A stretch of 64,000 nucleotides of DNA. Source: Bacteroides cellulosilyticus (GTDB taxonomy: Bacteria > Bacteroidota > Bacteroidia > Bacteroidales > Bacteroidaceae). A program made the translations under genes and the position numbers. The first letter of the stretch is position 1. Each line of letters starts with the position of its first letter. The stretch is taken from positions 4,154,501 through 4,218,500 of the forward strand of contig NZ_CP081903.1 in assembly GCF_020091405.1 (NCBI RefSeq), in the 5' to 3' direction. This document shows, piece after piece, positions 1 to 64,000 of the stretch. The notes under the pieces were generated by a model that did not search any database, was not told the DNA's origin, and was given only the letters and a program-made list of their open reading frames with translations.

Positions 1-1547
1 GTTGCATTAATCAACAGATTGATAAGTAACTGCTGGAGGCGTGCTTCATCCGTATAGATTTCCATTTTTTCATGAGACGTTTGGAATAGGACTGCGGCGG
101 ATGTTTGCTTTATCTTCTCTACCGTATCCACTACATTGCGACAAATAGCTACTGCATCGCTGTTTCCAAACTGGAATTGCATTTTCCCGATTTCCAAACT
201 GGAAAGGTCAACAACATCGTCTATCAGCTTCAAAAGTAAGTCTGAATTTTGCTGAATGATTTCATTGCATTGTTGTCGGGTTCCGATGTCAATATTAGCA
301 TCGGTCAGAATAGATGAGAAACCGGACAAGGCATTTAGTGGAGTACGTATTTCATGACTCATATTCGACAGAAAAAGACTTTTGGTACGAATGGAGTTCT
401 CAGCACTTTGCCGGGCTTTTTCCAATTTATGTTGAGATGCAATCAAGCGTGCATTGATTTTACGAATATAAAGTACGGATACAATAGATATGCCTAGAAT
501 GAGGATACAACCTATAATTGAATAAAAAAGCAGGCGGCTTCGCTCACTTTGATTATCCATCTCAAGACGGTCCACCTGATATATGGTTCGCAACAGGTTT
601 ATCTGGGTGGAATAATTACGGGCATTGATAGAATCTCGTGCAATATTGATGTCTTGAAAAATGGCACATGCCTCTCTAGGCCTGCTTTGTTTGGTATACA
701 GGTGTGCCAGTGAATTCTTCATTTTCAGATATCTGTTATAGACATTGGCACTGCTGGTATTGATGGTCAGCTCATTATATAATTTGATAGCTAGTTCGTC
801 ATCTCCAATTCTTTTGGCATATTCAGCTTGTATATATTTCAAGATAGAACTATGAAAATAAAACGGATAGTATTCATACCATTCTTCTGCTTCCTGAATA
901 TATTTCCGGACTTTATCCATATCATTATTATAGAGGTAATAATATGCTTGGAAGATATTTTCTATGAAACGGCTGTGCTGGTAATCATTCATTTGTTTCA
1001 TCTGATCCAAATGGGCTTTAGCTTCATCCATCCTCCCCATTCTGATGAGGGTTGGAATTAGTTGAATCAAGACTTTTTCCTGTAATTTTTCGGAGTCGGA
1101 TACTTTATGCAATTTCTGCATGGCTATTTCGTATTCTTCGATAGCCTCATTATTCATGTTGGCATTAAGATAAGTATCTCCTATTGCATAATGGGCTATG
1201 GCTATGCCGATATCGTATTTCATTTGAGTGGCCTGTTTCAGCATAACATTCGCTTTTTCCAACGCTTCGTTGATGTGACCGTCTGAAACGAGGGCATATA
1301 CAGCCATCTGCTGCATAAGGAACATGTATTTATAGTCCTTTCTGCTACGGAATACTTCTACAAGCTCATTTTCCCATTGGGCGATATCGCTTAATCTGAC
1401 TTCCTGAGAATAACCTAAGTTGTTATCCATCAGGTATTCCATAAGATGTATACGCTCATCTTCCAAATCCTTGCTTGCAGACAGGATATAGGAAGTACCG
1501 TAAAATAACATCAACAATAATAGTATGATCGTTTTACTGAGCTTCAC
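1..1547 (-). CDS. TPR-containing sensor histidine kinase, C-terminus cut by window edge
   Basis: Reading leftward from a GTG at 1547, the frame is open to base 1. The N-terminus (VKLSKTIILLLLMLF) is a signal-type hydrophobic segment; no ATG lies upstream before the in-frame stop at 1583-1581, so GTG is the best start. Residues about 25-330 are helical TPR-like repeats. A membrane segment (LLFYSIIGCILILGISIVSV) precedes a coiled coil and a HisKA domain with the H-box SNMSHEIRTPLN (His about 398). The frame ends in the N-box of the ATPase domain (LQQLLINLLINA). The order signal, TPR, membrane, HisKA, HATPase is common in Bacteroides kinases, and the H-box region closely resembles that of the kinase at 21711. 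The catalytic G-boxes and any output domain lie outside the window. Autokinase activity is inferred from family; partner and signal are unknown. Confidence 0.85.
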   Translation of the reverse strand, partial: MKLSKTIILLLLMLFYGTSYILSASKDLEDERIHLMEYLMDNNLGYSQEVRLSDIAQWENELVEVFRSRKDYKYMFLMQQMAVYALVSDGHINEALEKANVMLKQATQMKYDIGIAIAHYAIGDTYLNANMNNEAIEEYEIAMQKLHKVSDSEKLQEKVLIQLIPTLIRMGRMDEAKAHLDQMKQMNDYQHSRFIENIFQAYYYLYNNDMDKVRKYIQEAEEWYEYYPFYFHSSILKYIQAEYAKRIGDDELAIKLYNELTINTSSANVYNRYLKMKNSLAHLYTKQSRPREACAIFQDINIARDSINARNYSTQINLLRTIYQVDRLEMDNQSERSRLLFYSIIGCILILGISIVSVLYIRKINARLIASQHKLEKARQSAENSIRTKSLFLSNMSHEIRTPLNALSGFSSILTDANIDIGTRQQCNEIIQQNSDLLLKLIDDVVDLSSLEIGKMQFQFGNSDAVAICRNVVDTVEKIKQTSAAVLFQTSHEKMEIYTDEARLQQLLINLLINA

Positions 1548-1601
1548 CTTATTAACTAATACGTTTACAATGATATGTGATTAATTGCGACAAAAATAAC
1601 T

Positions 1602-1639
1602 AAAAAGGACGAGATATCCGAAAATGTCTCGTCCTTTTT
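1602..1639 (-). terminator. Rho-gene intrinsic terminator
   Basis: A 13-bp perfect stem (AAAAAGGACGAGA with TCTCGTCCTTTTT) and 12-base loop sits 48 bases after the rho stop and before the next minus-strand gene. The A/T runs on each side make it work in either direction; here it would end rho transcription. Confidence 0.85.
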
Positions 1640-1686
1640 GTATATTTAATCCTATTTCTTGTTGATTGTATCCTTTGACTTCAGTT

Positions 1687-3726
1687 TTAGCTGTTCATAC
1701 TCATTAGGAATTCGTCGTTGTCTTTGGTTTTTTCCATACGATCTTTTACGAAATCCATAGCTTCTATCGGGTTCATATCAGCCAGATATTTGCGGAGTAT
1801 CCACATGCGATCCAATGTTTGCTTATCCTGCAACAGATCATCGCGACGAGTGCTGGAAGCAACAATGTTGACTGCAGGGAAAATACGTTTGTTGGACAGG
1901 TTGCGGTCAAGTTGCAACTCCATGTTACCTGTACCTTTGAATTCTTCGAAGATAACTTCGTCCATTTTAGAACCGGTATCAATCAATGCAGTAGCCAGGA
2001 TAGTGAGTGAGCCACCATTTTCAATATTACGGGCGGCACCGAAGAAACGTTTGGGCTTGTGTAGCGCATTGGCGTCCACACCACCTGAAAGAACTTTGCC
2101 GGAAGCCGGGGATACCGTGTTGTAAGCACGTGCCAGACGGGTGATAGAATCCAGGAAGATAACGACATCATGGCCACATTCTACAAGTCTCTTTGCTTTC
2201 TCCAGTACGATACCTGCAATCTTTACGTGACGTTCGGCCGGTTCATCAAAAGTTGAGGCAATCACTTCGGCATTTACGGTACGAGCCATGTCAGTTACTT
2301 CTTCGGGGCGTTCGTCGATAAGCAACATGATCATGTAAACTTCCGGATGATTTGCTGCAATTGCATTGGCTATATCTTTCATCAGGATGGTCTTACCGGT
2401 TTTAGGCTGTGCCACGATCAATGCACGCTGACCTTTACCGATAGGAGCAAAGAGATCTACTACACGGGCAGACATGGAGTCGGAGTAGCCACCTTTGCAT
2501 AATCTGAATTTTTCATCGGGGAATAACGGAGTAAGATGCTCAAATGGTACACGATCACGTACGAAAGCCGGATCACGTCCATTGATTTTTCCTACTTTTA
2601 CCAATGGGAAATATTTTTCTCCTTCTTTCGGCGGACGAATTACACCTTCCACAACGTCACCTGTTTTCAGTCCGAACAATTTAATTTGGGATTGTGATAC
2701 GTAAATATCATCCGGTGAAGAAAGATAATTGTAATCGGAAGAACGAAGGAATCCGTAACCATCCTGCATAATTTCCAGTACACCGGTACCGGTCAGGATA
2801 TCATCGAATTCGTATGCTTTTTCGCGCTCAATTACCGGTCTGCGTTCTTGCACAGGAGCATAGTTATCACCAGCATTTTGTTGTGCGGGACGTTGCTGCT
2901 GAACAGGACGCGGGTTGTTGTTACGATTATTATTGTTGTTGTTATTATAAGGAGTATTATTATTGTCGCGAGGACGAAGGCGTGGGCGTTGTGCGGTTGC
3001 AGGCGTGGGTTCTGCTACGGGTGCTACAGGAGTCTCGGCTTTGGTAGCTTCGAATTTGCCCAGCAGTTCTGAAGGGAGTTCTATTTTCTCAGTCGGGAGA
3101 TCTTCGATGGGAATGAAGTCATCTTCGGGTTCTGATAAGATAGGGCTGTCCTCTATTACGACTTTCTTAACTACTTTAGGTACTTCGGTTTCAAAATTCA
3201 ATTCAGGTTCAGCTTTTTTAGGCTCTTCCTTCTTTGCAACAGGCATAGGTGCGGGTATGGGAGCTTTTTCTTCCGTCTTGGTTTTGCGCGGACGCCCCGG
3301 TTTACGTTTCGGAGTAGCGTCTTCGGCTTTTTCGGGAGCGGATGCAGTGGTTGCAACTGCTTCAGGAGCTTTCTCTGCTACCGGTGCTTTTGTTGCCTCT
3401 GCTACTGGTTGTACCTTGGCAGCTGCAACTGTGGCTTCAGCTTTTGCCTTAGTGAGGTCGCCATTTTTGTTGGCGGTGAAGACTTTGTCAGTACTCTCTT
3501 TTTTTACGGTTACGCGGGTGCGTTTTTGTTGTCTGTCCACTTTACGCTCTTCTTTCAGCTTTTCAGCAGCAACCTTTTTGGTAGCACCTGCGATGGCTTG
3601 TTCATCAAGTATCTTGTAAACAAGTTCTTCTTTTTTTAGTGAGTCTGTCTTTTTAATACCCAGTTCTTGGGCAATAGATTGAAGTTCCGACAAATTTTTG
3701 TCGTTCAATTGAATGATATTATACAT
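1687..3726 (-). CDS. rho: Transcription termination factor Rho with long disordered insert
   Basis: Hexameric RNA-dependent ATPase that ends transcription at C-rich unstructured RNA. Residues about 5-43 form the Rho_N helical domain. Residues about 45-300 are a low-complexity insert, first Lys/Ala/Glu/Pro-rich, then Asn/Gln-rich with runs of Asn near residue 262. The cold-shock-like RNA-binding domain follows (about 307-375, [15 protein letters not shown]), then the RecA-like ATPase with Walker A PKTGKT (Lys445), Walker B DVVIFLDS, and the R-loop region around [17 protein letters not shown]. At 679 residues it is about 260 longer than E. coli Rho, all of it in the insert. A disordered Rho insert is typical of Bacteroides, and in B. 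thetaiotaomicron it has been linked to phase separation. A terminator follows at 1602-1639. Confidence 0.97.
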
Positions 3727-3916
3727 ACAGTATATATGTGAATGGTTTAAAATTTCTTTTGTTATTGGACAGATATGTTCACACTGCTGCGGTTGTCGTT
3801 ACAAGCAACGTGGCAAATATACCTTTTATTAATATAATGATTATGGGATATTTATTATTGAACCGGAAAACTGTTAGCTACCCGCACTTAGGAGTTTACA
3901 GAATGTTTCAACGGTG

Positions 3917-3924
3917 CAAAGGTA
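3917..3924 (-). promoter_or_regulatory. rho: Probable rho promoter, -7 element
   Basis: TACCTTTG on the minus strand matches the Bacteroides -7 consensus TAnnTTTG. No good -33 TTTG lies at the expected distance (a TTG is 23 bases away). It would give a leader of about 185 bases before rho, long enough for the autoregulatory leader that rho genes often have. Confidence 0.5.
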
Positions 3925-3977
3925 ATAAATATTTTTGGTTTCATAAACAATTCGTCTTTTTTTTAATTTTAAAACTT

Positions 3978-3985
3978 TATCTTTG
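3978..3985 (+). promoter_or_regulatory. Promoter -7 element for ferredoxin gene
   Basis: TATCTTTG is an exact -7 match 31 bases before the ATG at 4017. No clear -33 element is visible. It supports the internal ATG at 4017 as the true start, because this element lies downstream of the upstream in-frame ATG at 3738. Confidence 0.5.
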
Positions 3986-4016
3986 CTTGATAAACCAAGA
4001 AAAAGCGCATTTATTT

Positions 4017-4847
4017 ATGGATATAAACGAAGTTCATTTCATCTATTTTTCGCCTACTCGTACTTCTAAACAAGTTGGCGAGGCAATTGTTCGCGGAACG
4101 GGACTAACAAATGTTGTTATTACGAATTTAACACTGCATGCTGCTGAGGTAGATATTCCGGAGAATACACTGACTGTTATTGCTGTGCCGGTGTATGGCG
4201 GCAAGGTGGCTCCTTTGGCTATGGAGCGTTTGCAGGGTATTCGTGCATCGGGATCTCCGGTTGTGCTGGTAGTAGTTTATGGTAATCGTGCGTATGAAAA
4301 GGCTTTGATAGAGTTGGATGCATTTGCTTCTTCCCAAGGTTTCAAGGTTATTTCCGGGGCTACTTTTGTGGGAGAACATTCGTATAGTACGGAACAAAAT
4401 CCAATAGCCCCAGGGCGTCCGGATGCAGATGATTTGCAATATGCGGAGGAATTTGGTGCGAAGATACGGACGAAAATAAATGCTGCCGCTGATATGGAGC
4501 ACTTGTATCCGGTGGATGTGAATCGTATTCAGTGCCCGCGCCAGCCTTTTCTACCTTTGTTCAAGTTTCTGCGCCGGGTGATAAAGTTGCGTAAAAGTGG
4601 TGTTCCTTTGCCGCGTGTACCGGAAGTGAATGCGGAACTTTGCACGCATTGTGGTGTTTGCGCTGTACATTGTCCTTCGGGAGCTATTCTGAAAGGTGAC
4701 GAATGTAATACGATTGCCGAAAAGTGCATAAAGTGTTGCGCATGCGTCAAAGGATGTTCGTTCAAGGCGCGGACGTATGATACTCCGTTTGCTTCATTGC
4801 TTTCAGACTGCTTTGTGCGGCAGAAAGAGGACCGGATTATTTTATAG
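4017..4847 (+). CDS. EFR1-family flavodoxin-ferredoxin fusion protein
   Basis: A soluble protein of 276 residues. The N-terminal two thirds are flavodoxin-like: FSPTRTSKQVG forms the FMN phosphate loop, followed by VYGGKVAPLA and VVVYGNRAYEKAL. The C-terminus carries two 4Fe-4S motifs, CTHCGVCAVHCP and CIKCCACVKGC. This pairing is the EFR1 (flavodoxin domain plus ferredoxin) family of electron-transfer proteins whose partners are mostly unknown. The frame is open upstream to 3738, but the first 93 codons look non-coding and overlap the rho promoter; the ATG at 4017 is the sensible start and has a -7 element 31 bases upstream. The gene stands alone, divergent from rho. Confidence 0.88.
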   Translation: MDINEVHFIYFSPTRTSKQVGEAIVRGTGLTNVVITNLTLHAAEVDIPENTLTVIAVPVYGGKVAPLAMERLQGIRASGSPVVLVVVYGNRAYEKALIELDAFASSQGFKVISGATFVGEHSYSTEQNPIAPGRPDADDLQYAEEFGAKIRTKINAAADMEHLYPVDVNRIQCPRQPFLPLFKFLRRVIKLRKSGVPLPRVPEVNAELCTHCGVCAVHCPSGAILKGDECNTIAEKCIKCCACVKGCSFKARTYDTPFASLLSDCFVRQKEDRIIL

Positions 4848-4904
4848 TTTTAATTCTACATGCAATAAACTCCTTTCATTCAGAATTTCTACAGAATTCT
4901 CCGA

Positions 4905-4912
4905 TACATTTG
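4905..4912 (+). promoter_or_regulatory. -7 element before decayed two-component gene
   Basis: TACATTTG matches the -7 consensus 25 bases before the ATG at 4937. It probably served the response-regulator gene before it decayed; no strong -33 is seen. Confidence 0.4.
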
Positions 4913-4936
4913 TGTCTGTATTTAAAATTAGGAACT

Positions 4937-5459
4937 ATGAAATTATTGATAGTAGAGGATGAACGTGAATTGTCCGATAGCATTGTGAGCTTTCTGTGTC
5001 GGGAAGATTATCTGTGCGAACAAGCCTTTTCCTTTGCTGAGGCTACCATGAAGGTGGAACTCTACGAATATGATTGTATCTTGCTGGATTTAATGCTTCC
5101 CGGAGGAAATTGATTGGATGTGCTGCGAAAAATAAAAAGTACATCGCCTCAGACGGGAGTCATCATCGTGTCGGCAAAGGATTCTTTAGACGATAAAGTG
5201 GCGGGACTGAAGATCGGTGCGGACGATTATTTAGCCAAGCCTTTTGCTTTGCGACAACTATTTTACAGTCAGTAATCCGGCGGATGGAGTATCTCTTAAT
5301 GCCCGTACACTTTTTCATCGTTTCAGTTCTGATGATACAAAGATGTCCGGGAATGGACTTGGACTTTCTATTGTAAAAGCCATTTGCGACTACCATGATT
5401 GGAGAGTAGAATACGCTTTCAAAGAGAATCGCCATGTGTTTACAGTGCATTTTAGGTAA
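4937..5459 (+). pseudogene. Composite pseudogene: response regulator receiver joined to kinase C-terminus
   Basis: Translation from 4937 gives a receiver domain (MKLLIVEDERELSDSIV; phosphoacceptor in ILLDLMLPGGN). At 5111-5113 a TGA stands where receivers of this type usually have Gly (PGGNG-LDVL); the same frame then continues with LDVLRKIK, IIVSAKD and ADDYLAKPF, so one GGA-to-TGA change explains the stop. Around 5255-5270 the match shifts abruptly, and in another frame, to the end of a histidine kinase ATPase domain (ISNPADG-like region, HRF, NGLGLSIVKAIC) ending at 5459. The DNA-binding domain of the regulator and the sensor and HisKA parts of the kinase are missing. An operon of regulator plus kinase has therefore lost well over 1 kb by internal deletion and also has a nonsense mutation. 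Confidence 0.85.
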
Positions 5460-5896
5460 TTTGTTGGCGAAATTATTTCAAAGCCCTACAGTTATGAAGG
5501 CGATGACATTTTAATTATTTGTCAGAATTTATCAATAGTAATATGTCTTTCGTAACTTTTTGATTATAAATGTATTAAACCGTGTCCTATTCAGTATACG
5601 ACTGAACCCTATTAAGTATACGACTGAATGGCATTCACTATACGACTGAATCAGGTTCAGTATACGACTATTTTAGGAGCATGTATCATTTGTAAACAAT
5701 ATACACCGTTACTCTGTTTTTTTAGTTCATAACCTTTCCTAAATGAATAAATTCCGTCAACGTCTTTTTAATAATCAGTTGACGTATCCTAAGAATTTTT
5801 CTCAAAAAGATTGTCTCCCCTTGGTAAAATTCAAAATGTCTTCTAATTTGCCTTTTACTTTTGCCTCAGAATTTTGAGATAAAGGAAAGAAAAGGT
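5460..5896. other. Gene-free stretch with a 22-bp tandem array
   Basis: AT-rich DNA between two decayed genes. Its only clear structure is the 22-bp array at 5591-5670. No intact gene, RNA gene or convincing promoter was seen. Confidence 0.6.
5591..5670 (+). repeat. 22-bp tandem array, four units, core TATACGACTGAA
   Basis: The core TATACGACTGAA starts at 5595, 5617, 5639 and 5661, exactly 22 bases apart; the last copy ends TATACGACTAT. The 10-base spacers differ. In units 1 and 4 the core is preceded by TTCAG or TCAG, giving an imperfect dyad of TTCAGT and ACTGAA around five bases. A sister array with the same period is at 46388-46462. Confidence 0.9.
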
Positions 5897-6292
5897 ATGA
5901 AAAGATTTGTTTTAGGCATCGTGGTCATTTGTTGGACTACGATTGTATTCGCTGCAGGAGATGGCAGTAAAGTGACAGGAATATTAAGCGGTAAAACGAA
6001 TAAAGCACTGGTGGAGTTTGCCACGATAGCTTTGTAATTGGTTTCTCCATGGATAGGCGTTGCCGGGTATGCAGTAGCTGCCGGTACAGGCTTCTTTCGT
6101 ATGTATAACAATCGTCATTGGCTGACAGATGTGCTTACCGGAGCCGGAATCGGAATATTAAGCACCCAGGCGGCTTATTGGCTTTATCCAACTATTACAA
6201 AGACTTTCTTCCGTAAGCGGTATAAGAATATATTTGTTTCTCCTTATTTCTTAAAAGAAGAAAAAGGAGTAAGTTGTCATATCACTTTCTAA
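5897..6292 (+). pseudogene. Composite pseudogene: outer-membrane receptor N-terminus joined to PAP2 phosphatase C-terminus
   Basis: From the ATG at 5897 the frame encodes a signal peptide (MKRFVLGIVVICWTTIVFA) and the start of what looks like a carboxypeptidase-regulatory-like domain (KVTGILSGKTNKALVEFATIAL), as found at the N-terminus of Bacteroides TonB-dependent receptors. An in-frame TAA follows at 6035-6037. The same frame continues directly as the end of a PAP2-type phosphatase: WIGVAGYAVAAGTGFFR, then HWLTDVLTGAGIG with the His and Asp of the third PAP2 motif, ending at 6292. Most of both genes is gone. The fusion is most simply an internal deletion between two neighbouring genes; the receptor assignment rests on a short stretch and is less sure than the PAP2 one. 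Confidence 0.7.
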
Positions 6293-6308
6293 AGGATGCT
6301 CGTTACAA

Positions 6309-7619
6309 TCAATAAAGAATAAACTTCAGAATAATAACTTTCCGTGTTTGGGCGTCTATTCTGAAACGATTATCAGTACGTTCACCTATCAACCAAATGA
6401 TATGGGAGCCACTGCAAAGCACCCATTGTTGTTCTTTGCGGGAAAGGGAGAATTTCCGATCAGTAAGGTAATCGCTAATCTTTTTTCGCCCGGTCATACC
6501 AAAGGGAACGAATGTGTCGCCTTGTCGGCAGTGTCTGACTGTGAGAGGTTGTTTTAGTTTGTCTGCATCGAAGCAAGCAGTGTTTCGGTCACGGGGAATG
6601 ATGAAATCATCTGTGACTTCTAATTCTTCCATTGTCAAACGGAAGGGTAGGGCAGGATCATCTGGAGAAAAGACTGTTGAAACATCTTCTGAACAGACCG
6701 GTTCTATCAGTAGAAGCTCCCGATCTTTAATCACGCGCCATTCTCCGCTAAGGAATATCTTTCCCGGTTGCCCATTTAGGGAGGTGAAAATATCTTTGAT
6801 CTGTGCACCGTTAAATCCTAATGGAGATAAGATCTCAAATAATAAAGTTTCCGGTGCAGGTTCTTGGAACAAAGCACTGATTAGGATACCTTGTTCGGTT
6901 TGCACTTTCTGCTTACCTTCTTCTATACCTTTCTTATATAAGAGAGCTGCATCATTCAGATGTTCTGCGGTGCGGAGAAGGCTTTCTTTTACAGAAGGAT
7001 TGATTTCCTGCATAAGGGGCAAGAGGTTGAGGCGTATCTTGTTGCGTGTATATTCGTCTTGCAGGTTGGTGCTGTCCGTTACGTAAGATTGTCCGATTTC
7101 TTGTAGGTATTCGGTTATTTCTTTCCGGTCGAGGCATAACAAGGGGCGGACAATGTTTCCGTTTTTGGGACGGATACCCAATAGTCCGTTGATGCCTGTT
7201 CCACGAATAAGGTTGAGCAGGAGAGTTTCTACACTATCATCTTTATGATGGGCCACGGCGATAACGTTGGCTCCTTGTTGTAGACGGAGCTGCTCAAACC
7301 AGGCATAACGTAATTCCCGTGCTGCCATTTCAATGGATATGTGGCGCTTTTCCGCTTCTTCCGTGGTTTGGAAATGTTGAATGTGTAATGGAACTTTCAA
7401 TTGTAAGCATAGTTCGCGGACAAACATTTCATCTCGAACCGACTCATCGCCCCGCAGATGGAAATTGCAATGTGCCGCCTCACAGGTGTATCCCATATCA
7501 AGAAGTAGACGCAACAAAGCTACTGAGTCCGCTCCGCCGCTCAATGTTATCAGTATTTTGTCTTCTCGTGTGAAAAGCTTCTCCTGATCAATGTATTGCG
7601 CTATTTTCTTTATATTCAT
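6309..7619 (-). CDS. tilS: tRNA(Ile)-lysidine synthase TilS
   Basis: Modifies C34 of the CAU-anticodon tRNA-Ile to lysidine, changing its codon from AUG to AUA; essential in most bacteria. The PP-loop ATP-binding motif [14 protein letters not shown] is near residue 27, with the conserved RxxRY region ([13 protein letters not shown]) and [21 protein letters not shown] after it. The C-terminal part (about 350-430, [32 protein letters not shown]) matches the TilS substrate-binding domain. The length of 436 is normal. The start ATG at 7619 lies only 6 bases after a -7 element, so the leader must be very short or absent. It is divergent from the iron transport operon. Confidence 0.95.
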
Positions 7620-7625
7620 AATGGT

Positions 7626-7633
7626 GCAAAGAT
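7626..7633 (-). promoter_or_regulatory. tilS: tilS promoter -7 element
   Basis: TATCTTTG on the minus strand, 6 bases from the tilS ATG, implies a nearly leaderless message. No TTTG at the usual -33 distance. Confidence 0.45.
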
Positions 7634-7721
7634 AATATTAACGAATTGAATTCTTTCTAATTCTTTGGAACAAAGTGGAGAATGGAGAATATTTCTCCTT
7701 ATTTAAAAACAATCTAAATAA

Positions 7722-7753
7722 TTTGTAGGCTAAATACAAATCATTTATCTTTG
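7722..7753 (+). promoter_or_regulatory. feoB: feoAB promoter
   Basis: -33 TTTG (7722-7725) and -7 TATCTTTG (7746-7753) are 20 bases apart, the ideal Bacteroides sigma-AB arrangement. Start of transcription would be near 7760, about 20 bases before the ATG. Confidence 0.8.
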
Positions 7754-7781
7754 CATCCAAATTAAAGAAAGAGAGAAGACT

Positions 7782-10253
7782 ATGCGTTTATCCGAATTAA
7801 AAACTGGAGAAAAAGGTGTAATCGTTAAAGTACTGGGGCATGGCGGTTTCCGCAAACGAATTGTAGAAATGGGCTTTATTAAAGGCAAGACTGTAGAGGT
7901 TTTGCTGAATGCCCCGCTGAAAGATCCAATAAAATACAAAGTAATGGGGTATGAAATCTCTTTGCGCCGACAGGAGGCAGGGATGATTGAAATACTCAGC
8001 GAACATGAGGCGAAAGAGCAAGTGACAAAACCGAATTATCATCCGGGAATGAGTGAAGATATTTATCCGGGGGAAGAAGAACTGAAACGTATCGCTCTCG
8101 GTAAACGTCGTACCATTAATGTTGCATTAGTGGGTAATCCAAACTGTGGGAAAACTTCTCTGTTTAATATTGCTTCCGGTTCACACGAACACGTTGGTAA
8201 CTACAGCGGGGTTACAGTGGATGCCAAGGAAGGCTACTTTAATTTTCAAGGTTATCATTTCCGCATAGTCGATTTGCCCGGTACATATTCGCTATCAGCA
8301 TATAGTCCTGAAGAAATGTATGTCCGTCATCATATTATTGATGAAACACCGGACATTGTTATCAATGTGGTAGATTCGTCCAATCTGGAGCGTAATCTGT
8401 ACCTCACTACCCAGTTGATTGACATGAACGTGCGTATGGTGATGGCTCTCAATATGTACGATGAACTGGAAGCCAGCGGCAACACGCTGGATTACATGAA
8501 ACTGAGTGAACTCTTTGGTGTTCCTATGGTTCCTACCGTTTCGCGTACGGGCAAAGGCATCGAAGATCTTTTTCACGTTGTTATCAGTATTTACGAAGGT
8601 GCCGACTTCCTCGATCAGAAAGGCAAGGTACGTGCAGAAGTGTTGAATGACCTGCGTGAATGGCATCGGGAGTATGTGCCCGGCTATACCGGTGGGGCTC
8701 ATAAAGAAGAAGAAGTACGTCATCATGGATTCTATCGTCATATTCACATAAACCACGGTCCTGAACTGGAACGCAGCATTGAAGAGGTGAAGCGGGTGAT
8801 TAGTGAGAATGAGGGTATCCGTCATAAGTATTCTACCCGCTTTCTTGCCATCAAGCTTCTGGAGAATGATACGGATTTGGAAACGCTGATTAAAACTTTA
8901 CCCAACGGCAAAGAAATCATAGATGTCCGTGATCAGGAAAGCCGCCGTATCCGAGACGTGCTGAATGAGGATTGCGATCAGGCTATCACCGATGCAAAAT
9001 ATGGTTTTATATCCGGTGCACTGAAAGAAACCTTTGTGGATAATCATTTAGATAAAGAACATACTACACGCGTGATAGATTCCATTGTAACACATCGTGT
9101 GTGGGGATTCCCCATTTTCTTCCTGTTCATGTATCTCATGTTCGAAGGGACGTTCGTGCTCGGCGAATACCCGATGATGGGTATCGAATGGCTGGTAGAA
9201 ACCCTCGGCAACTTTATACATGCCAATATGGCGGACGGACCGTTGAAAGATCTATTGGTAGATGGTATTGTAGGTGGTGTTGGTGGTGTGATTGTCTTCC
9301 TGCCGAACATTCTTATTCTTTATTTTTGTATATCGTTGATGGAAGACTCCGGTTATATGGCGCGTGCTGCATTTATCATGGACAAGATTATGCATAAGAT
9401 GGGGTTGCATGGTAAATCCTTCATTCCTCTGATTATGGGTTTCGGATGTAATGTACCTGCTATTATGGCTTCGCGCACTATTGAGAACCGTAAAAGCCGA
9501 CTTATTACCATGCTCGTCAATCCGTTGATGTCATGTAGTGCCCGCCTGCCTATTTATTTGTTGCTGGTAGGTGCATTTTTCCCGAACAATGGTAGTTTGA
9601 TACTGTTATTAATATATTCAATAGGTATCCTGTTGGCGGTATTGCTGGCGCGTTTATTCAGCCGTTTCCTGGTGAAGGGGGATGATACTCCGTTCGTAAT
9701 GGAGCTTCCGCCTTACCGTTTACCGACAGCAAAAGCCATTTTCCGTCACACGTGGGAGAAGGGTGCACAATACCTTCGTAAAATGGGAGGTATTATCATG
9801 ATAGCTTCCATCGTAATATGGGCATTGGGATATTATCCTGACCATGATGCGTATGAAACGGTTGCCGAACAGCAGGAGAATTCCTACATCGGACAGATAG
9901 GAAAGGCTATGGAGCCGGTGATTGAACCTTTGGGTTTTGACTGGAAACTTGGTATCGGTATACTTTCAGGTGTGGGCGCTAAGGAATTAGTGGTAAGTAC
10001 ACTAGGCGTGCTTTATACGAATGATGCTGAAGCAGATGCCGTAAGTCTTGCCGAACGTATTCCGATTACGCCATTGGTAGCTTTCTGCTATATGGTGTTT
10101 GTATTGATCTATTTCCCATGTATAGCTACGATTGTAGCAATCAAGCAAGAATCCGGTAGCTGGAAATGGGCATTATTTACGGCAGTGTATACCACGTTGC
10201 TTGCGTGGGTAATGGCATTTGCCATTTATAGAATAGGAGGATTATTTGTATGA
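7782..10253 (+). CDS. feoB: FeoA-FeoB fusion ferrous iron transporter
   Basis: Imports Fe(II) across the inner membrane. Residues 1-72 are a FeoA SH3-like domain (MRLSELKTGEKGVIVKVLG, then ISLRRQEAGMIEIL), normally a separate protein. The FeoB GTPase follows from about residue 108, with G1 GNPNCGKTS, G2 region NYSGVTVD, G3 DLPGTYS, G4 NMYDE and G5 SRTGKG. The membrane part (about 435-823) has two Gate domains and includes GFGCNVPAIMASRTIENRKSR. The length of 823 equals FeoA plus FeoB. Its stop overlaps the start of the next gene by four bases. A FeoA-FeoB fusion is usual in Bacteroides. Confidence 0.96.
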   Translation: MRLSELKTGEKGVIVKVLGHGGFRKRIVEMGFIKGKTVEVLLNAPLKDPIKYKVMGYEISLRRQEAGMIEILSEHEAKEQVTKPNYHPGMSEDIYPGEEELKRIALGKRRTINVALVGNPNCGKTSLFNIASGSHEHVGNYSGVTVDAKEGYFNFQGYHFRIVDLPGTYSLSAYSPEEMYVRHHIIDETPDIVINVVDSSNLERNLYLTTQLIDMNVRMVMALNMYDELEASGNTLDYMKLSELFGVPMVPTVSRTGKGIEDLFHVVISIYEGADFLDQKGKVRAEVLNDLREWHREYVPGYTGGAHKEEEVRHHGFYRHIHINHGPELERSIEEVKRVISENEGIRHKYSTRFLAIKLLENDTDLETLIKTLPNGKEIIDVRDQESRRIRDVLNEDCDQAITDAKYGFISGALKETFVDNHLDKEHTTRVIDSIVTHRVWGFPIFFLFMYLMFEGTFVLGEYPMMGIEWLVETLGNFIHANMADGPLKDLLVDGIVGGVGGVIVFLPNILILYFCISLMEDSGYMARAAFIMDKIMHKMGLHGKSFIPLIMGFGCNVPAIMASRTIENRKSRLITMLVNPLMSCSARLPIYLLLVGAFFPNNGSLILLLIYSIGILLAVLLARLFSRFLVKGDDTPFVMELPPYRLPTAKAIFRHTWEKGAQYLRKMGGIIMIASIVIWALGYYPDHDAYETVAEQQENSYIGQIGKAMEPVIEPLGFDWKLGIGILSGVGAKELVVSTLGVLYTNDAEADAVSLAERIPITPLVAFCYMVFVLIYFPCIATIVAIKQESGSWKWALFTAVYTTLLAWVMAFAIYRIGGLFV

Positions 10254-10465
10254 TGAATTGGCAACAATGGGTAGTTGCAATCCTGTTACTGTTGTGTATT
10301 GTTCGGATCGGATGGGGAATTTATGCATTTTTTCGCCGGACAAAAGAAAATGGTAATCCATGTGCAAATTGCGTAACCGGTTGTGACTTAAAGCGATTGA
10401 TGGATGAGAAGCGTGCAGAGTGTAGTGTGACAAAAAAAGAAAAGAAGAAAAATTGCTGCGGATAG
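10250..10465 (+). CDS. FeoB-associated Cys-rich membrane protein
   Basis: A 71-residue protein with one N-terminal membrane helix (WVVAILLLLCIVRIGWGIYAFF) followed by a short cytoplasmic Cys-rich tail (CANCVTGCDLKRL, then CSV and NCCG). This is the pattern of the small FeoB-associated protein that takes the place of FeoC in many bacteria. The ATG overlaps the feoB stop (ATGA), so translation is probably coupled. Function is inferred from position and cysteines; it may handle iron or sense redox state. Confidence 0.85.
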   Translation: MMNWQQWVVAILLLLCIVRIGWGIYAFFRRTKENGNPCANCVTGCDLKRLMDEKRAECSVTKKEKKKNCCG

Positions 10466-10495
10466 TTGGAGTTTTCAAAAAATGTACTACCTTTG
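10466..10495 (+). promoter_or_regulatory. tRNA-Cys promoter
   Basis: -33 GTTG-type element (TTG at 10466-10468) and exact -7 TACCTTTG (10488-10495) with 19 bases between. Transcription would begin about 16 bases before the tRNA. Confidence 0.7.
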
Positions 10496-10517
10496 CAACC
10501 GCAAATGAGAAAAGATT

Positions 10518-10589
10518 GGTTCCTTGGATGAGTGGCTTAGTCAGCGGTCTGCAAAACCGTGTACGGCGGTTCGAATCCGCCAGGAACCT
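10518..10589 (+). tRNA. tRNA-Cys (GCA)
   Basis: A 72-base cloverleaf. The acceptor stem GGTTCCT pairs with AGGAACC, the discriminator is U73 as expected for Cys, the anticodon stem GCGGT/ACCGT encloses the loop CTGCAAA with anticodon GCA at 10551-10553, and the T-arm contains GGTTCGAATCC. CCA is not encoded. A promoter lies upstream and a hairpin terminator directly downstream. Confidence 0.97.
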
Positions 10590-10590
10590 C

Positions 10591-10641
10591 AAGCAAAGCT
10601 CCGAAGCTACTGATAATAAAGGGCTTCGGAGTTTTGCTTTT
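10591..10641 (+). terminator. tRNA-Cys terminator hairpin
   Basis: Two-part stem: AAGCAAA with TTTGCTT outside and CTCCGAAGC with GCTTCGGAG inside, around an AT-rich loop, followed by TTTTA. It begins two bases after the tRNA. Confidence 0.8.
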
Positions 10642-10713
10642 ATGGAGGTACGCAAATAGGGGCGCAGGTTCTGGTAAAATGTACCTTTAGACAAATTAGA
10701 AAACTCTAAAGCC

Positions 10714-11454
10714 ATGAAACCAATATTCAACGATGAACAACAGAAAAGGGCTTCTTTTATTTTAGAAAGTCCTTTGGCTAAGTTATCAGAACTTTACTCT
10801 AATGAGATAAAGGACTTGGCGGTGGTTTGGTGTTACTATTCCGGAAAAATAGAAGGCAATACTTATACTTACGTTGAAACGGAAGCACTATTAAAAGATG
10901 GCATAACTTCCGAAAAGAAGTATGAAGATGCCAAGATGCTTAAAAATCTCTACAATACTTTCATTTCTGAACTGGAATATATCAATAAAGGAAGGAATCA
11001 AGAAGTCATAGACGAGCGTACTCTTTTCAGAATACATCAATCTATTGCGACGGGATTGGTATCTAATGAAGAAGCAGGTTCGTTAAGAACACGTGCCGTT
11101 CGTATCAGCGGAACGGAGTATATTCCACCTAAGAATCAGCAAGAAATAAAAGGTAAACTTAACGAGATTCTTTTTCAGCAAGAAAAGTATACTAATCCGT
11201 TAGAAAAAGCCGTCTATTTACATTGTAATATTGCTCGTCTGCAACCTTTCATTGACGGAAATAAACGAACTGCAAGAATGATAGAAAGCATTGCATTAAT
11301 GAACGCTGACATTATTCCAGTATATTCTGCGAAAGACTCAGATATTCTGAACTACAGGAAAGGATTGATAGCGTTTTATGAAACGGAGGATTATGGTAGA
11401 TATACTGACTATTTTCTGAATAGGCAGATAGAGAGGATTAAAGAAATAGGATAA
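10714..11454 (+). CDS. Fic-fold protein with Gln replacing the catalytic His
   Basis: Fic proteins transfer AMP or other phosphate-containing groups onto protein side chains. This 246-residue protein has the N-terminal inhibitory motif S-x-x-x-E-G (S43 to G48, in YYSGKIEGN), characteristic of self-inhibited class II Fic proteins. The active-site loop reads LQPFIDGNKRTAR (177-188), where the canonical form is HPFxDGNGRxxR: the catalytic His is Gln177 (codon CAA) and the second Gly is Lys. The Asp-Gly-Asn anion-binding part and the final Arg are kept. It lacks an N-terminal DNA-binding or membrane part. It is the first gene after tRNA-Cys. With the His missing, AMP transfer by the usual mechanism is doubtful; whether a related subfamily shares the Gln cannot be settled from the sequence alone. 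Confidence 0.85.
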   Translation: MKPIFNDEQQKRASFILESPLAKLSELYSNEIKDLAVVWCYYSGKIEGNTYTYVETEALLKDGITSEKKYEDAKMLKNLYNTFISELEYINKGRNQEVIDERTLFRIHQSIATGLVSNEEAGSLRTRAVRISGTEYIPPKNQQEIKGKLNEILFQQEKYTNPLEKAVYLHCNIARLQPFIDGNKRTARMIESIALMNADIIPVYSAKDSDILNYRKGLIAFYETEDYGRYTDYFLNRQIERIKEIG

Positions 11455-11771
11455 TGCACCAACCGTTTCATGTTTCTGGAAGTAATCTATTCTGTGTATA
11501 GTATTATATGCTGAATTCTATCATTTACCTTTGATTAGCAAGCTTTTTACGGTCAAAACTATAAAGTGTCCGTTCAGAAAGGAGAAGATTCGTAAAAGGC
11601 ATGAAAATCGTGCGAGTGTAGACCGCATGTAGTCCGAGCCTCCTAAAACGATACGATTGTAGCACATGAAAAGTATTAATTTTAGGTTTTTCCCTATCAA
11701 TAATTATAGAATTCACCAGTTAGTTATCATTTTCCCATATTACTTTTGTTACAAACCAAAAGAAATACGCC
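11455..11771. other. Gene-free stretch with two orphan -7 elements
   Basis: No gene is visible. TACCTTTG at 11526-11533 and TACTTTTG at 11741-11748 match the -7 consensus; the second lies 23 bases before the repeat-protein ATG and probably serves it. The first has no gene after it, so a small RNA is possible but unsupported. Confidence 0.45.
11741..11748 (+). promoter_or_regulatory. -7 element of the repeat-protein gene
   Basis: TACTTTTG matches TAnnTTTG at 23 bases before the ATG. No clear -33 element. Confidence 0.45.
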
Positions 11772-12305
11772 ATGAAAAAGATTCTATTTATCCTATTTAC
11801 AGTTCAGTTTGTTTTAGCTCCCCATATAATGAAGAGCTATAGTGTTAATTCTATCGAGGATAGTTACGAATATTCGATAGTCAATCAGGGAAAGAAAACA
11901 GTCAAAAAAGACATTTGGGATAATACGATTATTGAAGATGATAATGGTAATAAGATTACGATTAAAAAAGATATTTTGGGAAATACTATTATTGAAGATG
12001 ATAATGGTAATAAGATTACGATTAAAAAAGATATTTTGGGAAATACTATTATCGAAGACAATAACGGCCACAAGAAAACGATTAAAAAAGATATCTTTGG
12101 CAATACTATTATCGAGGATAATAATGGTTATAGAAAAACGATCAAAGAAGATATTTTGGGCAATACTATTATTGAGGATAATAATGGCAATAAGAAAACA
12201 ATCAAAAAAGATATCTTCGGCAATACCATTATTGAAGACAGTAAAGGGCACAGGCAGATTATCAAAAAGGATATATTCGGAAATTCCACTATCGAAGACT
12301 ATTAG
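11772..12305 (+). CDS. Secreted protein of 20-residue tandem repeats
   Basis: Unrecognised 177-residue protein. A signal peptide (MKKILFILFTVQFVLA) is followed by seven tandem 20-residue repeats of the type IKKDILGNTIIEDNNGNKKT, the last one shortened (KKDIFGNSTIEDY). Every unit carries D-x-x-G-N and E-D-x-x-G turns in an alternating hydrophobic/charged pattern, which suggests a beta-hairpin or beta-solenoid fold, somewhat like RHS/YD repeats but shorter. At DNA level the period is 60 bp, and the second and third units are almost identical, a sign of recent duplication. Lys and Asp/Glu are abundant. No anchor is visible, so it is probably periplasmic or exported. Function unknown; it lies between the Fic gene and the large helicase, convergent with the latter. 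Confidence 0.75.
   Translation: MKKILFILFTVQFVLAPHIMKSYSVNSIEDSYEYSIVNQGKKTVKKDIWDNTIIEDDNGNKITIKKDILGNTIIEDDNGNKITIKKDILGNTIIEDNNGHKKTIKKDIFGNTIIEDNNGYRKTIKEDILGNTIIEDNNGNKKTIKKDIFGNTIIEDSKGHRQIIKKDIFGNSTIEDY
11890..12302 (+). repeat. 60-bp coding tandem repeats
   Basis: About seven 60-bp units inside the repeat-protein gene. Units around 11945-12004 and 12005-12064 differ at only a few bases, so copy number could change by slippage or recombination without shifting the frame. Confidence 0.85.
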
Positions 12306-12340
12306 GTAGACATTCTTTTTCATCCTGTTTTCCCTTTCGG

Positions 12341-12377
12341 AAAAAAGTATCCATGAACCCTAATTGTTCATGGATAC
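12341..12377 (-). terminator. Terminator overlapping the end of the helicase gene
   Basis: A perfect 12-bp stem (GTATCCATGAAC with GTTCATGGATAC) whose 7-base loop contains the helicase TAG stop. Read on the minus strand it is followed by TTTTTT, so it ends helicase transcription. The convergent repeat-protein gene may also use it. Confidence 0.75.
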
Positions 12378-15300
12378 CATTCCGTTCGCGTGGCTGAATA
12401 TTCCTTTATCAATCAGCAATTGTATAGTATGTTCCGTTACCATATCTAAATTGTTTCCTTTCCTACTGAAACCAAGAAGTTGGGAAGTCAGCCGTTTCAG
12501 ATCTTCTGTCGGCATGGATATCTGTTGTTCTATGGCATAGCGGGCGGCACTCATTACTTCCAGGATCGGAATATCTAGAATGTCGCGTTTGGAGTTGATG
12601 CGGTAAAAGTCGCAGTCTTTAGCTTTCTCTTTATCCTCCCAGTAAATTATAGTATCTCCTGATAAGGGGTCTTTATATGCATCTTCAAGAAGACTGTCGA
12701 TAAATACCTGTAGACGGGTGGTAACTCTTGTTAGATTCCAAATTCGTAATATCCTTTTATATAGCAGAGTATTTGTAATAGGTTGTTCAATCTTGACTAT
12801 TTGTTGAAGTTGTTTTTTAACCTGATAGGAGGAAGCCATTACGGTATCGATATCTGTACTGTAGCCTATATTGGGCAAGTCAGCGAATGTATACTCTCTT
12901 TCTCGATTGTTCACTAACTCTACAACAGGTTCATTCTCTATACTGAATGTTTTCAGAACATTATTCTCTGTCGGAAGAGGAGGTTGTTTTTCTACTTTTG
13001 TGTTTTTTAAATCTTCCAGCTTTTTAATAATGCGCTCCACGACGTTCTCCTTATGTTCAAACCAGTCGACGGACCATACACGCATTACATTCCAGTGGAG
13101 CATCTGCAAAACATTCGGTTGTACTATTTCACGGTCCCTTGTAGTCTTGGTTTCATAATAGTTTCTGCCGTCACACAATATTCCCAGAATATATGTATCC
13201 GGTTGCAACGGATTGACAATCGCTAAATCCACCTTAAAGTTTGACCGCCCTACCAGAGTGTCCACTTTATAACCACGCTGAGTGAGTTCCTGTGCAATTA
13301 AAGTAATAAGATTACTTTGTTGCAGGTTCTGTAGTTGGATGGCCGGAATAGGTGAGGTACCGCGTTCTGCAAATTCAAGGAACCTCTTTAGGCCTTCCAC
13401 ACCTTTGGACTTTGTACGTTTCAAATCTATTTGTTCGGAGCGTAAGGTTGAGAAGATAATCATCTCATAACGTGCACGCGATACGGCTACATTCAGACGA
13501 CGCTCGCCACCTTGATTATTCAATGGTCCGAAATTCATAGATACATTGCCATTCCTGTCCGGACCGTATCCTATAGAGAAAAGAATAATATCCCGTTCAT
13601 CACCTTGTACATTCTCCAGATTCTTGATGAAAATAGGTTCATTACTTTGGAAAGCTTTTTCTTCCAATTCAGGATATTTGTTCAGCTCCTCAATGAGCAT
13701 ATCTTCTATCAGATTTTGCTGTACCTGGCTGAAAGATACGACACCTATACTTTTTTTGGGAACTTCAGATGTACGTAGCCGGTTCAGTATTTCTTTCACA
13801 ATGGCTTCCGCTTCGGCATGATTGCTGCGTGTACGTCCTTTATCATACGTACCATCTACTTGAACTAAACGTACTTTTGAAATCCTGTCATCCACAGAAG
13901 GAAAAGTATATAGCTTTCCATTGTAATACTGAGAATTACTGAAAGCAATCAGACTTTCGTGTTTGCTCCGATAGTGCCAAGTCAGATAACGGAATGGAAT
14001 GGATAACGAGATGCAATCATCCAGAATGCTCTCCATATCGTCAAATTCAGCTTCTTCCTCGTCTACTTGTGAAGAGGAGAAGAAACTTGTCGGAGGCATT
14101 TGCTTGGGATCACCTACTACGACTAATGCGTTGCCGCGGGCTATTGCACCGACTGCCTCGCTGGTAGGCATCTGTGATGCTTCGTCGAAAATAACAAGAT
14201 CGAACTTCTCTGCATCCAGATCGATATACTGAGCCACTGATATCGGACTCATCAACATGCATGGACATAGCTTGGGCAACAGAGTTGGTATCTGGTCTAT
14301 AATTCTCCGGATAGATGTGCCGCGTCCTCCATTTGAAATGTTCCTTTTTAGAATTCCTATTTCGGAACTGGAGGCGGCTTCCATTGTCAGTGATGGTATT
14401 TTGGCTGCTAATCTACAGTATAGTTCTTTTTTACTCAACTCCTGAAAATCTATAGTCAACTGTTTGTATTTACTGATCATTTCCTCAAATAGCAACCCGT
14501 TGAAAAGACGTAAAGTTTCGTCTGCATCAACGGTTTTTAGAGCTAATTGGTGATAAACGCCCTTCATATACGCATCAGAAGCTTCCGATCCGCTTTTATG
14601 CTTATCTGTTATATAGTTGATAACTACGGTTAAATGCAGAGATTCCAATTCTCTCTTACGGATGCACCATTGTCCCCAATCTTTAATCTTATTGAAGTGA
14701 GTTAACCAGGTATTCAGTAGAACCGGTAGTTTCATTTCAAGATTATTATCCGGCAGTTGTATGTAGCATGAACCTTTTATTTCATTGAGAACCGTATTCA
14801 ACTCGTTGGATGTATCGATTAATTGCCTGAATATATTTTCATTAGACTGCTGGAATGCGTTCCAGTCAATACTGATTTTATTTGCAAATTGATTCAGAAC
14901 TTCCGCAAATGGCTGTTGAACGATTGCTGCGTATTCCGATAAAGTGTTGTAAATTATCGGAAGATTCTTAAGTATAGAATCAATATCATCCCATTTCTCT
15001 TTGCTCTTTCTTCCTAAGAAGCCGAAAGAAGATGATAATTCGGAAGATTGTTCCTGAATGATTTTATTATTCTTTTGATAAGCATTTAGCTTTTCTAACA
15101 GGCTTGGTATTTGTACCGCTTGCAAACTCGTATTGTAAAGTTTGAGTTTTTTCAAATAAGAACGTTTGGCAAAGAATTTGGGTAAGAACCATTTCAATTC
15201 GATAGCTTTCCACTCTTGCTGAAGGGCAAATGCATTTTCTTCTAGAATTTGGGGTGCGTAGTCTTTGCCTAGTTCGGTTTGTAACTGATCTCGTTTACGA

Positions 15301-18212
15301 CCGGACAGGACAACGTTTTTCCATTCTTCTATCAAGTCGGTATTACCACCCATTTCCAATAACGTTTTATTCAGATATGGGATGGATAGAAGCTGGGTAC
15401 ACATCTTGCCCATCCAATTGATCACATCCCAATTATCAGGTATCGAGATTCCCAGACTATTTGAAAGCAACTTTCTGTTAGCGGTAATCGAAGTGAATAA
15501 ATTTATAAAGCGCCTGATTCCGGCCTGTAGTTTCTGAGAGCTTTCTATGGAAGTATCGTATGGTTCCAGTCCCTTTAACGGGTGGTCTTGCGGATGCCCT
15601 GTTATCTGAAAAACTGTATCCAGTTCTTGGATCTTTTCGTAAAAGTCTGTCAGTTGATTCTTGGTGATGGAGGGCAACAGAGAAAAGTCGATAGACAATT
15701 CATCTCCCTGTATTGATAAATAGTTTGTAATGCAATCGTAGAGAGAGAAACCGGAAACATGGGGGTGATGCAATGCTTCCATATAATCGATTAATTTCTT
15801 TCTACGCTCAAATAATTGCATTGAAGTGCTTTCAAACTCGACTGGAGACTGAATGTGAATGACTTCTATAGCTTTCTGAAGCTGAGCTAGAAAATGGGAT
15901 TTAGTGACTTTATTGGAATGTAGTTCCAGACAGAACGGATCTAATCCTATCTTGGTCAGACGGTTTTGTACAACAGAAAGTGCCGCCATTTTTTCTGCTA
16001 CAAACAGCACACGCTTTCCTTTGTACAGGGCATTGGCTATCATATTAGTAATGGTCTGCGATTTGCCGGTTCCCGGAGGGCCATGCAATATGAAGCTCTT
16101 TCCTTCTCCTGATTCAATGACGGCTTCCAGCTGCGAAGAATCAACATCAACAGGAATGGCAAAATGGATAGGTTCAAGATTTCTATCTATTTCTCTGGCG
16201 TCAATCTCCGGAGTCGTATCCTGCCATTGAATACGATTTTCCATCAGACTGGCTATAATGGCATTTTCTTTCAATTTGTCTGCATTGGTATGAATATCGT
16301 TCCACATGACAAACTTGTTGAATGAGAATAGCCCCAACATGGATTCTTCCACTACATCCCAACCTTTCATATTGCGGATGCAGGTGCGAATTGTAGCGAA
16401 TATCTTTTTCACGTCTACGCCGCTGTCGTCTTTCGGCAACGGATTCAGCCCAGAAAGATTAACGCTAAACTGTTGTTTCAATAGTTCGACGAGCGTTATA
16501 TTCAATATAATTTCTTCATCTCTGGTGCGAATGATATATCCACTTGAGCCTCCACGACGCACAATATCTACCGGTAATAGCAAGATAGGAGCAAAGCGTG
16601 GTTTTACACTCTTAGGAGACTCGTACCACTTCAAGATTCCTAAAACGAGGAATAGTGAATTGGCACCATTTTCTTCAATGGCGGTTCGCGATGTACGGTA
16701 TACAAATTTGAGTGAATTCTGTAGTTCGCTTTCTGTCAGATAAGAACGGAGTTTTTTGTTTCTCAGCTCGCTGATTACTAATTCTTCCAAATTCTCTTTC
16801 CATAAAGAAGAATCATAGAGCCCTGTCTCACCCGGTTCTATTTTACTTTTAGCAGGACTGGATAATATCTGGTAGTTTTCTCCGGCTTGCAGATGATCTT
16901 CCAGATGATCAATTTCGAAAGATATGAATGGTATAACTCTTCTGCCAAGCCGGATGTTGATCAGATTATTGCGTAAAGAAAAGTCCAGTAGTTTTCTTTC
17001 CCAAATAATCTGCTTGGTTATTTCATCCTTGCTGTCCTCCAGCTTTATTTCATACCGGTCCAGTTGGTGTATTCTTTGGGTTACATTCTCATGTTCTATT
17101 CCACTGTTTTCTATTTGCCATTCACCGTTATGGTTTATGCGTTGTGGCAATGGACGGATTTTATCCAGTCTGCACCTATATACATCAATAAACAGCTCGA
17201 ATCTGTTTTCTTCTTTGAGTTCTCTCTGAGCCATTGCAGCAGCTTCTTCAAATGAAATATTTTGAGAAGATGCCAGTGCGGTTGTCTCTACTAATACAAT
17301 GTCGCTGATACCATTTGCACTCCCTTTGAGTAGAAAGGAAGCATCATCGCCTACGGTTTGATGATAAATATCTTCTGTAAGCCATGCACCTACCAATATA
17401 TGTCCTTTCAACAAGACTAAAAGAGGATGAATGCCATTGGCTTCCAGACAGGAAGCATAGAGTAAAGTCAGGTCTATACATGTACCTAGTTTGCTGGTGA
17501 GTACATTATCTACCAAGCGGATACGCTGCCCCGAAGTTTCAAAGCTAGCTGGAACCGTAGAATATATTAAAGACTCAGACCGGAGAGCTTCATAAATAGC
17601 AGCTACCTGTGCACGTACTCGGTTGGGGTCCTGTGTCTGATACTCGTCTAAGGCAGAGTTTCCGGTCCACTTTTCGAGGAATTGTGAGGCTTTTACGCTT
17701 ATTCTTGAAAGTATGGGATGATTGGGAGTAACAAATGTAGCTAAGAGTTCGGGCATAATCCTGGAACCAGTCCACTGATCGTATGCCATCAGTTTGATGG
17801 GAAATGTTTGCTGATGGGCTATCTCACCGGAAATCATAATAACCAGATGAAAGATAGTATCGATGCCTTCTGTCAATTCGATTAATTTTTCACTTTCAGG
17901 TGATATTTCCAGGTTGTTGATTTGAATGTTCTGTCCGTGCGGAATAACTTCGAGAATACTCTCTGAGTGCTTAATAAGTTCTCCATCTATCGAAACTTTG
18001 ATATTGTTCCAATCGACTTCATCACTGTTCATTAGTTCGCAGAAATTGCATGAAGGCACATGGTTGTGTATCATTGCATAATTGATGCATGGCAGGTATT
18101 CCAGGTGGATTGTTCCATTGAAGGTGCCTGTAATTGTGTTGTCGTTTCCCATTGTTGTTATAGAATTTAACTGATAAAAGAGGTGATCCCATAATATCAT
18201 TCCCGGATTCAA
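12360..18212 (-). CDS. Transglutaminase-like / DUF4011 / SF1 helicase / nuclease protein, candidate antiviral effector
   Basis: A giant 1950-residue cytoplasmic protein. Regions in order: N-terminal beta-rich part (about 25-160); a transglutaminase-like papain fold (about 180-330) with Cys245 in KLGTCIDLT, His in LKGHILVGAWL and an acidic residue in IVLVETT; DUF4011 (about 400-640, beginning IIWERKLLDFSLRNNLINIRL); an SF1 UPF1-like helicase with Walker A GPPGTGKSQT (Lys717), DEAS box FDEASQMP (Asp1343) and GDPKQMPPTSFF; the second helicase domain ends with RRLNVAVSRAR; a Vsr/PD-(D/E)xK-like nuclease (about 1640-1750, Asp1662 in KVDLAIVN, then GILCDG); and a DUF3320-like tail. DUF4011-helicase-Vsr proteins are, as I recall, among experimentally screened antiviral genes (Hhe). 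The start could also be the Met at 18152, where family-like sequence begins. It stands alone after Fic. Confidence 0.85.
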   Translation of the reverse strand: MNPGMILWDHLFYQLNSITTMGNDNTITGTFNGTIHLEYLPCINYAMIHNHVPSCNFCELMNSDEVDWNNIKVSIDGELIKHSESILEVIPHGQNIQINNLEISPESEKLIELTEGIDTIFHLVIMISGEIAHQQTFPIKLMAYDQWTGSRIMPELLATFVTPNHPILSRISVKASQFLEKWTGNSALDEYQTQDPNRVRAQVAAIYEALRSESLIYSTVPASFETSGQRIRLVDNVLTSKLGTCIDLTLLYASCLEANGIHPLLVLLKGHILVGAWLTEDIYHQTVGDDASFLLKGSANGISDIVLVETTALASSQNISFEEAAAMAQRELKEENRFELFIDVYRCRLDKIRPLPQRINHNGEWQIENSGIEHENVTQRIHQLDRYEIKLEDSKDEITKQIIWERKLLDFSLRNNLINIRLGRRVIPFISFEIDHLEDHLQAGENYQILSSPAKSKIEPGETGLYDSSLWKENLEELVISELRNKKLRSYLTESELQNSLKFVYRTSRTAIEENGANSLFLVLGILKWYESPKSVKPRFAPILLLPVDIVRRGGSSGYIIRTRDEEIILNITLVELLKQQFSVNLSGLNPLPKDDSGVDVKKIFATIRTCIRNMKGWDVVEESMLGLFSFNKFVMWNDIHTNADKLKENAIIASLMENRIQWQDTTPEIDAREIDRNLEPIHFAIPVDVDSSQLEAVIESGEGKSFILHGPPGTGKSQTITNMIANALYKGKRVLFVAEKMAALSVVQNRLTKIGLDPFCLELHSNKVTKSHFLAQLQKAIEVIHIQSPVEFESTSMQLFERRKKLIDYMEALHHPHVSGFSLYDCITNYLSIQGDELSIDFSLLPSITKNQLTDFYEKIQELDTVFQITGHPQDHPLKGLEPYDTSIESSQKLQAGIRRFINLFTSITANRKLLSNSLGISIPDNWDVINWMGKMCTQLLSIPYLNKTLLEMGGNTDLIEEWKNVVLSGRKRDQLQTELGKDYAPQILEENAFALQQEWKAIELKWFLPKFFAKRSYLKKLKLYNTSLQAVQIPSLLEKLNAYQKNNKIIQEQSSELSSSFGFLGRKSKEKWDDIDSILKNLPIIYNTLSEYAAIVQQPFAEVLNQFANKISIDWNAFQQSNENIFRQLIDTSNELNTVLNEIKGSCYIQLPDNNLEMKLPVLLNTWLTHFNKIKDWGQWCIRKRELESLHLTVVINYITDKHKSGSEASDAYMKGVYHQLALKTVDADETLRLFNGLLFEEMISKYKQLTIDFQELSKKELYCRLAAKIPSLTMEAASSSEIGILKRNISNGGRGTSIRRIIDQIPTLLPKLCPCMLMSPISVAQYIDLDAEKFDLVIFDEASQMPTSEAVGAIARGNALVVVGDPKQMPPTSFFSSSQVDEEEAEFDDMESILDDCISLSIPFRYLTWHYRSKHESLIAFSNSQYYNGKLYTFPSVDDRISKVRLVQVDGTYDKGRTRSNHAEAEAIVKEILNRLRTSEVPKKSIGVVSFSQVQQNLIEDMLIEELNKYPELEEKAFQSNEPIFIKNLENVQGDERDIILFSIGYGPDRNGNVSMNFGPLNNQGGERRLNVAVSRARYEMIIFSTLRSEQIDLKRTKSKGVEGLKRFLEFAERGTSPIPAIQLQNLQQSNLITLIAQELTQRGYKVDTLVGRSNFKVDLAIVNPLQPDTYILGILCDGRNYYETKTTRDREIVQPNVLQMLHWNVMRVWSVDWFEHKENVVERIIKKLEDLKNTKVEKQPPLPTENNVLKTFSIENEPVVELVNNREREYTFADLPNIGYSTDIDTVMASSYQVKKQLQQIVKIEQPITNTLLYKRILRIWNLTRVTTRLQVFIDSLLEDAYKDPLSGDTIIYWEDKEKAKDCDFYRINSKRDILDIPILEVMSAARYAIEQQISMPTEDLKRLTSQLLGFSRKGNNLDMVTEHTIQLLIDKGIFSHANGMVSMNN

Positions 18213-18393
18213 AGTTATAAATATTATGCTAATAATCTATACTTTATTTATAATTTAGTGAGATATTTGTCGCCTATTTAGTTCAAAAAGGATTCACCCT
18301 ATTGTTCATTGTGCTGATTTTTGTGATATTTGCAACGCTTTAGAACAAAAATCACTGTTGAATTGTTTAATAACTGACAAATTTTATATCTAT

Positions 18394-20259
18394 ATGTATA
18401 TTACTCTCATTGTTTTATTCCTTTCTGCGATATTCTTTATGAGTGGCAAAGTGCGTTCGGATTTGGTGGCGCTTTGTGCTTTGGTGTTACTAATTATATT
18501 CGGTATTCTAACTCCGGAGGAAGCATTGACCGGTTTCTCCAATTCCGTCGTGATCATGATGATAGGATTGTTCGTTGTGGGCGGTGCCATTTTTCAGACG
18601 GGTTTGGCGAAAATGATCAGTAGTCGTATCCTAAAATTAGCCGGTGATAGCGAATTAAAGCTTTTTATTCTTATTGTACTGGTGACTGCCTTCATCGGCG
18701 CTTTTGTCAGCAATACCGGAACGGTAGCTTTGATGCTTCCTATTGTTGTCAGTATGGCTATGGGAACACAGATTAATGTCAGTCGTCTGCTGATGCCGCT
18801 TGCATTTGCCAGTAGTATGGGAGGTATGATGACACTTATCGGTACACCACCGAACCTTGTAATTCAGGAAGCACTGACTTCTGCTGGATATGCGCCCCTT
18901 ACTTTTTTCTCATTTACTCCTGTCGGACTGGTTTGTGTAGCTGTCGGATTGGTGATACTGATTCCATTGAGCAAAATTTTCCTGACTAAGAAAGGCGATA
19001 AGGATCGTAAGGGCAAAAAGAATAAATCACTGAAAGAGCTGGCAGGAGAGTACCAACTGTTCCAAAACTTGTGTCGGGTACGAGTGGAGAGTAGATCCCC
19101 TTTAACTGGAAAGACCATACAGGAACTGGGTATTCCACAACGTTATAATGTGGGTATAATGGAGGTTCGCCGTCAGTCATCTTCTTCGCGCCGTCATTTC
19201 TTTAAGACGATGAGTCAGGAAATGGCCGCTGCTGATACCATTATTCAGGAGAATGATATTCTGTATGTACTGGGCGATTTTACGAATGTGGAGCGCTTTG
19301 CAGAAGAAAATACATTGAAGTTACTGGATACGCATGATGCAGAAGGCACCGTAGAATCAAAGAGTGATGAACTTGAATTCACAGAAATCGGTATTGCTGA
19401 AATTGTATTGATGCCTGCTTCTAACCTGGTCAATAAGCCGGTAAAGGATTCTGGTTTCAGAGAGAAATATGGGGTGAATATTCTGGGTATCCAACGCAAA
19501 CGTCAGTATATCCTAAAGAATCTGAAGGATGAAAAGATGCATTCGGGAGATGTGCTGTTGGTGCAAGGAACATGGGAGAATATAGCGCGTTTGAGTGAAG
19601 ATCCCTCTGATTGGGTAGTACTCGGACAACCGCTTGCTGAGGCTGCCAAAGTAACCCTGAATCATAAAGCACCTGTTGCTGCCATTATCATGTTGGGAAT
19701 GGTGGTAATGATGATGTTCGATTTCATCCCTGTCGCTCCGGTAACGGCAGTAATGATTGCAGGTTTGCTGATGGTGCTTACCGGCTGTTTCCGAAATGTG
19801 GAAGCGGCATATAAAACTATTAACTGGGAAAGTATTGTTCTGATTGCCGCTATGTTGCCTATGTCGTTGGCGCTGGAAAAGACCGGAGCTTCCGAATTGG
19901 TGTCCCAATCGCTGGTAAACGGGCTAGGTAGTTACGGACCTTATGTGTTATTAGCTGGTATTTATTTCACCACTTCGCTGATGACTATGTTTATTAGTAA
20001 TACGGCTACGGCAGTACTTCTTGCACCGATTGCGCTTCAGTCTGCCATACAGTTGGATTTGAGTCCGTATCCATTCCTATTTGCCGTAACCGTGGCAGCC
20101 AGTATGTGTTTTGCTTCTCCGTTCTCAACTCCGCCCAATGCATTGGTGATGCCTGCAGGACGTTATACATTCATGGATTATGTTAAAGTAGGTTTGCCTT
20201 TACAGATAATTATGGGAATTGTGATGATCTTTGTGCTCCCGTTATTGTTCCCGTTTTAA
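18394..20259 (+). CDS. SLC13/DASS-type permease with two RCK_C domains
   Basis: Inner-membrane anion (dicarboxylate or sulfate-like) transporter of about 621 residues. Hydrophobic helices fill roughly 1-185 and 395-620, around a soluble central part with two TrkA/RCK_C-type domains (about 205-300 and 320-390) of the kind seen in SLC13-family permeases. The motifs SNTGTVALMLPIV and, in the second half, SNTATAVLLAPIAL are the paired Ser-Asn-Thr signatures that bind sodium and substrate; MTLIGTPPNLVI and FASPFSTPPNALVMPAG are further family motifs. The frame is open from 18358 by a TTG, but the ATG at 18394 begins right at the first membrane helix and is preferred. The thioredoxin-like gene follows after 21 bases. 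Substrate is not predictable. Confidence 0.88.
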   Translation: MYITLIVLFLSAIFFMSGKVRSDLVALCALVLLIIFGILTPEEALTGFSNSVVIMMIGLFVVGGAIFQTGLAKMISSRILKLAGDSELKLFILIVLVTAFIGAFVSNTGTVALMLPIVVSMAMGTQINVSRLLMPLAFASSMGGMMTLIGTPPNLVIQEALTSAGYAPLTFFSFTPVGLVCVAVGLVILIPLSKIFLTKKGDKDRKGKKNKSLKELAGEYQLFQNLCRVRVESRSPLTGKTIQELGIPQRYNVGIMEVRRQSSSSRRHFFKTMSQEMAAADTIIQENDILYVLGDFTNVERFAEENTLKLLDTHDAEGTVESKSDELEFTEIGIAEIVLMPASNLVNKPVKDSGFREKYGVNILGIQRKRQYILKNLKDEKMHSGDVLLVQGTWENIARLSEDPSDWVVLGQPLAEAAKVTLNHKAPVAAIIMLGMVVMMMFDFIPVAPVTAVMIAGLLMVLTGCFRNVEAAYKTINWESIVLIAAMLPMSLALEKTGASELVSQSLVNGLGSYGPYVLLAGIYFTTSLMTMFISNTATAVLLAPIALQSAIQLDLSPYPFLFAVTVAASMCFASPFSTPPNALVMPAGRYTFMDYVKVGLPLQIIMGIVMIFVLPLLFPF

Positions 20260-20280
20260 AATAACTAAAGTATAAGATCG

Positions 20281-20820
20281 ATGAAAGTAGTAAAGAGTTT
20301 GATTTTTATCCTGTTTGCCCTTTGCAGTTTATCGGGCAAAGCACAGGAAGTAGCTGCCGATAGCACCGGCTACATTGTAAGAGTAGGGGAGATGGCTCCC
20401 AACTTTACCATTACCCTGACAGACGGTAAGAAAGTTACCCTTTCCGAACTTCGTGGAAAGGCAGTGATGTTACAGTTCACTGCCAGTTGGTGTGGGGTAT
20501 GCCGCAAAGAGATGCCTTTCATAGAAAAAGATATCTGGCTGAAACACAAAGATAATTCAGCATTTGCTCTTATTGGTATAGACCGTGATGAGCCGTTGGA
20601 CAAAGTGATTGCATTCGGCAAATCAACCGGTGTTACTTATCCTTTGGGATTAGATCCCGGTGCAGATATCTTTGCCAAATATGCGCTTCGTAATGCCGGC
20701 ATTACCCGCAATGTACTGATTGATAAAGACGGGCGCATTGTGATGCTGACCCGCTTGTACAATGAGGAGGAATTTGCCGCATTAACGAAGAAGATAGATG
20801 AAATGCTGGCAAAGAAATAA
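20281..20820 (+). CDS. TlpA-like periplasmic thiol-disulfide protein
   Basis: A 179-residue thioredoxin-fold protein with a signal peptide (MKVVKSLIFILFALCSLSGKAQ) and the active site TASWCGVCRKEMPF. The fold runs from GEMAPNFTITLTDGKKVTL through AFALIGIDRDE to the cis-Pro region AGITRNVLIDKDGRIV. It belongs to the AhpC/TSA-Redoxin (TlpA/ResA) group, which reduces or exchanges disulfides in the periplasm. It probably shares a transcript with the upstream permease. The exact partner is unknown. Confidence 0.9.
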   Translation: MKVVKSLIFILFALCSLSGKAQEVAADSTGYIVRVGEMAPNFTITLTDGKKVTLSELRGKAVMLQFTASWCGVCRKEMPFIEKDIWLKHKDNSAFALIGIDRDEPLDKVIAFGKSTGVTYPLGLDPGADIFAKYALRNAGITRNVLIDKDGRIVMLTRLYNEEEFAALTKKIDEMLAKK

Positions 20821-20836
20821 TAAACAGAAAGTCCGG

Positions 20837-20859
20837 GTTGACCTTATTTCAAGGTCAAC
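20837..20859. terminator. Short hairpin between convergent genes
   Basis: GTTGACCTT and AAGGTCAAC form a 9-bp stem with a 5-base loop, overlapping the end of the methyltransferase gene. It could end transcription from either side, but there is no good T-run. Confidence 0.45.
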
Positions 20860-21584
20860 TTGGCTAAATAATCGTAATGCTTTCCCTCTTTTACCAACTC
20901 CGCTTGGAAACCATTTTCGGCTGCATAAAGACTGAGTGTCTGGAAATCAATGTAAAGCCAGTCGAATGACTCTCCCAGAATATCCTTATATTGCATCTGG
21001 AAGTCTATTTCTCCATAATAGTCACCTGCCAGATCGATCACAAAACTTCCGTCTTCTTCCTCAAACAGATAGCGCAGATCACTGGAGTCCATAAAGATGC
21101 AGCCGCTGGGTTGTAGCAGTTGCTTCATTCTTTTGAAGAAGGCAGGCAGGTTCTCCAACTGACCGATGATTCCAGAACCGTTCATCAACATTAATATAGT
21201 GTCGTATGTCTCTTGGAAATGTTCATCGAACAGATTGAGTAATGTGGCATGCCGTACACCGCGTTGTTGCATCACTTCTACTGAAAGTGGTGAAATATCA
21301 ATGGCATGTACATCCTTGCCTGCTTCCTGCAAGGCAAGACTATGACAACCGCTTCCGGCTCCCACATCCAGAATCTTTCCCGTAGCCAGTTGCAGGGCGG
21401 TACGTTCCAGAAGAGGCATCTGCTTTTCCGTACGAAAAAGTTCCTTTACCGGAATTTCATCCTCATCGAACTGTGAGGAGAAAACCCGTAGCCGTTCGGC
21501 CTTGTGTCGTTTATAATAATCGGCAATAGCAGCACCCATCGGGTCCTTATCAGCAGAAAGCAGCGTAGTGTTCATTCTATTCAA
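20844..21584 (-). CDS. Class I SAM-dependent methyltransferase
   Basis: A 246-residue Rossmann-fold methyltransferase. Motif I is ILDVGAGSGCHSLALQ (about residue 72), motif II AIDISPLSVEVM, and motif IV YDTILMLMNGSGIIG. The N-terminal 60 residues are helical (DYYKRHKAERLRVFSS, IPVKELFR). No catalytic or substrate-binding domain beyond the core tells what is methylated; a small molecule is more likely than DNA because no target-recognition domain is present. It is monocistronic, convergent with the thioredoxin-like gene. Confidence 0.85.
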   Translation of the reverse strand: MNRMNTTLLSADKDPMGAAIADYYKRHKAERLRVFSSQFDEDEIPVKELFRTEKQMPLLERTALQLATGKILDVGAGSGCHSLALQEAGKDVHAIDISPLSVEVMQQRGVRHATLLNLFDEHFQETYDTILMLMNGSGIIGQLENLPAFFKRMKQLLQPSGCIFMDSSDLRYLFEEEDGSFVIDLAGDYYGEIDFQMQYKDILGESFDWLYIDFQTLSLYAAENGFQAELVKEGKHYDYLAKLTLK

Positions 21585-21710
21585 TCTTTAAAAGTTGTCC
21601 GCAAAGATACGAAAAATGCAGTCTATTAGTAGAAAAAAGCTATCTTTGTAGCGTAGGTGTAGCGAAGGCTGTATACTTACTTCTTATGGAAACCATGTAA
21701 TTTCAGGCAA

Positions 21711-22793
21711 ATGAAAAAAAAACTTTTGGGTTTGATGCTGCTATCAGGACTATTCGCTTTCAGCGTTGCGGCTTCTGATGGCGTCTCACTAAGACAAAAG
21801 GCGCAGCAGGCAGTAGAGGCGGGAAACTATGAAGAAGCTTATCAGACTTATCAAGAGTTGAGCAGCCAGTGTGATTCTATCTATCAGCAGATTTACGGTG
21901 AAGAAATAGAAGACTTGCGTGCCACTTACCGGATAGACGAGCTTGAATTACAGAATAAAGAATATGCTAACCGTCTGCTTTCTTACTTCATCGGAATCGT
22001 CCTGTTTTTAAGTGCTGCTTTTTTAGTCTGTTTCTTCTTTTTCAGGCGACAGAATAAACTGCTTACCATTTCCCGGAAGAAGTTGGAAGAAGCTAAGATT
22101 CTGGCAGAAGAGTCGGTGAAGAATAAAAGCCTTTTCCTTTCCAATATGAGTCATGAAGTCAGAACTCCGCTGAATGCACTTGCCGGCTTTTCAAGCATTC
22201 TGAGCATGGATGGCATTGATGATGACACCATACGGGAGTGTGATGACATTATACGGCTGAACTCTGATTTACTGCTGAAACTGATTAATGATGTGGTGGA
22301 TATTTCTTGTATAGACCTTGAGCACATGCAGTTTCATCTTGCTTCCTGCGATGCCGTAGCCTTATGTAAATATGTAGTGCAGACGATGGAAAAGATAAAG
22401 CATACACAAGCGGATATCCTGTTCCGTTCAGATTTGGATTCTCTTATGATAGATACTGATTCCTCCCGTTTACAACAAGTTCTGATCAACCTGATTGTCA
22501 ATGCTTCTAAGTTTACGAAGCAGGGACAAATCACCTTGAGCCTGGAACAGAAGGGAGATGAGGCCCATTTTGCAGTAACTGATACCGGTTGCGGCATTGC
22601 TCCCGAACTCCATTCCCGCTTATTTGGAAGATTTGAGAAGCTGGATGAAAAAGCGCAGGGAACCGGATTAGGACTATCTATCTGCCGACTTATCATCAAG
22701 CGTCTGGGAGGTGATATTTGTATAGACCCTTCGTATGCAGACGGGGCACGGTTTGTTTTTACCCATCCGTTGGGAGAAAGGAGTGAGGCATGA
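21711..22793 (+). CDS. Sensor histidine kinase, active-type
   Basis: A 360-residue membrane kinase. Signal peptide (MKKKLLGLMLLSGLFAFSVAAS), a short periplasmic helical TPR-like segment (about 25-85), one membrane helix (LLSYFIGIVLFLSAAFLVCFFFF), then HisKA with SNMSHEVRTPLN (His148), and an ATPase domain with N-box LQQVLINLIVNASKFT, G1 VTDTGCGIA, F-box FGRFEKLD and G2 GTGLGLSICRLII. All catalytic motifs are intact. No receiver domain. The sensor part is short compared with relatives such as the kinase at the window's left end. Its TGA overlaps the ATG of the next gene, a degenerate kinase, so the two are made together and may work as a pair. Confidence 0.92.
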   Translation: MKKKLLGLMLLSGLFAFSVAASDGVSLRQKAQQAVEAGNYEEAYQTYQELSSQCDSIYQQIYGEEIEDLRATYRIDELELQNKEYANRLLSYFIGIVLFLSAAFLVCFFFFRRQNKLLTISRKKLEEAKILAEESVKNKSLFLSNMSHEVRTPLNALAGFSSILSMDGIDDDTIRECDDIIRLNSDLLLKLINDVVDISCIDLEHMQFHLASCDAVALCKYVVQTMEKIKHTQADILFRSDLDSLMIDTDSSRLQQVLINLIVNASKFTKQGQITLSLEQKGDEAHFAVTDTGCGIAPELHSRLFGRFEKLDEKAQGTGLGLSICRLIIKRLGGDICIDPSYADGARFVFTHPLGERSEA

Positions 22794-24718
22794 AACGACT
22801 TTATATCTTATTGATATTGTTAGGCTCAGTGCTGCACGTTTCTGCCGGATTGACTCCTCAGGAACAAATCTTGCGTGATAGTATTTTCAAAGTATATCAT
22901 AGCATGCCGGTGGATACGGTACGTGTGGAATATCTGAAAGATATGTATCAGCAAAATATCAGGGCGGACTGGTCTATCGAGCTCGCTGACTCTGCTCTAC
23001 AAGCAGCAAAAGCTCTTCGTAACGGACGGCTTGAGTTGATTCTTTGCCATGAAATGTTCCGATATTCGCAATATCGAGGAGACTTGCCGGAAATGGAACG
23101 ACAATTGGCGCTTATGAAAGAGTGCAGTCATCGTTTGAAATCCTACGAATATTATTTTTCTTCCTGGGAAGCAGTGCTTGATATTCAATGTTCCAGAGGA
23201 AATATTGAATATGCTGTTTTGCAAGCTAAGCAGATGAAGGCGGATGCTGAAAAGTTGGGATATGAAAAAGGAATATACACTTCTTATATTGCTTTAGGCT
23301 CCGCTTATGGATACTCAGAACAGTATGCAGAAGGTGCAGAGGCTTATAAGGAAGCATTGAAGTGCCCGATGATAAGTACACGTGAGAAATTAGATACTTA
23401 TTGGGGATTGAGCGGTTGTTATATTGGCCTGATAGATGTAGAGAATGCGGTGAATATTTTGAATCAGGAGAAAGAAATACTGGAACAATTAGCAGGAGCA
23501 AAGCCAGCTAATTATCCTTTATATCGGGACCGGTTGTTGGATAATGAACTGCGTTTCTGCCAGATCTATGCGAAAGTGAGAGAAATCCCTAAGCTAAAGT
23601 CCCATCTTTTGATGGCGAAGAAGCACTATACTGAAGACGTATTCCTGCCTTATTATTTTCAGTACCATCTCTCTTGGGCCGATTATTATCATCTGGTTCA
23701 AGACTGGGATGCTTGTTTTACAGAACTGGACTTGGTATTGGAACGTAGTAAAGGTCTGCAACCCTGGTATGAACGGAATGTCCGGAAGACAAAAGCACAA
23801 TACCTGTGGGATGCCGGAAGGAAAGAAGCGGCTTTGGATACCTATGAAGAGATTGTTCAGATAGGTGACTCCCTTATACACTATTTCCGGGCACAACAGG
23901 AAGAGACTGTTCAGAGTAACTACCGGATAAAAAAGGAGTTACTGAAACAGGCGGAGACTCAGAATAAGGTAAGATGGTTGACTTTTGCTTCGGTTACGAT
24001 ACTCCTTATTATAATACTGACGTTTACCATCCGTACCTTGTATATTCGCTCTCTTCTGAAGAAAGCCGAAGCTGAGACACGTGCGGCAAGTGAACTGGCC
24101 CGGAAGGCTAACCACATGAAGGACGTCTTTTTAAAGAATATAGTCAATGATATAAAGGTGCCTCTGGACAGTGTTGTCCGGCTCTCTAAGCTATTGTCGG
24201 TTGAAAGAAGTACGCTTACGCCCGAACAAAGGACTGAGTATTCATCCAGCATTACGGTGAATGCGGAAAAGTTGATAACGTTGGTAAATAATGTGCTTGA
24301 CCTGTCTCGCCTGGAGTCAGGAATGATGCGTTTCGATATACAATCGTATGATGTGGTCCAACTTTGTCGTGACGCGATTTATATGGCAGGCATGCAGGAG
24401 GGAAATCTTGCTAACGTTATTTTTGAGCACGATGTGGAGTCGTTGATGTTCCGCATTGATAGCAGCAGATTCCACAAATTAATGACTTCCCTCTTTACCG
24501 CGAAAGATACCGTTACAATTCATTGTAAACTTACCGGAACGAATCACGAGCGGGAGATTGAACTGGCAGTCACCGGAAGTCCTTTGTCTATATCTTCCTC
24601 CGACAGATTGCAGCAGATACAGCATGATATCAATCGTTTGTTTGTAGGAATCTCTCATGGTAGTTATACGGTTGAAAGTGAAGAAGCCCGTATCACCGTT
24701 TGCTTCCCGTTAGCATAG
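22790..24718 (+). CDS. TPR sensor with degenerate (pseudo) histidine kinase domain
   Basis: A 642-residue protein: signal peptide (MKRLYILLILLGSVLHVSAG), TPR-like periplasmic part (about 20-390), membrane helix (WLTFASVTILLIIILTFTI), coiled coil and HisKA-like helices. The H-box reads KNIVNDIKVPLDS where kinases have SNMSHEIRTPLN: the phosphorylated His is Asn453. The ATPase part is worse: the N-box is LMTSLFTAKDT, the G1 box is VTGSPLS, and G2 is absent. The frame is otherwise intact and long, so loss of kinase activity looks selected or tolerated, not a recent frameshift. It overlaps the intact kinase before it by four bases and likely acts as its sensor subunit or regulator. That role is inferred. 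Confidence 0.88.
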   Translation: MKRLYILLILLGSVLHVSAGLTPQEQILRDSIFKVYHSMPVDTVRVEYLKDMYQQNIRADWSIELADSALQAAKALRNGRLELILCHEMFRYSQYRGDLPEMERQLALMKECSHRLKSYEYYFSSWEAVLDIQCSRGNIEYAVLQAKQMKADAEKLGYEKGIYTSYIALGSAYGYSEQYAEGAEAYKEALKCPMISTREKLDTYWGLSGCYIGLIDVENAVNILNQEKEILEQLAGAKPANYPLYRDRLLDNELRFCQIYAKVREIPKLKSHLLMAKKHYTEDVFLPYYFQYHLSWADYYHLVQDWDACFTELDLVLERSKGLQPWYERNVRKTKAQYLWDAGRKEAALDTYEEIVQIGDSLIHYFRAQQEETVQSNYRIKKELLKQAETQNKVRWLTFASVTILLIIILTFTIRTLYIRSLLKKAEAETRAASELARKANHMKDVFLKNIVNDIKVPLDSVVRLSKLLSVERSTLTPEQRTEYSSSITVNAEKLITLVNNVLDLSRLESGMMRFDIQSYDVVQLCRDAIYMAGMQEGNLANVIFEHDVESLMFRIDSSRFHKLMTSLFTAKDTVTIHCKLTGTNHEREIELAVTGSPLSISSSDRLQQIQHDINRLFVGISHGSYTVESEEARITVCFPLA

Positions 24719-24768
24719 AAAATTCTGATTGTAATATTCCGAATGTCAGGAAAGTGGTAGAAAATGGT

Positions 24769-24776
24769 TATCTTTG
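24769..24776 (+). promoter_or_regulatory. -7 element of small basic-protein gene
   Basis: TATCTTTG, exact match, 37 bases before the ATG at 24814; no good -33. Its presence supports the short gene being real. Confidence 0.5.
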
Positions 24777-24813
24777 CATCGGCTTATAAATGTAATAGTA
24801 ATAGAAACCGAAT

Positions 24814-24996
24814 ATGAGTATAGAAGATGCAATAATGGGCGGTATCGTCTTTAAAGGAAAGAAAGACAAACCCAAGGAAGATGGAAAGGTGAAAACTAAA
24901 GCCAAGAAGAAATCGTATATTACCGGGAAACATGGTTCCGGTGCTGCCAAGATGAAGGCGGATATACGGAAGAAAAGGGCAGGTCGTCATAAATAG
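24814..24996 (+). CDS. Small Lys-rich basic protein
   Basis: A 60-residue, very basic protein (MSIEDAIMGGIVFKGKKDKP at its start; tail with KMKADIRKKRAGRHK). About a third of residues are Lys or Arg, without hydrophobic segments. The Lys-rich tail suggests nucleic acid or ribosome contact, but no family is recognised. A promoter -7 element upstream and an inverted-repeat terminator directly downstream (25000-25085) support it as a real transcription unit. The antisense strand is also open here, so the call is moderate. Confidence 0.6.
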   Translation: MSIEDAIMGGIVFKGKKDKPKEDGKVKTKAKKKSYITGKHGSGAAKMKADIRKKRAGRHK

Positions 24997-24999
24997 AAA

Positions 25000-25085
25000 G
25001 TTATAGGGTAATAAGGTGATAGGGGAATGTACGCTCATCGCTTTATCACCCTATCACTTTATCACCCTATCGCCCTATCATTTTT
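25000..25085. terminator. Inverted repeat of CCCTATCA units
   Basis: The left arm (about 25004-25025) pairs with the right arm (about 25041-25063) with two mismatches, built of TATCACC/CTATCACT words, and ends in TTTTT. It lies between convergent genes and probably ends both transcripts. The heptamer-like word repetition is typical of Bacteroides intergenic elements. Confidence 0.6.
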
Positions 25086-25088
25086 ACT

Positions 25089-25466
25089 CTATTTTGCCGG
25101 AAGCACCTCTATCCAGTAATCATCCGGATCATGGATGAAGTACAATCCCATAGCTGTATTTTCAAAGCATACCCAACCCATTTCTTTATGGTATTGGTGA
25201 ATAGCTTCATAATCACCGGCAACACGGAAGCATAAATGGCTTTCGTTCTCTCCAAGTTCATAAGCTTGCGGATGATCTTTCAGATAAGTCAGTTCCAAGA
25301 GGAAACCTGTGCTGTTATCTGTCAGGTAAACCAATGTGAAGGAGCCGTTTGAGGCTTCTTTACGATGATGTTCTTTCAATCCCAATGCTTTGTCATAGAA
25401 AGCAATACTACGTTCCAAGTTGGTAACGTTGATATTAAAATGATCGAATTTAGCTTTTATTTCCAC
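25089..25466 (-). CDS. VOC-family (glyoxalase-like) metalloprotein
   Basis: A 125-residue vicinal-oxygen-chelate protein. It opens with KFDHFNINVTNLERSIAFYD, giving the first metal ligand His, and closes with YFIHDPDDYWIEVLPA, giving the final Glu. GFLLELTYL and SHLCFRV supply the middle ligands, as in lactoylglutathione lyase. Such proteins isomerise or detoxify small carbonyl compounds; substrate is unknown. It is followed 25 bases on the other side by the DUF4468 gene, with a short AGTGATTA repeat between. Confidence 0.88.
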   Translation of the reverse strand: MEIKAKFDHFNINVTNLERSIAFYDKALGLKEHHRKEASNGSFTLVYLTDNSTGFLLELTYLKDHPQAYELGENESHLCFRVAGDYEAIHQYHKEMGWVCFENTAMGLYFIHDPDDYWIEVLPAK

Positions 25467-25491
25467 GTAATTAGTGATTAGTTGTTAGTGA

Positions 25492-26622
25492 TTATTTTAC
25501 GAATGCCTTCAGGATTTCACCCACATACATGCGTGGTTGACCTTCCATCGGAGCTTGTGAAGGCATCTTCTTACATTCCAAAACAACTGACGGTTCGTTT
25601 TGGTTTGCCGGATAGAAACGAACAGTGTAAGTTTCTGCCGTCTCCATCTGTTCGTAAGGCTGGTCGGGAGAAAGGAAGCTGAAAATAACAGGCTTGCCTG
25701 ATGATTTGCCCAATGAACCACCTGCGTTTGCTGTCATCATGGTCATGTTGAAAGCATCCGAGCCGATTACAAGCACTAACTTGCCCGCACCCATTTGGAT
25801 GGCATTTGCCGGCAATTGATCCGGAGCTACTTCTTTGTAGCCGGGCACTGTACCTGACGTTGCAGGAGTAGCCGGGGTGAGCGGAGTGGCAGGGATTACT
25901 GTGACTTTGCTGGTTTCAGCCGGAGTCTTCACTTCAACTTCTGCTTTTGGGGCAATTACTATCGGACCAGAGTTTACAACACTCTTTTCCTCTTTCTTTG
26001 CTTCCTTCTGCTCAGCTGCTTCGGCTGCTTTCTTAACAGTGCTTGCACTGAGGGCTTCGGCTGCTCCAAGGGCCAGGTCGTCTACAAAGTCTACTGTTTT
26101 TCTACGCCATTTGGCAAGTCCGCGCACCAATTTGGTTTTGGCTTTATTCAGTGCGTACTTGTCCACAATCCATTCTTCTGCCGTATATTTCTCTTTGCCT
26201 TCGCGATAGTTGAAACGGATTTTCTCTACTTCCATCGTACACTTCTCAGGTGCGCAGACCACTGAAATCTGATAGAGTATCTTTGTGCGGTCCAGAGAAA
26301 GCGCACTCGAACTGAACACGATCCATTCGTCTCCCGTACCTACGATTTGTCCTTCTTCCGGATTGGTGTAGACTACGCGACTGGTGTTTTCATTCTTTTT
26401 CAGCCGTGCTTCCATCCAATTCTGCATGCGTTTGAAGATTTCTTCCTGCGACATGCCGGGAATGCTGAATTCTTTGGTGAATACCACTTTTCCATCTACT
26501 TCGGGTACTGCACCTGCCAGATACTTGCTGTCGTCATCTTTATCTTTATTGGCGTCTGCAAACGCTGTGGCCGGCAGACAGATGCATAACAGCATAAAAA
26601 GAAACTGTGTCAAATTTTTCAT
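25492..26622 (-). CDS. Exported DUF4468-type protein
   Basis: A 376-residue protein with signal peptide (MKNLTQFLFMLLCICLPATAFA). Residues about 45-170 look like the DUF4468 domain (VVFTKEFSIPGMSQEEIFKRM; YQISVVCAPEKCTMEVEKIRF), a TBP-like fold common in secreted Bacteroides proteins of unknown function. An Ala/Lys/Glu-rich then Pro/Thr-rich linker (about 200-265) leads to a second compact domain (GAGKLVLVIGSDAFNM to VGEILKAF). It starts 12 bases after the MBL-fold gene, so the two are probably one transcript. No enzymatic motif is visible. Confidence 0.75.
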   Translation of the reverse strand: MKNLTQFLFMLLCICLPATAFADANKDKDDDSKYLAGAVPEVDGKVVFTKEFSIPGMSQEEIFKRMQNWMEARLKKNENTSRVVYTNPEEGQIVGTGDEWIVFSSSALSLDRTKILYQISVVCAPEKCTMEVEKIRFNYREGKEKYTAEEWIVDKYALNKAKTKLVRGLAKWRRKTVDFVDDLALGAAEALSASTVKKAAEAAEQKEAKKEEKSVVNSGPIVIAPKAEVEVKTPAETSKVTVIPATPLTPATPATSGTVPGYKEVAPDQLPANAIQMGAGKLVLVIGSDAFNMTMMTANAGGSLGKSSGKPVIFSFLSPDQPYEQMETAETYTVRFYPANQNEPSVVLECKKMPSQAPMEGQPRMYVGEILKAFVK

Positions 26623-26634
26623 AATGCGTATGTT

Positions 26635-27366
26635 TTATTGAGTAATATCGAAACTTTCGCCCCTGCGGGTGATGGAAAGGAAACGGCAACCTTTGCTTTC
26701 GGCAAACTCCCGGAAAGCATTTCCGCCCTTGTATTCCTCGCTGAAGTGCATAGGTACAAAGATAGCGGTTTTTATCCGTTCCACGAATTGTTCCGCACCT
26801 CTCATATAATCTTTTCCGATGCGGTTGTCCACTGGAAACATGGCTACGTCTACCGAAGGGGCGGTCTGCTGGAGGCACTTCACCTCGGCAAGGAAGTCAC
26901 CTTCCGCTTTCCGGATTTCCTGTGGGGTGGACTCTTCACTCCAATGCCAGTTATTCAAGTCTCCAGCATGGAACAGCCGGATGCCTTGCAGGTCGATCAG
27001 AAAAGAGATGCCCACGTCCGTGGAACCGAATGCTTCGATACGGATATTCGGGTCTTCGTACACATCACCTTTATTTATATAGGTGGCATCCTCACGTGTG
27101 GCGCGACGATGTTTCAGGATGTCCTTGGAGAAGATGTAGTGAATATCCGGGCGTCCGGCTTTCCATAAAAGAACTTCGCGATTAAAGTGGTCGGGGTGAA
27201 AATGGGAAGAGAGCACATATAGTTCTCCGGGTCTTCCCAACAGATAGTCATGAACGATACCTTTATTATATTCCGTTTCAGAGGAATCTTTGTAGTAATC
27301 GATAATGACTGTCACTCCGTCCGCTTCAATCGCGAAGCCGCTATGGTAAATGTAATCAAGTTTCAT
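26635..27366 (-). CDS. MBL-fold metal-dependent hydrolase
   Basis: A 243-residue metallo-beta-lactamase-fold protein. The metal-binding motif is SSHFHPDHFN (HxHxDH), further ligands lie in IRLFHAGDLNNWHW and the C-terminal VPMHFSEEY. It resembles the UlaG-type small hydrolases that open lactones or cleave phosphodiesters in the cytoplasm; no signal peptide is seen. It is upstream of and close to the DUF4468 gene. Substrate not inferable. Confidence 0.88.
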   Translation of the reverse strand: MKLDYIYHSGFAIEADGVTVIIDYYKDSSETEYNKGIVHDYLLGRPGELYVLSSHFHPDHFNREVLLWKAGRPDIHYIFSKDILKHRRATREDATYINKGDVYEDPNIRIEAFGSTDVGISFLIDLQGIRLFHAGDLNNWHWSEESTPQEIRKAEGDFLAEVKCLQQTAPSVDVAMFPVDNRIGKDYMRGAEQFVERIKTAIFVPMHFSEEYKGGNAFREFAESKGCRFLSITRRGESFDITQ

Positions 27367-27447
27367 GCAAGGGTCAATTTATAGCGCAATATTACGAAAA
27401 ACGCTACATAAACCTTGGCTTTTAGCTGTTATTTTTATCTAAAAGAC

Positions 27448-28152
27448 TTACATGGGCACTTCCATCAGCAGGATATGCGAGTCTTTCAGTGTTTCCAGCT
27501 CAAAGCTGTGAGTGTCATATACACCCATGCCGTCACGGCGTGAGAGTACAGTGTCGTCCACCTTCACTTCACCTTCGATCACGAAGATGTACACCCCTGC
27601 ATGCGACTGGTGCATGTGGTAGCCGATCTTTTTGCCTGCTTCTATCTCTCCGATGGAGAACCATGCCTGTTGCAGCATCTTGGCAGGAGCGTCACCGTCC
27701 GGTGAAACAATCAACGTCAGTTCGTTCTTGCGCAGCAACGGGCGGATGTCATAATCCTGATAGGCAGGTGGTGTATTCAGCTTCTCCGGCATTACCCAGA
27801 TTTGCAGGAACTCTACCGGTTCGGTGTCACTGCCGTTCATTTCACTGTGATAAATACCGGTACCGGCACTCATGGTCTGTATGTCACCCGGAGTGATGGA
27901 GCGGCTGTTCTTCTGACTGTCGCCATGTTTCAGCTTTCCTTTCAGAGGGATGGAGATAATTTCCATGTTTTTATGCGGGTGGGTGCCGAAGCCTTTACCT
28001 GGTTCTACACGGTCGTCGTTCAGTACACGCAGGGCGCCGAAGTTCATACGACGCGGGTTATAATAGGTGTCGAAGCTGAATGTATGGTGACTGTCGAGCC
28101 AATCATATAGAGCACGTCCACGGCTTTCCGCTTTGTCTATTACTTTTTTCAT
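27448..28152 (-). CDS. Pirin-family cupin
   Basis: A 234-residue bicupin. The N-terminal metal site is THPHKNMEIISIPLKG with the later GIYHSEMNGS, as in YhaK/pirin-like proteins that oxidise quercetin in some species or respond to acid or nitrosative stress. The RALYDWLDSHHTFSF start and FGALRVLNDDRVEPGKGFG are strong pirin signatures. It is cytoplasmic. The first gene after a large hairpin region; it appears monocistronic. Confidence 0.92.
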   Translation of the reverse strand: MKKVIDKAESRGRALYDWLDSHHTFSFDTYYNPRRMNFGALRVLNDDRVEPGKGFGTHPHKNMEIISIPLKGKLKHGDSQKNSRSITPGDIQTMSAGTGIYHSEMNGSDTEPVEFLQIWVMPEKLNTPPAYQDYDIRPLLRKNELTLIVSPDGDAPAKMLQQAWFSIGEIEAGKKIGYHMHQSHAGVYIFVIEGEVKVDDTVLSRRDGMGVYDTHSFELETLKDSHILLMEVPM

Positions 28153-28223
28153 AATTAATTCCTTTCTTTTAAATGGTTGATATGTTTAGATAACAAACTG
28201 GTTTTGAAAAAGTTTAGTAGAAA

Positions 28224-28327
28224 AGCTACAAGCTACACAGCTACAAGCTACAAGTAGCTGCGCTATGAGGCTATCATACCGCAAGGCACTTGTAGCTTGT
28301 AGCTGTGTAGCTTGTAGCTGTGTAGCT
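28224..28327. repeat. GTAGC-rich 32-bp inverted repeat (REP-like element, copy 1)
   Basis: A perfect 32-bp inverted repeat: 28224-28255 and 28288-28319, made of AGCTACA/TGTAGCT words, with an extra word to 28327. The loop (28256-28287) contains GCGCTATGAGG and CCGCAAGGC. It lies after the dehydrogenase gene and probably ends its transcript. In reverse orientation, the arms and much of the loop match the element at 46555-46630. Confidence 0.9.
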
Positions 28328-28337
28328 CGTAGCTCCC

Positions 28338-29336
28338 TTATATTACTTTATTTTCCAGGGCTTTCCCACTTGTAAACTCTCTGATATTCTGCAATGTAGT
28401 CGAAGCAATGTTTTCTAATGCTTCCCGGGTGAAAAACGCCTGGTGTGAGGTTACAATGACATTATTGAACGAAAGCAGGCGTGCCAGTACGTCGTCATCA
28501 ATGATGTGGTCCGATTGGTCTTCGTAGAAGTATTCGCTTTCTTCTTCATACACATCCAGTCCGGCGGAACCGATTTTCTTATTTTTCAAGCCTTCTATCA
28601 GGGCATTGGTGTGTATCAGTTGTCCGCGCCCTGTATTTATAATCATTACGCCGTCCTTCATTTTGCTGATGGAGTAGTCGTTGATGAGATATTTGGTCTG
28701 TTCGGTGAGGGGGCAGTGTAGGGAAATGATGTCCGAACTGTGATAAAGTTCGTCCAGCGTGGTATATACTACCTGATGTTCGCGGGCAAAGTTATAGTCG
28801 GGATATAAGTCATAAGCCAGAATGTTCATTCCGAAGCCGCGCAGAATCATGATGAGCTTCTTTGCAATCTTTCCGGTGCCGATGATGCCGACTGTTTTTC
28901 CGTACATGTCGAAGCCGAGCAATCCATGCAGGGAGAAGTTACCGTCACGGGTGCGCCAAGTGGCACGGGGAATTTTGCGGTTCAGCGAAAGCATGAGGGC
29001 AACGGTATATTCAGCTACGGCGTAAGGCGAATAGGCGGGGACACGTACCACCGTGATGCCACATTCGGCTGCTGCTTTTAGGTCTACATTGTTGTACCCG
29101 GCACAACGCAATGCCAGCAATTTTACGCCATTATCGGCCATCATACGCAGCACGTCCGCGTCTGCAGTGTCATTTACGAATATGCAGACGGCATCCACAC
29201 CCTGTGTCAGTATCACGTTGTGTTTGTTCAGGTGCCCTTTATAATAGCGGAGTTCAAAATCGTACTCTTTATTTTTCTCATTGAACGAAGCCTCGTCATA
29301 GGGCTTGGTGCCGAAAAAAGCAATTGTATATGCCAT
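28338..29336 (-). CDS. ldhA: D-2-hydroxyacid dehydrogenase, probably D-lactate dehydrogenase
   Basis: A 332-residue cytoplasmic NAD-dependent dehydrogenase that reduces pyruvate to D-lactate in fermentation. The NAD-binding loop is VGIIGTGKIAKK (about residues 148-159) with YDLYPD following. The catalytic triad appears as Arg in NTGRGQLIHT, Glu in DVYEEESEYFYED and His in VTSHQAFFT. The length and YEEESEYF...DQSDHIIDDDVLARLL segment fit the LdhA/fermentative group. It lies between two large inverted repeats. Confidence 0.9.
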   Translation of the reverse strand: MAYTIAFFGTKPYDEASFNEKNKEYDFELRYYKGHLNKHNVILTQGVDAVCIFVNDTADADVLRMMADNGVKLLALRCAGYNNVDLKAAAECGITVVRVPAYSPYAVAEYTVALMLSLNRKIPRATWRTRDGNFSLHGLLGFDMYGKTVGIIGTGKIAKKLIMILRGFGMNILAYDLYPDYNFAREHQVVYTTLDELYHSSDIISLHCPLTEQTKYLINDYSISKMKDGVMIINTGRGQLIHTNALIEGLKNKKIGSAGLDVYEEESEYFYEDQSDHIIDDDVLARLLSFNNVIVTSHQAFFTREALENIASTTLQNIREFTSGKALENKVI

Positions 29337-29470
29337 GATTTCTGAAGTTTTTAGAATTTAGTATATATAGTATAAATAACACGTGTGTGAATGATAAGGT
29401 TCAGAAGTTGCATGGGTTTACGGGTAGCCTTCTCTGTCAATTGCACACTTGCGGCAGACTAATTCTGCTC

Positions 29471-29673
29471 TTGCAAGAAACTAATTTCCGCGCCGCAAGA
29501 AACTAATATTTTCCTTGCATCTAATTATTCATACATCAATTATATTTGTTTCTTACAATAATTATATTAATTTCTTACAACAGATATTGTAAGAAACTTA
29601 AATAGTTATAGTATGAATAATTAGATGCAAGGAAAATATTAGTTTCTTGCGGTGCAGAGATTAGTTTCTTGCA
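29471..29673. repeat. Near-perfect 63-bp inverted repeat with nested palindrome
   Basis: Left arm 29471-29534 and right arm 29611-29673 match over about 63 bases with three internal mismatches. The 76-base spacer holds a second perfect 13-bp inverted repeat (29548-29560 and 29585-29597, GTTTCTTACAATA). The word GCAAGAAACTAAT appears twice in the left arm and in reverse twice in the right. TATATTTG at 29541-29548, an exact -7 match, lies in the spacer. Confidence 0.9.
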
Positions 29674-29866
29674 TGTTTAAGATTAGTTGGTTGTGAGATT
29701 ATGGTTCGTTGTTCATGATTACGAGATTCTCTCCTTACGGTTCTGTTATACATCCTCCATGATCTTTTCTTTATCCGTTTCATTAGAAACAGTTTCTTTT
29801 TTCAATTAATTTTTGTCTGCAATGCATCTTTCTGCACAAAATGCTTTCTGATGTGCAATATTATTG

Positions 29867-29874
29867 TACCTTTG
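29867..29874 (+). promoter_or_regulatory. OmpP1 gene -7 element
   Basis: TACCTTTG, exact match, 28 bases before the ATG; -33 is degenerate. Confidence 0.6.
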
Positions 29875-29902
29875 CGCCCGCTAACAATTAAAAAATATTT
29901 AG

Positions 29903-31234
29903 ATGAGAAAAATTAGCTTGATTAGCTTTATGATGCTAATCGTTTCAACTTCAACTTTTGCAGGAGGACTGCTGACGAATACAAATCAGCATGCTGCTTT
30001 TCTTCGTATGCTATCCCGTGGTGCTACAACTGAAATAGATGGTGCTTTGTCCAATCCGGCAGGTCTGGCATTTTTGCCGAATGACGGTTTTCATATGTCT
30101 TTGAGTATTCAGAGTGCTTTCCAAACAAGAAATATCGATGCTTCGTGCGAAGGTTTGGGGCTGAATAAGTATTATGAGGGTAAGGCATCTGCTCCTGTCA
30201 TTCCCAGTTTGTTTGCCGCTTATAAGATGGGTGACTGGACACTTTCCGGCTTTTTCGGCATTACTGGCGGCGGTGGAAAAGCCTCGTTTGATGATGGCCT
30301 TCCCATGTTCGATGCTATGGTGATAGGTGGATTGGGAGCCCAAAACATTCCGAGCAATGTCTATTCGCTGAAAAGCTACATGGATGGCAAGCAGTATATC
30401 TACTCTGTACAGTTGGGCTTGACTTATAAGGCAACGGACTGGCTTTCTGTCTTTGCGGGTGGTCGTATGAACTACTTTACTGGTGGTTATCAGGGTGCAT
30501 TAAATGCCAGTGCCGCCACTAATTTGCCTTTGCCTACCGGAGGAACGATACCTACCGGCACGGAACTTATCGGCATCGACTTGGATTGCAGTCAGACCGG
30601 ATGGGGATTTACTCCGGTTATCGGCTTGGATGCCAAGTTGGGCAAGCTGAACATTGGCGCAAAGTATGAGTTCATGACTAACCTGAACATTGAGAATTCC
30701 ACTAAAGAGAACTCGCTTCGTATGATTGGTGCCGCTGAAAGTGAATTGGCGGATTACAAGCATGGTGTGAATACTCCGAATGATATCCCTTCCATGCTTT
30801 CTATAGCTGCCGCTTATGAGTTCCTTCCGGTATTGCGCGCATCTGTGGAATACCACTTCTTTGATGACAAGAGTGCAGGAATGGCCAATGGTAAACAGAA
30901 GTTTCTGACAAAGGGAACAAACGAGTATCTGGCAGGTATTGAGTGGGATGTAACCAAGCATTTGACTTTGAGTTGTGGAGGTCAGATTACAGACTATGGA
31001 TTGTCTGACGACTATCAGACTGATACCAGTTTCTCATGTGATTCTTATACTCTGGGTTTTGGTGCCAAGCTGAATTTAACAGCAAGAGCCGCCCTGAACG
31101 TTGGCTACATGTGGACTACCTACGATGATTATACTAAAAAATCTCAGAACTATAATAATACCGGATTGAGCGGTACAAATGTCTATAGCCGTACAAATAA
31201 GGTGTTTGGCGCTAGCATTAACTACAGATTCTGA
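29903..31234 (+). CDS. OmpP1/FadL/TodX-family outer-membrane transporter
   Basis: A 443-residue outer-membrane barrel with signal peptide (MRKISLISFMMLIVSTSTFAG). The mature N-terminus GGLLTNTNQHAAFLRMLSRGATTEIDGALSNPAGLAFL corresponds to the FadL hatch with its conserved NPA motif; the rest is alternating beta-strands ending in the C-terminal aromatic (SINYRF). FadL relatives import hydrophobic molecules such as long-chain fatty acids. Monocistronic, with terminator at 31261-31295. Confidence 0.92.
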   Translation: MRKISLISFMMLIVSTSTFAGGLLTNTNQHAAFLRMLSRGATTEIDGALSNPAGLAFLPNDGFHMSLSIQSAFQTRNIDASCEGLGLNKYYEGKASAPVIPSLFAAYKMGDWTLSGFFGITGGGGKASFDDGLPMFDAMVIGGLGAQNIPSNVYSLKSYMDGKQYIYSVQLGLTYKATDWLSVFAGGRMNYFTGGYQGALNASAATNLPLPTGGTIPTGTELIGIDLDCSQTGWGFTPVIGLDAKLGKLNIGAKYEFMTNLNIENSTKENSLRMIGAAESELADYKHGVNTPNDIPSMLSIAAAYEFLPVLRASVEYHFFDDKSAGMANGKQKFLTKGTNEYLAGIEWDVTKHLTLSCGGQITDYGLSDDYQTDTSFSCDSYTLGFGAKLNLTARAALNVGYMWTTYDDYTKKSQNYNNTGLSGTNVYSRTNKVFGASINYRF

Positions 31235-31260
31235 TTTCATAATTACTTATTATATAGCAG

Positions 31261-31296
31261 AAGCCGTCTTGGGTATATTATACTTGAGGCGGCTTT
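31261..31296 (+). terminator. OmpP1 terminator
   Basis: AAGCCGTC pairs with GGCGGCTT around a 19-base loop, with a short T-run after. Confidence 0.65.
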
Positions 31297-31369
31297 GTCG
31301 TATTTCTCGGATATTCCTTTTCAAGAAAACTTTTAAGAGAAACGGGGAGCTTTTACGGATAATATTATG

Positions 31370-31377
31370 TACTTTTG
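31370..31377 (+). promoter_or_regulatory. -7 element of toxin-antitoxin operon
   Basis: TACTTTTG, exact match, 30 bases before the antitoxin ATG. It indicates that the ATG at 31407, not the upstream frame opening at 31179, begins the gene. Confidence 0.5.
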
Positions 31378-31406
31378 TTGATGCAATATCAAAGAAAGGA
31401 GTGATT

Positions 31407-31724
31407 ATGAAGAAATATTCTGATTCCGAAGAACAAAAGCAAACGGTGAATGAGCCTGCTGCGGCTTACGGGCTCGACTTAAACAGCCTAAAAGTGGAAA
31501 CTGTGCAGTCTGTAATGCAGATTGAAAACCCGAGAATCGTACAGGAAATACGGGATTATGCCTTGCGTCTGATGCAGGAAGAGGAAGAATATGATTACCG
31601 GAACGCCCCTTGCCAGTTTACGGTGGAGGAGTTGAAGGAAGAGTTGAGGAAGTCACGGGAAGAATCTCGTTTAGGACTGGGCATAAGTAATGAGGAAATG
31701 ATGCGACGTAAATTTCTGCATTAA
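31407..31724 (+). CDS. Antitoxin of a ParE/RelE-type toxin-antitoxin pair
   Basis: A 105-residue charged helical protein (MKKYSDSEEQKQTVNEPAAA start) without signal or membrane parts. No strong domain is recognised; the position directly before a ParE-like toxin, with stop and start codons overlapping (TAATG), is what identifies it. The central helices (VETVQSVMQIENPRIVQEI) may form the DNA-binding or dimer part and the acidic Glu-rich C-terminal half probably wraps the toxin. It would autorepress its own promoter with the toxin as co-repressor, by analogy. Confidence 0.7.
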   Translation: MKKYSDSEEQKQTVNEPAAAYGLDLNSLKVETVQSVMQIENPRIVQEIRDYALRLMQEEEEYDYRNAPCQFTVEELKEELRKSREESRLGLGISNEEMMRRKFLH

Positions 31725-32029
31725 TGAAGTTGAAATGGTTACCTATAGCAACCGGCCATGCTGATAATTGCTATGAATTTCTGGCACAAAAAGATAAAAA
31801 AGCTGCTCTTGGTATTTATAGGAAAATGACTGAGGGGGCAGCTTTTTTAGCTAAGAACCCTTACGCTGGTCCTTTAGAATCATCTTTAGAAGACCAAGTA
31901 GAGGTTTATCGTTCACTCGTAGTTCACAAGTATTATAAGCTAATCTATAGGGTGCTCGAAGAGACTCAAACAGTGGAAATTGCCGCAGTATGGGATGTTC
32001 GTCGCAATCCCAAAACGCTGAGTGTCTAA
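31724..32029 (+). CDS. ParE/RelE-superfamily toxin
   Basis: A 101-residue small basic protein with the ParE-like fold pattern: KWLPIATGHADNCYEFLAQ helices, then GPLESSLEDQVEVYRSLVVHKYYKLIYRVLEE and the closing strand VEIAAVWDVRRNP, the last being typical of the ParE/RelE superfamily. ParE members poison DNA gyrase and RelE members cut mRNA at the ribosome; the sequence does not tell which. Start overlaps the antitoxin stop. A strong terminator follows. Confidence 0.85.
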   Translation: MKLKWLPIATGHADNCYEFLAQKDKKAALGIYRKMTEGAAFLAKNPYAGPLESSLEDQVEVYRSLVVHKYYKLIYRVLEETQTVEIAAVWDVRRNPKTLSV

Positions 32030-32051
32030 AGAGAAAAGAAAGACAAAAGAT

Positions 32052-32103
32052 ATGGTGCAAATCTCTTAGTTACATACTATCAGATGATTTGCACCATTTT
32101 TTA
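32052..32103 (+). terminator. Toxin-antitoxin operon terminator
   Basis: Perfect 12-bp stem ATGGTGCAAATC with GATTTGCACCAT, followed by TTTTTTATTT. Confidence 0.9.
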
Positions 32104-32136
32104 TTTCCTATGCTATTTTTAATCTATACGTTATTT

Positions 32137-33417
32137 TTAGAAAGAATATTGTACCAACAAATTCATTCGGTTGGCATGGTGTGTTGAATTGCTGAAATCT
32201 GTACGCCAGCCACGGAGGTATTCGGCTCCTACCTGCATGTTTGGAGTGACATTCCAGAATACATTGGCTACGAGATACTGTCCGTAGCGATAACTGCTTG
32301 GTTGATCGTTGGGATAACCATTCTCAGAGTATAATCTGGACATACTGTATGTGCCGGATACGAATATTTTCGGACAGATATTATACTGTGCCCCGGCAAA
32401 CCAGCCCAGCATAGGCAATGCCTGCATCTTGCCTTCTTTTTCTGGATTGGGAACGATGTCCACATTCAGATTGCTTATATCATTCAAATATTGTCCGATA
32501 CCTTTTCCGTAAGTAGCTTGCCCGAAGATTTCCCATTTCTTACTGAGATTGAACGAAGTAGATGCCTGTACACCCCATCCGGTAACATCGGATGCATGAT
32601 TGCTGAGCGTGCTGGTATACGTCATGCTGCGCACGATACCACCCACACGAAGATGGCTGTTAGCTCCCCAGCCGTATTGGGCGTAAGCGGTGAAGTCCGG
32701 CATACGTTGTTGGGCTACGCTGAGTTCGTCATTCGTGGCGCCATCTACGCTTGGCACTTCGATAGATGCATGGAAACGCAAGTTTTTCAAGCCTTTGTAA
32801 GTGTAGGCAAGTTGAGTGGCACGGTAAAAAGTTGCACCATTGGGGCCTTGGAAGTCGATAGTGGACGGCAATGCAGCCAAATCCATGAACCCACCATAAG
32901 TATAACCCACCGTTACATTACGGAACGACATATAAGCATTTCGCAACTGGAATACCTTATCGCCGCCACGGAAGTTACCGGCAGTATATACAACGAAATC
33001 GCCCAGCAATTTAGTATGCCCTACCAGTTTCAGGAAGATGGTGGAAGTACTTGCATCCATTTGGAACTGGTTCTTTACTTTGCTGGCATTCGGAATGTAG
33101 GCAGGGATGAAGTCCATGTTGTCCACGATGCCGCCAAAGTCATATTCGGCAGTGGCACGCACATATCCGCCGATACCAAGGGCGAATTTCCCTTTTTTAT
33201 CCATCAACAGGAAGCGGGGGGCTTTAGGATCGTGGATGTACCTGAATTGCGATTCGTTCATGATACGGACGATCTCGTCGCCTGCCTTGTCGATGGTAAC
33301 CATGACGATGCCGTTAGATGCCTCGTCGTCAATAATCACTTTTTCTTGTGCTTTAGCCACGGACGGAATAAGACCGATGCCGCACAACAGAAACATTACT
33401 TTTAAGATTGTCTTCAT
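32137..33417 (-). CDS. DcaP-like outer-membrane porin
   Basis: A 426-residue outer-membrane protein. Signal peptide begins at the ATG at 33417 (MKTILKVMFLLCGIG ... AKAQ); the in-frame ATG at 33453 adds 12 residues that do not fit. The N-terminal 60 residues are a short soluble part, then GGYVRATAEYDFGGI opens a beta-barrel of alternating strands, ending NRMNLLVQYSF with a terminal Phe. It resembles the DcaP trimeric porins of Bacteroidetes (RFLLMDKKGKFALGIGGYV). Divergent from the queuosine operon. Confidence 0.85.
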   Translation of the reverse strand: MKTILKVMFLLCGIGLIPSVAKAQEKVIIDDEASNGIVMVTIDKAGDEIVRIMNESQFRYIHDPKAPRFLLMDKKGKFALGIGGYVRATAEYDFGGIVDNMDFIPAYIPNASKVKNQFQMDASTSTIFLKLVGHTKLLGDFVVYTAGNFRGGDKVFQLRNAYMSFRNVTVGYTYGGFMDLAALPSTIDFQGPNGATFYRATQLAYTYKGLKNLRFHASIEVPSVDGATNDELSVAQQRMPDFTAYAQYGWGANSHLRVGGIVRSMTYTSTLSNHASDVTGWGVQASTSFNLSKKWEIFGQATYGKGIGQYLNDISNLNVDIVPNPEKEGKMQALPMLGWFAGAQYNICPKIFVSGTYSMSRLYSENGYPNDQPSSYRYGQYLVANVFWNVTPNMQVGAEYLRGWRTDFSNSTHHANRMNLLVQYSF

Positions 33418-33470
33418 TATTAAGTTAGGTTTTGGTGAATGCCCTTTGAACAACTTAAATTAGAAATGGT

Positions 33471-33501
33471 TTTGCGGTCAATGGAAGAAAACGTATCTTT
33501 G
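33471..33501 (+). promoter_or_regulatory. Promoter of queuosine precursor operon
   Basis: -33 TTTG (33471-33474) and exact -7 TATCTTTG (33494-33501), 19 bases apart. Transcript start about 33508, leaving about 69 bases of leader before the ATG at 33577. Confidence 0.8.
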
Positions 33502-33540
33502 CAGCCGATTTAACGATCTTATGATGCCGTGAATAGCGGT

Positions 33541-33573
33541 CGTGTATTCTAGAACACCACGTAAAAAACAGGA
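33541..33573 (+). promoter_or_regulatory. Candidate preQ1-I-type riboswitch
   Basis: A short stem CGTG/CACG (33541-33544, 33558-33561) encloses a loop with TTCTAG and ACACC, followed by an A6 tail (33563-33568) running into AGGA just before the ATG. This is the arrangement of preQ1-I aptamers, which here sit before the transporter and QueC/QueF genes. The pseudoknot pairing of tail with loop is only partly conserved (UUCU with AGGA using a G-U). The AGGA ribosome site would be hidden on ligand binding. Confidence 0.5.
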
Positions 33574-33576
33574 TTT

Positions 33577-34257
33577 ATGAAGCAAAAAGTATCTGTACCC
33601 TTTATGCTGCTGGGTATTCTATTTAATGTTTGTCTGATTGCAGCTAATCTTCTTGAAACTAAAGTTATCCAGGTTTTCGGTATTACCGTTACCGCAGGGT
33701 TACTGGTTTTCCCTATTTCTTATATTATCAATGATTGCATTGCTGAAGTGTGGGGCTTTCGTAAAGCACGTCTCATTATCTGGAGTGGTTTTGCTATGAA
33801 TTTCTTTGTGGTGATGCTTGGATTGATAGCCGTAGCATTACCGGCTGCGCCATTTTGGGAGGGGGAGGCTCACTTCAACTTTGTTTTCGGAATGGCGCCT
33901 CGTATTGTGGTGGCGAGTCTGACAGCTTTTCTGGTTGGTTCGTTCCTCAACGCTTATGTCATGAGTCGTATGAAAGTGGCAAGTGGCGGACGGCATTTCT
34001 CGGCTCGTGCCATCTGGTCGACTGTAGTGGGGGAGACGGCAGACTCTCTGATATTCTTTCCTGTTGCTTTCGGAGGAATTATTGCCTGGCCTGAATTACT
34101 GGTGATGATGTGTATTCAGATTGTATTGAAATCCCTGTATGAAGTGCTGATTCTTCCGGTCACTATCCGTGTTGTGGCGGCTATTAAACGTATTGACGGT
34201 AGTGATGTGTACGATCAGGATATTTCTTATAATATATTGAAAATCAAAGATATTTGA
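33577..34257 (+). CDS. Queuosine precursor transporter (YhhQ family)
   Basis: A 226-residue inner-membrane protein with about six helices; imports preQ0/preQ1 or related 7-deazaguanines. FGITVTAGLLVFPISYIINDCIAEVWGFRKAR carries the family signature. It is the first gene of a queuosine unit with queC and queF, behind a preQ1-like leader. Salvage and synthesis genes are thus joined under one promoter. The gap to queC is 80 bases. Confidence 0.9.
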   Translation: MKQKVSVPFMLLGILFNVCLIAANLLETKVIQVFGITVTAGLLVFPISYIINDCIAEVWGFRKARLIIWSGFAMNFFVVMLGLIAVALPAAPFWEGEAHFNFVFGMAPRIVVASLTAFLVGSFLNAYVMSRMKVASGGRHFSARAIWSTVVGETADSLIFFPVAFGGIIAWPELLVMMCIQIVLKSLYEVLILPVTIRVVAAIKRIDGSDVYDQDISYNILKIKDI

Positions 34258-34337
34258 AGTAATGATAAATACTGCATGATGAATGTTTGTGCAGCATGAA
34301 TTGTGCTGTTGCATTCATCATTTGCAATTAATAATGA

Positions 34338-35000
34338 ATGGTTGTGAATAAAGAAGTTGCATTAGTAGTGTTCAGTGGTGGACAAGATTCTACCACTTGC
34401 CTGTTTTGGGCAAAGCGTGAATTTAAGAGAGTGGTCGCTTTGAGTTTCCTGTACGGACAGAAGCATGAGAAAGAGGTGGAACTGGCACGGGAAATAGCCG
34501 GTAAAGCTGGTGTGGAGTTTGAAGCAATGGATGTATCTTTTATCGGTAAGTTGGGGCACAACTCACTGACGGATACAACGATGGTTATGGATCAGGAAAA
34601 GCCAGCCGGTAGTTATCCCAATACATTTGTGCCGGGACGTAATCTCTTCTTTCTAAGCATTGCTGCTGTATATGCCCGTGAACACGGTATCAATCATATC
34701 GTGACAGGAGTGTCGCAGACTGATTTCAGCGGATACCCTGATTGTCGGGACACCTTTATCAAGTCGCTTAATGTTACATTGAATCTGGCTATGGACGAGC
34801 AATTCGTAATTCATACTCCATTGATGTGGATCGATAAAGCGGAAACCTGGGGATTAGCGGATGAATTGGGAGTGCTCGATCTGATACGGAACGAAACGTT
34901 GACTTGTTATAACGGGATTCAGGGTGATGGCTGCGGGCATTGTCCGGCATGTAAGTTACGTCGTGAGGGATTAGAGAAATATTTAATTAGTAAAGGGTAA
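34338..35000 (+). CDS. queC: 7-cyano-7-deazaguanine (preQ0) synthase QueC
   Basis: Converts 7-carboxy-7-deazaguanine and ammonia with two ATP into preQ0. The PP-loop [15 protein letters not shown] is at residues 9-23, and a zinc site of four Cys ([19 protein letters not shown]) is at the C-terminus. 220 residues is normal. The next gene, queF, starts 7 bases after its stop. Confidence 0.96.
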
Positions 35001-35007
35001 TATAATT

Positions 35008-35463
35008 ATGACCGAATTAAAAGATCAATTGTCCCTTTTGGGGAGAAAAACAGAATATAAGCAGGATTATGCTCCTGAAGTGTTGGAAGCTTTTGATAAT
35101 AAGCATCCCGAGAATGATTATTGGGTACGTTTTAATTGTCCGGAATTTACCAGCCTATGTCCTATAACCGGGCAGCCGGACTTTGCGGAAATCCGTATTA
35201 GTTATATTCCTGATATAAAGATGGTGGAAAGTAAAAGCTTGAAACTTTATCTGTTTAGTTTCCGTAATCATGGCGCTTTTCATGAAGACTGTGTGAACAT
35301 TATAATGAAGGATCTTATTCACCTGATGAATCCTAAATATATTGAGGTAACAGGACTTTTTACTCCGCGTGGTGGCATATCCATTTATCCTTATGCTAAC
35401 TATGGACGCCCGGGTACGAAGTATGAGGGCATAGCTGAACAACGATTAATGAATAGAGAATAA
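35008..35463 (+). CDS. queF: NADPH-dependent preQ0 reductase QueF (type I)
   Basis: Reduces the nitrile of preQ0 to the amine of preQ1. Catalytic Cys and Asp region [11 protein letters not shown] (about residues 49-59) and the substrate-binding [20 protein letters not shown] are intact. The length of 151 marks the unimodular (YkvM-like) type. Last gene of the queuosine operon, followed by a terminator hairpin. Confidence 0.95.
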
Positions 35464-35472
35464 AAAGAGATA

Positions 35473-35500
35473 GGGGTGATTTTCGGAACACCCCTTATTT
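35473..35500 (+). terminator. queF terminator
   Basis: GGGGTG (35473-35478) pairs with CACCCC (35489-35494), loop of 10, followed by TTATTT. Also usable by the convergent lipoprotein gene. Confidence 0.75.
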
Positions 35501-35509
35501 ATATAAATA

Positions 35510-35803
35510 TCACTTCTTGATTATTACCAGTTCGGTAGCTTTCAGGATTTCCCCGCCTTCAATCTTTTCTTTGATACATGTTACTTCTACACTGTCCTCC
35601 AGTAATACTCCGGGAACTTTATCCGGATTGGCATCCATAGTGCTGATGTTTATTGTATCACCTTTTCCCGTAATCAAGGTGATATTATTCATTGTAGCAT
35701 CATAAACTATTCCATTGAGTAGTTGAGGACGATTCTCTTGTTTACAAGAACTGATACTTCCCGCAAAGAAAGCAAGAACGGAGAGATAAATTAACTTTTT
35801 CAT
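35510..35803 (-). CDS. Small lipoprotein of unknown function
   Basis: A 97-residue protein with lipoprotein signal (MKKLIYLSVLAFFAGSISSC; lipobox ending in Cys20). The mature part (RPQLLNGIVYDATMNNITLITGKGDTINIST) is a compact beta-rich domain resembling an OB-fold. Function unknown. It is monocistronic and convergent with queF. Confidence 0.75.
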   Translation of the reverse strand: MKKLIYLSVLAFFAGSISSCKQENRPQLLNGIVYDATMNNITLITGKGDTINISTMDANPDKVPGVLLEDSVEVTCIKEKIEGGEILKATELVIIKK

Positions 35804-35944
35804 ATATAATAGCTTTTCGTGATAATTATTGAATGCAAATATAAAACTATTTCTAAGAAAATATTGATAATCACAAGGAAAGTCTTTCTTTTCATGAACT
35901 AAATGCTGCTTTTCTGTGTTTTAATACGATCAAGTTATGCAATC

Positions 35945-38269
35945 ATGAGAATACTACATATTAGATATCTTTTACTTATTTTCCTTTTATCTTGCTCTGC
36001 TCTGGCGTCTGCCGATGATAAGAAAGAGAATTCTGGTACCGATTTGCTGATTATCAGTAGTTATGTATCGGGTGCTCCATGGAGTCAGACTATCATTTCA
36101 CACATCATGCAGAAAGAATATGACCGGAAGGATGTGAGTATGAATGTGGAGTACATGAATATCCTGACGATAGAAACTCCTGAGATACTGAACCAATATA
36201 AAGAAAATCTTTTTTCAACTTATGGTAACAATCCGCCTAAAGCAGTGTTGATGTTGGGAAATGCTCCTTTGATATTACGTGATGATATGCGTAGACACTG
36301 GGGAGATATACCTTTGATAGTATGTGCTGAAAGTAGATATATAGGGCCGGATTCTACCTATATGTACAATCAGATTATTCCATATAAAGATCGTATCTAC
36401 TTGAAAGATCTGCGTAATGAGTATAATATGACTTTTCTTGCTGCACGTGCTTTTATACCGGAAAGTGTCCAGTTGCTGCGTCGTATGATTCCGAATCTGA
36501 AGAGTTTACTGTTAATAGGTGATCAGACTGACCGTGACATTGATTATGACCAGCAACTCTCAGAGTTGATTAACACTGAATATACAGATATTAATTATAA
36601 GTTTTTATCGGCAGGTGCTTGGAGTCCGGACCAGTTGTTGGATACATTGCGACAAGTGGTTCCGGAGGAAACAGGTATTCTATTTGCTTCATGGTTCCAC
36701 AAACGAATGTTTGCGGGTAATATGCTTATGATGGCAAACTCTTATAAGGTGATTGCCAATTCTACATTGCCTTGTCCGTTTTTTGCATTATCTTCTTCTA
36801 TTTCAAGTATTGAAGAAGATGGGACTATAATAGGAGGGTGTGTATATGATATGAACCTGTACTGTGAGGAAATTGTGAAGATGATTAATGCTGTAGCTGA
36901 TGGCAAGCAAGCGCGGGATATTCCATATTATAATCCGAAGCCCATGGTTCTTTTTAACTATCCTTACATGGTGGATTTTGGCTTGTCTCCTAAAAACTGT
37001 CCTCCGGGAACGGTTTATTTGAATGCTCCTCCTACCTTCCTCGAAAAGTACCAGTCTGCCTTGGTAGTAGGCAGTATTGTTTTATTGTTAGTTGTTCTCT
37101 TTTTCCAACTTCGGCGAAATAAGATTCTGGAGCGACTTCAGTTGGTTGAACAGAATCAGCGCTTCACTCACTCTAAAATGGCTATGGCATTGGAGGTTGT
37201 TGATTTACTACCCTGGCAATGGGATTTACGGACGGATGAAATCACATATAGTTCTTACAAACCGATAGAACAGGGTAAAAAAGAAGTTTCGGAAATGACC
37301 TATACGACCGATATTAGCGACTATCTAACTTTTGTTTGTGAAGAAGACAGAGAACGTATCCGACAAATATTTAAAGATGTACGCGCTAATAAAGTTGCTA
37401 GAATTAAAGAAGAATATCGTGTCCATCGTCCGGGTAAAACGTACGATTCGGAAGACTGGATGGAAGCACGTGCTTTTGTTGAACAATATGATGAAAAGGG
37501 GAACCCTTTGATCGTGGTGGGGTCATCATTGTTTATTACGGAGCGTAAGGCGGCAGAGCGTGAGCTGATTGCTGCCAAAGAGCGTGCGGAGGAGTCCAAC
37601 CGCCTGAAATCTGCCTTTCTTGCTAACATCAGTCATGAAATCCGCACTCCGTTGAATGCAATTATTGGCTTCTCCAGTATATTGGCTATGACTGAAGATG
37701 AAGAAGAGAAAAAGGAGTATGTCAGCATCATAGAGAAGAATAATGGAATCTTGCTGCAACTTATCAATGATGTTCTGGACTTATCCAAGATTGAGGCCGG
37801 AGTTCTTGATTTGTATTATTCGGAATTTGGATTAAATGGAGTGCTAGCAACCTTGAAGGGAGTTGTTGAGTCTCGTTTGCAGGATGGGGTTGATCTGATT
37901 TTTGAGCCGGGGATGCCGGATGATTATGTTGTTTATTCAGAGAAAAACAGACTTCAACAATTGGTTTTGAACTTCCTGACTAATGCCTGTAAATTTACAT
38001 CGACCGGCAGCATCCGCTATGGCTATGAAGTGCGTGAAAAAGACATCTATTATTATGTAACTGATACGGGAACTGGTATTCCGGAAGATAAACTCCATCT
38101 TATATTCGAACGTTTCATCAAGTTGGATAGCTTTAAGCAGGGCACCGGTTTAGGTTTGCCTATTTGCCAGCTCATTATTCAGAATATGGGAGGCGAAATC
38201 GGAGTGAATTCTAAATTGGGAGAAGGTTCTACATTTTGGTTTACGCTTCCCCTCAAACCAAAACAGTAA
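35945..38269 (+). CDS. Sensor histidine kinase with periplasmic substrate-binding-like domain and PAS
   Basis: A 774-residue kinase. Signal peptide from the ATG at 35945 (MRILHIRYLLLIFLLS; the in-frame ATG at 35903 would add 14 odd residues). The periplasmic domain (about 30-350) opens DLLIISSYVSGAPWSQTII and resembles the ABC-type sugar-binding fold. A membrane helix (ALVVGSIVLLLVVLFFQL) leads to a PAS domain, then HisKA FLANISHEIRTPLNA (His564) and a complete ATPase domain (LNFLTNACKFT; VTDTGTGIP; GTGLGLPICQLI). No receiver or DNA-binding domain. It sits between the lipoprotein and the PUL, with no partner regulator beside it, so it may signal the PUL or act elsewhere. Confidence 0.88.
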   Translation: MRILHIRYLLLIFLLSCSALASADDKKENSGTDLLIISSYVSGAPWSQTIISHIMQKEYDRKDVSMNVEYMNILTIETPEILNQYKENLFSTYGNNPPKAVLMLGNAPLILRDDMRRHWGDIPLIVCAESRYIGPDSTYMYNQIIPYKDRIYLKDLRNEYNMTFLAARAFIPESVQLLRRMIPNLKSLLLIGDQTDRDIDYDQQLSELINTEYTDINYKFLSAGAWSPDQLLDTLRQVVPEETGILFASWFHKRMFAGNMLMMANSYKVIANSTLPCPFFALSSSISSIEEDGTIIGGCVYDMNLYCEEIVKMINAVADGKQARDIPYYNPKPMVLFNYPYMVDFGLSPKNCPPGTVYLNAPPTFLEKYQSALVVGSIVLLLVVLFFQLRRNKILERLQLVEQNQRFTHSKMAMALEVVDLLPWQWDLRTDEITYSSYKPIEQGKKEVSEMTYTTDISDYLTFVCEEDRERIRQIFKDVRANKVARIKEEYRVHRPGKTYDSEDWMEARAFVEQYDEKGNPLIVVGSSLFITERKAAERELIAAKERAEESNRLKSAFLANISHEIRTPLNAIIGFSSILAMTEDEEEKKEYVSIIEKNNGILLQLINDVLDLSKIEAGVLDLYYSEFGLNGVLATLKGVVESRLQDGVDLIFEPGMPDDYVVYSEKNRLQQLVLNFLTNACKFTSTGSIRYGYEVREKDIYYYVTDTGTGIPEDKLHLIFERFIKLDSFKQGTGLGLPICQLIIQNMGGEIGVNSKLGEGSTFWFTLPLKPKQ

Positions 38270-38287
38270 GAGGGGATAGCGTTGCTT

Positions 38288-39511
38288 CTATATGACAGCT
38301 TTATTTTCAATTAAGTTCTTCAATCGAACCAAGGCTTCGATATAATAATAGTCTGCATAAATGATGGCGGCATCTATTTCTGAATTATTCGGCAAGTGTC
38401 CGGTGGAGTGGAGGAGGAATGCCGGCTTGCTTTTGCCGCATTGATACTTATCCGAACTCAGGCTTGCCAACATTTTTATAGCTGCATTCTTATATTCATC
38501 CCCTTTTTTGCCGGGCAGGTAAGTGGAGAGTTCCAGTAAAGCCGATGCGGTTACACTTGCAGCGGAGGCATCACGTGGGACATTCGGGATATTGGGGTCA
38601 TCAAAATCCCAGTAAGGCACATAGTCTTCCGGCAATCTTTCCAAATATACATCTGTTACTTTCTGTACAAAATCCAGATATCGTGGATCTAATGTTTCCC
38701 TGTAGACTACTGTATATCCATAGATAGCCCACGCCTGTCCGCGTGCCCACATGGTATTGTCTGCATATCCCTGATGTGTAACTCCTTTTATGAAGTCGCC
38801 CGTCAAAGTATCATAAACCGCTACGTGATAGGAAGTGTAGTCGGGACGGAACTGATATTTCATAGTCTTATCGGCGTGCGACACGGCTATATCTGCCAGA
38901 TATGGGTTTCCTCCGTTCTTGGCGGCCCAGAAAAGCATTTCCAGGTTTATCATATTATCCATGATCGTATTGTGTCCACCGAACATTTCTATATTGCGTG
39001 GCCATGAAAGTATGGTGCCTACACGAGGTCTGAACAAGGTTGCCAGTGAATCAGCTGTATCCAGAATCACTTGTTTGTATTCCGGATTATGTGTCAACCG
39101 ATATCCATTACCGTAGCTGCAAAAGATCAGAAAACCCAGGTCATGGTCGTATGCCGGAATTTGTGACAGGAACTTCAACGGTTCGGTGAATTTCTCTGCT
39201 TCTTCCTTTATGGTTGCTTTACCGGTATATTCATAATCATACCATAAAACCCCTGGCCAGAAACCACTGCACCATTCATCCTTTGTTGCTTTTCGGCAAT
39301 GCCAGGTGTTGAGGCTGTCCATGATATTACGCGGCATCATCGAGTAATCGATAGTACCTTCTGCCGCTTTTAGTTCTGTTAAAGTGCGTTGTACCTGGGC
39401 GTCACAGTAATCCAGCGCCTCATATACATCTACATCCATTCCTTTCTCGGGCATGTTGCAAGCTGTAAACATGCACAAGCATGCACCGAACAGTAGTTCT
39501 TTTGTTTTCAT
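38288..39511 (-). CDS. GH88 unsaturated glucuronyl hydrolase, lipoprotein
   Basis: Removes the Delta-4,5-unsaturated uronic acid from oligosaccharides produced by polysaccharide lyases. A lipoprotein signal (MKTKELLFGACLCMFTAC) precedes the (alpha/alpha)6 barrel. Key Asp residues lie in NTIMDNMINLEMLFWA and in the KDEWCSGFWPGVLWYDY region; WARGQAWAIYGYTVVYRET is a strong family segment. The length of 407 is typical. It starts 13 bases after the GH43 stop, so both are on one transcript driven from upstream of GH43. A second, related GH88 is at 53728. Confidence 0.93.
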   Translation of the reverse strand: MKTKELLFGACLCMFTACNMPEKGMDVDVYEALDYCDAQVQRTLTELKAAEGTIDYSMMPRNIMDSLNTWHCRKATKDEWCSGFWPGVLWYDYEYTGKATIKEEAEKFTEPLKFLSQIPAYDHDLGFLIFCSYGNGYRLTHNPEYKQVILDTADSLATLFRPRVGTILSWPRNIEMFGGHNTIMDNMINLEMLFWAAKNGGNPYLADIAVSHADKTMKYQFRPDYTSYHVAVYDTLTGDFIKGVTHQGYADNTMWARGQAWAIYGYTVVYRETLDPRYLDFVQKVTDVYLERLPEDYVPYWDFDDPNIPNVPRDASAASVTASALLELSTYLPGKKGDEYKNAAIKMLASLSSDKYQCGKSKPAFLLHSTGHLPNNSEIDAAIIYADYYYIEALVRLKNLIENKAVI

Positions 39512-39524
39512 ATAATCAGTCTTT

Positions 39525-41174
39525 TTATTTATCTATGCGAAACCAGTCGGCATCTACCCATCCCCGTTCCTTACCATAAGGAGTGGTACTGAATAGCCCT
39601 ACTTTGGCACCTATCCATTTTCCCTGACGGGCTGTGAAAGGCATACCTATTGCTTTATATTTCTTACCATCCAGACTGTAATAGAAGTGGCAGATACCGC
39701 CTTTCTCTATTTTTACCTGTAGATAGATATCTCTTTCGTAGTTGGGAAACAAACCTGCTTCGTACTTTCTGCTGGCAGGTAATTCTGCCAGGCGATTGAC
39801 TGTTTCGGGTGTCTTTTGCTCTGCATCCTTGCAGGTCACTTGTTTCAATATAAATTTATCACCTTCTTTCTCTACTCCCAGATAGCAATAGTCCCAGCCC
39901 ATCACAATCAATCCGGATTGCTGTCCGTCCATTTTGGCGGAAACTTTTAGTTTGGTAGTTGCTGTGAACTCTTCTGCCATGAACTTCTGCAATAAAAGGT
40001 TAGGGACTTCCCAGAAATTCACAAAGTTCTCGGAGAGAATATGTCCGTAAATACGGATGAATCCCAAGTCGGAAGTATATCCGAATGTATCCTGATAATT
40101 GGCATGCCATTCCCATTGCATTCCCAATTGACGGGTATTGAACTCGTCACTGTCCGCAGGTGTTTCTACCGGGTAATTCTTGCCTACATTGGGCTTTTTA
40201 TAACGGGTTACTGGTTCGCCACAACCATTGCCGTCCTTATCTTCTCCAATTACAGGCCAGTCGTTTACCCACTTCATCGGGTTCAGGTGAACGACACGCC
40301 CATACATGGCTTTATCCTGAAAGTGAACGAACCAGGATTCCCCTGTCTGCGTATCAACCCATGCGCCTTGGTGGGGACCATTGATGTCGGTAGAGCCTTG
40401 CGCCATGACAATCTTCTTCTCATAAGGACCGTATATATTCCGCGAACGCAATACTAACTGCCATCCAGTTGCTACTCCGCCTGCCGGGGCAAAAATATAG
40501 TAGTAGCCATTCCGCTTATAGAGTTTGGGACCTTCAATTGTATGGTTGATTCCATCATTACCATCAAAGACCAGTACCGGATCACTGATCACTTTTGTTC
40601 CTTCTGCATTCATCTCACAAATTGTGATAACACTGTTCAGTGCGGCACGACTTCCTGCCCATGCGTGTACCAGATAAACTTTTCCATCTTCATCCCATAG
40701 TGGAGCAGGGTCTATCATGCCACGACCGGCTTTTACCAATATCGGTTTCTCCCATTCTCCGGCCGGGTCTTTGGTCTTTACCATGAAGATGCCATGATCC
40801 GGATCTCCCCAATAGATATAAAACTCTCCATTATGATGGCGGATGGATGGTGCCCAAACACCTTTTCCATGCTGGGGAGCATTGAAGAACTCGATGGGTT
40901 CTATCTGTTTCAGCGCATAGCCTGCGTATTTCCAGTTTACCAGATCTTTGGAGTGGAGAATGGGTAAACCGGGAGCACATCCGAAGCTGGAAGCCGTCAT
41001 ATAAAAATCTTCACCTACTGCGCAGACATCCGGATCGGAGTAATCGGCATGCAGCACCGGATTGATGTATGTGCCATCCTTCTGGTCAGATACCCAGGCT
41101 TTGGATACATATTGGGCTTCCGCCTGCCAGCAGGCAGCGCATAGCAATGTCGTAAGCAGAAATATCTTTTTCAT
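39525..41174 (-). CDS. GH43-family glycosidase with C-terminal beta-sandwich
   Basis: Exo-acting arabinofuranosidase/xylosidase-type enzyme with signal peptide (MKKIFLLTTLLCAACWQAEAQ). The five-bladed propeller catalytic domain (about 30-320) has the base in HADYSDPDVC, the modulator in the RGMIDPAPLWD region and the acid in HTIEGPKLYKRNGYY. The C-terminal half (about 340-549) is the GH43 beta-sandwich (TPADSDEFNTRQLGMQWEW; KIEKGGICHFYYSLDGKKYKAIG). Periplasmic or surface location is likely. Its product-side linkage cannot be told from sequence. Confidence 0.92.
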   Translation of the reverse strand: MKKIFLLTTLLCAACWQAEAQYVSKAWVSDQKDGTYINPVLHADYSDPDVCAVGEDFYMTASSFGCAPGLPILHSKDLVNWKYAGYALKQIEPIEFFNAPQHGKGVWAPSIRHHNGEFYIYWGDPDHGIFMVKTKDPAGEWEKPILVKAGRGMIDPAPLWDEDGKVYLVHAWAGSRAALNSVITICEMNAEGTKVISDPVLVFDGNDGINHTIEGPKLYKRNGYYYIFAPAGGVATGWQLVLRSRNIYGPYEKKIVMAQGSTDINGPHQGAWVDTQTGESWFVHFQDKAMYGRVVHLNPMKWVNDWPVIGEDKDGNGCGEPVTRYKKPNVGKNYPVETPADSDEFNTRQLGMQWEWHANYQDTFGYTSDLGFIRIYGHILSENFVNFWEVPNLLLQKFMAEEFTATTKLKVSAKMDGQQSGLIVMGWDYCYLGVEKEGDKFILKQVTCKDAEQKTPETVNRLAELPASRKYEAGLFPNYERDIYLQVKIEKGGICHFYYSLDGKKYKAIGMPFTARQGKWIGAKVGLFSTTPYGKERGWVDADWFRIDK

Positions 41175-41273
41175 CTTTTTATTTACCTTTTAAAATATCC
41201 TGAAAACAAAGATTTTACCTAAACAAACTCTTACCTTTATCTACTGAAAATAACCTTAATGTATTATTTGCCT

Positions 41274-41305
41274 ATTAATACGAGCGAATCTGTTTATTCA
41301 CTCAA
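41274..41305 (-). promoter_or_regulatory. Putative ECF promoter before GH43-GH88 operon
   Basis: On the minus strand TTGAGTG (41305-41299), 15 bases, then TCGTATTAAT (41283-41274). It lies about 100 bases before the GH43 ATG. Confidence 0.7.
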
Positions 41306-41319
41306 TGGAATATCATATT

Positions 41320-43263
41320 TTATAATCTTTCTCCTTTGTACTTTTTATATTTCTTCATTTCCTGCCTGTCTATAGGTATCAATCTTATGGCAGCTCCACC
41401 ACTGGGCTTCAGTTGGAACTTCATGGTCTGTGAAGCATTGACAAGCAGATAAGTACATTTCACCTGTGTACTTGTTTTTATCTTTTCTCCCCCATCCGTA
41501 TAGATGCAGGCGAGGTAATTCTTTTCTTTATCGAGGAACGTGAGAGGTATTTCTTCTTCAGAACCTTCATTGTTGGTCATGGCTGCAACAAACCATTCCT
41601 GACCTTTTCGGCGTGCCATTGTTATGTTTTTGCCGGGAGCGCCATTCAATACTTTCGTATCGTCGAATACAGTTTGCAAGTTCTCAAACCATTCCATTTC
41701 CGGTTCTCCGTGATAGAACGATGGTTTGTCATACCAGAAGATAGTTTGCAGAGGGCTGTAGAACACGAGTGATGCTGCCAGTTGGTGAGCATGAGTCGTT
41801 TTCAGCCGTTTGTCGAAATAACAGATCGTATAGTCGGCTGCACCGTTTATCATACGAGTGAAGGGGAGCGTGACATTATGAGTTGCATCGGGAAATTCTT
41901 CGTTTCCACAAATGCCTTCCTGAGTTAATAAATTCGGATAAGTACGGCTGAAGCCTGAAGGGCGATATTCATCATGGATATTCATCAGCAGATGATTCTC
42001 TGCCGCCAAGCGAACCATGTCGTGCATCCAAGTTGCCCAGCGATGGCTGGCGTATTGTACGAAACCGGATTTCATTCCGACAATTCCCCATTCGCGGAGC
42101 AATGGGAAAAGTTCACGCATTTGCTTCATGAGTGCATGCTGGTTTACGTACACCCAGATACCAACTCCTTTTTCCTTACCATAAGCTATAACACGGGGCA
42201 TATCCAGTTTGGCAACCACTTTTGTGGCATCCCCGTCATGTGAAGTACAGGGCATATACCATTGCCAGTCGAAAAGCATATACGGGATATTATGTGCTGC
42301 ACAGAAGTCGATGGTTGCAATAGCTCCTTCGGTTGTGATAGTTGTTTCGCGCATAATCTTGCCTGGTTTTACCCATGCGGCGGCATCGGCAATTTCACAT
42401 GGCGGATTCAGATTCTGGATGATATCATTGTGTTCCAGCAATTCACCCGGTTTGTCGGCTGCCATGACTATCTTCCAGGGAGTGGCATAATAAGTCACTA
42501 CATCCACGGGGCTATACATTACAGAAGTCAGTGTATTCTTCTTGTCGGTGGAGGCAAGGTATTTGGTCAGACACCAGTCGTCTACATCAGCATCTGCCAA
42601 TGCCGCCCATTTACCATTCGGGAGTTCCAGCGTAAGGGCACGTTCTACCGGATGTTTGATATCATCAATGTTCAGGTACTCAAAGAAAGCCTGTGCCCAT
42701 TGTTCGGTCCATGCTTTTGTACCTGCCGGTAAGGTGTATTCTGTGAGATCACCTACTACTTTATGAAAGATAGCCTTTGGGTGTTCCGGGAAGAAATAGC
42801 GGAAAGCTACTCCTTCATTATAGGCACGCACCTCAATGTTGAGCCGGTAGCCGGAGTTATCTTTCTTGGAGAGATAAAGGGTGCCAGCCCGGTAATGATC
42901 GCGTACACTGCTACGTTCACCGTAAAGTGGCTGCCAGGTGATGTCTGTTTCGGGTTGGTAGGTCACAGAGTCCACTTCCAGATTGTCCATCCAGCAGGCA
43001 GGCTGTTTCAGGTTTCGTGCTCCCAGAGCCATTTCCCATATCCGGTTGTCCAGTTCCAGTCCGGCACGTGATTCATTGACTACAGGTTGTGATTTGTAAT
43101 CTACCCGGTAACAAAGTTCGTTTACCGCAGGTGAAACCTGCTTCTGGTAAAATGCTATTTCATGTGTTCCGTCAGGAGATGTCAGCTTCAGTTCCTTGCC
43201 ATTGTCTGCAAAGAGGGAAGGAGTGAGAACTAACATAATAATTGCTGAGCCGATAGTCTTCAT
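41320..43263 (-). CDS. GH97 glycoside hydrolase, copy 1
   Basis: A 647-residue calcium-dependent alpha-glycosidase, with signal peptide (MKTIGSAIIMLVLTPSLFA). N-terminal beta-supersandwich (about 25-270), then (beta/alpha)8 barrel with YMLFDWQWYMPCTS, REWGIVGMKSGFVQ, NIHDEYRPSGFSRTYPN and GICGNEEFPDATHNV. Retaining GH97 members carry an Asp nucleophile in a KxDF stretch; here it reads KSGF, so the enzyme is probably of the SusB-like inverting type. C-terminal beta-domain ends with MKKYKKYKGERL. Closest in the window to the copy at 60881. It is separated from the GH127 gene by a promoter-like motif. Confidence 0.93.
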   Translation of the reverse strand: MKTIGSAIIMLVLTPSLFADNGKELKLTSPDGTHEIAFYQKQVSPAVNELCYRVDYKSQPVVNESRAGLELDNRIWEMALGARNLKQPACWMDNLEVDSVTYQPETDITWQPLYGERSSVRDHYRAGTLYLSKKDNSGYRLNIEVRAYNEGVAFRYFFPEHPKAIFHKVVGDLTEYTLPAGTKAWTEQWAQAFFEYLNIDDIKHPVERALTLELPNGKWAALADADVDDWCLTKYLASTDKKNTLTSVMYSPVDVVTYYATPWKIVMAADKPGELLEHNDIIQNLNPPCEIADAAAWVKPGKIMRETTITTEGAIATIDFCAAHNIPYMLFDWQWYMPCTSHDGDATKVVAKLDMPRVIAYGKEKGVGIWVYVNQHALMKQMRELFPLLREWGIVGMKSGFVQYASHRWATWMHDMVRLAAENHLLMNIHDEYRPSGFSRTYPNLLTQEGICGNEEFPDATHNVTLPFTRMINGAADYTICYFDKRLKTTHAHQLAASLVFYSPLQTIFWYDKPSFYHGEPEMEWFENLQTVFDDTKVLNGAPGKNITMARRKGQEWFVAAMTNNEGSEEEIPLTFLDKEKNYLACIYTDGGEKIKTSTQVKCTYLLVNASQTMKFQLKPSGGAAIRLIPIDRQEMKKYKKYKGERL

Positions 43264-43286
43264 ATCTTCGTATTTATTGTTTTTAT

Positions 43287-43318
43287 ATAAATACGATTTG
43301 GAATATGAGGATACTCAA
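43287..43318 (-). promoter_or_regulatory. Putative ECF promoter before GH97 copy 1
   Basis: TTGAGTA (43318-43312), 15 bases, TCGTATTTAT (43296-43287) on the minus strand, 24 bases from the ATG. Confidence 0.75.
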
Positions 43319-43324
43319 TGTATT

Positions 43325-46285
43325 CTATCTTTTTAGGGAAATAATGTTCGAGACAGTTTGTGAAATGACAGGACTTCCAAAAAATGACGAGAAGCCATCT
43401 TCCTTTTGTGAACTTCCCTGTACATGGGCTATGAAGAATCCATATACCCGGTCCTGTTTATTGATCCATGGATAGGCGCCGGCCCAACCCGGTGAACTGA
43501 TCTGATAGGCTTCTCCTGTTGCTTTATCAATAAGTTCCCGCCATTCTCCCAAACCATATATGCCAGTATGATGTTTTTTCAGCGCACGTTCCACATATTC
43601 ACCCGGGTGAACTTCTGCATTTCCCACTTGGTCTGCTTGCATTTCATGTATGGTTTCGGGTTTCAGTATTTGCTTTTCTTCAAATACGCCATTGTGGTAG
43701 ATCATATCAAGAAAACGCATGTAGTCGTGCAAAGTGGTACAGAGACCTCCACCCAACATGGGAGCGTGTCCGCCATCTGTATTCACGGGCGTGAAGTGGG
43801 AGTTTTTCATTCTTAAAGGTCGGGCTATTAATTCCTGAAATAATTCCTCGAATTCTTTATTCATAGCTTTTTCTGCCATCCGGCCGGCTATCTGCATGGC
43901 AAGTCCACCATATTCAAAGCGGGTACCGGGAGTGAAAACCGTGTCAAGCGGAAGAATCTCCATGACTGCCGAATCCAGATGATTGTAATTGTCTACGCGT
44001 GGTTCCGGCAGATAAGGGCGGACGCCCGATGTGTGCGAAAGCAACTGACGTAAAGTAATCATTCCTTTTATGTCGTTTTTAAATTCAGGAATCCATTTCT
44101 TTACACTATCATTCCAGTCCAGTTCGGTGCAGTCTACCACTGCTCCGATTACTGCGGCGGCTACCCATTTTCCGGCAGAGGCTACATAGACTTTGGTGTC
44201 AGGGGTAAAGTTTTTGTAGTTTTTCTGAAAGATAACGCTATCGTCTCTGACTACACAGATTGAGGCTCCCGGATAGTATCCTTTATTCATCCATGAGGTG
44301 ACAATGGAGTCAAGTGGCGTAAAATCATAAGCCGCCTGCCGGTTATCGGCAGGACGGCATGATGTGAATGACAGATCCCAGTATACAACGTAACGTTGGT
44401 GATGTAAGTCATACAGTGGCTTTAAAACATTGCCCTGTGATGTTTTAAATATCAGTTCCTCGCCTGTACGCTGTAAACTGTGTCCGGGGTGTTTCCGGTC
44501 TATTTGTAAGGTGGTATTCAGTTCAGCCGGGATATGATAGTTGTAAGTATAATAGTCATTGTATAATGCCGGATCAGAGAATGGTGCCGGAGATTGCATA
44601 CCTTCTGTTCCCGCTTCACCTGCCAATACCAGCGGTCCGTATAGCAGGGCTCCCTTTTGTGGATTGTCCGGCGTTGTTTCCAGTTGCAGGCTCATCGGAT
44701 AATTGGCTTCAATGCGATCACCGTCTTTCCATTGGCGGGTTACGGCAATGTATGATCCCGGTTTCTGTTTTACCGATACTTTTTTCCCGTTGACGTTTAC
44801 TTTCACATTTTTACTCCATGATGGATAGCGCAGATAAATCGTAGTGGTGACAGGTTTGTCCGTTTGGATGGTCAATGCAGTGTTCTCTTTTGCAGGGAAA
44901 GCTGTTTCCTGGCACAGAGTTATTCCTTTCGCTCTCCAGTTTACTTCTGACGGGATAAAGAGGTTTACGTAGATTCCCTGGTCATTGTGATAATAGATAG
45001 CTTCTCCATATTTAGCATGGTTTTCGAAGCCGCTGCCTACACAACACCAAAAGGAATTCTCTCGGGTACTATAAACTTTGTGAGAGCCGGAGAGCAAAGG
45101 CAAGAAATAGGATACCATTCCCGTTTCAGGATCTTGTTGCCCAAGGATATGATTATAGAGTGCACGTTCGTAGTAATCGGCAACCTTGGCATCTCCTGTC
45201 CAGCAAAACAGGTGGCGACTGAGTTTCAGCATATTGTACGTACAACAAGTCTCACCGGTATATCCGGTCAGATGTTTGGATAATTGTTGTGGATCGAAAT
45301 AATGCTCTTTATCACTGCTGCATCCCGGTGCAAAGGTATGATGGTCTATCATGGTATGCCAGAAAAAATCAGTCAGTTTCCGACTGTCATTATCCTGCGT
45401 CAGCTCGTAGTTACGTGCTTCGGCAAGAACTTTTGGGATAAAGGTATTCGTGTGCTTGGTTCCTAAATCATCGCGTTGTTCTTTCAGCGGATCGATAACA
45501 TCATTGTGATAGAAAAATTCAGCAAGCCATTGATAACGCTCGTCGCCGGTGATGGCATAAAGATTATAGAAAGATTCGTTCACACCACCGAATTCATTCC
45601 GTATCATCCTTTTCCGGGTGGGTTCATCCAGCGGTTTAAGTTTATTATAAGCCCAGTCACCCATGCGGGTAACTACTTCCAATGCCTGTTTGTTATCTGT
45701 ATAGAGATATTGGTCGATCAATCCGGAGAAGAGCTTGTGTAATGTATACCAGGGTGCCCATACACTTGTCCCACGTATGTTCCGATTGATCAATTCTTCC
45801 GGATATGCACTGAGATACCCGTTTCCCAAAGCTGCCTGTACTTCTGCCAGACCTGTAACAAGACTGTCACCTTTCAGCTTGAATATTTCGCTTCCGGTAG
45901 ATGCGTACATGAGCGCATAGGCTGATAGTAAATGCCCTGTTGTATGTCCGCGCAGTTCGCAGTCTAGTGATTCCCAGCCGCCCAGTTTCTTTACGGTCAT
46001 ATACCCACCTTCACGTCCGGCAAATACTCCGGCGTTGTTGCGGAAACTGTGTAGCAAACGATTGGTTGCTATGGAAGTCATCCAAACAGAATCACGCATC
46101 ATATTGTCGCGAAAGCGGCTTGGTAATAAACGCACGTCTTTTAAGTCAAAACTCTCTACCTGTATCGGCGCTGTTGTCACTTTTTTCATTTTTCCGGCAT
46201 GCTGTCCGGGATAAATGGATTGAGCGGAAAGATCGGTTGATAGAACTGCACAGATTGTCATTAGGATCAAACTCTTATTTCTCAT
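43325..46285 (-). CDS. GH127 beta-L-arabinofuranosidase fused to a beta-lactamase-family serine hydrolase
   Basis: A 986-residue exported protein (signal MRNKSLILMTICAVLSTDLSAQS). Residues about 35-640 are GH127/DUF1680: (alpha/alpha)6 barrel with the Glu-Cys cluster GETCCTYNM (Cys347/348) and WCCVGSGFENHAKYGE (Cys414/415), the zinc-thiolate catalytic centre of HypBA1-type enzymes. Residues about 650-986 are a class C beta-lactamase/esterase fold with SxxK VASAGKW (Ser703, Lys706) and a YGG motif in FEYGGLAMQIAG where many relatives have YxN; the SHTSG and GGHAPMLGGG regions fit the family. The two parts could release arabinose and an ester group from the same substrate. Confidence 0.9.
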   Translation of the reverse strand: MRNKSLILMTICAVLSTDLSAQSIYPGQHAGKMKKVTTAPIQVESFDLKDVRLLPSRFRDNMMRDSVWMTSIATNRLLHSFRNNAGVFAGREGGYMTVKKLGGWESLDCELRGHTTGHLLSAYALMYASTGSEIFKLKGDSLVTGLAEVQAALGNGYLSAYPEELINRNIRGTSVWAPWYTLHKLFSGLIDQYLYTDNKQALEVVTRMGDWAYNKLKPLDEPTRKRMIRNEFGGVNESFYNLYAITGDERYQWLAEFFYHNDVIDPLKEQRDDLGTKHTNTFIPKVLAEARNYELTQDNDSRKLTDFFWHTMIDHHTFAPGCSSDKEHYFDPQQLSKHLTGYTGETCCTYNMLKLSRHLFCWTGDAKVADYYERALYNHILGQQDPETGMVSYFLPLLSGSHKVYSTRENSFWCCVGSGFENHAKYGEAIYYHNDQGIYVNLFIPSEVNWRAKGITLCQETAFPAKENTALTIQTDKPVTTTIYLRYPSWSKNVKVNVNGKKVSVKQKPGSYIAVTRQWKDGDRIEANYPMSLQLETTPDNPQKGALLYGPLVLAGEAGTEGMQSPAPFSDPALYNDYYTYNYHIPAELNTTLQIDRKHPGHSLQRTGEELIFKTSQGNVLKPLYDLHHQRYVVYWDLSFTSCRPADNRQAAYDFTPLDSIVTSWMNKGYYPGASICVVRDDSVIFQKNYKNFTPDTKVYVASAGKWVAAAVIGAVVDCTELDWNDSVKKWIPEFKNDIKGMITLRQLLSHTSGVRPYLPEPRVDNYNHLDSAVMEILPLDTVFTPGTRFEYGGLAMQIAGRMAEKAMNKEFEELFQELIARPLRMKNSHFTPVNTDGGHAPMLGGGLCTTLHDYMRFLDMIYHNGVFEEKQILKPETIHEMQADQVGNAEVHPGEYVERALKKHHTGIYGLGEWRELIDKATGEAYQISSPGWAGAYPWINKQDRVYGFFIAHVQGSSQKEDGFSSFFGSPVISQTVSNIISLKR

Positions 46286-46309
46286 AACTTTTTTATTAAT
46301 TCTTTCTTT

Positions 46310-46341
46310 ATATATACGAAGTAGAGGGATATATTACTCAA
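46310..46341 (-). promoter_or_regulatory. Putative ECF promoter before GH127
   Basis: TTGAGTA (46341-46335), 15 bases, TCGTATATAT (46319-46310). 25 bases to the ATG. Flanks resemble the site at 48837. Confidence 0.8.
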
Positions 46342-46387
46342 AAACCCGTTAGAGGAATTTAAAACTGTATAGCGAGCTATTTTCCTA

Positions 46388-46462
46388 TTACGACTGAAGG
46401 CATTTCCCACTACGACTGAAGGCACTTCCCACTACGACTGAACTCGTGTTTCACTACAACTG
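46388..46462 (+). repeat. 22-bp tandem array, four units, core TACGACTGAA (copy 2)
   Basis: The word ACGACTGAA starts at 46390, 46412 and 46434, with a fourth, changed form (ACAACTGA) at 46456: an exact 22-base period. Spacers contain TTCCCACT. Same period and core as the array at 5591. Confidence 0.9.
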
Positions 46463-46554
46463 ATCTTAGTGAAACATCAAGTGTATTGTCACACAGGTAG
46501 TTATGCTTTTTGATGCACTCCTATATAGCTCACATCAGGAAAGAAAGGAATGAA

Positions 46555-46630
46555 GTTACGAGCTACAGGCTACAAGTGCCTTTCGGAACATAGCGCAGCT
46601 ACTTGTAGCTTGTAGCCTGTAGCTCGTAAC
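46555..46630. repeat. GTAGC-rich inverted repeat (REP-like element, copy 2)
   Basis: Perfect 21-bp arms 46555-46575 and 46610-46630 (ending GTAGCTCGTAAC), spacer with GTGCCTTTCGG and ATAGCGCAGCTACTTGTAGC. It is related, in opposite orientation, to 28224-28327 and probably ends the heparinase-like transcript. Confidence 0.85.
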
Positions 46631-46664
46631 TGATTCATATCCCTATAGAAATGAACTAGTCTTG

Positions 46665-48809
46665 TCAGCGGATTACTTTATATTTTTTAGTGTAAGAATC
46701 GAAAATGGATTCATTAGCATTGCGCACATAACTCCCATATCCGATGAACCATTCCGATATGTTTTTGGAAACTGCGGGGTCAGTTCCTTTCTTATAAGAA
46801 AAAGCAAGTAAATATGCGTCTGTATCCCAACCGTTCACATTTGTGCAGGAATTCCGGTGCATAATATGCCCATCTGCCCGTGTGTTTAAATAAACATCAG
46901 TTATTTTGTCACCTTTAGCAATACGGACACCTTGCAGATCATCTCCTTTCAGGCGGGTTACCTGAGGAATATTTTTACTTGCAGGAGAATCTTTCAAGAT
47001 GATTGCCGTTATAAACTTGACACTTTGTGCCTTTATCGGATAGGTTATCGAATAATACGTTTCCATTTCGTCGGTCTTCTTAGCTTTGGGACCCTGGTGA
47101 GCTTTCAGTTTCAGATTATAAGGGAAATCATGTTCGAAGTCGCTTTCTGTCAGATAGTCCGGCCATAAAGGGCGTATATCCACAGCAGCCTGTTGGTTGA
47201 CGACACTCAAATCAATACCATTTTTCCTGCTTACTCCATCCGGGTGAAAAAGCAGACTGAATGTACCGTCTTCATGCGAACAGACATCATCAATAACCAG
47301 TATTACATCATCTATCCACAAAAAACTACGGTGGTTTTTAGAAAAGTAGCGGGAAGTAGGCCCGGTCACGTTGGCCAGGATGTATTTGATATTTCCTTCG
47401 TCTGTAAGATGATGCAAAGAACCATCGAGCATCGAACCTTTGTACTGTTGCTCTTGAGGCTGGGCCTGTCCATTAAACAACAGTACATTATGGGCCTGGC
47501 TGTGGAAGAAATATTCACGATACCACGGATTGGGATACCAACAGTTTCCGCCATCCTTAATTACTTGCTGTCCATTATGAAAAAGGATAAATGAACCTGC
47601 GTCTGCATGAGAGTGATTCCATGTATGTCCGCATTTCACTCCTAACAGGGTTGTGTTTTTCTCCCAAGAAGTACGCATCACACTCCAACCCATTCTTTCA
47701 TATACCGTAGATAGCGACAGGGAAGGTTGCGGTGGAGCCGCAGATAAATCGGGAGTGTACAATAACCCCATGGGTGTATCGGTCGGCATACTTTCTTTGG
47801 CCTGGTTTTTCCGTACCTGTGTGAGATACCATAACATATCGGTTTTCTGAAAACCTAATGTCCAAAGTAATTTCAAGACTCCTTCACCATTGGCAGCAAT
47901 GTTGCTGTCGCCAAAATAAAGGGAAGGAAGATAATCACTGTCGGCAGGATAACAGGTATACATAAAATAATCTGCTGCACGTTCAAATAGCTTCCTTTCT
48001 GGCCATTCTGCCCGGGGATTGAAATTCTGCATGGCAAGGCGGAAGGTCAGGTATTGGGTGAGCCCGTAATTGGCGTAACTCACACTTTCGTAATAAGCTC
48101 CATTATCGAAGTTAGCCGGTTTGTTTTGTAAGATATCTCCTTGGAAATTAGCCCAATCCGTTGTTGCCCTACTTACCATATCAATCCATTCGGCAGCCTC
48201 GGGAATTTCATTGCTGACGGCCATGGCAGCGATTCCGGTCATGGCAATACAGGATGCCCAATAGTTGTGCCCCATGGAATTGATTGCATGGAAACGTGTT
48301 GCCGGTGATAGCCAATCGTGCAGCGTCGGACGGATTCCTATTTTGTAAATGGCTTGTGCCAGTTCTTTCCGTTCTTCATCTGAGAGTTCGTTATAGATAG
48401 CATCGAAACCGATAGCCATTTGATGATTGGCATGGGCGGTGCTTAGCAATGAAGTCCAGGCAGGTTCCCGATTCAGCATATCCTTTGCTTCGAGGGTTTC
48501 TTTTCCACCTGTCTGCCGGATTGATTCTTTGATCTTATCCGCATATCTTTTTTCGCCTGTCACCTGGTATGTCAATGCCAGATATTCCAACTTGCGGTAA
48601 GGATTGTTTTCTTTCAAGGCTTCCCTGGCTACTTGTTCTACCTGGGTATAATTGGCTTTGACTTCTTTATCCGATTTGAGTTGTTCTTTCAGTGTTGCTA
48701 TCCGATCGGGGGTAAAGAACAGATAGGGGTGTTGTTGCTGCGCCCGGATTGAGAAAACCAGGGAACAAAACAGAATGAGCGTCAGTACATGTTTTCTTTT
48801 ATTTCTCAT
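46665..48809 (-). CDS. Heparinase II/III-like polysaccharide lyase
   Basis: A 714-residue exported lyase (signal MRNKRKHVLTLILFCSLVFSIRAQ). Residues about 25-350 form the alginate-lyase-like (alpha/alpha) toroid, including INSMGHNYWASC with the His/Tyr pair. Residues about 370-640 are the heparinase II/III beta-sandwich, opening CGHTWNHSHADAGSF, with AHNVLLFNGQ. Such enzymes cleave uronic-acid polysaccharides by beta-elimination, making the substrate of GH88. The exact polysaccharide is not given by the sequence. Its promoter overlaps the stop codon of the upstream lyase gene. Confidence 0.88.
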   Translation of the reverse strand: MRNKRKHVLTLILFCSLVFSIRAQQQHPYLFFTPDRIATLKEQLKSDKEVKANYTQVEQVAREALKENNPYRKLEYLALTYQVTGEKRYADKIKESIRQTGGKETLEAKDMLNREPAWTSLLSTAHANHQMAIGFDAIYNELSDEERKELAQAIYKIGIRPTLHDWLSPATRFHAINSMGHNYWASCIAMTGIAAMAVSNEIPEAAEWIDMVSRATTDWANFQGDILQNKPANFDNGAYYESVSYANYGLTQYLTFRLAMQNFNPRAEWPERKLFERAADYFMYTCYPADSDYLPSLYFGDSNIAANGEGVLKLLWTLGFQKTDMLWYLTQVRKNQAKESMPTDTPMGLLYTPDLSAAPPQPSLSLSTVYERMGWSVMRTSWEKNTTLLGVKCGHTWNHSHADAGSFILFHNGQQVIKDGGNCWYPNPWYREYFFHSQAHNVLLFNGQAQPQEQQYKGSMLDGSLHHLTDEGNIKYILANVTGPTSRYFSKNHRSFLWIDDVILVIDDVCSHEDGTFSLLFHPDGVSRKNGIDLSVVNQQAAVDIRPLWPDYLTESDFEHDFPYNLKLKAHQGPKAKKTDEMETYYSITYPIKAQSVKFITAIILKDSPASKNIPQVTRLKGDDLQGVRIAKGDKITDVYLNTRADGHIMHRNSCTNVNGWDTDAYLLAFSYKKGTDPAVSKNISEWFIGYGSYVRNANESIFDSYTKKYKVIR

Positions 48810-48836
48810 AATTTCTTTGTTAATTCTTTTTTTAGT

Positions 48837-48868
48837 ATATATACGAAGGAGAGAAATATATTACTCAA
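48837..48868 (-). promoter_or_regulatory. Putative ECF promoter before heparinase-like gene, overlapping a stop codon
   Basis: TTGAGTA (48868-48862), 15 bases, TCGTATATAT (48846-48837). The TGA in TTGAGTA is the stop codon (48867-48865) of the upstream lyase gene. Confidence 0.8.
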
Positions 48869-50463
48869 ATATCTTCCAGCTTTTCAAATGAGCGAATCCA
48901 TTCCACAATTACCGGTTCATTGCCGATATTCCCAAAATTGAGAATAAGAGTAATGTTTGCTGGCCTTTCTGTGAAGTGCGTTCCATTATTTGACAGATAG
49001 TCTGTAATCTTGAATACATAGATGTCTTTTCCTATCTTTTTAGCCTTATCCGAATCTAACTTCCAAAATTCCGGAGCACTGGCAACGCTATAGCTTAATT
49101 GTAACCAGTCTTTATTTGCGGATGCTGGAATCTTGGGTGCCTTTACGGCAATATACGGATAGTTTCCTGCCTGGTAGGAAATCCTTTTCTTTTGCATATT
49201 TACTCCGGATGATACAAATGACATTAGATTATCTACCTGTTTATAAGAGCAATTGGCGAAAGCCCATCCTTCCAGTTGGGAAAGATCCTCATTTATTTGT
49301 CCGGGGACTTTCCTTTCATTTAAGTCCTTTCCCAAATAGAACAGCAGGCTGCCGAAGCCCGGGTTATCACAAGTAAATCCCGGTCCTTCAGGACGTATCA
49401 TGCCTAATACAATTTGGGTATATGGCATTTCTAACCCTTTGCGTTCAACATAGTGATTGTAGGCAATTTCAAATAATGAGCGGAAACGTCCCATCCCTTC
49501 TTCCCCTAACGTAGTCCAGTTTGAATATTTTCCGGTTATATCTTTCCAGGTAAAGAAAGGTACTTCATAGCCCAGATTAGATTTGGCCAGGTATTCATAA
49601 CCTTTCATAAGGCGATTATCCAAAGCGCCATACAGGTCTCTGCCTTGTGTCCAGGCTATTTCGGCAATTTCCGAGAGGCATCCTAACCCTAACATGGCAT
49701 GTTGCTGGTCACGTCCACTTTCCTGTATCTGGCCGGATTCTGCTACGTAGTTGGGAAGAGTTCCATTGTCATGGCCTTTCAGAAAAAACTCTATAGCGTC
49801 TTCATACAACTTTTTATCGTTCAGAAATACTCCGAATGCCATTTGTGCCTTAGTTACCGCAATTCCCCAGTTACCGTTGGTGTAAGGTTTGGTATTGTAG
49901 AAAGTAGTAAGTATCGGCTGGAATACATTTCGGAACATATTTTCTACTTTGGGTGTATCTTTTGCATCCCATCCGTTAGTATGTTTATCTGCTGTATATG
50001 TATATCTCATGATTTCTGCTGCGTTTACCAGCATAAATCCTTGAAGGCCGGCACAAAGCGGATCGTCCGGACCTTCTATTTTCTTTAGGGTACTTGCATA
50101 CGCTCTGATAATCTCCATTGCTTTGTCTGCATGAGGCTCTTTTCCTGTGACTATCCAAAGAATGGCATTGTAGTAAGCTGCATTAAAATCTCGTTCACAA
50201 GGGTCTTTGGTATAACCATATCTGCCGGCACGACTGATAGTTTCGAAAGATCCTTTTATGCAATAATCAGCTTTTCCTTCAGGCATTCCTCTCATGATGT
50301 TGAATGAACCGTAAGCTGGTTGGATCTCATTTCTGACAAGTTCCCGGATTCTTTTTAATGAAGACTCAGAATGAAGTAAGCCCGGATGAGTAAACTCTTG
50401 ACTGTTTATATTCAGCATATAAAAGAGAAGAATAAATAACGGAATAAATTTCTTTTTCATCAT
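48865..50463 (-). CDS. Alginate-lyase-family polysaccharide lyase
   Basis: A 532-residue protein with signal peptide (MMKKKFIPLFILLFYMLNINSQE). It has the alginate lyase (PF05426-type) all-alpha barrel: TKPYTNGNWGIAVTKAQMAFG, then LPNYVAESGQIQESGRDQQHAMLGLG, including the conserved Asn, Glu-Ser-Gly-Arg-Asp-Gln and His. Related enzymes act on alginate or glucuronan, and PL38 of Bacteroides is a possible family; that assignment is from memory. C-terminal about 120 residues form a beta-domain. Products would carry unsaturated uronic acid, which fits the two GH88 genes. Confidence 0.85.
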   Translation of the reverse strand: MMKKKFIPLFILLFYMLNINSQEFTHPGLLHSESSLKRIRELVRNEIQPAYGSFNIMRGMPEGKADYCIKGSFETISRAGRYGYTKDPCERDFNAAYYNAILWIVTGKEPHADKAMEIIRAYASTLKKIEGPDDPLCAGLQGFMLVNAAEIMRYTYTADKHTNGWDAKDTPKVENMFRNVFQPILTTFYNTKPYTNGNWGIAVTKAQMAFGVFLNDKKLYEDAIEFFLKGHDNGTLPNYVAESGQIQESGRDQQHAMLGLGCLSEIAEIAWTQGRDLYGALDNRLMKGYEYLAKSNLGYEVPFFTWKDITGKYSNWTTLGEEGMGRFRSLFEIAYNHYVERKGLEMPYTQIVLGMIRPEGPGFTCDNPGFGSLLFYLGKDLNERKVPGQINEDLSQLEGWAFANCSYKQVDNLMSFVSSGVNMQKKRISYQAGNYPYIAVKAPKIPASANKDWLQLSYSVASAPEFWKLDSDKAKKIGKDIYVFKITDYLSNNGTHFTERPANITLILNFGNIGNEPVIVEWIRSFEKLEDI

Positions 50464-50510
50464 ATTCTTAAAATAATAAGGTTAATACATATTAGATAGA
50501 AGTCAATATG

Positions 50511-50542
50511 TATATAGCGTATTTACGTACCGATTTACCTAA
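50511..50542 (-). promoter_or_regulatory. Weaker ECF-like promoter before alginate-lyase gene
   Basis: TTAGGTA (50542-50536), 15 bases, ACGCTATATA (50520-50511). Spacing and CG placement fit the other sites, but two positions of the first element and the CGT differ. Confidence 0.45.
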
Positions 50543-50691
50543 AGCGGCATCGCACTTTTTAGTTTAATTATAAAAAACAATTCTACGTATAATGCATCAT
50601 GAGATTAAACTAAGTTTTAGTGAGCAAAACTATACATTCTATCAAATAAATCATTAAGTTTGTCGGACTTCTTAGTAATAATAAGGGGAAA

Positions 50692-53526
50692 ATGATTGAT
50701 TTTTATGAATGTATGAAAGACACATATTACTATATAGGGAGAGTTATTCAATTCGCCATTCATTATTTGTTTATGGCGATAATGTTGTTGTTGCCATTAT
50801 CTCTGTATTCAATCCAACAGTCTCCTGTTTTTCGTTCTGTAACTGTATCTGAAGGTTTATCCCATAATACGATAAATGCTATATATAAGGATACCCGTGG
50901 TTTCGTATGGTTAGGAACACAGATGGGATTGGATCGTTTTGATGGGGTAAATGTGACGACTTATCCTCAATTTTCCGGGAGAACTGTTTTTTCGATAGCA
51001 GAGACTGATTCTGTAAATTTATGGGTGGGTACAGATATAGGATTGATAAAGTTTAATCGTAAGACAGAGACGGTTGAACCGATTGCTTTAGATGGCAAAT
51101 CTTTGTCTGTAAAAGTGGTTTTCGTGAGTAAGAAGGGGAAATTACTACTTGGTAGTTCACGTGGATTATTTCTGTATGAAAGTGGTGTATTCAGAAAGAT
51201 TCTGCTGGACTCCAATGCCTTGTCTGCTGTGAATGGCCTAATGGATATTGTAGATGGAGAGGATGATAGTGTTTGGATTGCTTCAAATGGAGGATTGATC
51301 CATTATAATATGGAAACTGGAAGATCACGAGTGTTTGAGAATAATATTAGAGGAGGATTAAATTACTATAACTGTCTGGCTTTAATGGGCAATACTATTT
51401 ATTTAGGTACGGCAAACCAGGGCATGCTGAAGTTTGATATTGGGCAGGAAGTTTTCTCCATATATCCGCAAATAGGTAATGGATGTATTAAGGATTTGGT
51501 ACCTGTAGGTAATGATACATTGTATGTAGGAATCAATGGAAGTGGTGTCAAAATTATAAAAGCATCTTCCGGACAAGAAATAACGTCAATAGAACATTCT
51601 ATACAGGAAGATGCCATTTGTTCGAATGCTGTTTATTCATTACTGAAAGATAAAAATATCCTTTATATCGGTACTTACATGGGTGGAATGAGTTATACGC
51701 CTACGCGTGGGAATACCTTTTCCATCTATGCTTTTAAGGATAAATTTGATTCCCATAATCTGAATGTGCGTGGGTTCTGGATTGGTAAACAAGGGCGAAA
51801 AGTAATAGGTACCCGTGACGGACTTTATTATATTTCCGAAGAAGAGAATATAGTGAAACATTACACTATAAAATCTTCGATATTACGTTCGGATATTATT
51901 TTGTCGGTTAAACCTTTGGGAGAAGATTATTTGATAGGAACTTATGGTGGTGGCATGTATTTGCTGCATGCAGAGACGGGTAAACTGTCTTTTTTTAAAC
52001 CGGATGATTGCTTCAGGCAAAATTCATTTACCGGATGTGAAAGAGATAAAGAAGGCAAGTACTGGATAGGGAGTTCTTATGGGGTGTATGTTTATAATGA
52101 ATTGACCGGACAGTATGTAAATTACAATAATAGAAATTCGTCTCTTGCCATAAATTCAATATTTACTTTAAAAGCTGATTCAAAGGATAGGATCTGGATA
52201 GGAGCGAATGGAGCTGTTTTTTTGTATGATATGTCAACCGGTACTTTCAAGTCGGATGTATTTCCTGAACATATAGAACCGTTTACAAAAAGCATACGGT
52301 ATATTTATGAGGATAATCATAAAAATCTATGGTTTTGTGACGATAAAGAGGGAGTTGTTAAAGTTGATGAGCATTTTACTAAATTTGAGCATCTGACAGT
52401 TGATGATTTCCTTCCCAATAATTCGGTCATGAGTATTATTGAAGATCCGCATGATGGAGGACTGTGGTTTAGTACACAACGTGGTTTACTGTATATCAAA
52501 GATAATCATCACAAGATTTTCTCTCTTTATGATGGCATTCCCGGATACATATTTAATAACCCTGTACAGATTACAGATGATGGCTCTATTTGGTGGGGCA
52601 ATGAAAGGGGATTAGTAAAATATACTTCTCAGCCTAAACATGAAAGAAAGGTGATTCCATTACCTCCTGCCATTACATCAGTAGCTGTTGCTGGTAGAAT
52701 CCTTCAGACGGGAGATGAATTGTTGCCTTTTTCTTCTTCATTTATGGAGAAGATCTCTTTGCCTGCAGATAAGAATAATATTGCATTTACGTTTTCTGCC
52801 TTGAATTATGCTGTTGTGAATACGGATATCTATGAATATTTTTTGGAAGGGTATGATAAGGAATGGTTGACTTTGATGAAAGGCAATCAAGTAGCCTATA
52901 CGAATCTTCCAGTTGGCAACTATGTTTTTAAAGTAAGGGCGGCGTCTAATCCGGGTGCGGTTATGGCGGTTAAGGTGGAAGTTGTACGGGGACTTTCTTT
53001 CACCTTATGGATGGTGGTACTTTGTTTTTTAACATGTTTGGTACTGCTCTATAGCTATTACGCTTTGCTGGGTAAATATAGAAAAATGAAAGAGGGTATG
53101 CGTGAGAATACAGTACAAGTCGAAGGAGTACAGAAGGAGAAGTATCAGAAATCCAGGGTGGATGAAGAAGTGGTATCACGGATAAAACAAAGGTTAACAG
53201 AATGTATGAATAAGGATAAGATGTATCTGAATCCGGATTTGAAGTTGCAGGATGTAGCGAATACTATTGGCTGCAATACGGGAGATTTGTCACAGGTTCT
53301 AAATTTATATTTGAATATAAACTTTACCGATTATATCAACCAATATCGTGTGGAAGAATTTATTATCCGCGTGCAGGATAAATCAGCTTCCAAATATACT
53401 TTGGCGTTTCTTTCTGAGCAGTGTGGATTTAGCTCCCGGACATCTTTTTTCCGTTCATTTAAGAAATTGAAGGGTAAATCACCTGCAGAGTATATTAAGG
53501 AGAAAGATATCATTTTAGAAATATAA
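50692..53526 (+). CDS. Propeller-type membrane sensor fused directly to an AraC DNA-binding domain
   Basis: A 944-residue membrane regulator. Hydrophobic N-terminus (FAIHYLFMAIMLLLPLSLYS), then repeats of the two-component propeller (about 45-660; e.g. IYKDTRGFVWLGTQMGLDRFDG), a Y_Y_Y domain (about 670-760), one membrane helix (FTLWMVVLCFLTCLVLLYSYY), a coiled coil and a C-terminal AraC-type HTH (about 840-940; LKLQDVANTIGCNTGDLSQVL; FLSEQCGFSSRTSFFRSFKKL). Ordinary hybrid two-component PUL regulators have a kinase and receiver between membrane and HTH; here neither exists. Ligand binding outside must reach the HTH without phosphotransfer. Start could be 50692 or a nearby Met. Confidence 0.9.
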   Translation: MIDFYECMKDTYYYIGRVIQFAIHYLFMAIMLLLPLSLYSIQQSPVFRSVTVSEGLSHNTINAIYKDTRGFVWLGTQMGLDRFDGVNVTTYPQFSGRTVFSIAETDSVNLWVGTDIGLIKFNRKTETVEPIALDGKSLSVKVVFVSKKGKLLLGSSRGLFLYESGVFRKILLDSNALSAVNGLMDIVDGEDDSVWIASNGGLIHYNMETGRSRVFENNIRGGLNYYNCLALMGNTIYLGTANQGMLKFDIGQEVFSIYPQIGNGCIKDLVPVGNDTLYVGINGSGVKIIKASSGQEITSIEHSIQEDAICSNAVYSLLKDKNILYIGTYMGGMSYTPTRGNTFSIYAFKDKFDSHNLNVRGFWIGKQGRKVIGTRDGLYYISEEENIVKHYTIKSSILRSDIILSVKPLGEDYLIGTYGGGMYLLHAETGKLSFFKPDDCFRQNSFTGCERDKEGKYWIGSSYGVYVYNELTGQYVNYNNRNSSLAINSIFTLKADSKDRIWIGANGAVFLYDMSTGTFKSDVFPEHIEPFTKSIRYIYEDNHKNLWFCDDKEGVVKVDEHFTKFEHLTVDDFLPNNSVMSIIEDPHDGGLWFSTQRGLLYIKDNHHKIFSLYDGIPGYIFNNPVQITDDGSIWWGNERGLVKYTSQPKHERKVIPLPPAITSVAVAGRILQTGDELLPFSSSFMEKISLPADKNNIAFTFSALNYAVVNTDIYEYFLEGYDKEWLTLMKGNQVAYTNLPVGNYVFKVRAASNPGAVMAVKVEVVRGLSFTLWMVVLCFLTCLVLLYSYYALLGKYRKMKEGMRENTVQVEGVQKEKYQKSRVDEEVVSRIKQRLTECMNKDKMYLNPDLKLQDVANTIGCNTGDLSQVLNLYLNINFTDYINQYRVEEFIIRVQDKSASKYTLAFLSEQCGFSSRTSFFRSFKKLKGKSPAEYIKEKDIILEI

Positions 53527-53534
53527 CTTCCTGA

Positions 53535-53570
53535 AAAGAGTACCAAAATAATTTGGTACTCTTTCTTTTT
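53535..53570 (+). terminator. Terminator after membrane AraC regulator
   Basis: Perfect 13-bp stem AAAGAGTACCAAA with TTTGGTACTCTTT, then CTTTTTAT. Confidence 0.9.
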
Positions 53571-53654
53571 ATATAATTAAAATATTGAAATATAGCTATT
53601 TATTGAGAAACTCGTTTCAGCCTTTAGGTTGGTACCTATTACACTTCTCAGAAT

Positions 53655-53685
53655 GTCTGAAAAGAATTTCAACTTACTAATTTTG
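53655..53685 (+). promoter_or_regulatory. Housekeeping-type promoter of GH88-sigma operon
   Basis: -33 TCTG (53655-53658) and exact -7 TAATTTTG (53678-53685), 19 bases apart; about 43 bases before the ATG. The ECF motif found elsewhere in the PUL is not present here. Confidence 0.6.
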
Positions 53686-53727
53686 TTGTCGTTGAAATCA
53701 ATTTGTTCATTTAAAAAGTGCTATATC

Positions 53728-54948
53728 ATGAAACACAAAACCATTCTTTTGCTTGCTTCTTTATTTGTAGTGGGAATTGCTTGTAAGCAATTCAACCGGG
53801 AATTTTCAGTAAATACCAATATTGATTATTGTGAGACCCAGGCTTTACGTACATTGGCCATTGTTCCTTCTGGCTCAGAAGGAGGTATTCCTAACTCGAT
53901 CGATGGAGATGATGTTAATTGGCATTTCACCAGTCCCGGTTCATGGACTTCAGGTTTCTGGCCTGGTATTCTTTGGTATTTATATGAGAATACAAAGGAT
54001 AATATGTGGAAAGTTGCAGCTGAAAACTATACTCAAAAGATTCTTCCTGTAACTCACAGAAAAGCAAGGAGCCATGATATGGGATTCATTACGATGTGTA
54101 GTTTGGGCAATGGATATCGTTTGACGGGTAATACGGAATATAAAGAAGGATTATTACGTGCTGCTGATTCTCTTTCTGTTCTGTTTAATTCCGAAGTTGG
54201 TACTTTTCTGTCATGGCCGGGTATGGTGAGAAAGGAAAATTGGCCTCATAATACTATTATTGATAATATGATGAATCTTGAGCTGCTATTCTGGGCTGCC
54301 CGAAACGGGGGAGAACGCCGTCTATATGATATGGCGTGTGAGCATGCCGATACTACAATGAAATATCAGTTTCGCAAAGATTATTCATGCTATCATGTTG
54401 CCGTATATGACACGATTACCGGACATTTTATAAAAGGTGTGACTCATCAAGGACTGAGCGATAACTCCATGTGGGCACGTGGGCAAGCATGGGCTATTTA
54501 TGGTTATACTATGGTATATCGTGAAACGGGAGAAGTGCGCTTTCTGAACTTTGCCCGAAAAGTAGCAGATGCTTATTTATCCCGTTTACCGGAGGATTTA
54601 ATTCCTTATTGGGATTTTGATGCTCCCGATTTGTCTTCTGGAGAACCTAAAGATGCTTCCGCAGCGGCTATTACAGCTTCTGCTTTACTGGAACTTTCTA
54701 CTTATGTAACCGAGCGTGACTCTTCACATTATTACTATGACCAGGCAGAAAAGATGCTTGAAGTGTTATCATCTTCTGCTTATAAGGCAGGAGATACAAA
54801 ATATGCTTTTCTGTTACATTCGGTAGGTCATATGCCTCGTGGTGGAGAAGTTGATGCATCCATTATTTATGCAGACTATTATTATCTTGAAGCATTAATC
54901 CGTTTTAAGAGATTACAAGAGAAACGTTCTATACTGGCTAATTTATAA
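53728..54948 (+). CDS. GH88 unsaturated glucuronyl hydrolase, copy 2, lipoprotein
   Basis: A 406-residue lipoprotein (MKHKTILLLASLFVVGIAC; lipobox Cys). The frame is open from 53629 but the ATG at 53728 begins the lipoprotein signal. Family segments: PGSWTSGFWPGILWY, NTIIDNMMNLELLFWAARNG, HQGLSDNSMWARGQAWAIYGY. It parallels the copy at 38288, at the opposite end of the PUL, with clear similarity throughout. Followed after 23 bases by the ECF sigma gene, so both are made from one transcript. Confidence 0.93.
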   Translation: MKHKTILLLASLFVVGIACKQFNREFSVNTNIDYCETQALRTLAIVPSGSEGGIPNSIDGDDVNWHFTSPGSWTSGFWPGILWYLYENTKDNMWKVAAENYTQKILPVTHRKARSHDMGFITMCSLGNGYRLTGNTEYKEGLLRAADSLSVLFNSEVGTFLSWPGMVRKENWPHNTIIDNMMNLELLFWAARNGGERRLYDMACEHADTTMKYQFRKDYSCYHVAVYDTITGHFIKGVTHQGLSDNSMWARGQAWAIYGYTMVYRETGEVRFLNFARKVADAYLSRLPEDLIPYWDFDAPDLSSGEPKDASAAAITASALLELSTYVTERDSSHYYYDQAEKMLEVLSSSAYKAGDTKYAFLLHSVGHMPRGGEVDASIIYADYYYLEALIRFKRLQEKRSILANL

Positions 54949-54971
54949 ATATTTCCTTAATCTTATCTATT

Positions 54972-55517
54972 ATGAATACACAATTGATGATTGCCGGATA
55001 TTGTCCGGTTGGAAATTATTCTTTCGAGATAATTTATAAAAAGTATCACACTTTTTTCGTGCACTATGCTGAAAAAACAATGGGAGAGGAATTGTATGCT
55101 GAAGATGTTGTACAAGATGTATTTATCAATTTGCTACAGCAGACTAATTATTTTGTATCGGAAGGTGCAGTATTGAAATACATCTACAAAGCGCTTTATA
55201 ACCGCTGTATTGATTTTATACGTCATAAGCAAATAGAACAGCATTATGAAGAAGTCTCTGGAAATGACTTTATATCTGCATTGAATAGAGATGGGCACAA
55301 TACTCTTTTGACAAAAGAATTTTTTGTAATAGTAGAAAATCGTATAAAAGGGTTACCTCCTAAATGCAAACAGATATTTGTAATGAAGTATAAGAATGAG
55401 TATTCTAATCCGGAAATCAGCGAAAAGTTAGGATTATCGATACGAACAGTAGAGAATCAAATATATATTGCCCGCAACGTGTTACGAGAATATGTGGATT
55501 CTTATCTATGTTCCTAA
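54972..55517 (+). CDS. ECF sigma factor without anti-sigma partner
   Basis: A 181-residue sigma-70-type protein of the extracytoplasmic-function group. Region 2 (about 25-95: FEIIYKKYHTFFVHYAEKTM, EDVVQDVFINLLQQ) and region 4 (about 125-175: GLPPKCKQIFVMKYKNEYSN, SEKLGLSIRTVENQIYIARN). Region 3 is absent as expected for ECF. In Bacteroides PULs, such genes usually precede a FecR-type anti-sigma gene and a SusC with an N-terminal signalling domain; here susC follows directly and no anti-sigma gene is present. It probably directs the PUL promoters listed in this annotation. Confidence 0.92.
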   Translation: MNTQLMIAGYCPVGNYSFEIIYKKYHTFFVHYAEKTMGEELYAEDVVQDVFINLLQQTNYFVSEGAVLKYIYKALYNRCIDFIRHKQIEQHYEEVSGNDFISALNRDGHNTLLTKEFFVIVENRIKGLPPKCKQIFVMKYKNEYSNPEISEKLGLSIRTVENQIYIARNVLREYVDSYLCS

Positions 55518-55542
55518 AAAAATAGCGAAAATTATCTTTTGT

Positions 55543-55574
55543 TTGAGTGAATGAAAGTTTATTCCCGTTTAATC
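55543..55574 (+). promoter_or_regulatory. Putative ECF promoter before susC
   Basis: TTGAGTG (55543-55549), 15 bases, CCGTTTAATC (55565-55574). 61 bases to the ATG at 55636. The sigma gene ends 25 bases upstream. Confidence 0.75.
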
Positions 55575-55635
55575 TATGTTCATTGAAGATATATTGACTA
55601 AATAATTAAATGTGATTTTTTATGTTAAACTTAAA

Positions 55636-58600
55636 ATGCATGCTATGAATAAGAAAGACAAATTCTTTATGCTTTTAGCATTGTCCTGTTTGCCATTAAG
55701 TGAAATGGCTGCGGAACAAGCGGATGGTATGGCTGCATCTCCTATAACTCAGGAGGTATTGCAGAATTCGGTTAAAATTACCGGAAAGGTAGTGGATGTT
55801 CAAGGAGAACCGGTTATTGGTGCTACAGTAATGGAAAAAGGTACCACCAATGGTATCATTACAGATGTTGACGGTAGCTTTACATTAAATGTTTCTCCCA
55901 ACCGGAAATTACAGGTTTCGTATGTCGGTTATCAGACTCAGGAAATTACAATTGGCTCCAATCGTACGTTGAGAATAACTTTGAAAGAGGACTCTGAATT
56001 GCTGGATGAAGTTGTGGTAGTAGGGTATGGTACGATGAAGAAATCAGATTTGACAGGTGCGGTATCCTCCGTTTCTACTCAGGACTTAATGAGAAGTGGT
56101 AGAACGGATGCGGTAGGGGCTATGCAGGGAGCTTTACCGGGTGTACAAATCCAGCGTTCGAATAATAAACCGGGTGGTGAATATAATATTCTGATCCGTG
56201 GCTTGAATACAATTAGCGGGAGCACGTCTCCTTTAATAGTGGTAGATGGCGTACCAGGTGCATCTTTATCTAATCTGAATCCAGATGATATCGAAAAAAT
56301 AGATATTCTAAAAGATGCGTCGTCTACAGCAATCTATGGTTCCCGTGCCACTAATGGTGTGGTAATGGTTACTACCAAAAGAGGAAAGATAGGTAAAGTG
56401 AAAATTGACTATAGCGGTTATGCCGGATATAGGAAATATACCAATATGCCCGATATGATGTCCGGTGAAGAATATGTGCAGTTGGCGCGAGAGGCGAAGA
56501 GAGCTGGAAATAATAATGAATATGTGGATGATAGTCAAATTTTTACAGCCTCAGAATTGAAGGCCATTCAGGATGGTAACTATTTTGATTGGGTGGATGC
56601 GGTTTCCACGCCGGCCTTTATGACGAATCATACCATATCGGCTACCGGAGGTAATGAAATGGCTACTTACGCCTTGTCTGCCGGATATTATTTTGAAAAT
56701 GGTATGCTGGAGCCTCAGGAATATTCCCGTTATAATCTTCGGGCAGTGGTAGATGTAGAGCCTAGTAAATACATGAAATTTGGTATTAATATGTATGGAA
56801 CCCATTCTGTACGTGATACCGGTAATTCGGACCTGTTGCAGGACGCTTTCCGTTTACGTCCTACTTATCATCCGACTGACTTGGTGACAGGGGAGGAAAT
56901 GTGGGCTTATTCCAATGGCCAATATAATGCGTTGACTACCATGAAGAATGAACTGAATAAAACAAAGAAATACAATCTGTTAAGCAATATTTACTTAGAA
57001 GTCACTCCTGTGAAGGGATTGACATTGAAAACTACTTTCTCTCCGGATATAAATCTGGAGGAGATCGGTCAGTACAGAGGTAAATATACGAAGGCTAATA
57101 AGGGACAAAATAAGGCAACCAGTAATTATGCGAAAAACAGTTATGTGGATTGGGTTTGGGATAATCTTGTGAATTATAATTTTCAGTTGAAAGATCATCG
57201 TGTTGATTTGACCGGAGTATTTTCGATGCAGCAGTCACAGGATGAGAAGTTGAAAGGAATTGGCAATGGATTGTCATATAATTCTTTGTGGTACAATTTG
57301 GCTGGGGGATCGGCAAGCAATACTTCTTCTTCAGGTTTTACCAAAACAAATTTGATGTCCTATCTGGCACGTGCCAATTATGTGTACAAGGACAAGTATT
57401 TTCTGACTGCAAGTATCCGTTTGGATGGTTCGTCAAAATTGGCGGAAGGTAATAAATGGGGAAGTTTTCCATCGGCTGCCGTGGCATGGAGAGTGTCGGG
57501 GGAAGAATTTATGAAGAGTCTGTCTTGGTTGAGCAATTTGAAGTTACGTTTGAGTTATGGTCAGACTGGTAATGATAATGTAAGTGCATATCAGACACAG
57601 GGCTCTATTAGCGGTGCTAACTATTATACATTTGGTTCAAGCGAGTCTATCGGCTATGTTCCCAATAATTTGCGGAATCTGGATTTAGGGTGGGAACGTA
57701 CTACAGAGTATAATGTGGGCATTGACTTCGGATTATTGAATAATCGTATTTCAGGTAGTGTGGAATATTATAATCGTTTGACAGAAGATTTGATTATGAA
57801 TAAGACGGTGCCTGTTACTACCGGCTATTCTTCTGTGAAAGCGAATGTGGGATCTGTCAGAAATGAAGGTTTCGAAGTAAACATTCATTCAGATAATATC
57901 CGTACCAAAGATTTCTCATGGAGAACCAGTCTGAACTTTGCCTATAACAAAAATAGGATTGTAGATTTGCAATATAAGGAAGATCTGACTTCCCGTGGAC
58001 AATCTTTAGCAGGAATGAGTGGTGACTACAGTAATCTTTGGATTATCGGTCAGCCTATTGATATAAATTACAATTTGATGACATTGGGAGTATGGCAGTT
58101 GGACGAAGCCGAAGAAGCAGCTAAATATGGTTGTAAGCCGGGACAATATAAACCGTTAGACTTGAATGATGATGGTGTGATTGATGATAAAGACCGTGTG
58201 ATTGATGGTAAACGTACTCCGGATTGGACAGGTGGTATGACTAATACATTTACATACAAGGAATTCGATCTGTCATTTCAAGCGGCCTTCCAAGCGGGAG
58301 CAAGAGCTAGAAACCAGTTTTATGTTTCGTATGCATTGGAAAACAACAATCTCAATTTTAATAACTTAAGAAAAGATTATTGGACTCCGGAGAATCCGAC
58401 CAATGCTTCTGCACAGCCTAGCAACATGGGTACTTATCGGAGTAAAGCAGGATCATGGGGGAATGCGAAGTCAGAGATGTCGCATACGATGTTCTCCAGT
58501 GATTTTCTTAAAATCTCATATATTACTTTGGGATATACTTTCAAGCCGTCAGTTCTTGAAAAAATGAAATTAGGTAATTTGCGTCTATATGCAACTGTTC

Positions 58601-58722
58601 AGAATCCATTTATTTTTTGTGCAAAGGATGTGGTTGATCCTGAACAGTTGAATGTCAGTATCAATACATCGGATGCAATGACTCGAAATGTGATTTTCGG
58701 TATTAATTTATCATTCAAATAA
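55636..58722 (+). CDS. SusC-family TonB-dependent outer-membrane transporter
   Basis: Takes up oligosaccharides across the outer membrane together with SusD, powered by TonB. Domains: signal region (about 1-28), carboxypeptidase-regulatory-like domain (about 45-120; VKITGKVVDVQGEPVIGATV), plug with DEVVVVGYGTMKKSDLTGAV, and the 22-strand barrel ending VIFGINLSFK. The STN signalling domain seen in ECF-linked SusC proteins is missing. The frame is open from a GTG at 55612; ATG at 55636 or 55645 is more likely. Operon with susD, 10 bases apart. Confidence 0.95.
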   Translation: MHAMNKKDKFFMLLALSCLPLSEMAAEQADGMAASPITQEVLQNSVKITGKVVDVQGEPVIGATVMEKGTTNGIITDVDGSFTLNVSPNRKLQVSYVGYQTQEITIGSNRTLRITLKEDSELLDEVVVVGYGTMKKSDLTGAVSSVSTQDLMRSGRTDAVGAMQGALPGVQIQRSNNKPGGEYNILIRGLNTISGSTSPLIVVDGVPGASLSNLNPDDIEKIDILKDASSTAIYGSRATNGVVMVTTKRGKIGKVKIDYSGYAGYRKYTNMPDMMSGEEYVQLAREAKRAGNNNEYVDDSQIFTASELKAIQDGNYFDWVDAVSTPAFMTNHTISATGGNEMATYALSAGYYFENGMLEPQEYSRYNLRAVVDVEPSKYMKFGINMYGTHSVRDTGNSDLLQDAFRLRPTYHPTDLVTGEEMWAYSNGQYNALTTMKNELNKTKKYNLLSNIYLEVTPVKGLTLKTTFSPDINLEEIGQYRGKYTKANKGQNKATSNYAKNSYVDWVWDNLVNYNFQLKDHRVDLTGVFSMQQSQDEKLKGIGNGLSYNSLWYNLAGGSASNTSSSGFTKTNLMSYLARANYVYKDKYFLTASIRLDGSSKLAEGNKWGSFPSAAVAWRVSGEEFMKSLSWLSNLKLRLSYGQTGNDNVSAYQTQGSISGANYYTFGSSESIGYVPNNLRNLDLGWERTTEYNVGIDFGLLNNRISGSVEYYNRLTEDLIMNKTVPVTTGYSSVKANVGSVRNEGFEVNIHSDNIRTKDFSWRTSLNFAYNKNRIVDLQYKEDLTSRGQSLAGMSGDYSNLWIIGQPIDINYNLMTLGVWQLDEAEEAAKYGCKPGQYKPLDLNDDGVIDDKDRVIDGKRTPDWTGGMTNTFTYKEFDLSFQAAFQAGARARNQFYVSYALENNNLNFNNLRKDYWTPENPTNASAQPSNMGTYRSKAGSWGNAKSEMSHTMFSSDFLKISYITLGYTFKPSVLEKMKLGNLRLYATVQNPFIFCAKDVVDPEQLNVSINTSDAMTRNVIFGINLSFK

Positions 58723-58732
58723 TTAGGATAAT

Positions 58733-60559
58733 ATGAAAGCAAAAAATATTTTTACTAAAGGTCTCCTGCTGGCGTCTGTATTCGCAGTTTCGGGGTGTTC
58801 GTCTTTTCTGGATGAAAAAAACTGGTCCAGTCAGTCTGCCGAAGAATATTATGCTACGGCTGAAGGATATGAATCTCTTATAAATGGAGCTTATTCCACT
58901 TTAAAATCGGTATATAATACAACAAATTATTTTCTGTTGACCCAACTTGGTACGGATTTGGGAACTCAGAATGACGGTACGGCTACCAATGCATTAAATC
59001 AGTATACGGTGGATTATGCTAATGACAATGCTACTGTTTACAATCAATGGAAAGTAGTATACGAATCGTTGAAAAATGTCAATGCCGCTATTGGTCGCGC
59101 CGGTGCGGTAGTTACAAAAGATCAGGATCTATTTGATGGCATTGATAAGGGGGTATTGGCTCAGCGGGTTGCGGAAGCCAAGTTCTTGCGTGCTTTATAT
59201 CTTTTTGAAATCGTGAAGAATTGGGGACAAGCTCCGTTGATCTTGGAAGAGCCGACTTCACCTTCTACAACTTCGCAATTGAATGGTGGTGCTGATTTTT
59301 ACAGACAAATTCTGGCTGATTTGCAGGATGTCATGGACTCTTCTCTTCCAATGAAGCAGACTTCGGCTAATTATGGACGCGCCTCAAAAGCTGCGGCAAA
59401 ACATCTTCGTTCCCTTGTTTATTTAACTCGCGGATATCAGAGTTATGCGGAAGATGATGATTTTAAAAAGGCTTATGATGATGCCGTAGATGTAATTAAC
59501 AATTCCGGACATGCCTTGTTGGATGATTATGCAATGGTTCATCGTCAGGCAAATGAAGAGAACGATGAAATTATCTTTGGTATTAATTTCTCTGCCGGAT
59601 CAGGATGGAATAATAATATTCAGACTGAATTCTATTTATTTGTTTATCGTGAAGGTTGGACTGATTTGGGATTTTCTTCGATTTATTGTAATGATTATGC
59701 TTCTGTAATGCCGACCAAATATAGTTATTTATTATTTGACTGGAAAAAAGACAGACGTACGGAAGTTACTTTTATGAGCCCGTTGAATGGTGATCCGGCA
59801 ACTTCTATAGATGGACGCGCTTATGGTAGAAACTGGTTTGAAAGTACGAATGGCGTGAATGTAGCAAAGGGAGATACAGTTATTTATTTCCCAGTTCCCG
59901 GAGAGAGTGGATATAAGCAATATACAGATGCTGAGAAAACAGCGGCCAACAACCGTGGGCGTTTTTTCTATAATTATCCCGAGGGAGCGTATACTGATGC
60001 CGGTAATGATGATTATTATAAGACAGGTTATCAGAGTTTTAACTCTAAATCACGCGCTTGGCTTCCTGTCTGGAAATTTAAAGATTGCAATACTCGTTAT
60101 AACAGTTCAGGAACAGTCGAAAATGGAACTCGTGATATTTATTTGTTCCGTTTAGCTGAGACTTATTTAATTGCTGCTGAGGCTGCTGTTAAGATGGGAG
60201 ATAATTCTAATGCTTTGTATTATATAAATCAGATACGTAAACGTGCCATGAATAATACCCCGGAAAGTGGATTGCAAGAATATGCAGGTACTGTTACAGT
60301 GGATAATGTATTGGATGAAAGAGCATTGGAACTTTATGGAGAAGCACCACGTTGGAACGACCTGCAACGTACGGGAAAACTGGCTGAAAGGGTTTTGAAA
60401 TACAACTGGGATGTTACAAATATTACAGGTGGATTAATCCAGACCCAATTAAATGAGACTACTTTTAAAAGTAAATATAAACTTCGTCCTATTCCTGTTA
60501 CATGGTTAAATACTTTGTCTAATGGACAGGAACTTGGTAATAATCCTGGATGGGAATAG
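58733..60559 (+). CDS. SusD/RagB-family surface glycan-binding lipoprotein
   Basis: A 608-residue outer-membrane lipoprotein (MKAKNIFTKGLLLASVFAVS, then Cys in SGCSSFLDEK) that covers the SusC barrel and captures glycan. TPR-like helices form the scaffold: YESLKNVNAAIGRAG, AEAKFLRALYLFEIVKNWG. The C-terminal part with LDERALELYGEAPRWNDLQRTGKL and ETYLIAAEAAVKMG is family-typical. Second gene of the transport pair, followed by a strong terminator. Confidence 0.95.
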   Translation: MKAKNIFTKGLLLASVFAVSGCSSFLDEKNWSSQSAEEYYATAEGYESLINGAYSTLKSVYNTTNYFLLTQLGTDLGTQNDGTATNALNQYTVDYANDNATVYNQWKVVYESLKNVNAAIGRAGAVVTKDQDLFDGIDKGVLAQRVAEAKFLRALYLFEIVKNWGQAPLILEEPTSPSTTSQLNGGADFYRQILADLQDVMDSSLPMKQTSANYGRASKAAAKHLRSLVYLTRGYQSYAEDDDFKKAYDDAVDVINNSGHALLDDYAMVHRQANEENDEIIFGINFSAGSGWNNNIQTEFYLFVYREGWTDLGFSSIYCNDYASVMPTKYSYLLFDWKKDRRTEVTFMSPLNGDPATSIDGRAYGRNWFESTNGVNVAKGDTVIYFPVPGESGYKQYTDAEKTAANNRGRFFYNYPEGAYTDAGNDDYYKTGYQSFNSKSRAWLPVWKFKDCNTRYNSSGTVENGTRDIYLFRLAETYLIAAEAAVKMGDNSNALYYINQIRKRAMNNTPESGLQEYAGTVTVDNVLDERALELYGEAPRWNDLQRTGKLAERVLKYNWDVTNITGGLIQTQLNETTFKSKYKLRPIPVTWLNTLSNGQELGNNPGWE

Positions 60560-60583
60560 GTATAACAGATGACTGATATTTAG

Positions 60584-60617
60584 AGGACTATCTTCATTTG
60601 TGAAGATAGTCCTTCTT
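60584..60617 (+). terminator. susCD terminator
   Basis: Perfect 13-bp stem AGGACTATCTTCA with TGAAGATAGTCCT and a 4-base loop, then TCTTCCC. The following 200 bases hold no gene. Confidence 0.9.
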
Positions 60618-60800
60618 CCCATTTTCTCTTTTACTTTGTTTTATCTTTACCTCTTGGACTTCCAATTATAAGATAAACATCAATACGGAAAAGAGATAAA
60701 TATATCTAAGGTTCCTTTAAAAAGTATGTTTTTGTACTTTTATCTCTCCAGACCGTCCGAGAATACATATAAAAGAAAAAGGAATTTAAATCTTTCTGTA

Positions 60801-60832
60801 TTGAGTAAAAACAACCCGCTATACGTCTTTTA
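60801..60832 (+). promoter_or_regulatory. Putative ECF promoter before GH97 copy 2
   Basis: TTGAGTA (60801-60807), 15 bases, ACGTCTTTTA (60823-60832). 48 bases to the ATG. Confidence 0.7.
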
Positions 60833-60880
60833 ATATAAAGATGATACATCAAAAACAATAATTTACTAACTTTTGAAAAT

Positions 60881-62812
60881 ATGAAAAAATTATTTGTAGG
60901 CGTATTATGTGTAGCTTTGTCTTTGAGTGTACAGGGCAAAGAGGTGAATATGACATCACCGGATGGAAAATATCAGTTTACGTTGAGTGATAGCGGTGGA
61001 CAGTTACATTATTCTTTGACCTGGAACGGAAAACAGACAGTAAAACCTTCCTTATTGGGAATCAATGCAAATGTAGAATGGCGGGATGGAGTTGAAATCG
61101 GAACTGTGGATAGTAGTCGGAAAGATACGATCTGGCATCCGGTTTATGGCGAAAGAAGTGAAATTAAAGACTGCTATCATGCATGGAAAATAGTTGTCAA
61201 CCGTCAGAACGGACGTGATAAGCTTATTCTTGATGTCCGAGCCTATGATGAAGGAATTGCCTTCCGTTACCATTTTCCGGGTGGACAATATCTGAAGATT
61301 ACAGATGAGTATACAGAATATACCATGCCCGAAGGTACTAAAGCCTATTTTACTCCCAAAGCCCAGACCCCGTATTCTTATCTGCCTCTTGAAAACTGGC
61401 CGGGCAAATCGGACCGTCCGTTGCTGCTGACACTGGCAGATGGAGGATATGTCTGCCTGGCTGAAGCGCAAGTGGTGGATTATGTACGTACGAAGTTCAA
61501 TGTGTCACCGACTAAAAAGAATACGGTTATATCGGCTATGTATGGTCCGGTAGAAGATATTGCTCCTTATTCTACTCCGTGGCGTGTAATCATGTGTGCT
61601 GACAAGCCGGGTGAGATTTTGGAACACAACGATATTCTGTTAAATCTTAATCCGCCATGTCGGATTAAGGATACTTCCTGGATTAAACCGGGAAAGGTGA
61701 TGCGTGAAGTGACCTTGACCACAGAAGGTGGAAAAGCTTTGGTAGACTTTGCTGTAAAACGGAATCTGCAATACATTCATTTTGATGCCGGGTGGTATGG
61801 TTTTGAGTATGATAAGGCTTCTGATGCTACTACCGTAACACTCGATCCGCGTAGAAATCCGAAAATAGATGCCCTGAATCTGAAAGAAGTGGTTGCTTAT
61901 GCAAAGCAGCATGGTATCGGAGTTATACTCTATGTCAATCAACGGGCTTTGCAGCAACAGTTGGATGAGATACTCCCTTTGTATAAATCATGGGGAATTT
62001 CGGGGATTAAGTTTGGGTTCGTGCAGGTGGGTTCGCAGGTGTGGACTAAGTGGATGCACGAAGCCGTAAAGAAGTGTGCTGATTATGGACTGATGGTGGA
62101 CATTCATGATGAATACCGTCCGACAGGCTTTAGTCGTACTTATCCTAATCTGATGACTCAGGAAGGCATTCGCGGCAATGAAGAATTTCCGGATGCCACT
62201 CACAATGTTACGTTGCCTTTTACCCGCTTTGTAGTCGGAGCAGCCGATTATACGATATGTTACTATCGCCAGGACTTTGGCAGGCTGAACGTTGAAAAAG
62301 ATAATTATGGTGTTCCCCGTTCTAAATCCATCCAGACTACACCGGCGCATCAACTGGCATTAGCAGCTGTCTATTACAGTCCTCTGCAATATATGTATTG
62401 GTATGATAAGCCTTCGGATTCGCAGGACGAACCGGAATTAAAGTTCTTTGATGATGTGTACACCACCTGGGATGATACGAAGGTTTTACAAGGTGAAGTC
62501 GGTGAGTTTATTACTGTGGCTCGCCGGAAAGGAGAGGAATGGTTCATAGGTTCAATTACAAATAATGATGCACGGACGTTACCGGTTGATTTGAGTTTTC
62601 TGCCTGCCGGAAAAGATTATGTGGCTGAAATCTATACGGATGGCGACAAATCTATTCCTACACGAACGAAAGTCAGAGTCTCAAAATTCCGTGTCAATGC
62701 CAAGACTGTGTTGCATTTTAATTTGAGGGCTTCGGGAGGTTCTGCCATTCGTTTAGTGCCCGAGCTGACTAAGGATAAATCTTTGAAAACCTATAAACAA
62801 CAGAAGTTGTGA
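60881..62812 (+). CDS. GH97 glycoside hydrolase, copy 2
   Basis: A 643-residue exported alpha-glycosidase (MKKLFVGVLCVALSLSVQGK). Same layout as the copy at 41320: supersandwich, barrel, beta-domain. IHFDAGWYGFEYDK, SGIKFGFVQVGSQ (KxGF where retaining enzymes have KxDF), DIHDEYRPTGFSRTYPN, GIRGNEEFPDATHNV. It is therefore also predicted to be inverting. It differs from copy 1 by an insert around FGRLNVEKDNYGVPRSKSIQ, so the two may act on different linkages. Monocistronic with its own ECF-type promoter. Confidence 0.93.
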   Translation: MKKLFVGVLCVALSLSVQGKEVNMTSPDGKYQFTLSDSGGQLHYSLTWNGKQTVKPSLLGINANVEWRDGVEIGTVDSSRKDTIWHPVYGERSEIKDCYHAWKIVVNRQNGRDKLILDVRAYDEGIAFRYHFPGGQYLKITDEYTEYTMPEGTKAYFTPKAQTPYSYLPLENWPGKSDRPLLLTLADGGYVCLAEAQVVDYVRTKFNVSPTKKNTVISAMYGPVEDIAPYSTPWRVIMCADKPGEILEHNDILLNLNPPCRIKDTSWIKPGKVMREVTLTTEGGKALVDFAVKRNLQYIHFDAGWYGFEYDKASDATTVTLDPRRNPKIDALNLKEVVAYAKQHGIGVILYVNQRALQQQLDEILPLYKSWGISGIKFGFVQVGSQVWTKWMHEAVKKCADYGLMVDIHDEYRPTGFSRTYPNLMTQEGIRGNEEFPDATHNVTLPFTRFVVGAADYTICYYRQDFGRLNVEKDNYGVPRSKSIQTTPAHQLALAAVYYSPLQYMYWYDKPSDSQDEPELKFFDDVYTTWDDTKVLQGEVGEFITVARRKGEEWFIGSITNNDARTLPVDLSFLPAGKDYVAEIYTDGDKSIPTRTKVRVSKFRVNAKTVLHFNLRASGGSAIRLVPELTKDKSLKTYKQQKL

Positions 62813-62936
62813 TGAAATATGTAAAAGAGACAGATAAAAAGTTACGGTAGTGGTGTGGCAGTATGGTAGGAGTGCAGCACCTAAGATTCAAACGGCCGAA
62901 CCTATTAAATAAACATCCTCTATTTGGTAGTTACAG

Positions 62937-64000
62937 TTATTTCAGGATGTAGAAACTACGTTCCACCGGTTCGGCCGTTTGTACTTTACCAGCAATACCG
63001 TATTGCCAGGCAACTACCGTTACTTTTACCGGAAATTTACTGCGGGGTGGGATAGGAGTGAATACAATTTGGTCTCCTTCTATTTCAGCCGGACCTTCTT
63101 TGATGTAGTAAGAGACGGGCAGTCCACAATCACTTGTGGCTTTTAAAGATAAAGAACCGCTTTCCGCTTTCACATCGGGTAATCCTGGAAATAATATATA
63201 CTGCCTTTGCCCTTCCGTATTCCGGTAGGGGATGCGGATACTGACTTCCTGAACAGCACTTTTATACTTCCGGTCTCCTGTCTGGCTTGCCAACAGACAT
63301 ATATCACCGGTACGGCGCGGATTATTCATACCCATCCGATAGAAAGATACCATGAATGTGGTGTCATTTACCTTTTCTACTGGTCCACAGATGCGGCTGA
63401 TTACCGGTGTTGCATCTGCATGTTCTTCAGATAGTTGGGCTCTCAGGGAATCCGTACATACGGCTTTCAGGTGGAAAGTGATTCCATCGGCTTCCGGATT
63501 GAAGCGGGGCTGTACACGTACATGCTGCTTCTTGTCGTATGTCAGTAAACTGCCGTTTTGCTCAAAACCCAGATACTGTTCTTTCTTTCCGCGGCTTTGT
63601 GTATACCGTGCTTCAGTCGCTTCCGCTATTTCACGGTCAAAATACCAGAAAGCATCATGAGGATCACCTTTATATTGTGAATAGGGGGCGGCTTTGACTC
63701 GCTTCTTCTGATCGGGATGCCAGCGTTCTGCCAGCCAGCCTTTGGTTGGGTTTACCGGATTCAGTTTTACTTTACCGTCTTTCGTTACTTCATCAGTCAG
63801 TCGTTGATTGATAGCTTTTTCCAGAAATAGAGCAATGTATGCGGCTGTCTCATCTGCCACATCGAAATGTCCCCGTCCTGCGTCACACAGAAATGAGATA
63901 CAACTTTCAGGATACATCATGCGGAAGGCCAGTGCCGGATTTACCCGGGCTTCCCACCATTCATATTCTCCTTCAATCATCAGTCCGGGTATTCCATCTA
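62937..64000 (-). CDS. C-terminal part of an alpha/beta hydrolase-like protein, cut by window edge
   Basis: The minus-strand frame is open to the right edge, so the N-terminus lies outside. The visible start, GIPGLMIEGEYEWWE, and CDAGRGHFDVADETAAYIALFLEKA resemble the end of an alpha/beta hydrolase, the His of GRGHFDV being the probable catalytic His. The remaining about 250 residues are beta-rich (FNPEADGITFHLKAV; PVEKVNDTTFMVSFYRMG; FPVKVTVVAWQYG), two sandwich domains, perhaps for binding. It probably belongs to the PUL; an esterase would fit. Confidence in the hydrolase call is limited by the missing part. Confidence 0.65.
   Translation of the reverse strand, partial: DGIPGLMIEGEYEWWEARVNPALAFRMMYPESCISFLCDAGRGHFDVADETAAYIALFLEKAINQRLTDEVTKDGKVKLNPVNPTKGWLAERWHPDQKKRVKAAPYSQYKGDPHDAFWYFDREIAEATEARYTQSRGKKEQYLGFEQNGSLLTYDKKQHVRVQPRFNPEADGITFHLKAVCTDSLRAQLSEEHADATPVISRICGPVEKVNDTTFMVSFYRMGMNNPRRTGDICLLASQTGDRKYKSAVQEVSIRIPYRNTEGQRQYILFPGLPDVKAESGSLSLKATSDCGLPVSYYIKEGPAEIEGDQIVFTPIPPRSKFPVKVTVVAWQYGIAGKVQTAEPVERSFYILK

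Follow-up and report, generated by a model that had tools for sequence, protein, structure and literature searches.

Which promoters does an ECF sigma factor encoded in a PUL read, and how might it be controlled if no anti-sigma factor gene adjoins it? Both questions are raised by a PUL within the window, by which we mean the whole 64,000-nucleotide stretch of the Bacteroides cellulosilyticus genome analysed here. The gene for the ECF sigma factor (ECF1) lies directly ahead of susC and close to a gene for an HTCS-like membrane regulator (REG). The genes that the argument needs are the following (window coordinates).

39525..41174, minus strand: GH43 gene, putative target, followed by a GH88 gene (38288-39511)
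41320..43263, minus strand: GH97 gene, putative target
43325..46285, minus strand: gene for a GH127 plus beta-lactamase-family domain protein, putative target
46665..48809, minus strand: heparinase II/III-like gene, putative target
48865..50463, minus strand: alginate-lyase-like gene, with no strict promoter site
50692..53526, plus strand: REG, HTCS-like membrane regulator with a Reg_prop propeller, YYY and an AraC-type HTH, hydrophobic stretch at about 762-794
53728..54948, plus strand: GH88-like lipoprotein gene, ATG re-assigned from a TTG at 53629
54972..55517, plus strand: ECF1, ECF sigma factor of the TIGR02985 family (Pfam Sigma70_r2 and r4_2; NCBIfam)
55636..58722, plus strand: susC, putative target, with susD (58733-60559) behind it
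60881..62812, plus strand: second GH97 gene, putative target

ECF1 contains sigma regions 2 and 4 only and scores 133.9 bits against TIGR02985 (cutoff 126.4), while ECF2, a REG-linked ECF of a second lineage, falls just under that cutoff at 122.6. Given the gap of 23 nt between them, the GH88-like gene and ECF1 likely form one operon, GH88 first. Pfam detects no FecR among the 12 PUL ORFs, the anti-sigma search covering nearby ORFs of 100 aa or more, and no STN domain in SusC, in which only CarbopepD_reg_2, CarboxypepD_reg and Plug are found. The gene that follows the ECF matches susC, AlgL, or GH97 in 10 of the 11 regions read, genome G249 being the exception. Among 26 other ECF-like loci, the neighbors tested, which were picked by size, are FecR in 10 of 10 cases.

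A preliminary description of this DNA had placed a two-part, promoter-like motif ahead of most PUL genes, at seven sites within 20 kb. Six of these are present, with coordinates correct to within a few bases, and the strict form of the motif, TTGAGT-N17-CGT(N)TWW, occurs upstream of 6 of the 12 PUL genes. All six sites are on the coding strand just upstream of an ATG, as described, with distances from the end of CGT to the ATG of 29, 30, 33, 54, 67, and 105 nt. The promoter sites, assigned by sequence match, are as follows.

41280..41305, minus strand: GH43-GH88 pair, 105 nt to the ATG
43293..43318, minus strand: GH97 gene, 29 nt to the ATG
46316..46341, minus strand: GH127/beta-lactamase fusion gene, 30 nt to the ATG
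48843..48868, minus strand: heparinase II/III-like gene, 33 nt to the ATG
55543..55568, plus strand: susC, 67 nt to the ATG at 55636
60801..60826, plus strand: second GH97 gene, 54 nt to the ATG
50517..50542, minus strand: weak and doubtful site at the alginate-lyase-like gene, TTAGGT-N17-CGC

The last of these, given as 50511 in the preliminary description, was rejected as a full member of the motif because it has no TTGAGT. Its counterpart reads TTAGGT-N17-CGT in genome G432 and TTAGGT-N17-CGC in G433, and has no CG in G327. Around the motif, the 46316 and 48843 sites are almost the same in sequence, which may reflect a local duplication.

The motif emerges from a blind search of all words composed of a 6-mer, a spacer of N13-20, and a 3-mer in the 150-nt upstream regions of the 12 PUL genes: the top word is TTGAGT-N17-CGT, found at six genes. 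In 100 dinucleotide shuffles the best word reaches two genes in 15, three in 81, and four in 4. Run on G432 and G293, the same search independently recovers the motif, in G293 in the form TGAGTG-N16-CGT. The consensus of the preliminary description matches one site at zero mismatches and exactly the six sites at 0-2 mismatches; at three mismatches it was discarded as not enriched (19 matches versus 14.4 +/- 4.2 expected, with 15 of 100 shuffles reaching 19). It is very improbable that the upstream sequences were simply copied between neighboring genes, or match by chance, with no common promoter. The near-identical pair would fit copying, but the remaining spacers are unrelated, the blind search stands clear of its shuffles, and the sites are conserved across a genus border with diverged spacers.

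A genome-wide scan had been expected to hit only this PUL or PULs with a related sigma factor. The bare core does not behave in this way, with 53 matches versus 49 for a reversed control, that is, at background, so the core needs an extended -10 or upstream context. The extended core TTGAGTN17CGTNTWW has 15 matches versus 11 for its reversed control, and 10 of the 15 fall inside one 66-kb stretch of the 6.94-Mb genome (binomial probability about 2e-17, for a stretch picked after the matches were known). One of these 10 lies within a susC coding sequence. Three further promoter-like sites are located outside the window, at genome positions 4219102, 4222842, and 4261889, the last of which adjoins an ECF2 module.

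The spacing is close to fixed: at k = 17, 69 of 80 TTGAGT-Nk-CGT pairs lie upstream of an ORF (20 regions), and the other spacings from 8 to 28 give 0-7. An apparent k = 13 class of 10 matches was dismissed, nine of them being k = 17 sites with an extra CGT four bases earlier. The 39 non-redundant sites are positioned 13-127 nt upstream of the ATG, and in 42 of the 69 sites the end of CGT is 13-35 nt from it. A housekeeping -7 box stands between site and ATG in 5 of 65 genes, in four of which it overlaps CGT, compared with 82 of 281 other ORFs, for which a fixed 120-nt window was used. The motif has the two conserved blocks, the fixed spacing within 15-18 nt, and the CGT-type -10 that mark an ECF promoter. 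The Bacillus sigma-W consensus is given as TGAAAC-N16,17-CGTA(T) (PMC2375139), and our motif, read as TGAGTR-N16-CGTAT, shares its spacer and CGTAT -10, the -35 beginning with TGA in both. Unlike the Bacillus subtilis promoters, the -35 here ends in GTR and not AAC, and phylum and regulon are different. The nearest solved relative of ECF1 by sequence is SigW (E 7e-10). SigW has RsiW as its anti-sigma factor, whereas nothing RsiW-like is seen beside ECF1. A CGT -10 box is likewise regarded as a mark of ECF dependence in Flavobacterium psychrophilum (PMC9723704). Fixed spacing, closeness to the ATG with few -7 boxes, and likeness to sigma-W promoters support the reading of TTGAGT-N17-CGT as an ECF-type promoter, as had been suggested.

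The link of this motif to the ECF gene at 54972, also proposed beforehand, draws support from the joint occurrence of the two on both sides of a genus border. In a second genus (g13), the four genomes with an ECF1 orthologue (about 61% identity) have 13, 12, 9, and 6 sites, and the 57 genomes without ECF1 have a mean of 1.09 (Mann-Whitney p 3e-4; p 0.46 for the reversed-pattern control). Sites shared between the genera are conserved despite diverged spacers. A site precedes a susC near the ECF gene in 9 of 13 ECF1-bearing genomes. The GH43 upstream site has identical spacing and placement in G432, G293, G249, G327, G333, and G433; G249 retains sites though its ECF has an in-frame TAG. High counts in G431 (15 sites) and G447 (8) were set aside: a single word, repeated identically, makes up 12 and 4 of these sites, respectively, and the copies are probably mobile elements. 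No site is present in the 10.8-10.9-kb contigs of G365 and G363, the most diverged ECF1 loci (47-49% identity). A search of named relatives for the ECF gave, apart from B. cellulosilyticus DSM 14838, just two weak matches at about 28-30%.

The motif tracks ECF1, in agreement with the proposed tie to this sigma factor, but PULs with a second, about 30% identical lineage of REG-linked ECFs have it too. In G308, G313, G334, G327, and G333, ECF1 was not found and ECF2-type modules are present with sites; in G314, ECF1 was not found and sites are present, with REG2 alone in the stretch read. The motif is therefore not private to ECF1. A single group of all REG-linked ECFs is not seen in the tree, which has ECF1 and ECF2-4 as separate groups (100/100 each) on long branches. 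One could propose that the sites are real ECF promoters read mainly by another factor, of the ECF2 lineage or a third one, with ECF1 accessory or serving a private subset. The genomes with sites and ECF2-type modules in which ECF1 was not found agree with this proposal, as do the site at 4261889 beside an ECF2 module in the own genome and the overlapping ECF regulons described in PMC9723704. We nevertheless consider it unlikely: the 57 g13 genomes without ECF1, counted irrespective of ECF2 content, are at background, so the motif is not read by a general factor there; the sites accompany ECF1 into the second genus; and in the own genome strict sites number six at the ECF1 PUL, one at the ECF2 PUL, and none at the ECF4 PUL. 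In the 50 kb read for the ECF4 module, exact TTGAGT sites are absent, and none of five near matches with one mismatch lies before its genes.

If ECF1 reads these sites, its own control becomes the question. The solved sequences nearest to REG are the HTCS sensor chains 4a2l and 3v9f, and REG has the periplasmic propeller plus YYY sensor and the AraC-type HTH that are described for HTCS (PMC3243724, PMC3878776). Unlike HTCS, REG lacks HisKA, HATPase, and receiver domains, and we infer that it acts on the ECF gene. A search of the own genome (E <= 1e-30) found 14 REG-like proteins, of which nine are full HTCS (1301-1422 aa) and five have neither kinase nor receiver domains; histidine kinase and receiver domains are thus present in 9 of the 10 proteins other than the four ECF-linked REGs (923-944 aa), all of which lack them. 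In a Pfam scan of 5.3-7.8 kb on each side, four of the five kinase-less proteins have an ECF nearby, three of them adjacent and that of the window with GH88 between. The pairing is incomplete, the fifth (genome 706936) having no ECF within 5.3 kb; none is found within 5.3 kb of the nine HTCS genes either. The order REG-GH88-ECF is seen in 9 of 11 regions, the contig stopping before REG in the other two. Two of the nine, G249 and G450, have REG broken into two parts.

The DNA that separates REG from the GH88-ECF pair has three recognizable sequence elements.

53538..53561, plus strand: terminator-like hairpin followed by a T-rich stretch
53620..53638, plus strand: candidate element for binding of REG, with a consensus close to AATAGGWTGRAAT; the -7 box follows 55-56 bp downstream
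53678..53685, plus strand: TAATTTTG, sigma-ABfr -7 box upstream of the GH88-ECF pair

The housekeeping promoter that had been ascribed to the ECF gene does have its -7 box, but one gene further upstream, ahead of GH88. The box, TAnnTTTG, is exact in six of nine GH88-ECF1 upstream regions, with one mismatch in three, and exact in nine of nine ECF2 regions, some of them near-identical. The upstream element, which was defined after inspecting the upstream-region alignment, has leave-group-out rank p values of 0.001-0.013 at 11 of 11 non-redundant loci versus 757 TAnnTTTG windows; the ECF3 element fits poorly (score -1.0). We infer that REG may bind this element.

TTGAGT-N17-CGT could alternatively be an operator bound by REG through its AraC-type HTH. 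Transcription would then start from a housekeeping promoter behind it, and the ECF would act on other genes. Every contig long enough to show both has REG together with the ECF, a pattern that suits REG just as well; the two travel together, so co-occurrence alone cannot tell which of them reads TTGAGT/CGT. The HTCS sites described in PMC3878776 are two-part with a long spacer, as here, but they are direct repeats and the halves here are not. The closeness of CGT to the ATG leaves little space for a downstream promoter, a non-overlapping TAnnTTTG is found behind CGT in 1 of 65 genes, and REG-linked ECF promoters have the other shared element at an activator-like position. We judge the operator reading improbable.

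Taken as a whole, a cascade from REG to the ECF to the TTGAGT/CGT regulon is the best explanation and a probable one, based on comparative sequence analysis. REG would be a membrane-spanning one-component sensor, an HTCS without the phosphorelay, that senses a periplasmic oligosaccharide, so that the signal is presumably a glycan. It would activate the sigma-ABfr promoter of the GH88-ECF pair via the shared element that precedes the -7 box by 55-56 bp, and newly made ECF protein would switch on a dispersed regulon. TTGAGT-N17-CGT(A/T)T would serve as the -35/-10 promoter of the ECF holoenzyme. ECF1 presumably binds these sites and transcribes the structural PUL genes, and in some genomes a paralogue linked to REG could use them too. 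ECF1 would not be held by a FecR-type anti-sigma factor encoded beside it; control may lie in the amount of ECF. With confidence only a little better than even, we propose that PULs have a third mode of control in addition to HTCS and ECF/anti-sigma systems. In it, a one-component membrane glycan sensor (HTCS minus the phosphorelay) would act through a housekeeping promoter on an anti-sigma-free ECF. The amount of this ECF would by itself drive a dispersed regulon spanning several PULs from a strict TTGAGT-N17-CGTAT common to two ECF lineages; neighboring PULs would show cross-talk, and some REG genes would be under positive feedback.

Bacteroides thetaiotaomicron is reported to encode 50 ECF sigma factors, almost half of which belong to PULs (PMC12596196). 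A 2013 paper calls prediction of ECF-controlled promoters a challenge requiring start-site data (PMC3878776), a 2020 paper states that the recognition motif is known for none of the B. thetaiotaomicron ECFs (PMC7366714), and a 2025 study of 39 ECF knock-downs gives, for one ECF that acts on a PUL, a motif that does not reach significance and resembles an already known non-canonical promoter (PMC12596196). Within the open-access literature we found no paper with this motif or with the pair of a kinase-less REG and a FecR-free ECF, which, given that scope, is weak evidence of novelty. Comparative genomics alone yields a sharp promoter, a regulon small enough to be listed, and a definite pair of regulators, such that what a PUL ECF reads and how it is controlled without a neighboring anti-sigma factor become directly testable; the promoter and sigma factor are possibly an orthogonal pair for work in gut Bacteroides.

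Among known systems, PorXY-SigP of Porphyromonas gingivalis is also a cascade from a sensor to an ECF sigma factor in a member of the Bacteroidota, but there the kinase and the response regulator are separate, the genes controlled are those of secretion, another motif is proposed, and PorX binds SigP directly (PMC4800418). The SM6 promoters of F. psychrophilum, taken as ECF-dependent, resemble the motif here in their CGT -10 box and differ in their targets, which are T9SS genes and an ECF with an anti-sigma factor (PMC9723704). ECF/FecR PULs, such as that of BT1877/BT1876 (PUL24), have the ECF gene beside susC/susD, as here (PMC11501099); unlike them, the PUL of the window has no adjoining FecR and a SusC without a detected STN domain, and a kinase-less sensor-regulator is present instead. 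An ECF promoter was suggested for PUL24 from 5' ends without a housekeeping motif (PMC11501099), whereas in the present locus the promoter motif itself can be written out.

The PUL in the window (G000:C1:4154501-4218500 of a 6.94-Mb, single-contig genome) encodes on its plus strand, in order, REG, a kinase-less HTCS-like membrane regulator, a GH88-like lipoprotein, the ECF sigma factor ECF1, SusC, SusD, and a GH97 enzyme. Its minus strand encodes GH88, GH43, GH97, a fusion of GH127 with a beta-lactamase-family domain, a heparinase II/III-like enzyme, and an alginate-lyase-like enzyme. The enzyme set as a whole suggests that the inducer may be a uronic-acid-bearing plant glycan. Six strict sites of the form TTGAGT-N17-CGT lie on the coding strand before the GH43, GH97, GH127, heparinase-like, susC, and second GH97 genes, with 29–105 nt between the end of CGT and the ATG. 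The preliminary description had proposed seven sites, of which the seventh reads at best TTAGGT-N17-CGC; its consensus recovers all six others at two mismatches or fewer, but as written is exact at only one and shows no enrichment at three mismatches. A blind search testing all pairs of a 6-mer and a 3-mer separated by 13–20 nt in the 150 nt upstream of each of the 12 PUL genes returned TTGAGT-N17-CGT as the top pair, found at 6 of the 12 genes (100 shuffles reach 2–4), and returned the same motif in two compared genomes, G432 and G293. Among pooled sites, all required to contain TTGAGT and CGT, the first letter after CGT is A in 72% and the second is T in 90%.

As judged from protein identity, the PUL is a mosaic: SusC (55612-58722) is only 68% identical to the SusC of Bacteroides cellulosilyticus DSM 14838 (L079, L088; 76% over the first 467 residues), compared with 98–99% for REG and the ECF (ECF1 itself 99%). 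The GH127 promoter (46316-46341) and the heparinase-like promoter (48843-48868) are near-identical copies. In a stretch of G327 (4044790), the heparinase-like gene is missing and the GH127 promoter by eye resembles a hybrid of both window copies, which would be consistent with deletion via recombination between them. The GH127 fusion with a serine hydrolase domain (43325-46285) is matched in G293 and G249 by two separate pieces.

Across the whole genome, the bare core does not rise above background (53 matches vs. 49 for the reversed control), and the extended core TTGAGTN17CGTNTWW gives 15 matches vs. 11, of which ten fall inside 66 kb. The earlier expectation that matches would be confined to this PUL is therefore roughly true with the extended −10 element, and the putative regulon extends beyond the window: the ten matches comprise the six window sites, one inside a susC gene (4240596), and three promoter-like sites past the window:

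Genome 4219102, promoter-like site beyond the window
Genome 4222842, promoter-like site beyond the window
Genome 4261889, promoter-like site beyond the window

A near match, TTAAGT-N17-CGTAT at genome 4234994, precedes a further gene, one whose relatives in both G293 and G249 carry strict sites. The gene behind the 4219102 site (62937-64550, running past the window edge; genome 4217437-4219050) has an in-frame stop after 47 codons, beyond which the frame stays open for 489 residues. Elsewhere, TTGAGTAATAGTTGTAGAACCCTCGTATTT recurs identically in several genomes (G000 3893006; G261, G310, and G447, the last with four copies) and is probably a mobile element with a chance match to the motif.

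In 20 regions, which include near-identical strains and were selected for holding ECFs or sites, 69 of 80 TTGAGT-Nk-CGT occurrences with k = 17 precede an ORF of 250 aa or longer (62 distinct sites, reduced to 39 by clustering at 80% identity); each other k from 8 to 28 gives 0–7 such cases, and the k = 13 class is mostly explained by overlap. The two blocks do not repeat each other and their spacing is invariant. Because CGT ends 13–35 nt ahead of the ATG in 42 of the 69 sites, there is little room for a second promoter. Of 65 site genes, 5 have TAnnTTTG, the −7 box of the housekeeping factor sigma-ABfr, between CGT and ATG, and in four of the five it overlaps CGT; among other ORFs, 82 of 281 have it within 120 nt, the two sets of windows being unequal in length. 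By sequence, the nearest solved relative of ECF1 is Bacillus SigW, whose consensus is TGAAAC-N16,17-CGTA(T) (PMC2375139); read as TGAGTR-N16-CGTAT, the sites here share the frame of SigW promoters. In Flavobacterium psychrophilum, a CGT −10 box is taken as an ECF mark (PMC9723704). We regard the sites as very probably ECF promoters.

Orthologues of ECF1 (E <= 1e-30 in each genome set) are rare, found in 3 of 301 genomes of a family-wide draw, 9 of 158 of the own genus, and 4 of 61 of a second genus. The four in the second genus have 13, 12, 9, and 6 extended sites, and the 57 others average 1.09 and reach at most 8, a count in which a single word appears four times. In G293 and G249, 7 of 13 and 6 of 12 matches lie within about 41 kb adjoining the ECF. 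The own genus is less clean: genomes with ECF1 have 15, 10, 8, 6, 5, 5, 3, 1, and 1 extended matches, and G327 (11), G433 (9), and G333 (7) are high without an ECF1 match because the same or related PULs are present. Nine of the 13 ECF1-bearing genomes have a site ahead of a susC near the ECF. The exceptions are G249, where susC lies away from the ECF, G392, read as 1.5-kb flanks only, and G365 and G363, whose 10.8–10.9-kb contigs show no site, which counts against universality. In G249 (4012728-4013270, L083), ECF1 has one in-frame TAG near its C-terminus and is followed by an 82-codon ORF, with no susC adjoining, and REG is matched in two pieces, yet the sites are retained.

The motif is not private to ECF1. 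The same sites precede GH97, GH127, and other genes in G308, G313, G314, G334, G327, and G333, six genomes in which no ECF1 was detected (best ECF matches at most 34%). All except G314, where the stretch read has REG2 only, carry modules of a REG-like protein (REG2), a second factor (ECF2), and susC. In G327, which has lost the ECF1 cassette, enzyme genes that are 97–100% identical retain their sites; the sites can thus persist after loss of ECF1 or be used in its absence. ECF1 and ECF2–4, all REG-linked, form separate groups in a tree, and no exact site occurs in the 50 kb read at the ECF4 module. The shared motif means either that two ECF lineages have a promoter specificity in common or that a single other factor reads it. 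That ECF1 reads the sites in its own genome is likely. A site about 120 nt before REG2 in four of the six (G308 1493646, G334 51336, G313 4010213, G314 99438) suggests possible feedback on the sensor.

No FecR occurs among the 12 PUL ORFs and no STN domain was detected in the window SusC, whereas all ten tested ORFs adjoining other ECFs of this genome (picked by size; 26 loci) encode FecR. REG, upstream of the GH88-ECF pair, has a propeller, YYY, a strong internal hydrophobic stretch, and an AraC-type HTH, and no kinase or receiver domain was found in it. Nine of 11 regions conserve the REG-GH88-ECF order, with REG matched as two pieces in G249 and G450; the remaining two lie on contigs that stop before REG. 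The genome has 14 REG-like proteins (E <= 1e-30), of which five lack kinase and receiver domains, and four of these five are near an ECF (three adjoining, the window's with GH88 between), in contrast to none of the nine full HTCS (1301–1422 aa; no ECF within 5.3 kb of the gene), an exact probability, calculated by hand, of 5/1001. The fifth kinase-less protein (927 aa; G000 706897-709680, L179 6897-9680), with no ECF within 5.3 kb, may act directly on its own targets. We lean toward an ECF that works without any anti-sigma.

TAnnTTTG is exact ahead of GH88-ECF1 in 6 of 9 genomes (one letter off in three) and ahead of ECF2 in 9 of 9; ECF3 and ECF4 also have one. An element like AATAGGWTGRAAT, matched with patterns drawn from the upstream alignment in which it was first noticed, starts 55–56 bp before this box in 11 ECF1 and ECF2 loci. 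With matrices for each ECF group trained on the other groups only, 11 of 11 non-redundant ECF1–4 loci, ECF3 being the weakest, score within the best 1.3% of the 757 TAnnTTTG windows used as background, some of which may be further copies of the element. We infer that the element is the REG operator, and it seems fairly likely that REG controls the ECF through it and the sigma-ABfr promoter; the ECF1 so produced would in turn serve the TTGAGT-N17-CGT promoters. The TTG start of the GH88 ORF (53629) is probably wrong, since reading from it would put the −7 box and part of the candidate operator within the first 33 codons; the ATG at 53728 is the conserved start of the lipoprotein.

The recognized PUL switches are ECF/anti-sigma pairs and HTCS, and class I anti-sigma factors lie near few Bacteroidetes ECFs (6%, PMC7406223), a figure that may leave FecR-type proteins to another category. 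The open-access literature searched gave no description of a REG paired with a FecR-free ECF or of the TTGAGT-N17-CGT promoter. A sensor-to-ECF cascade as such is known from P. gingivalis (PorXY-SigP).
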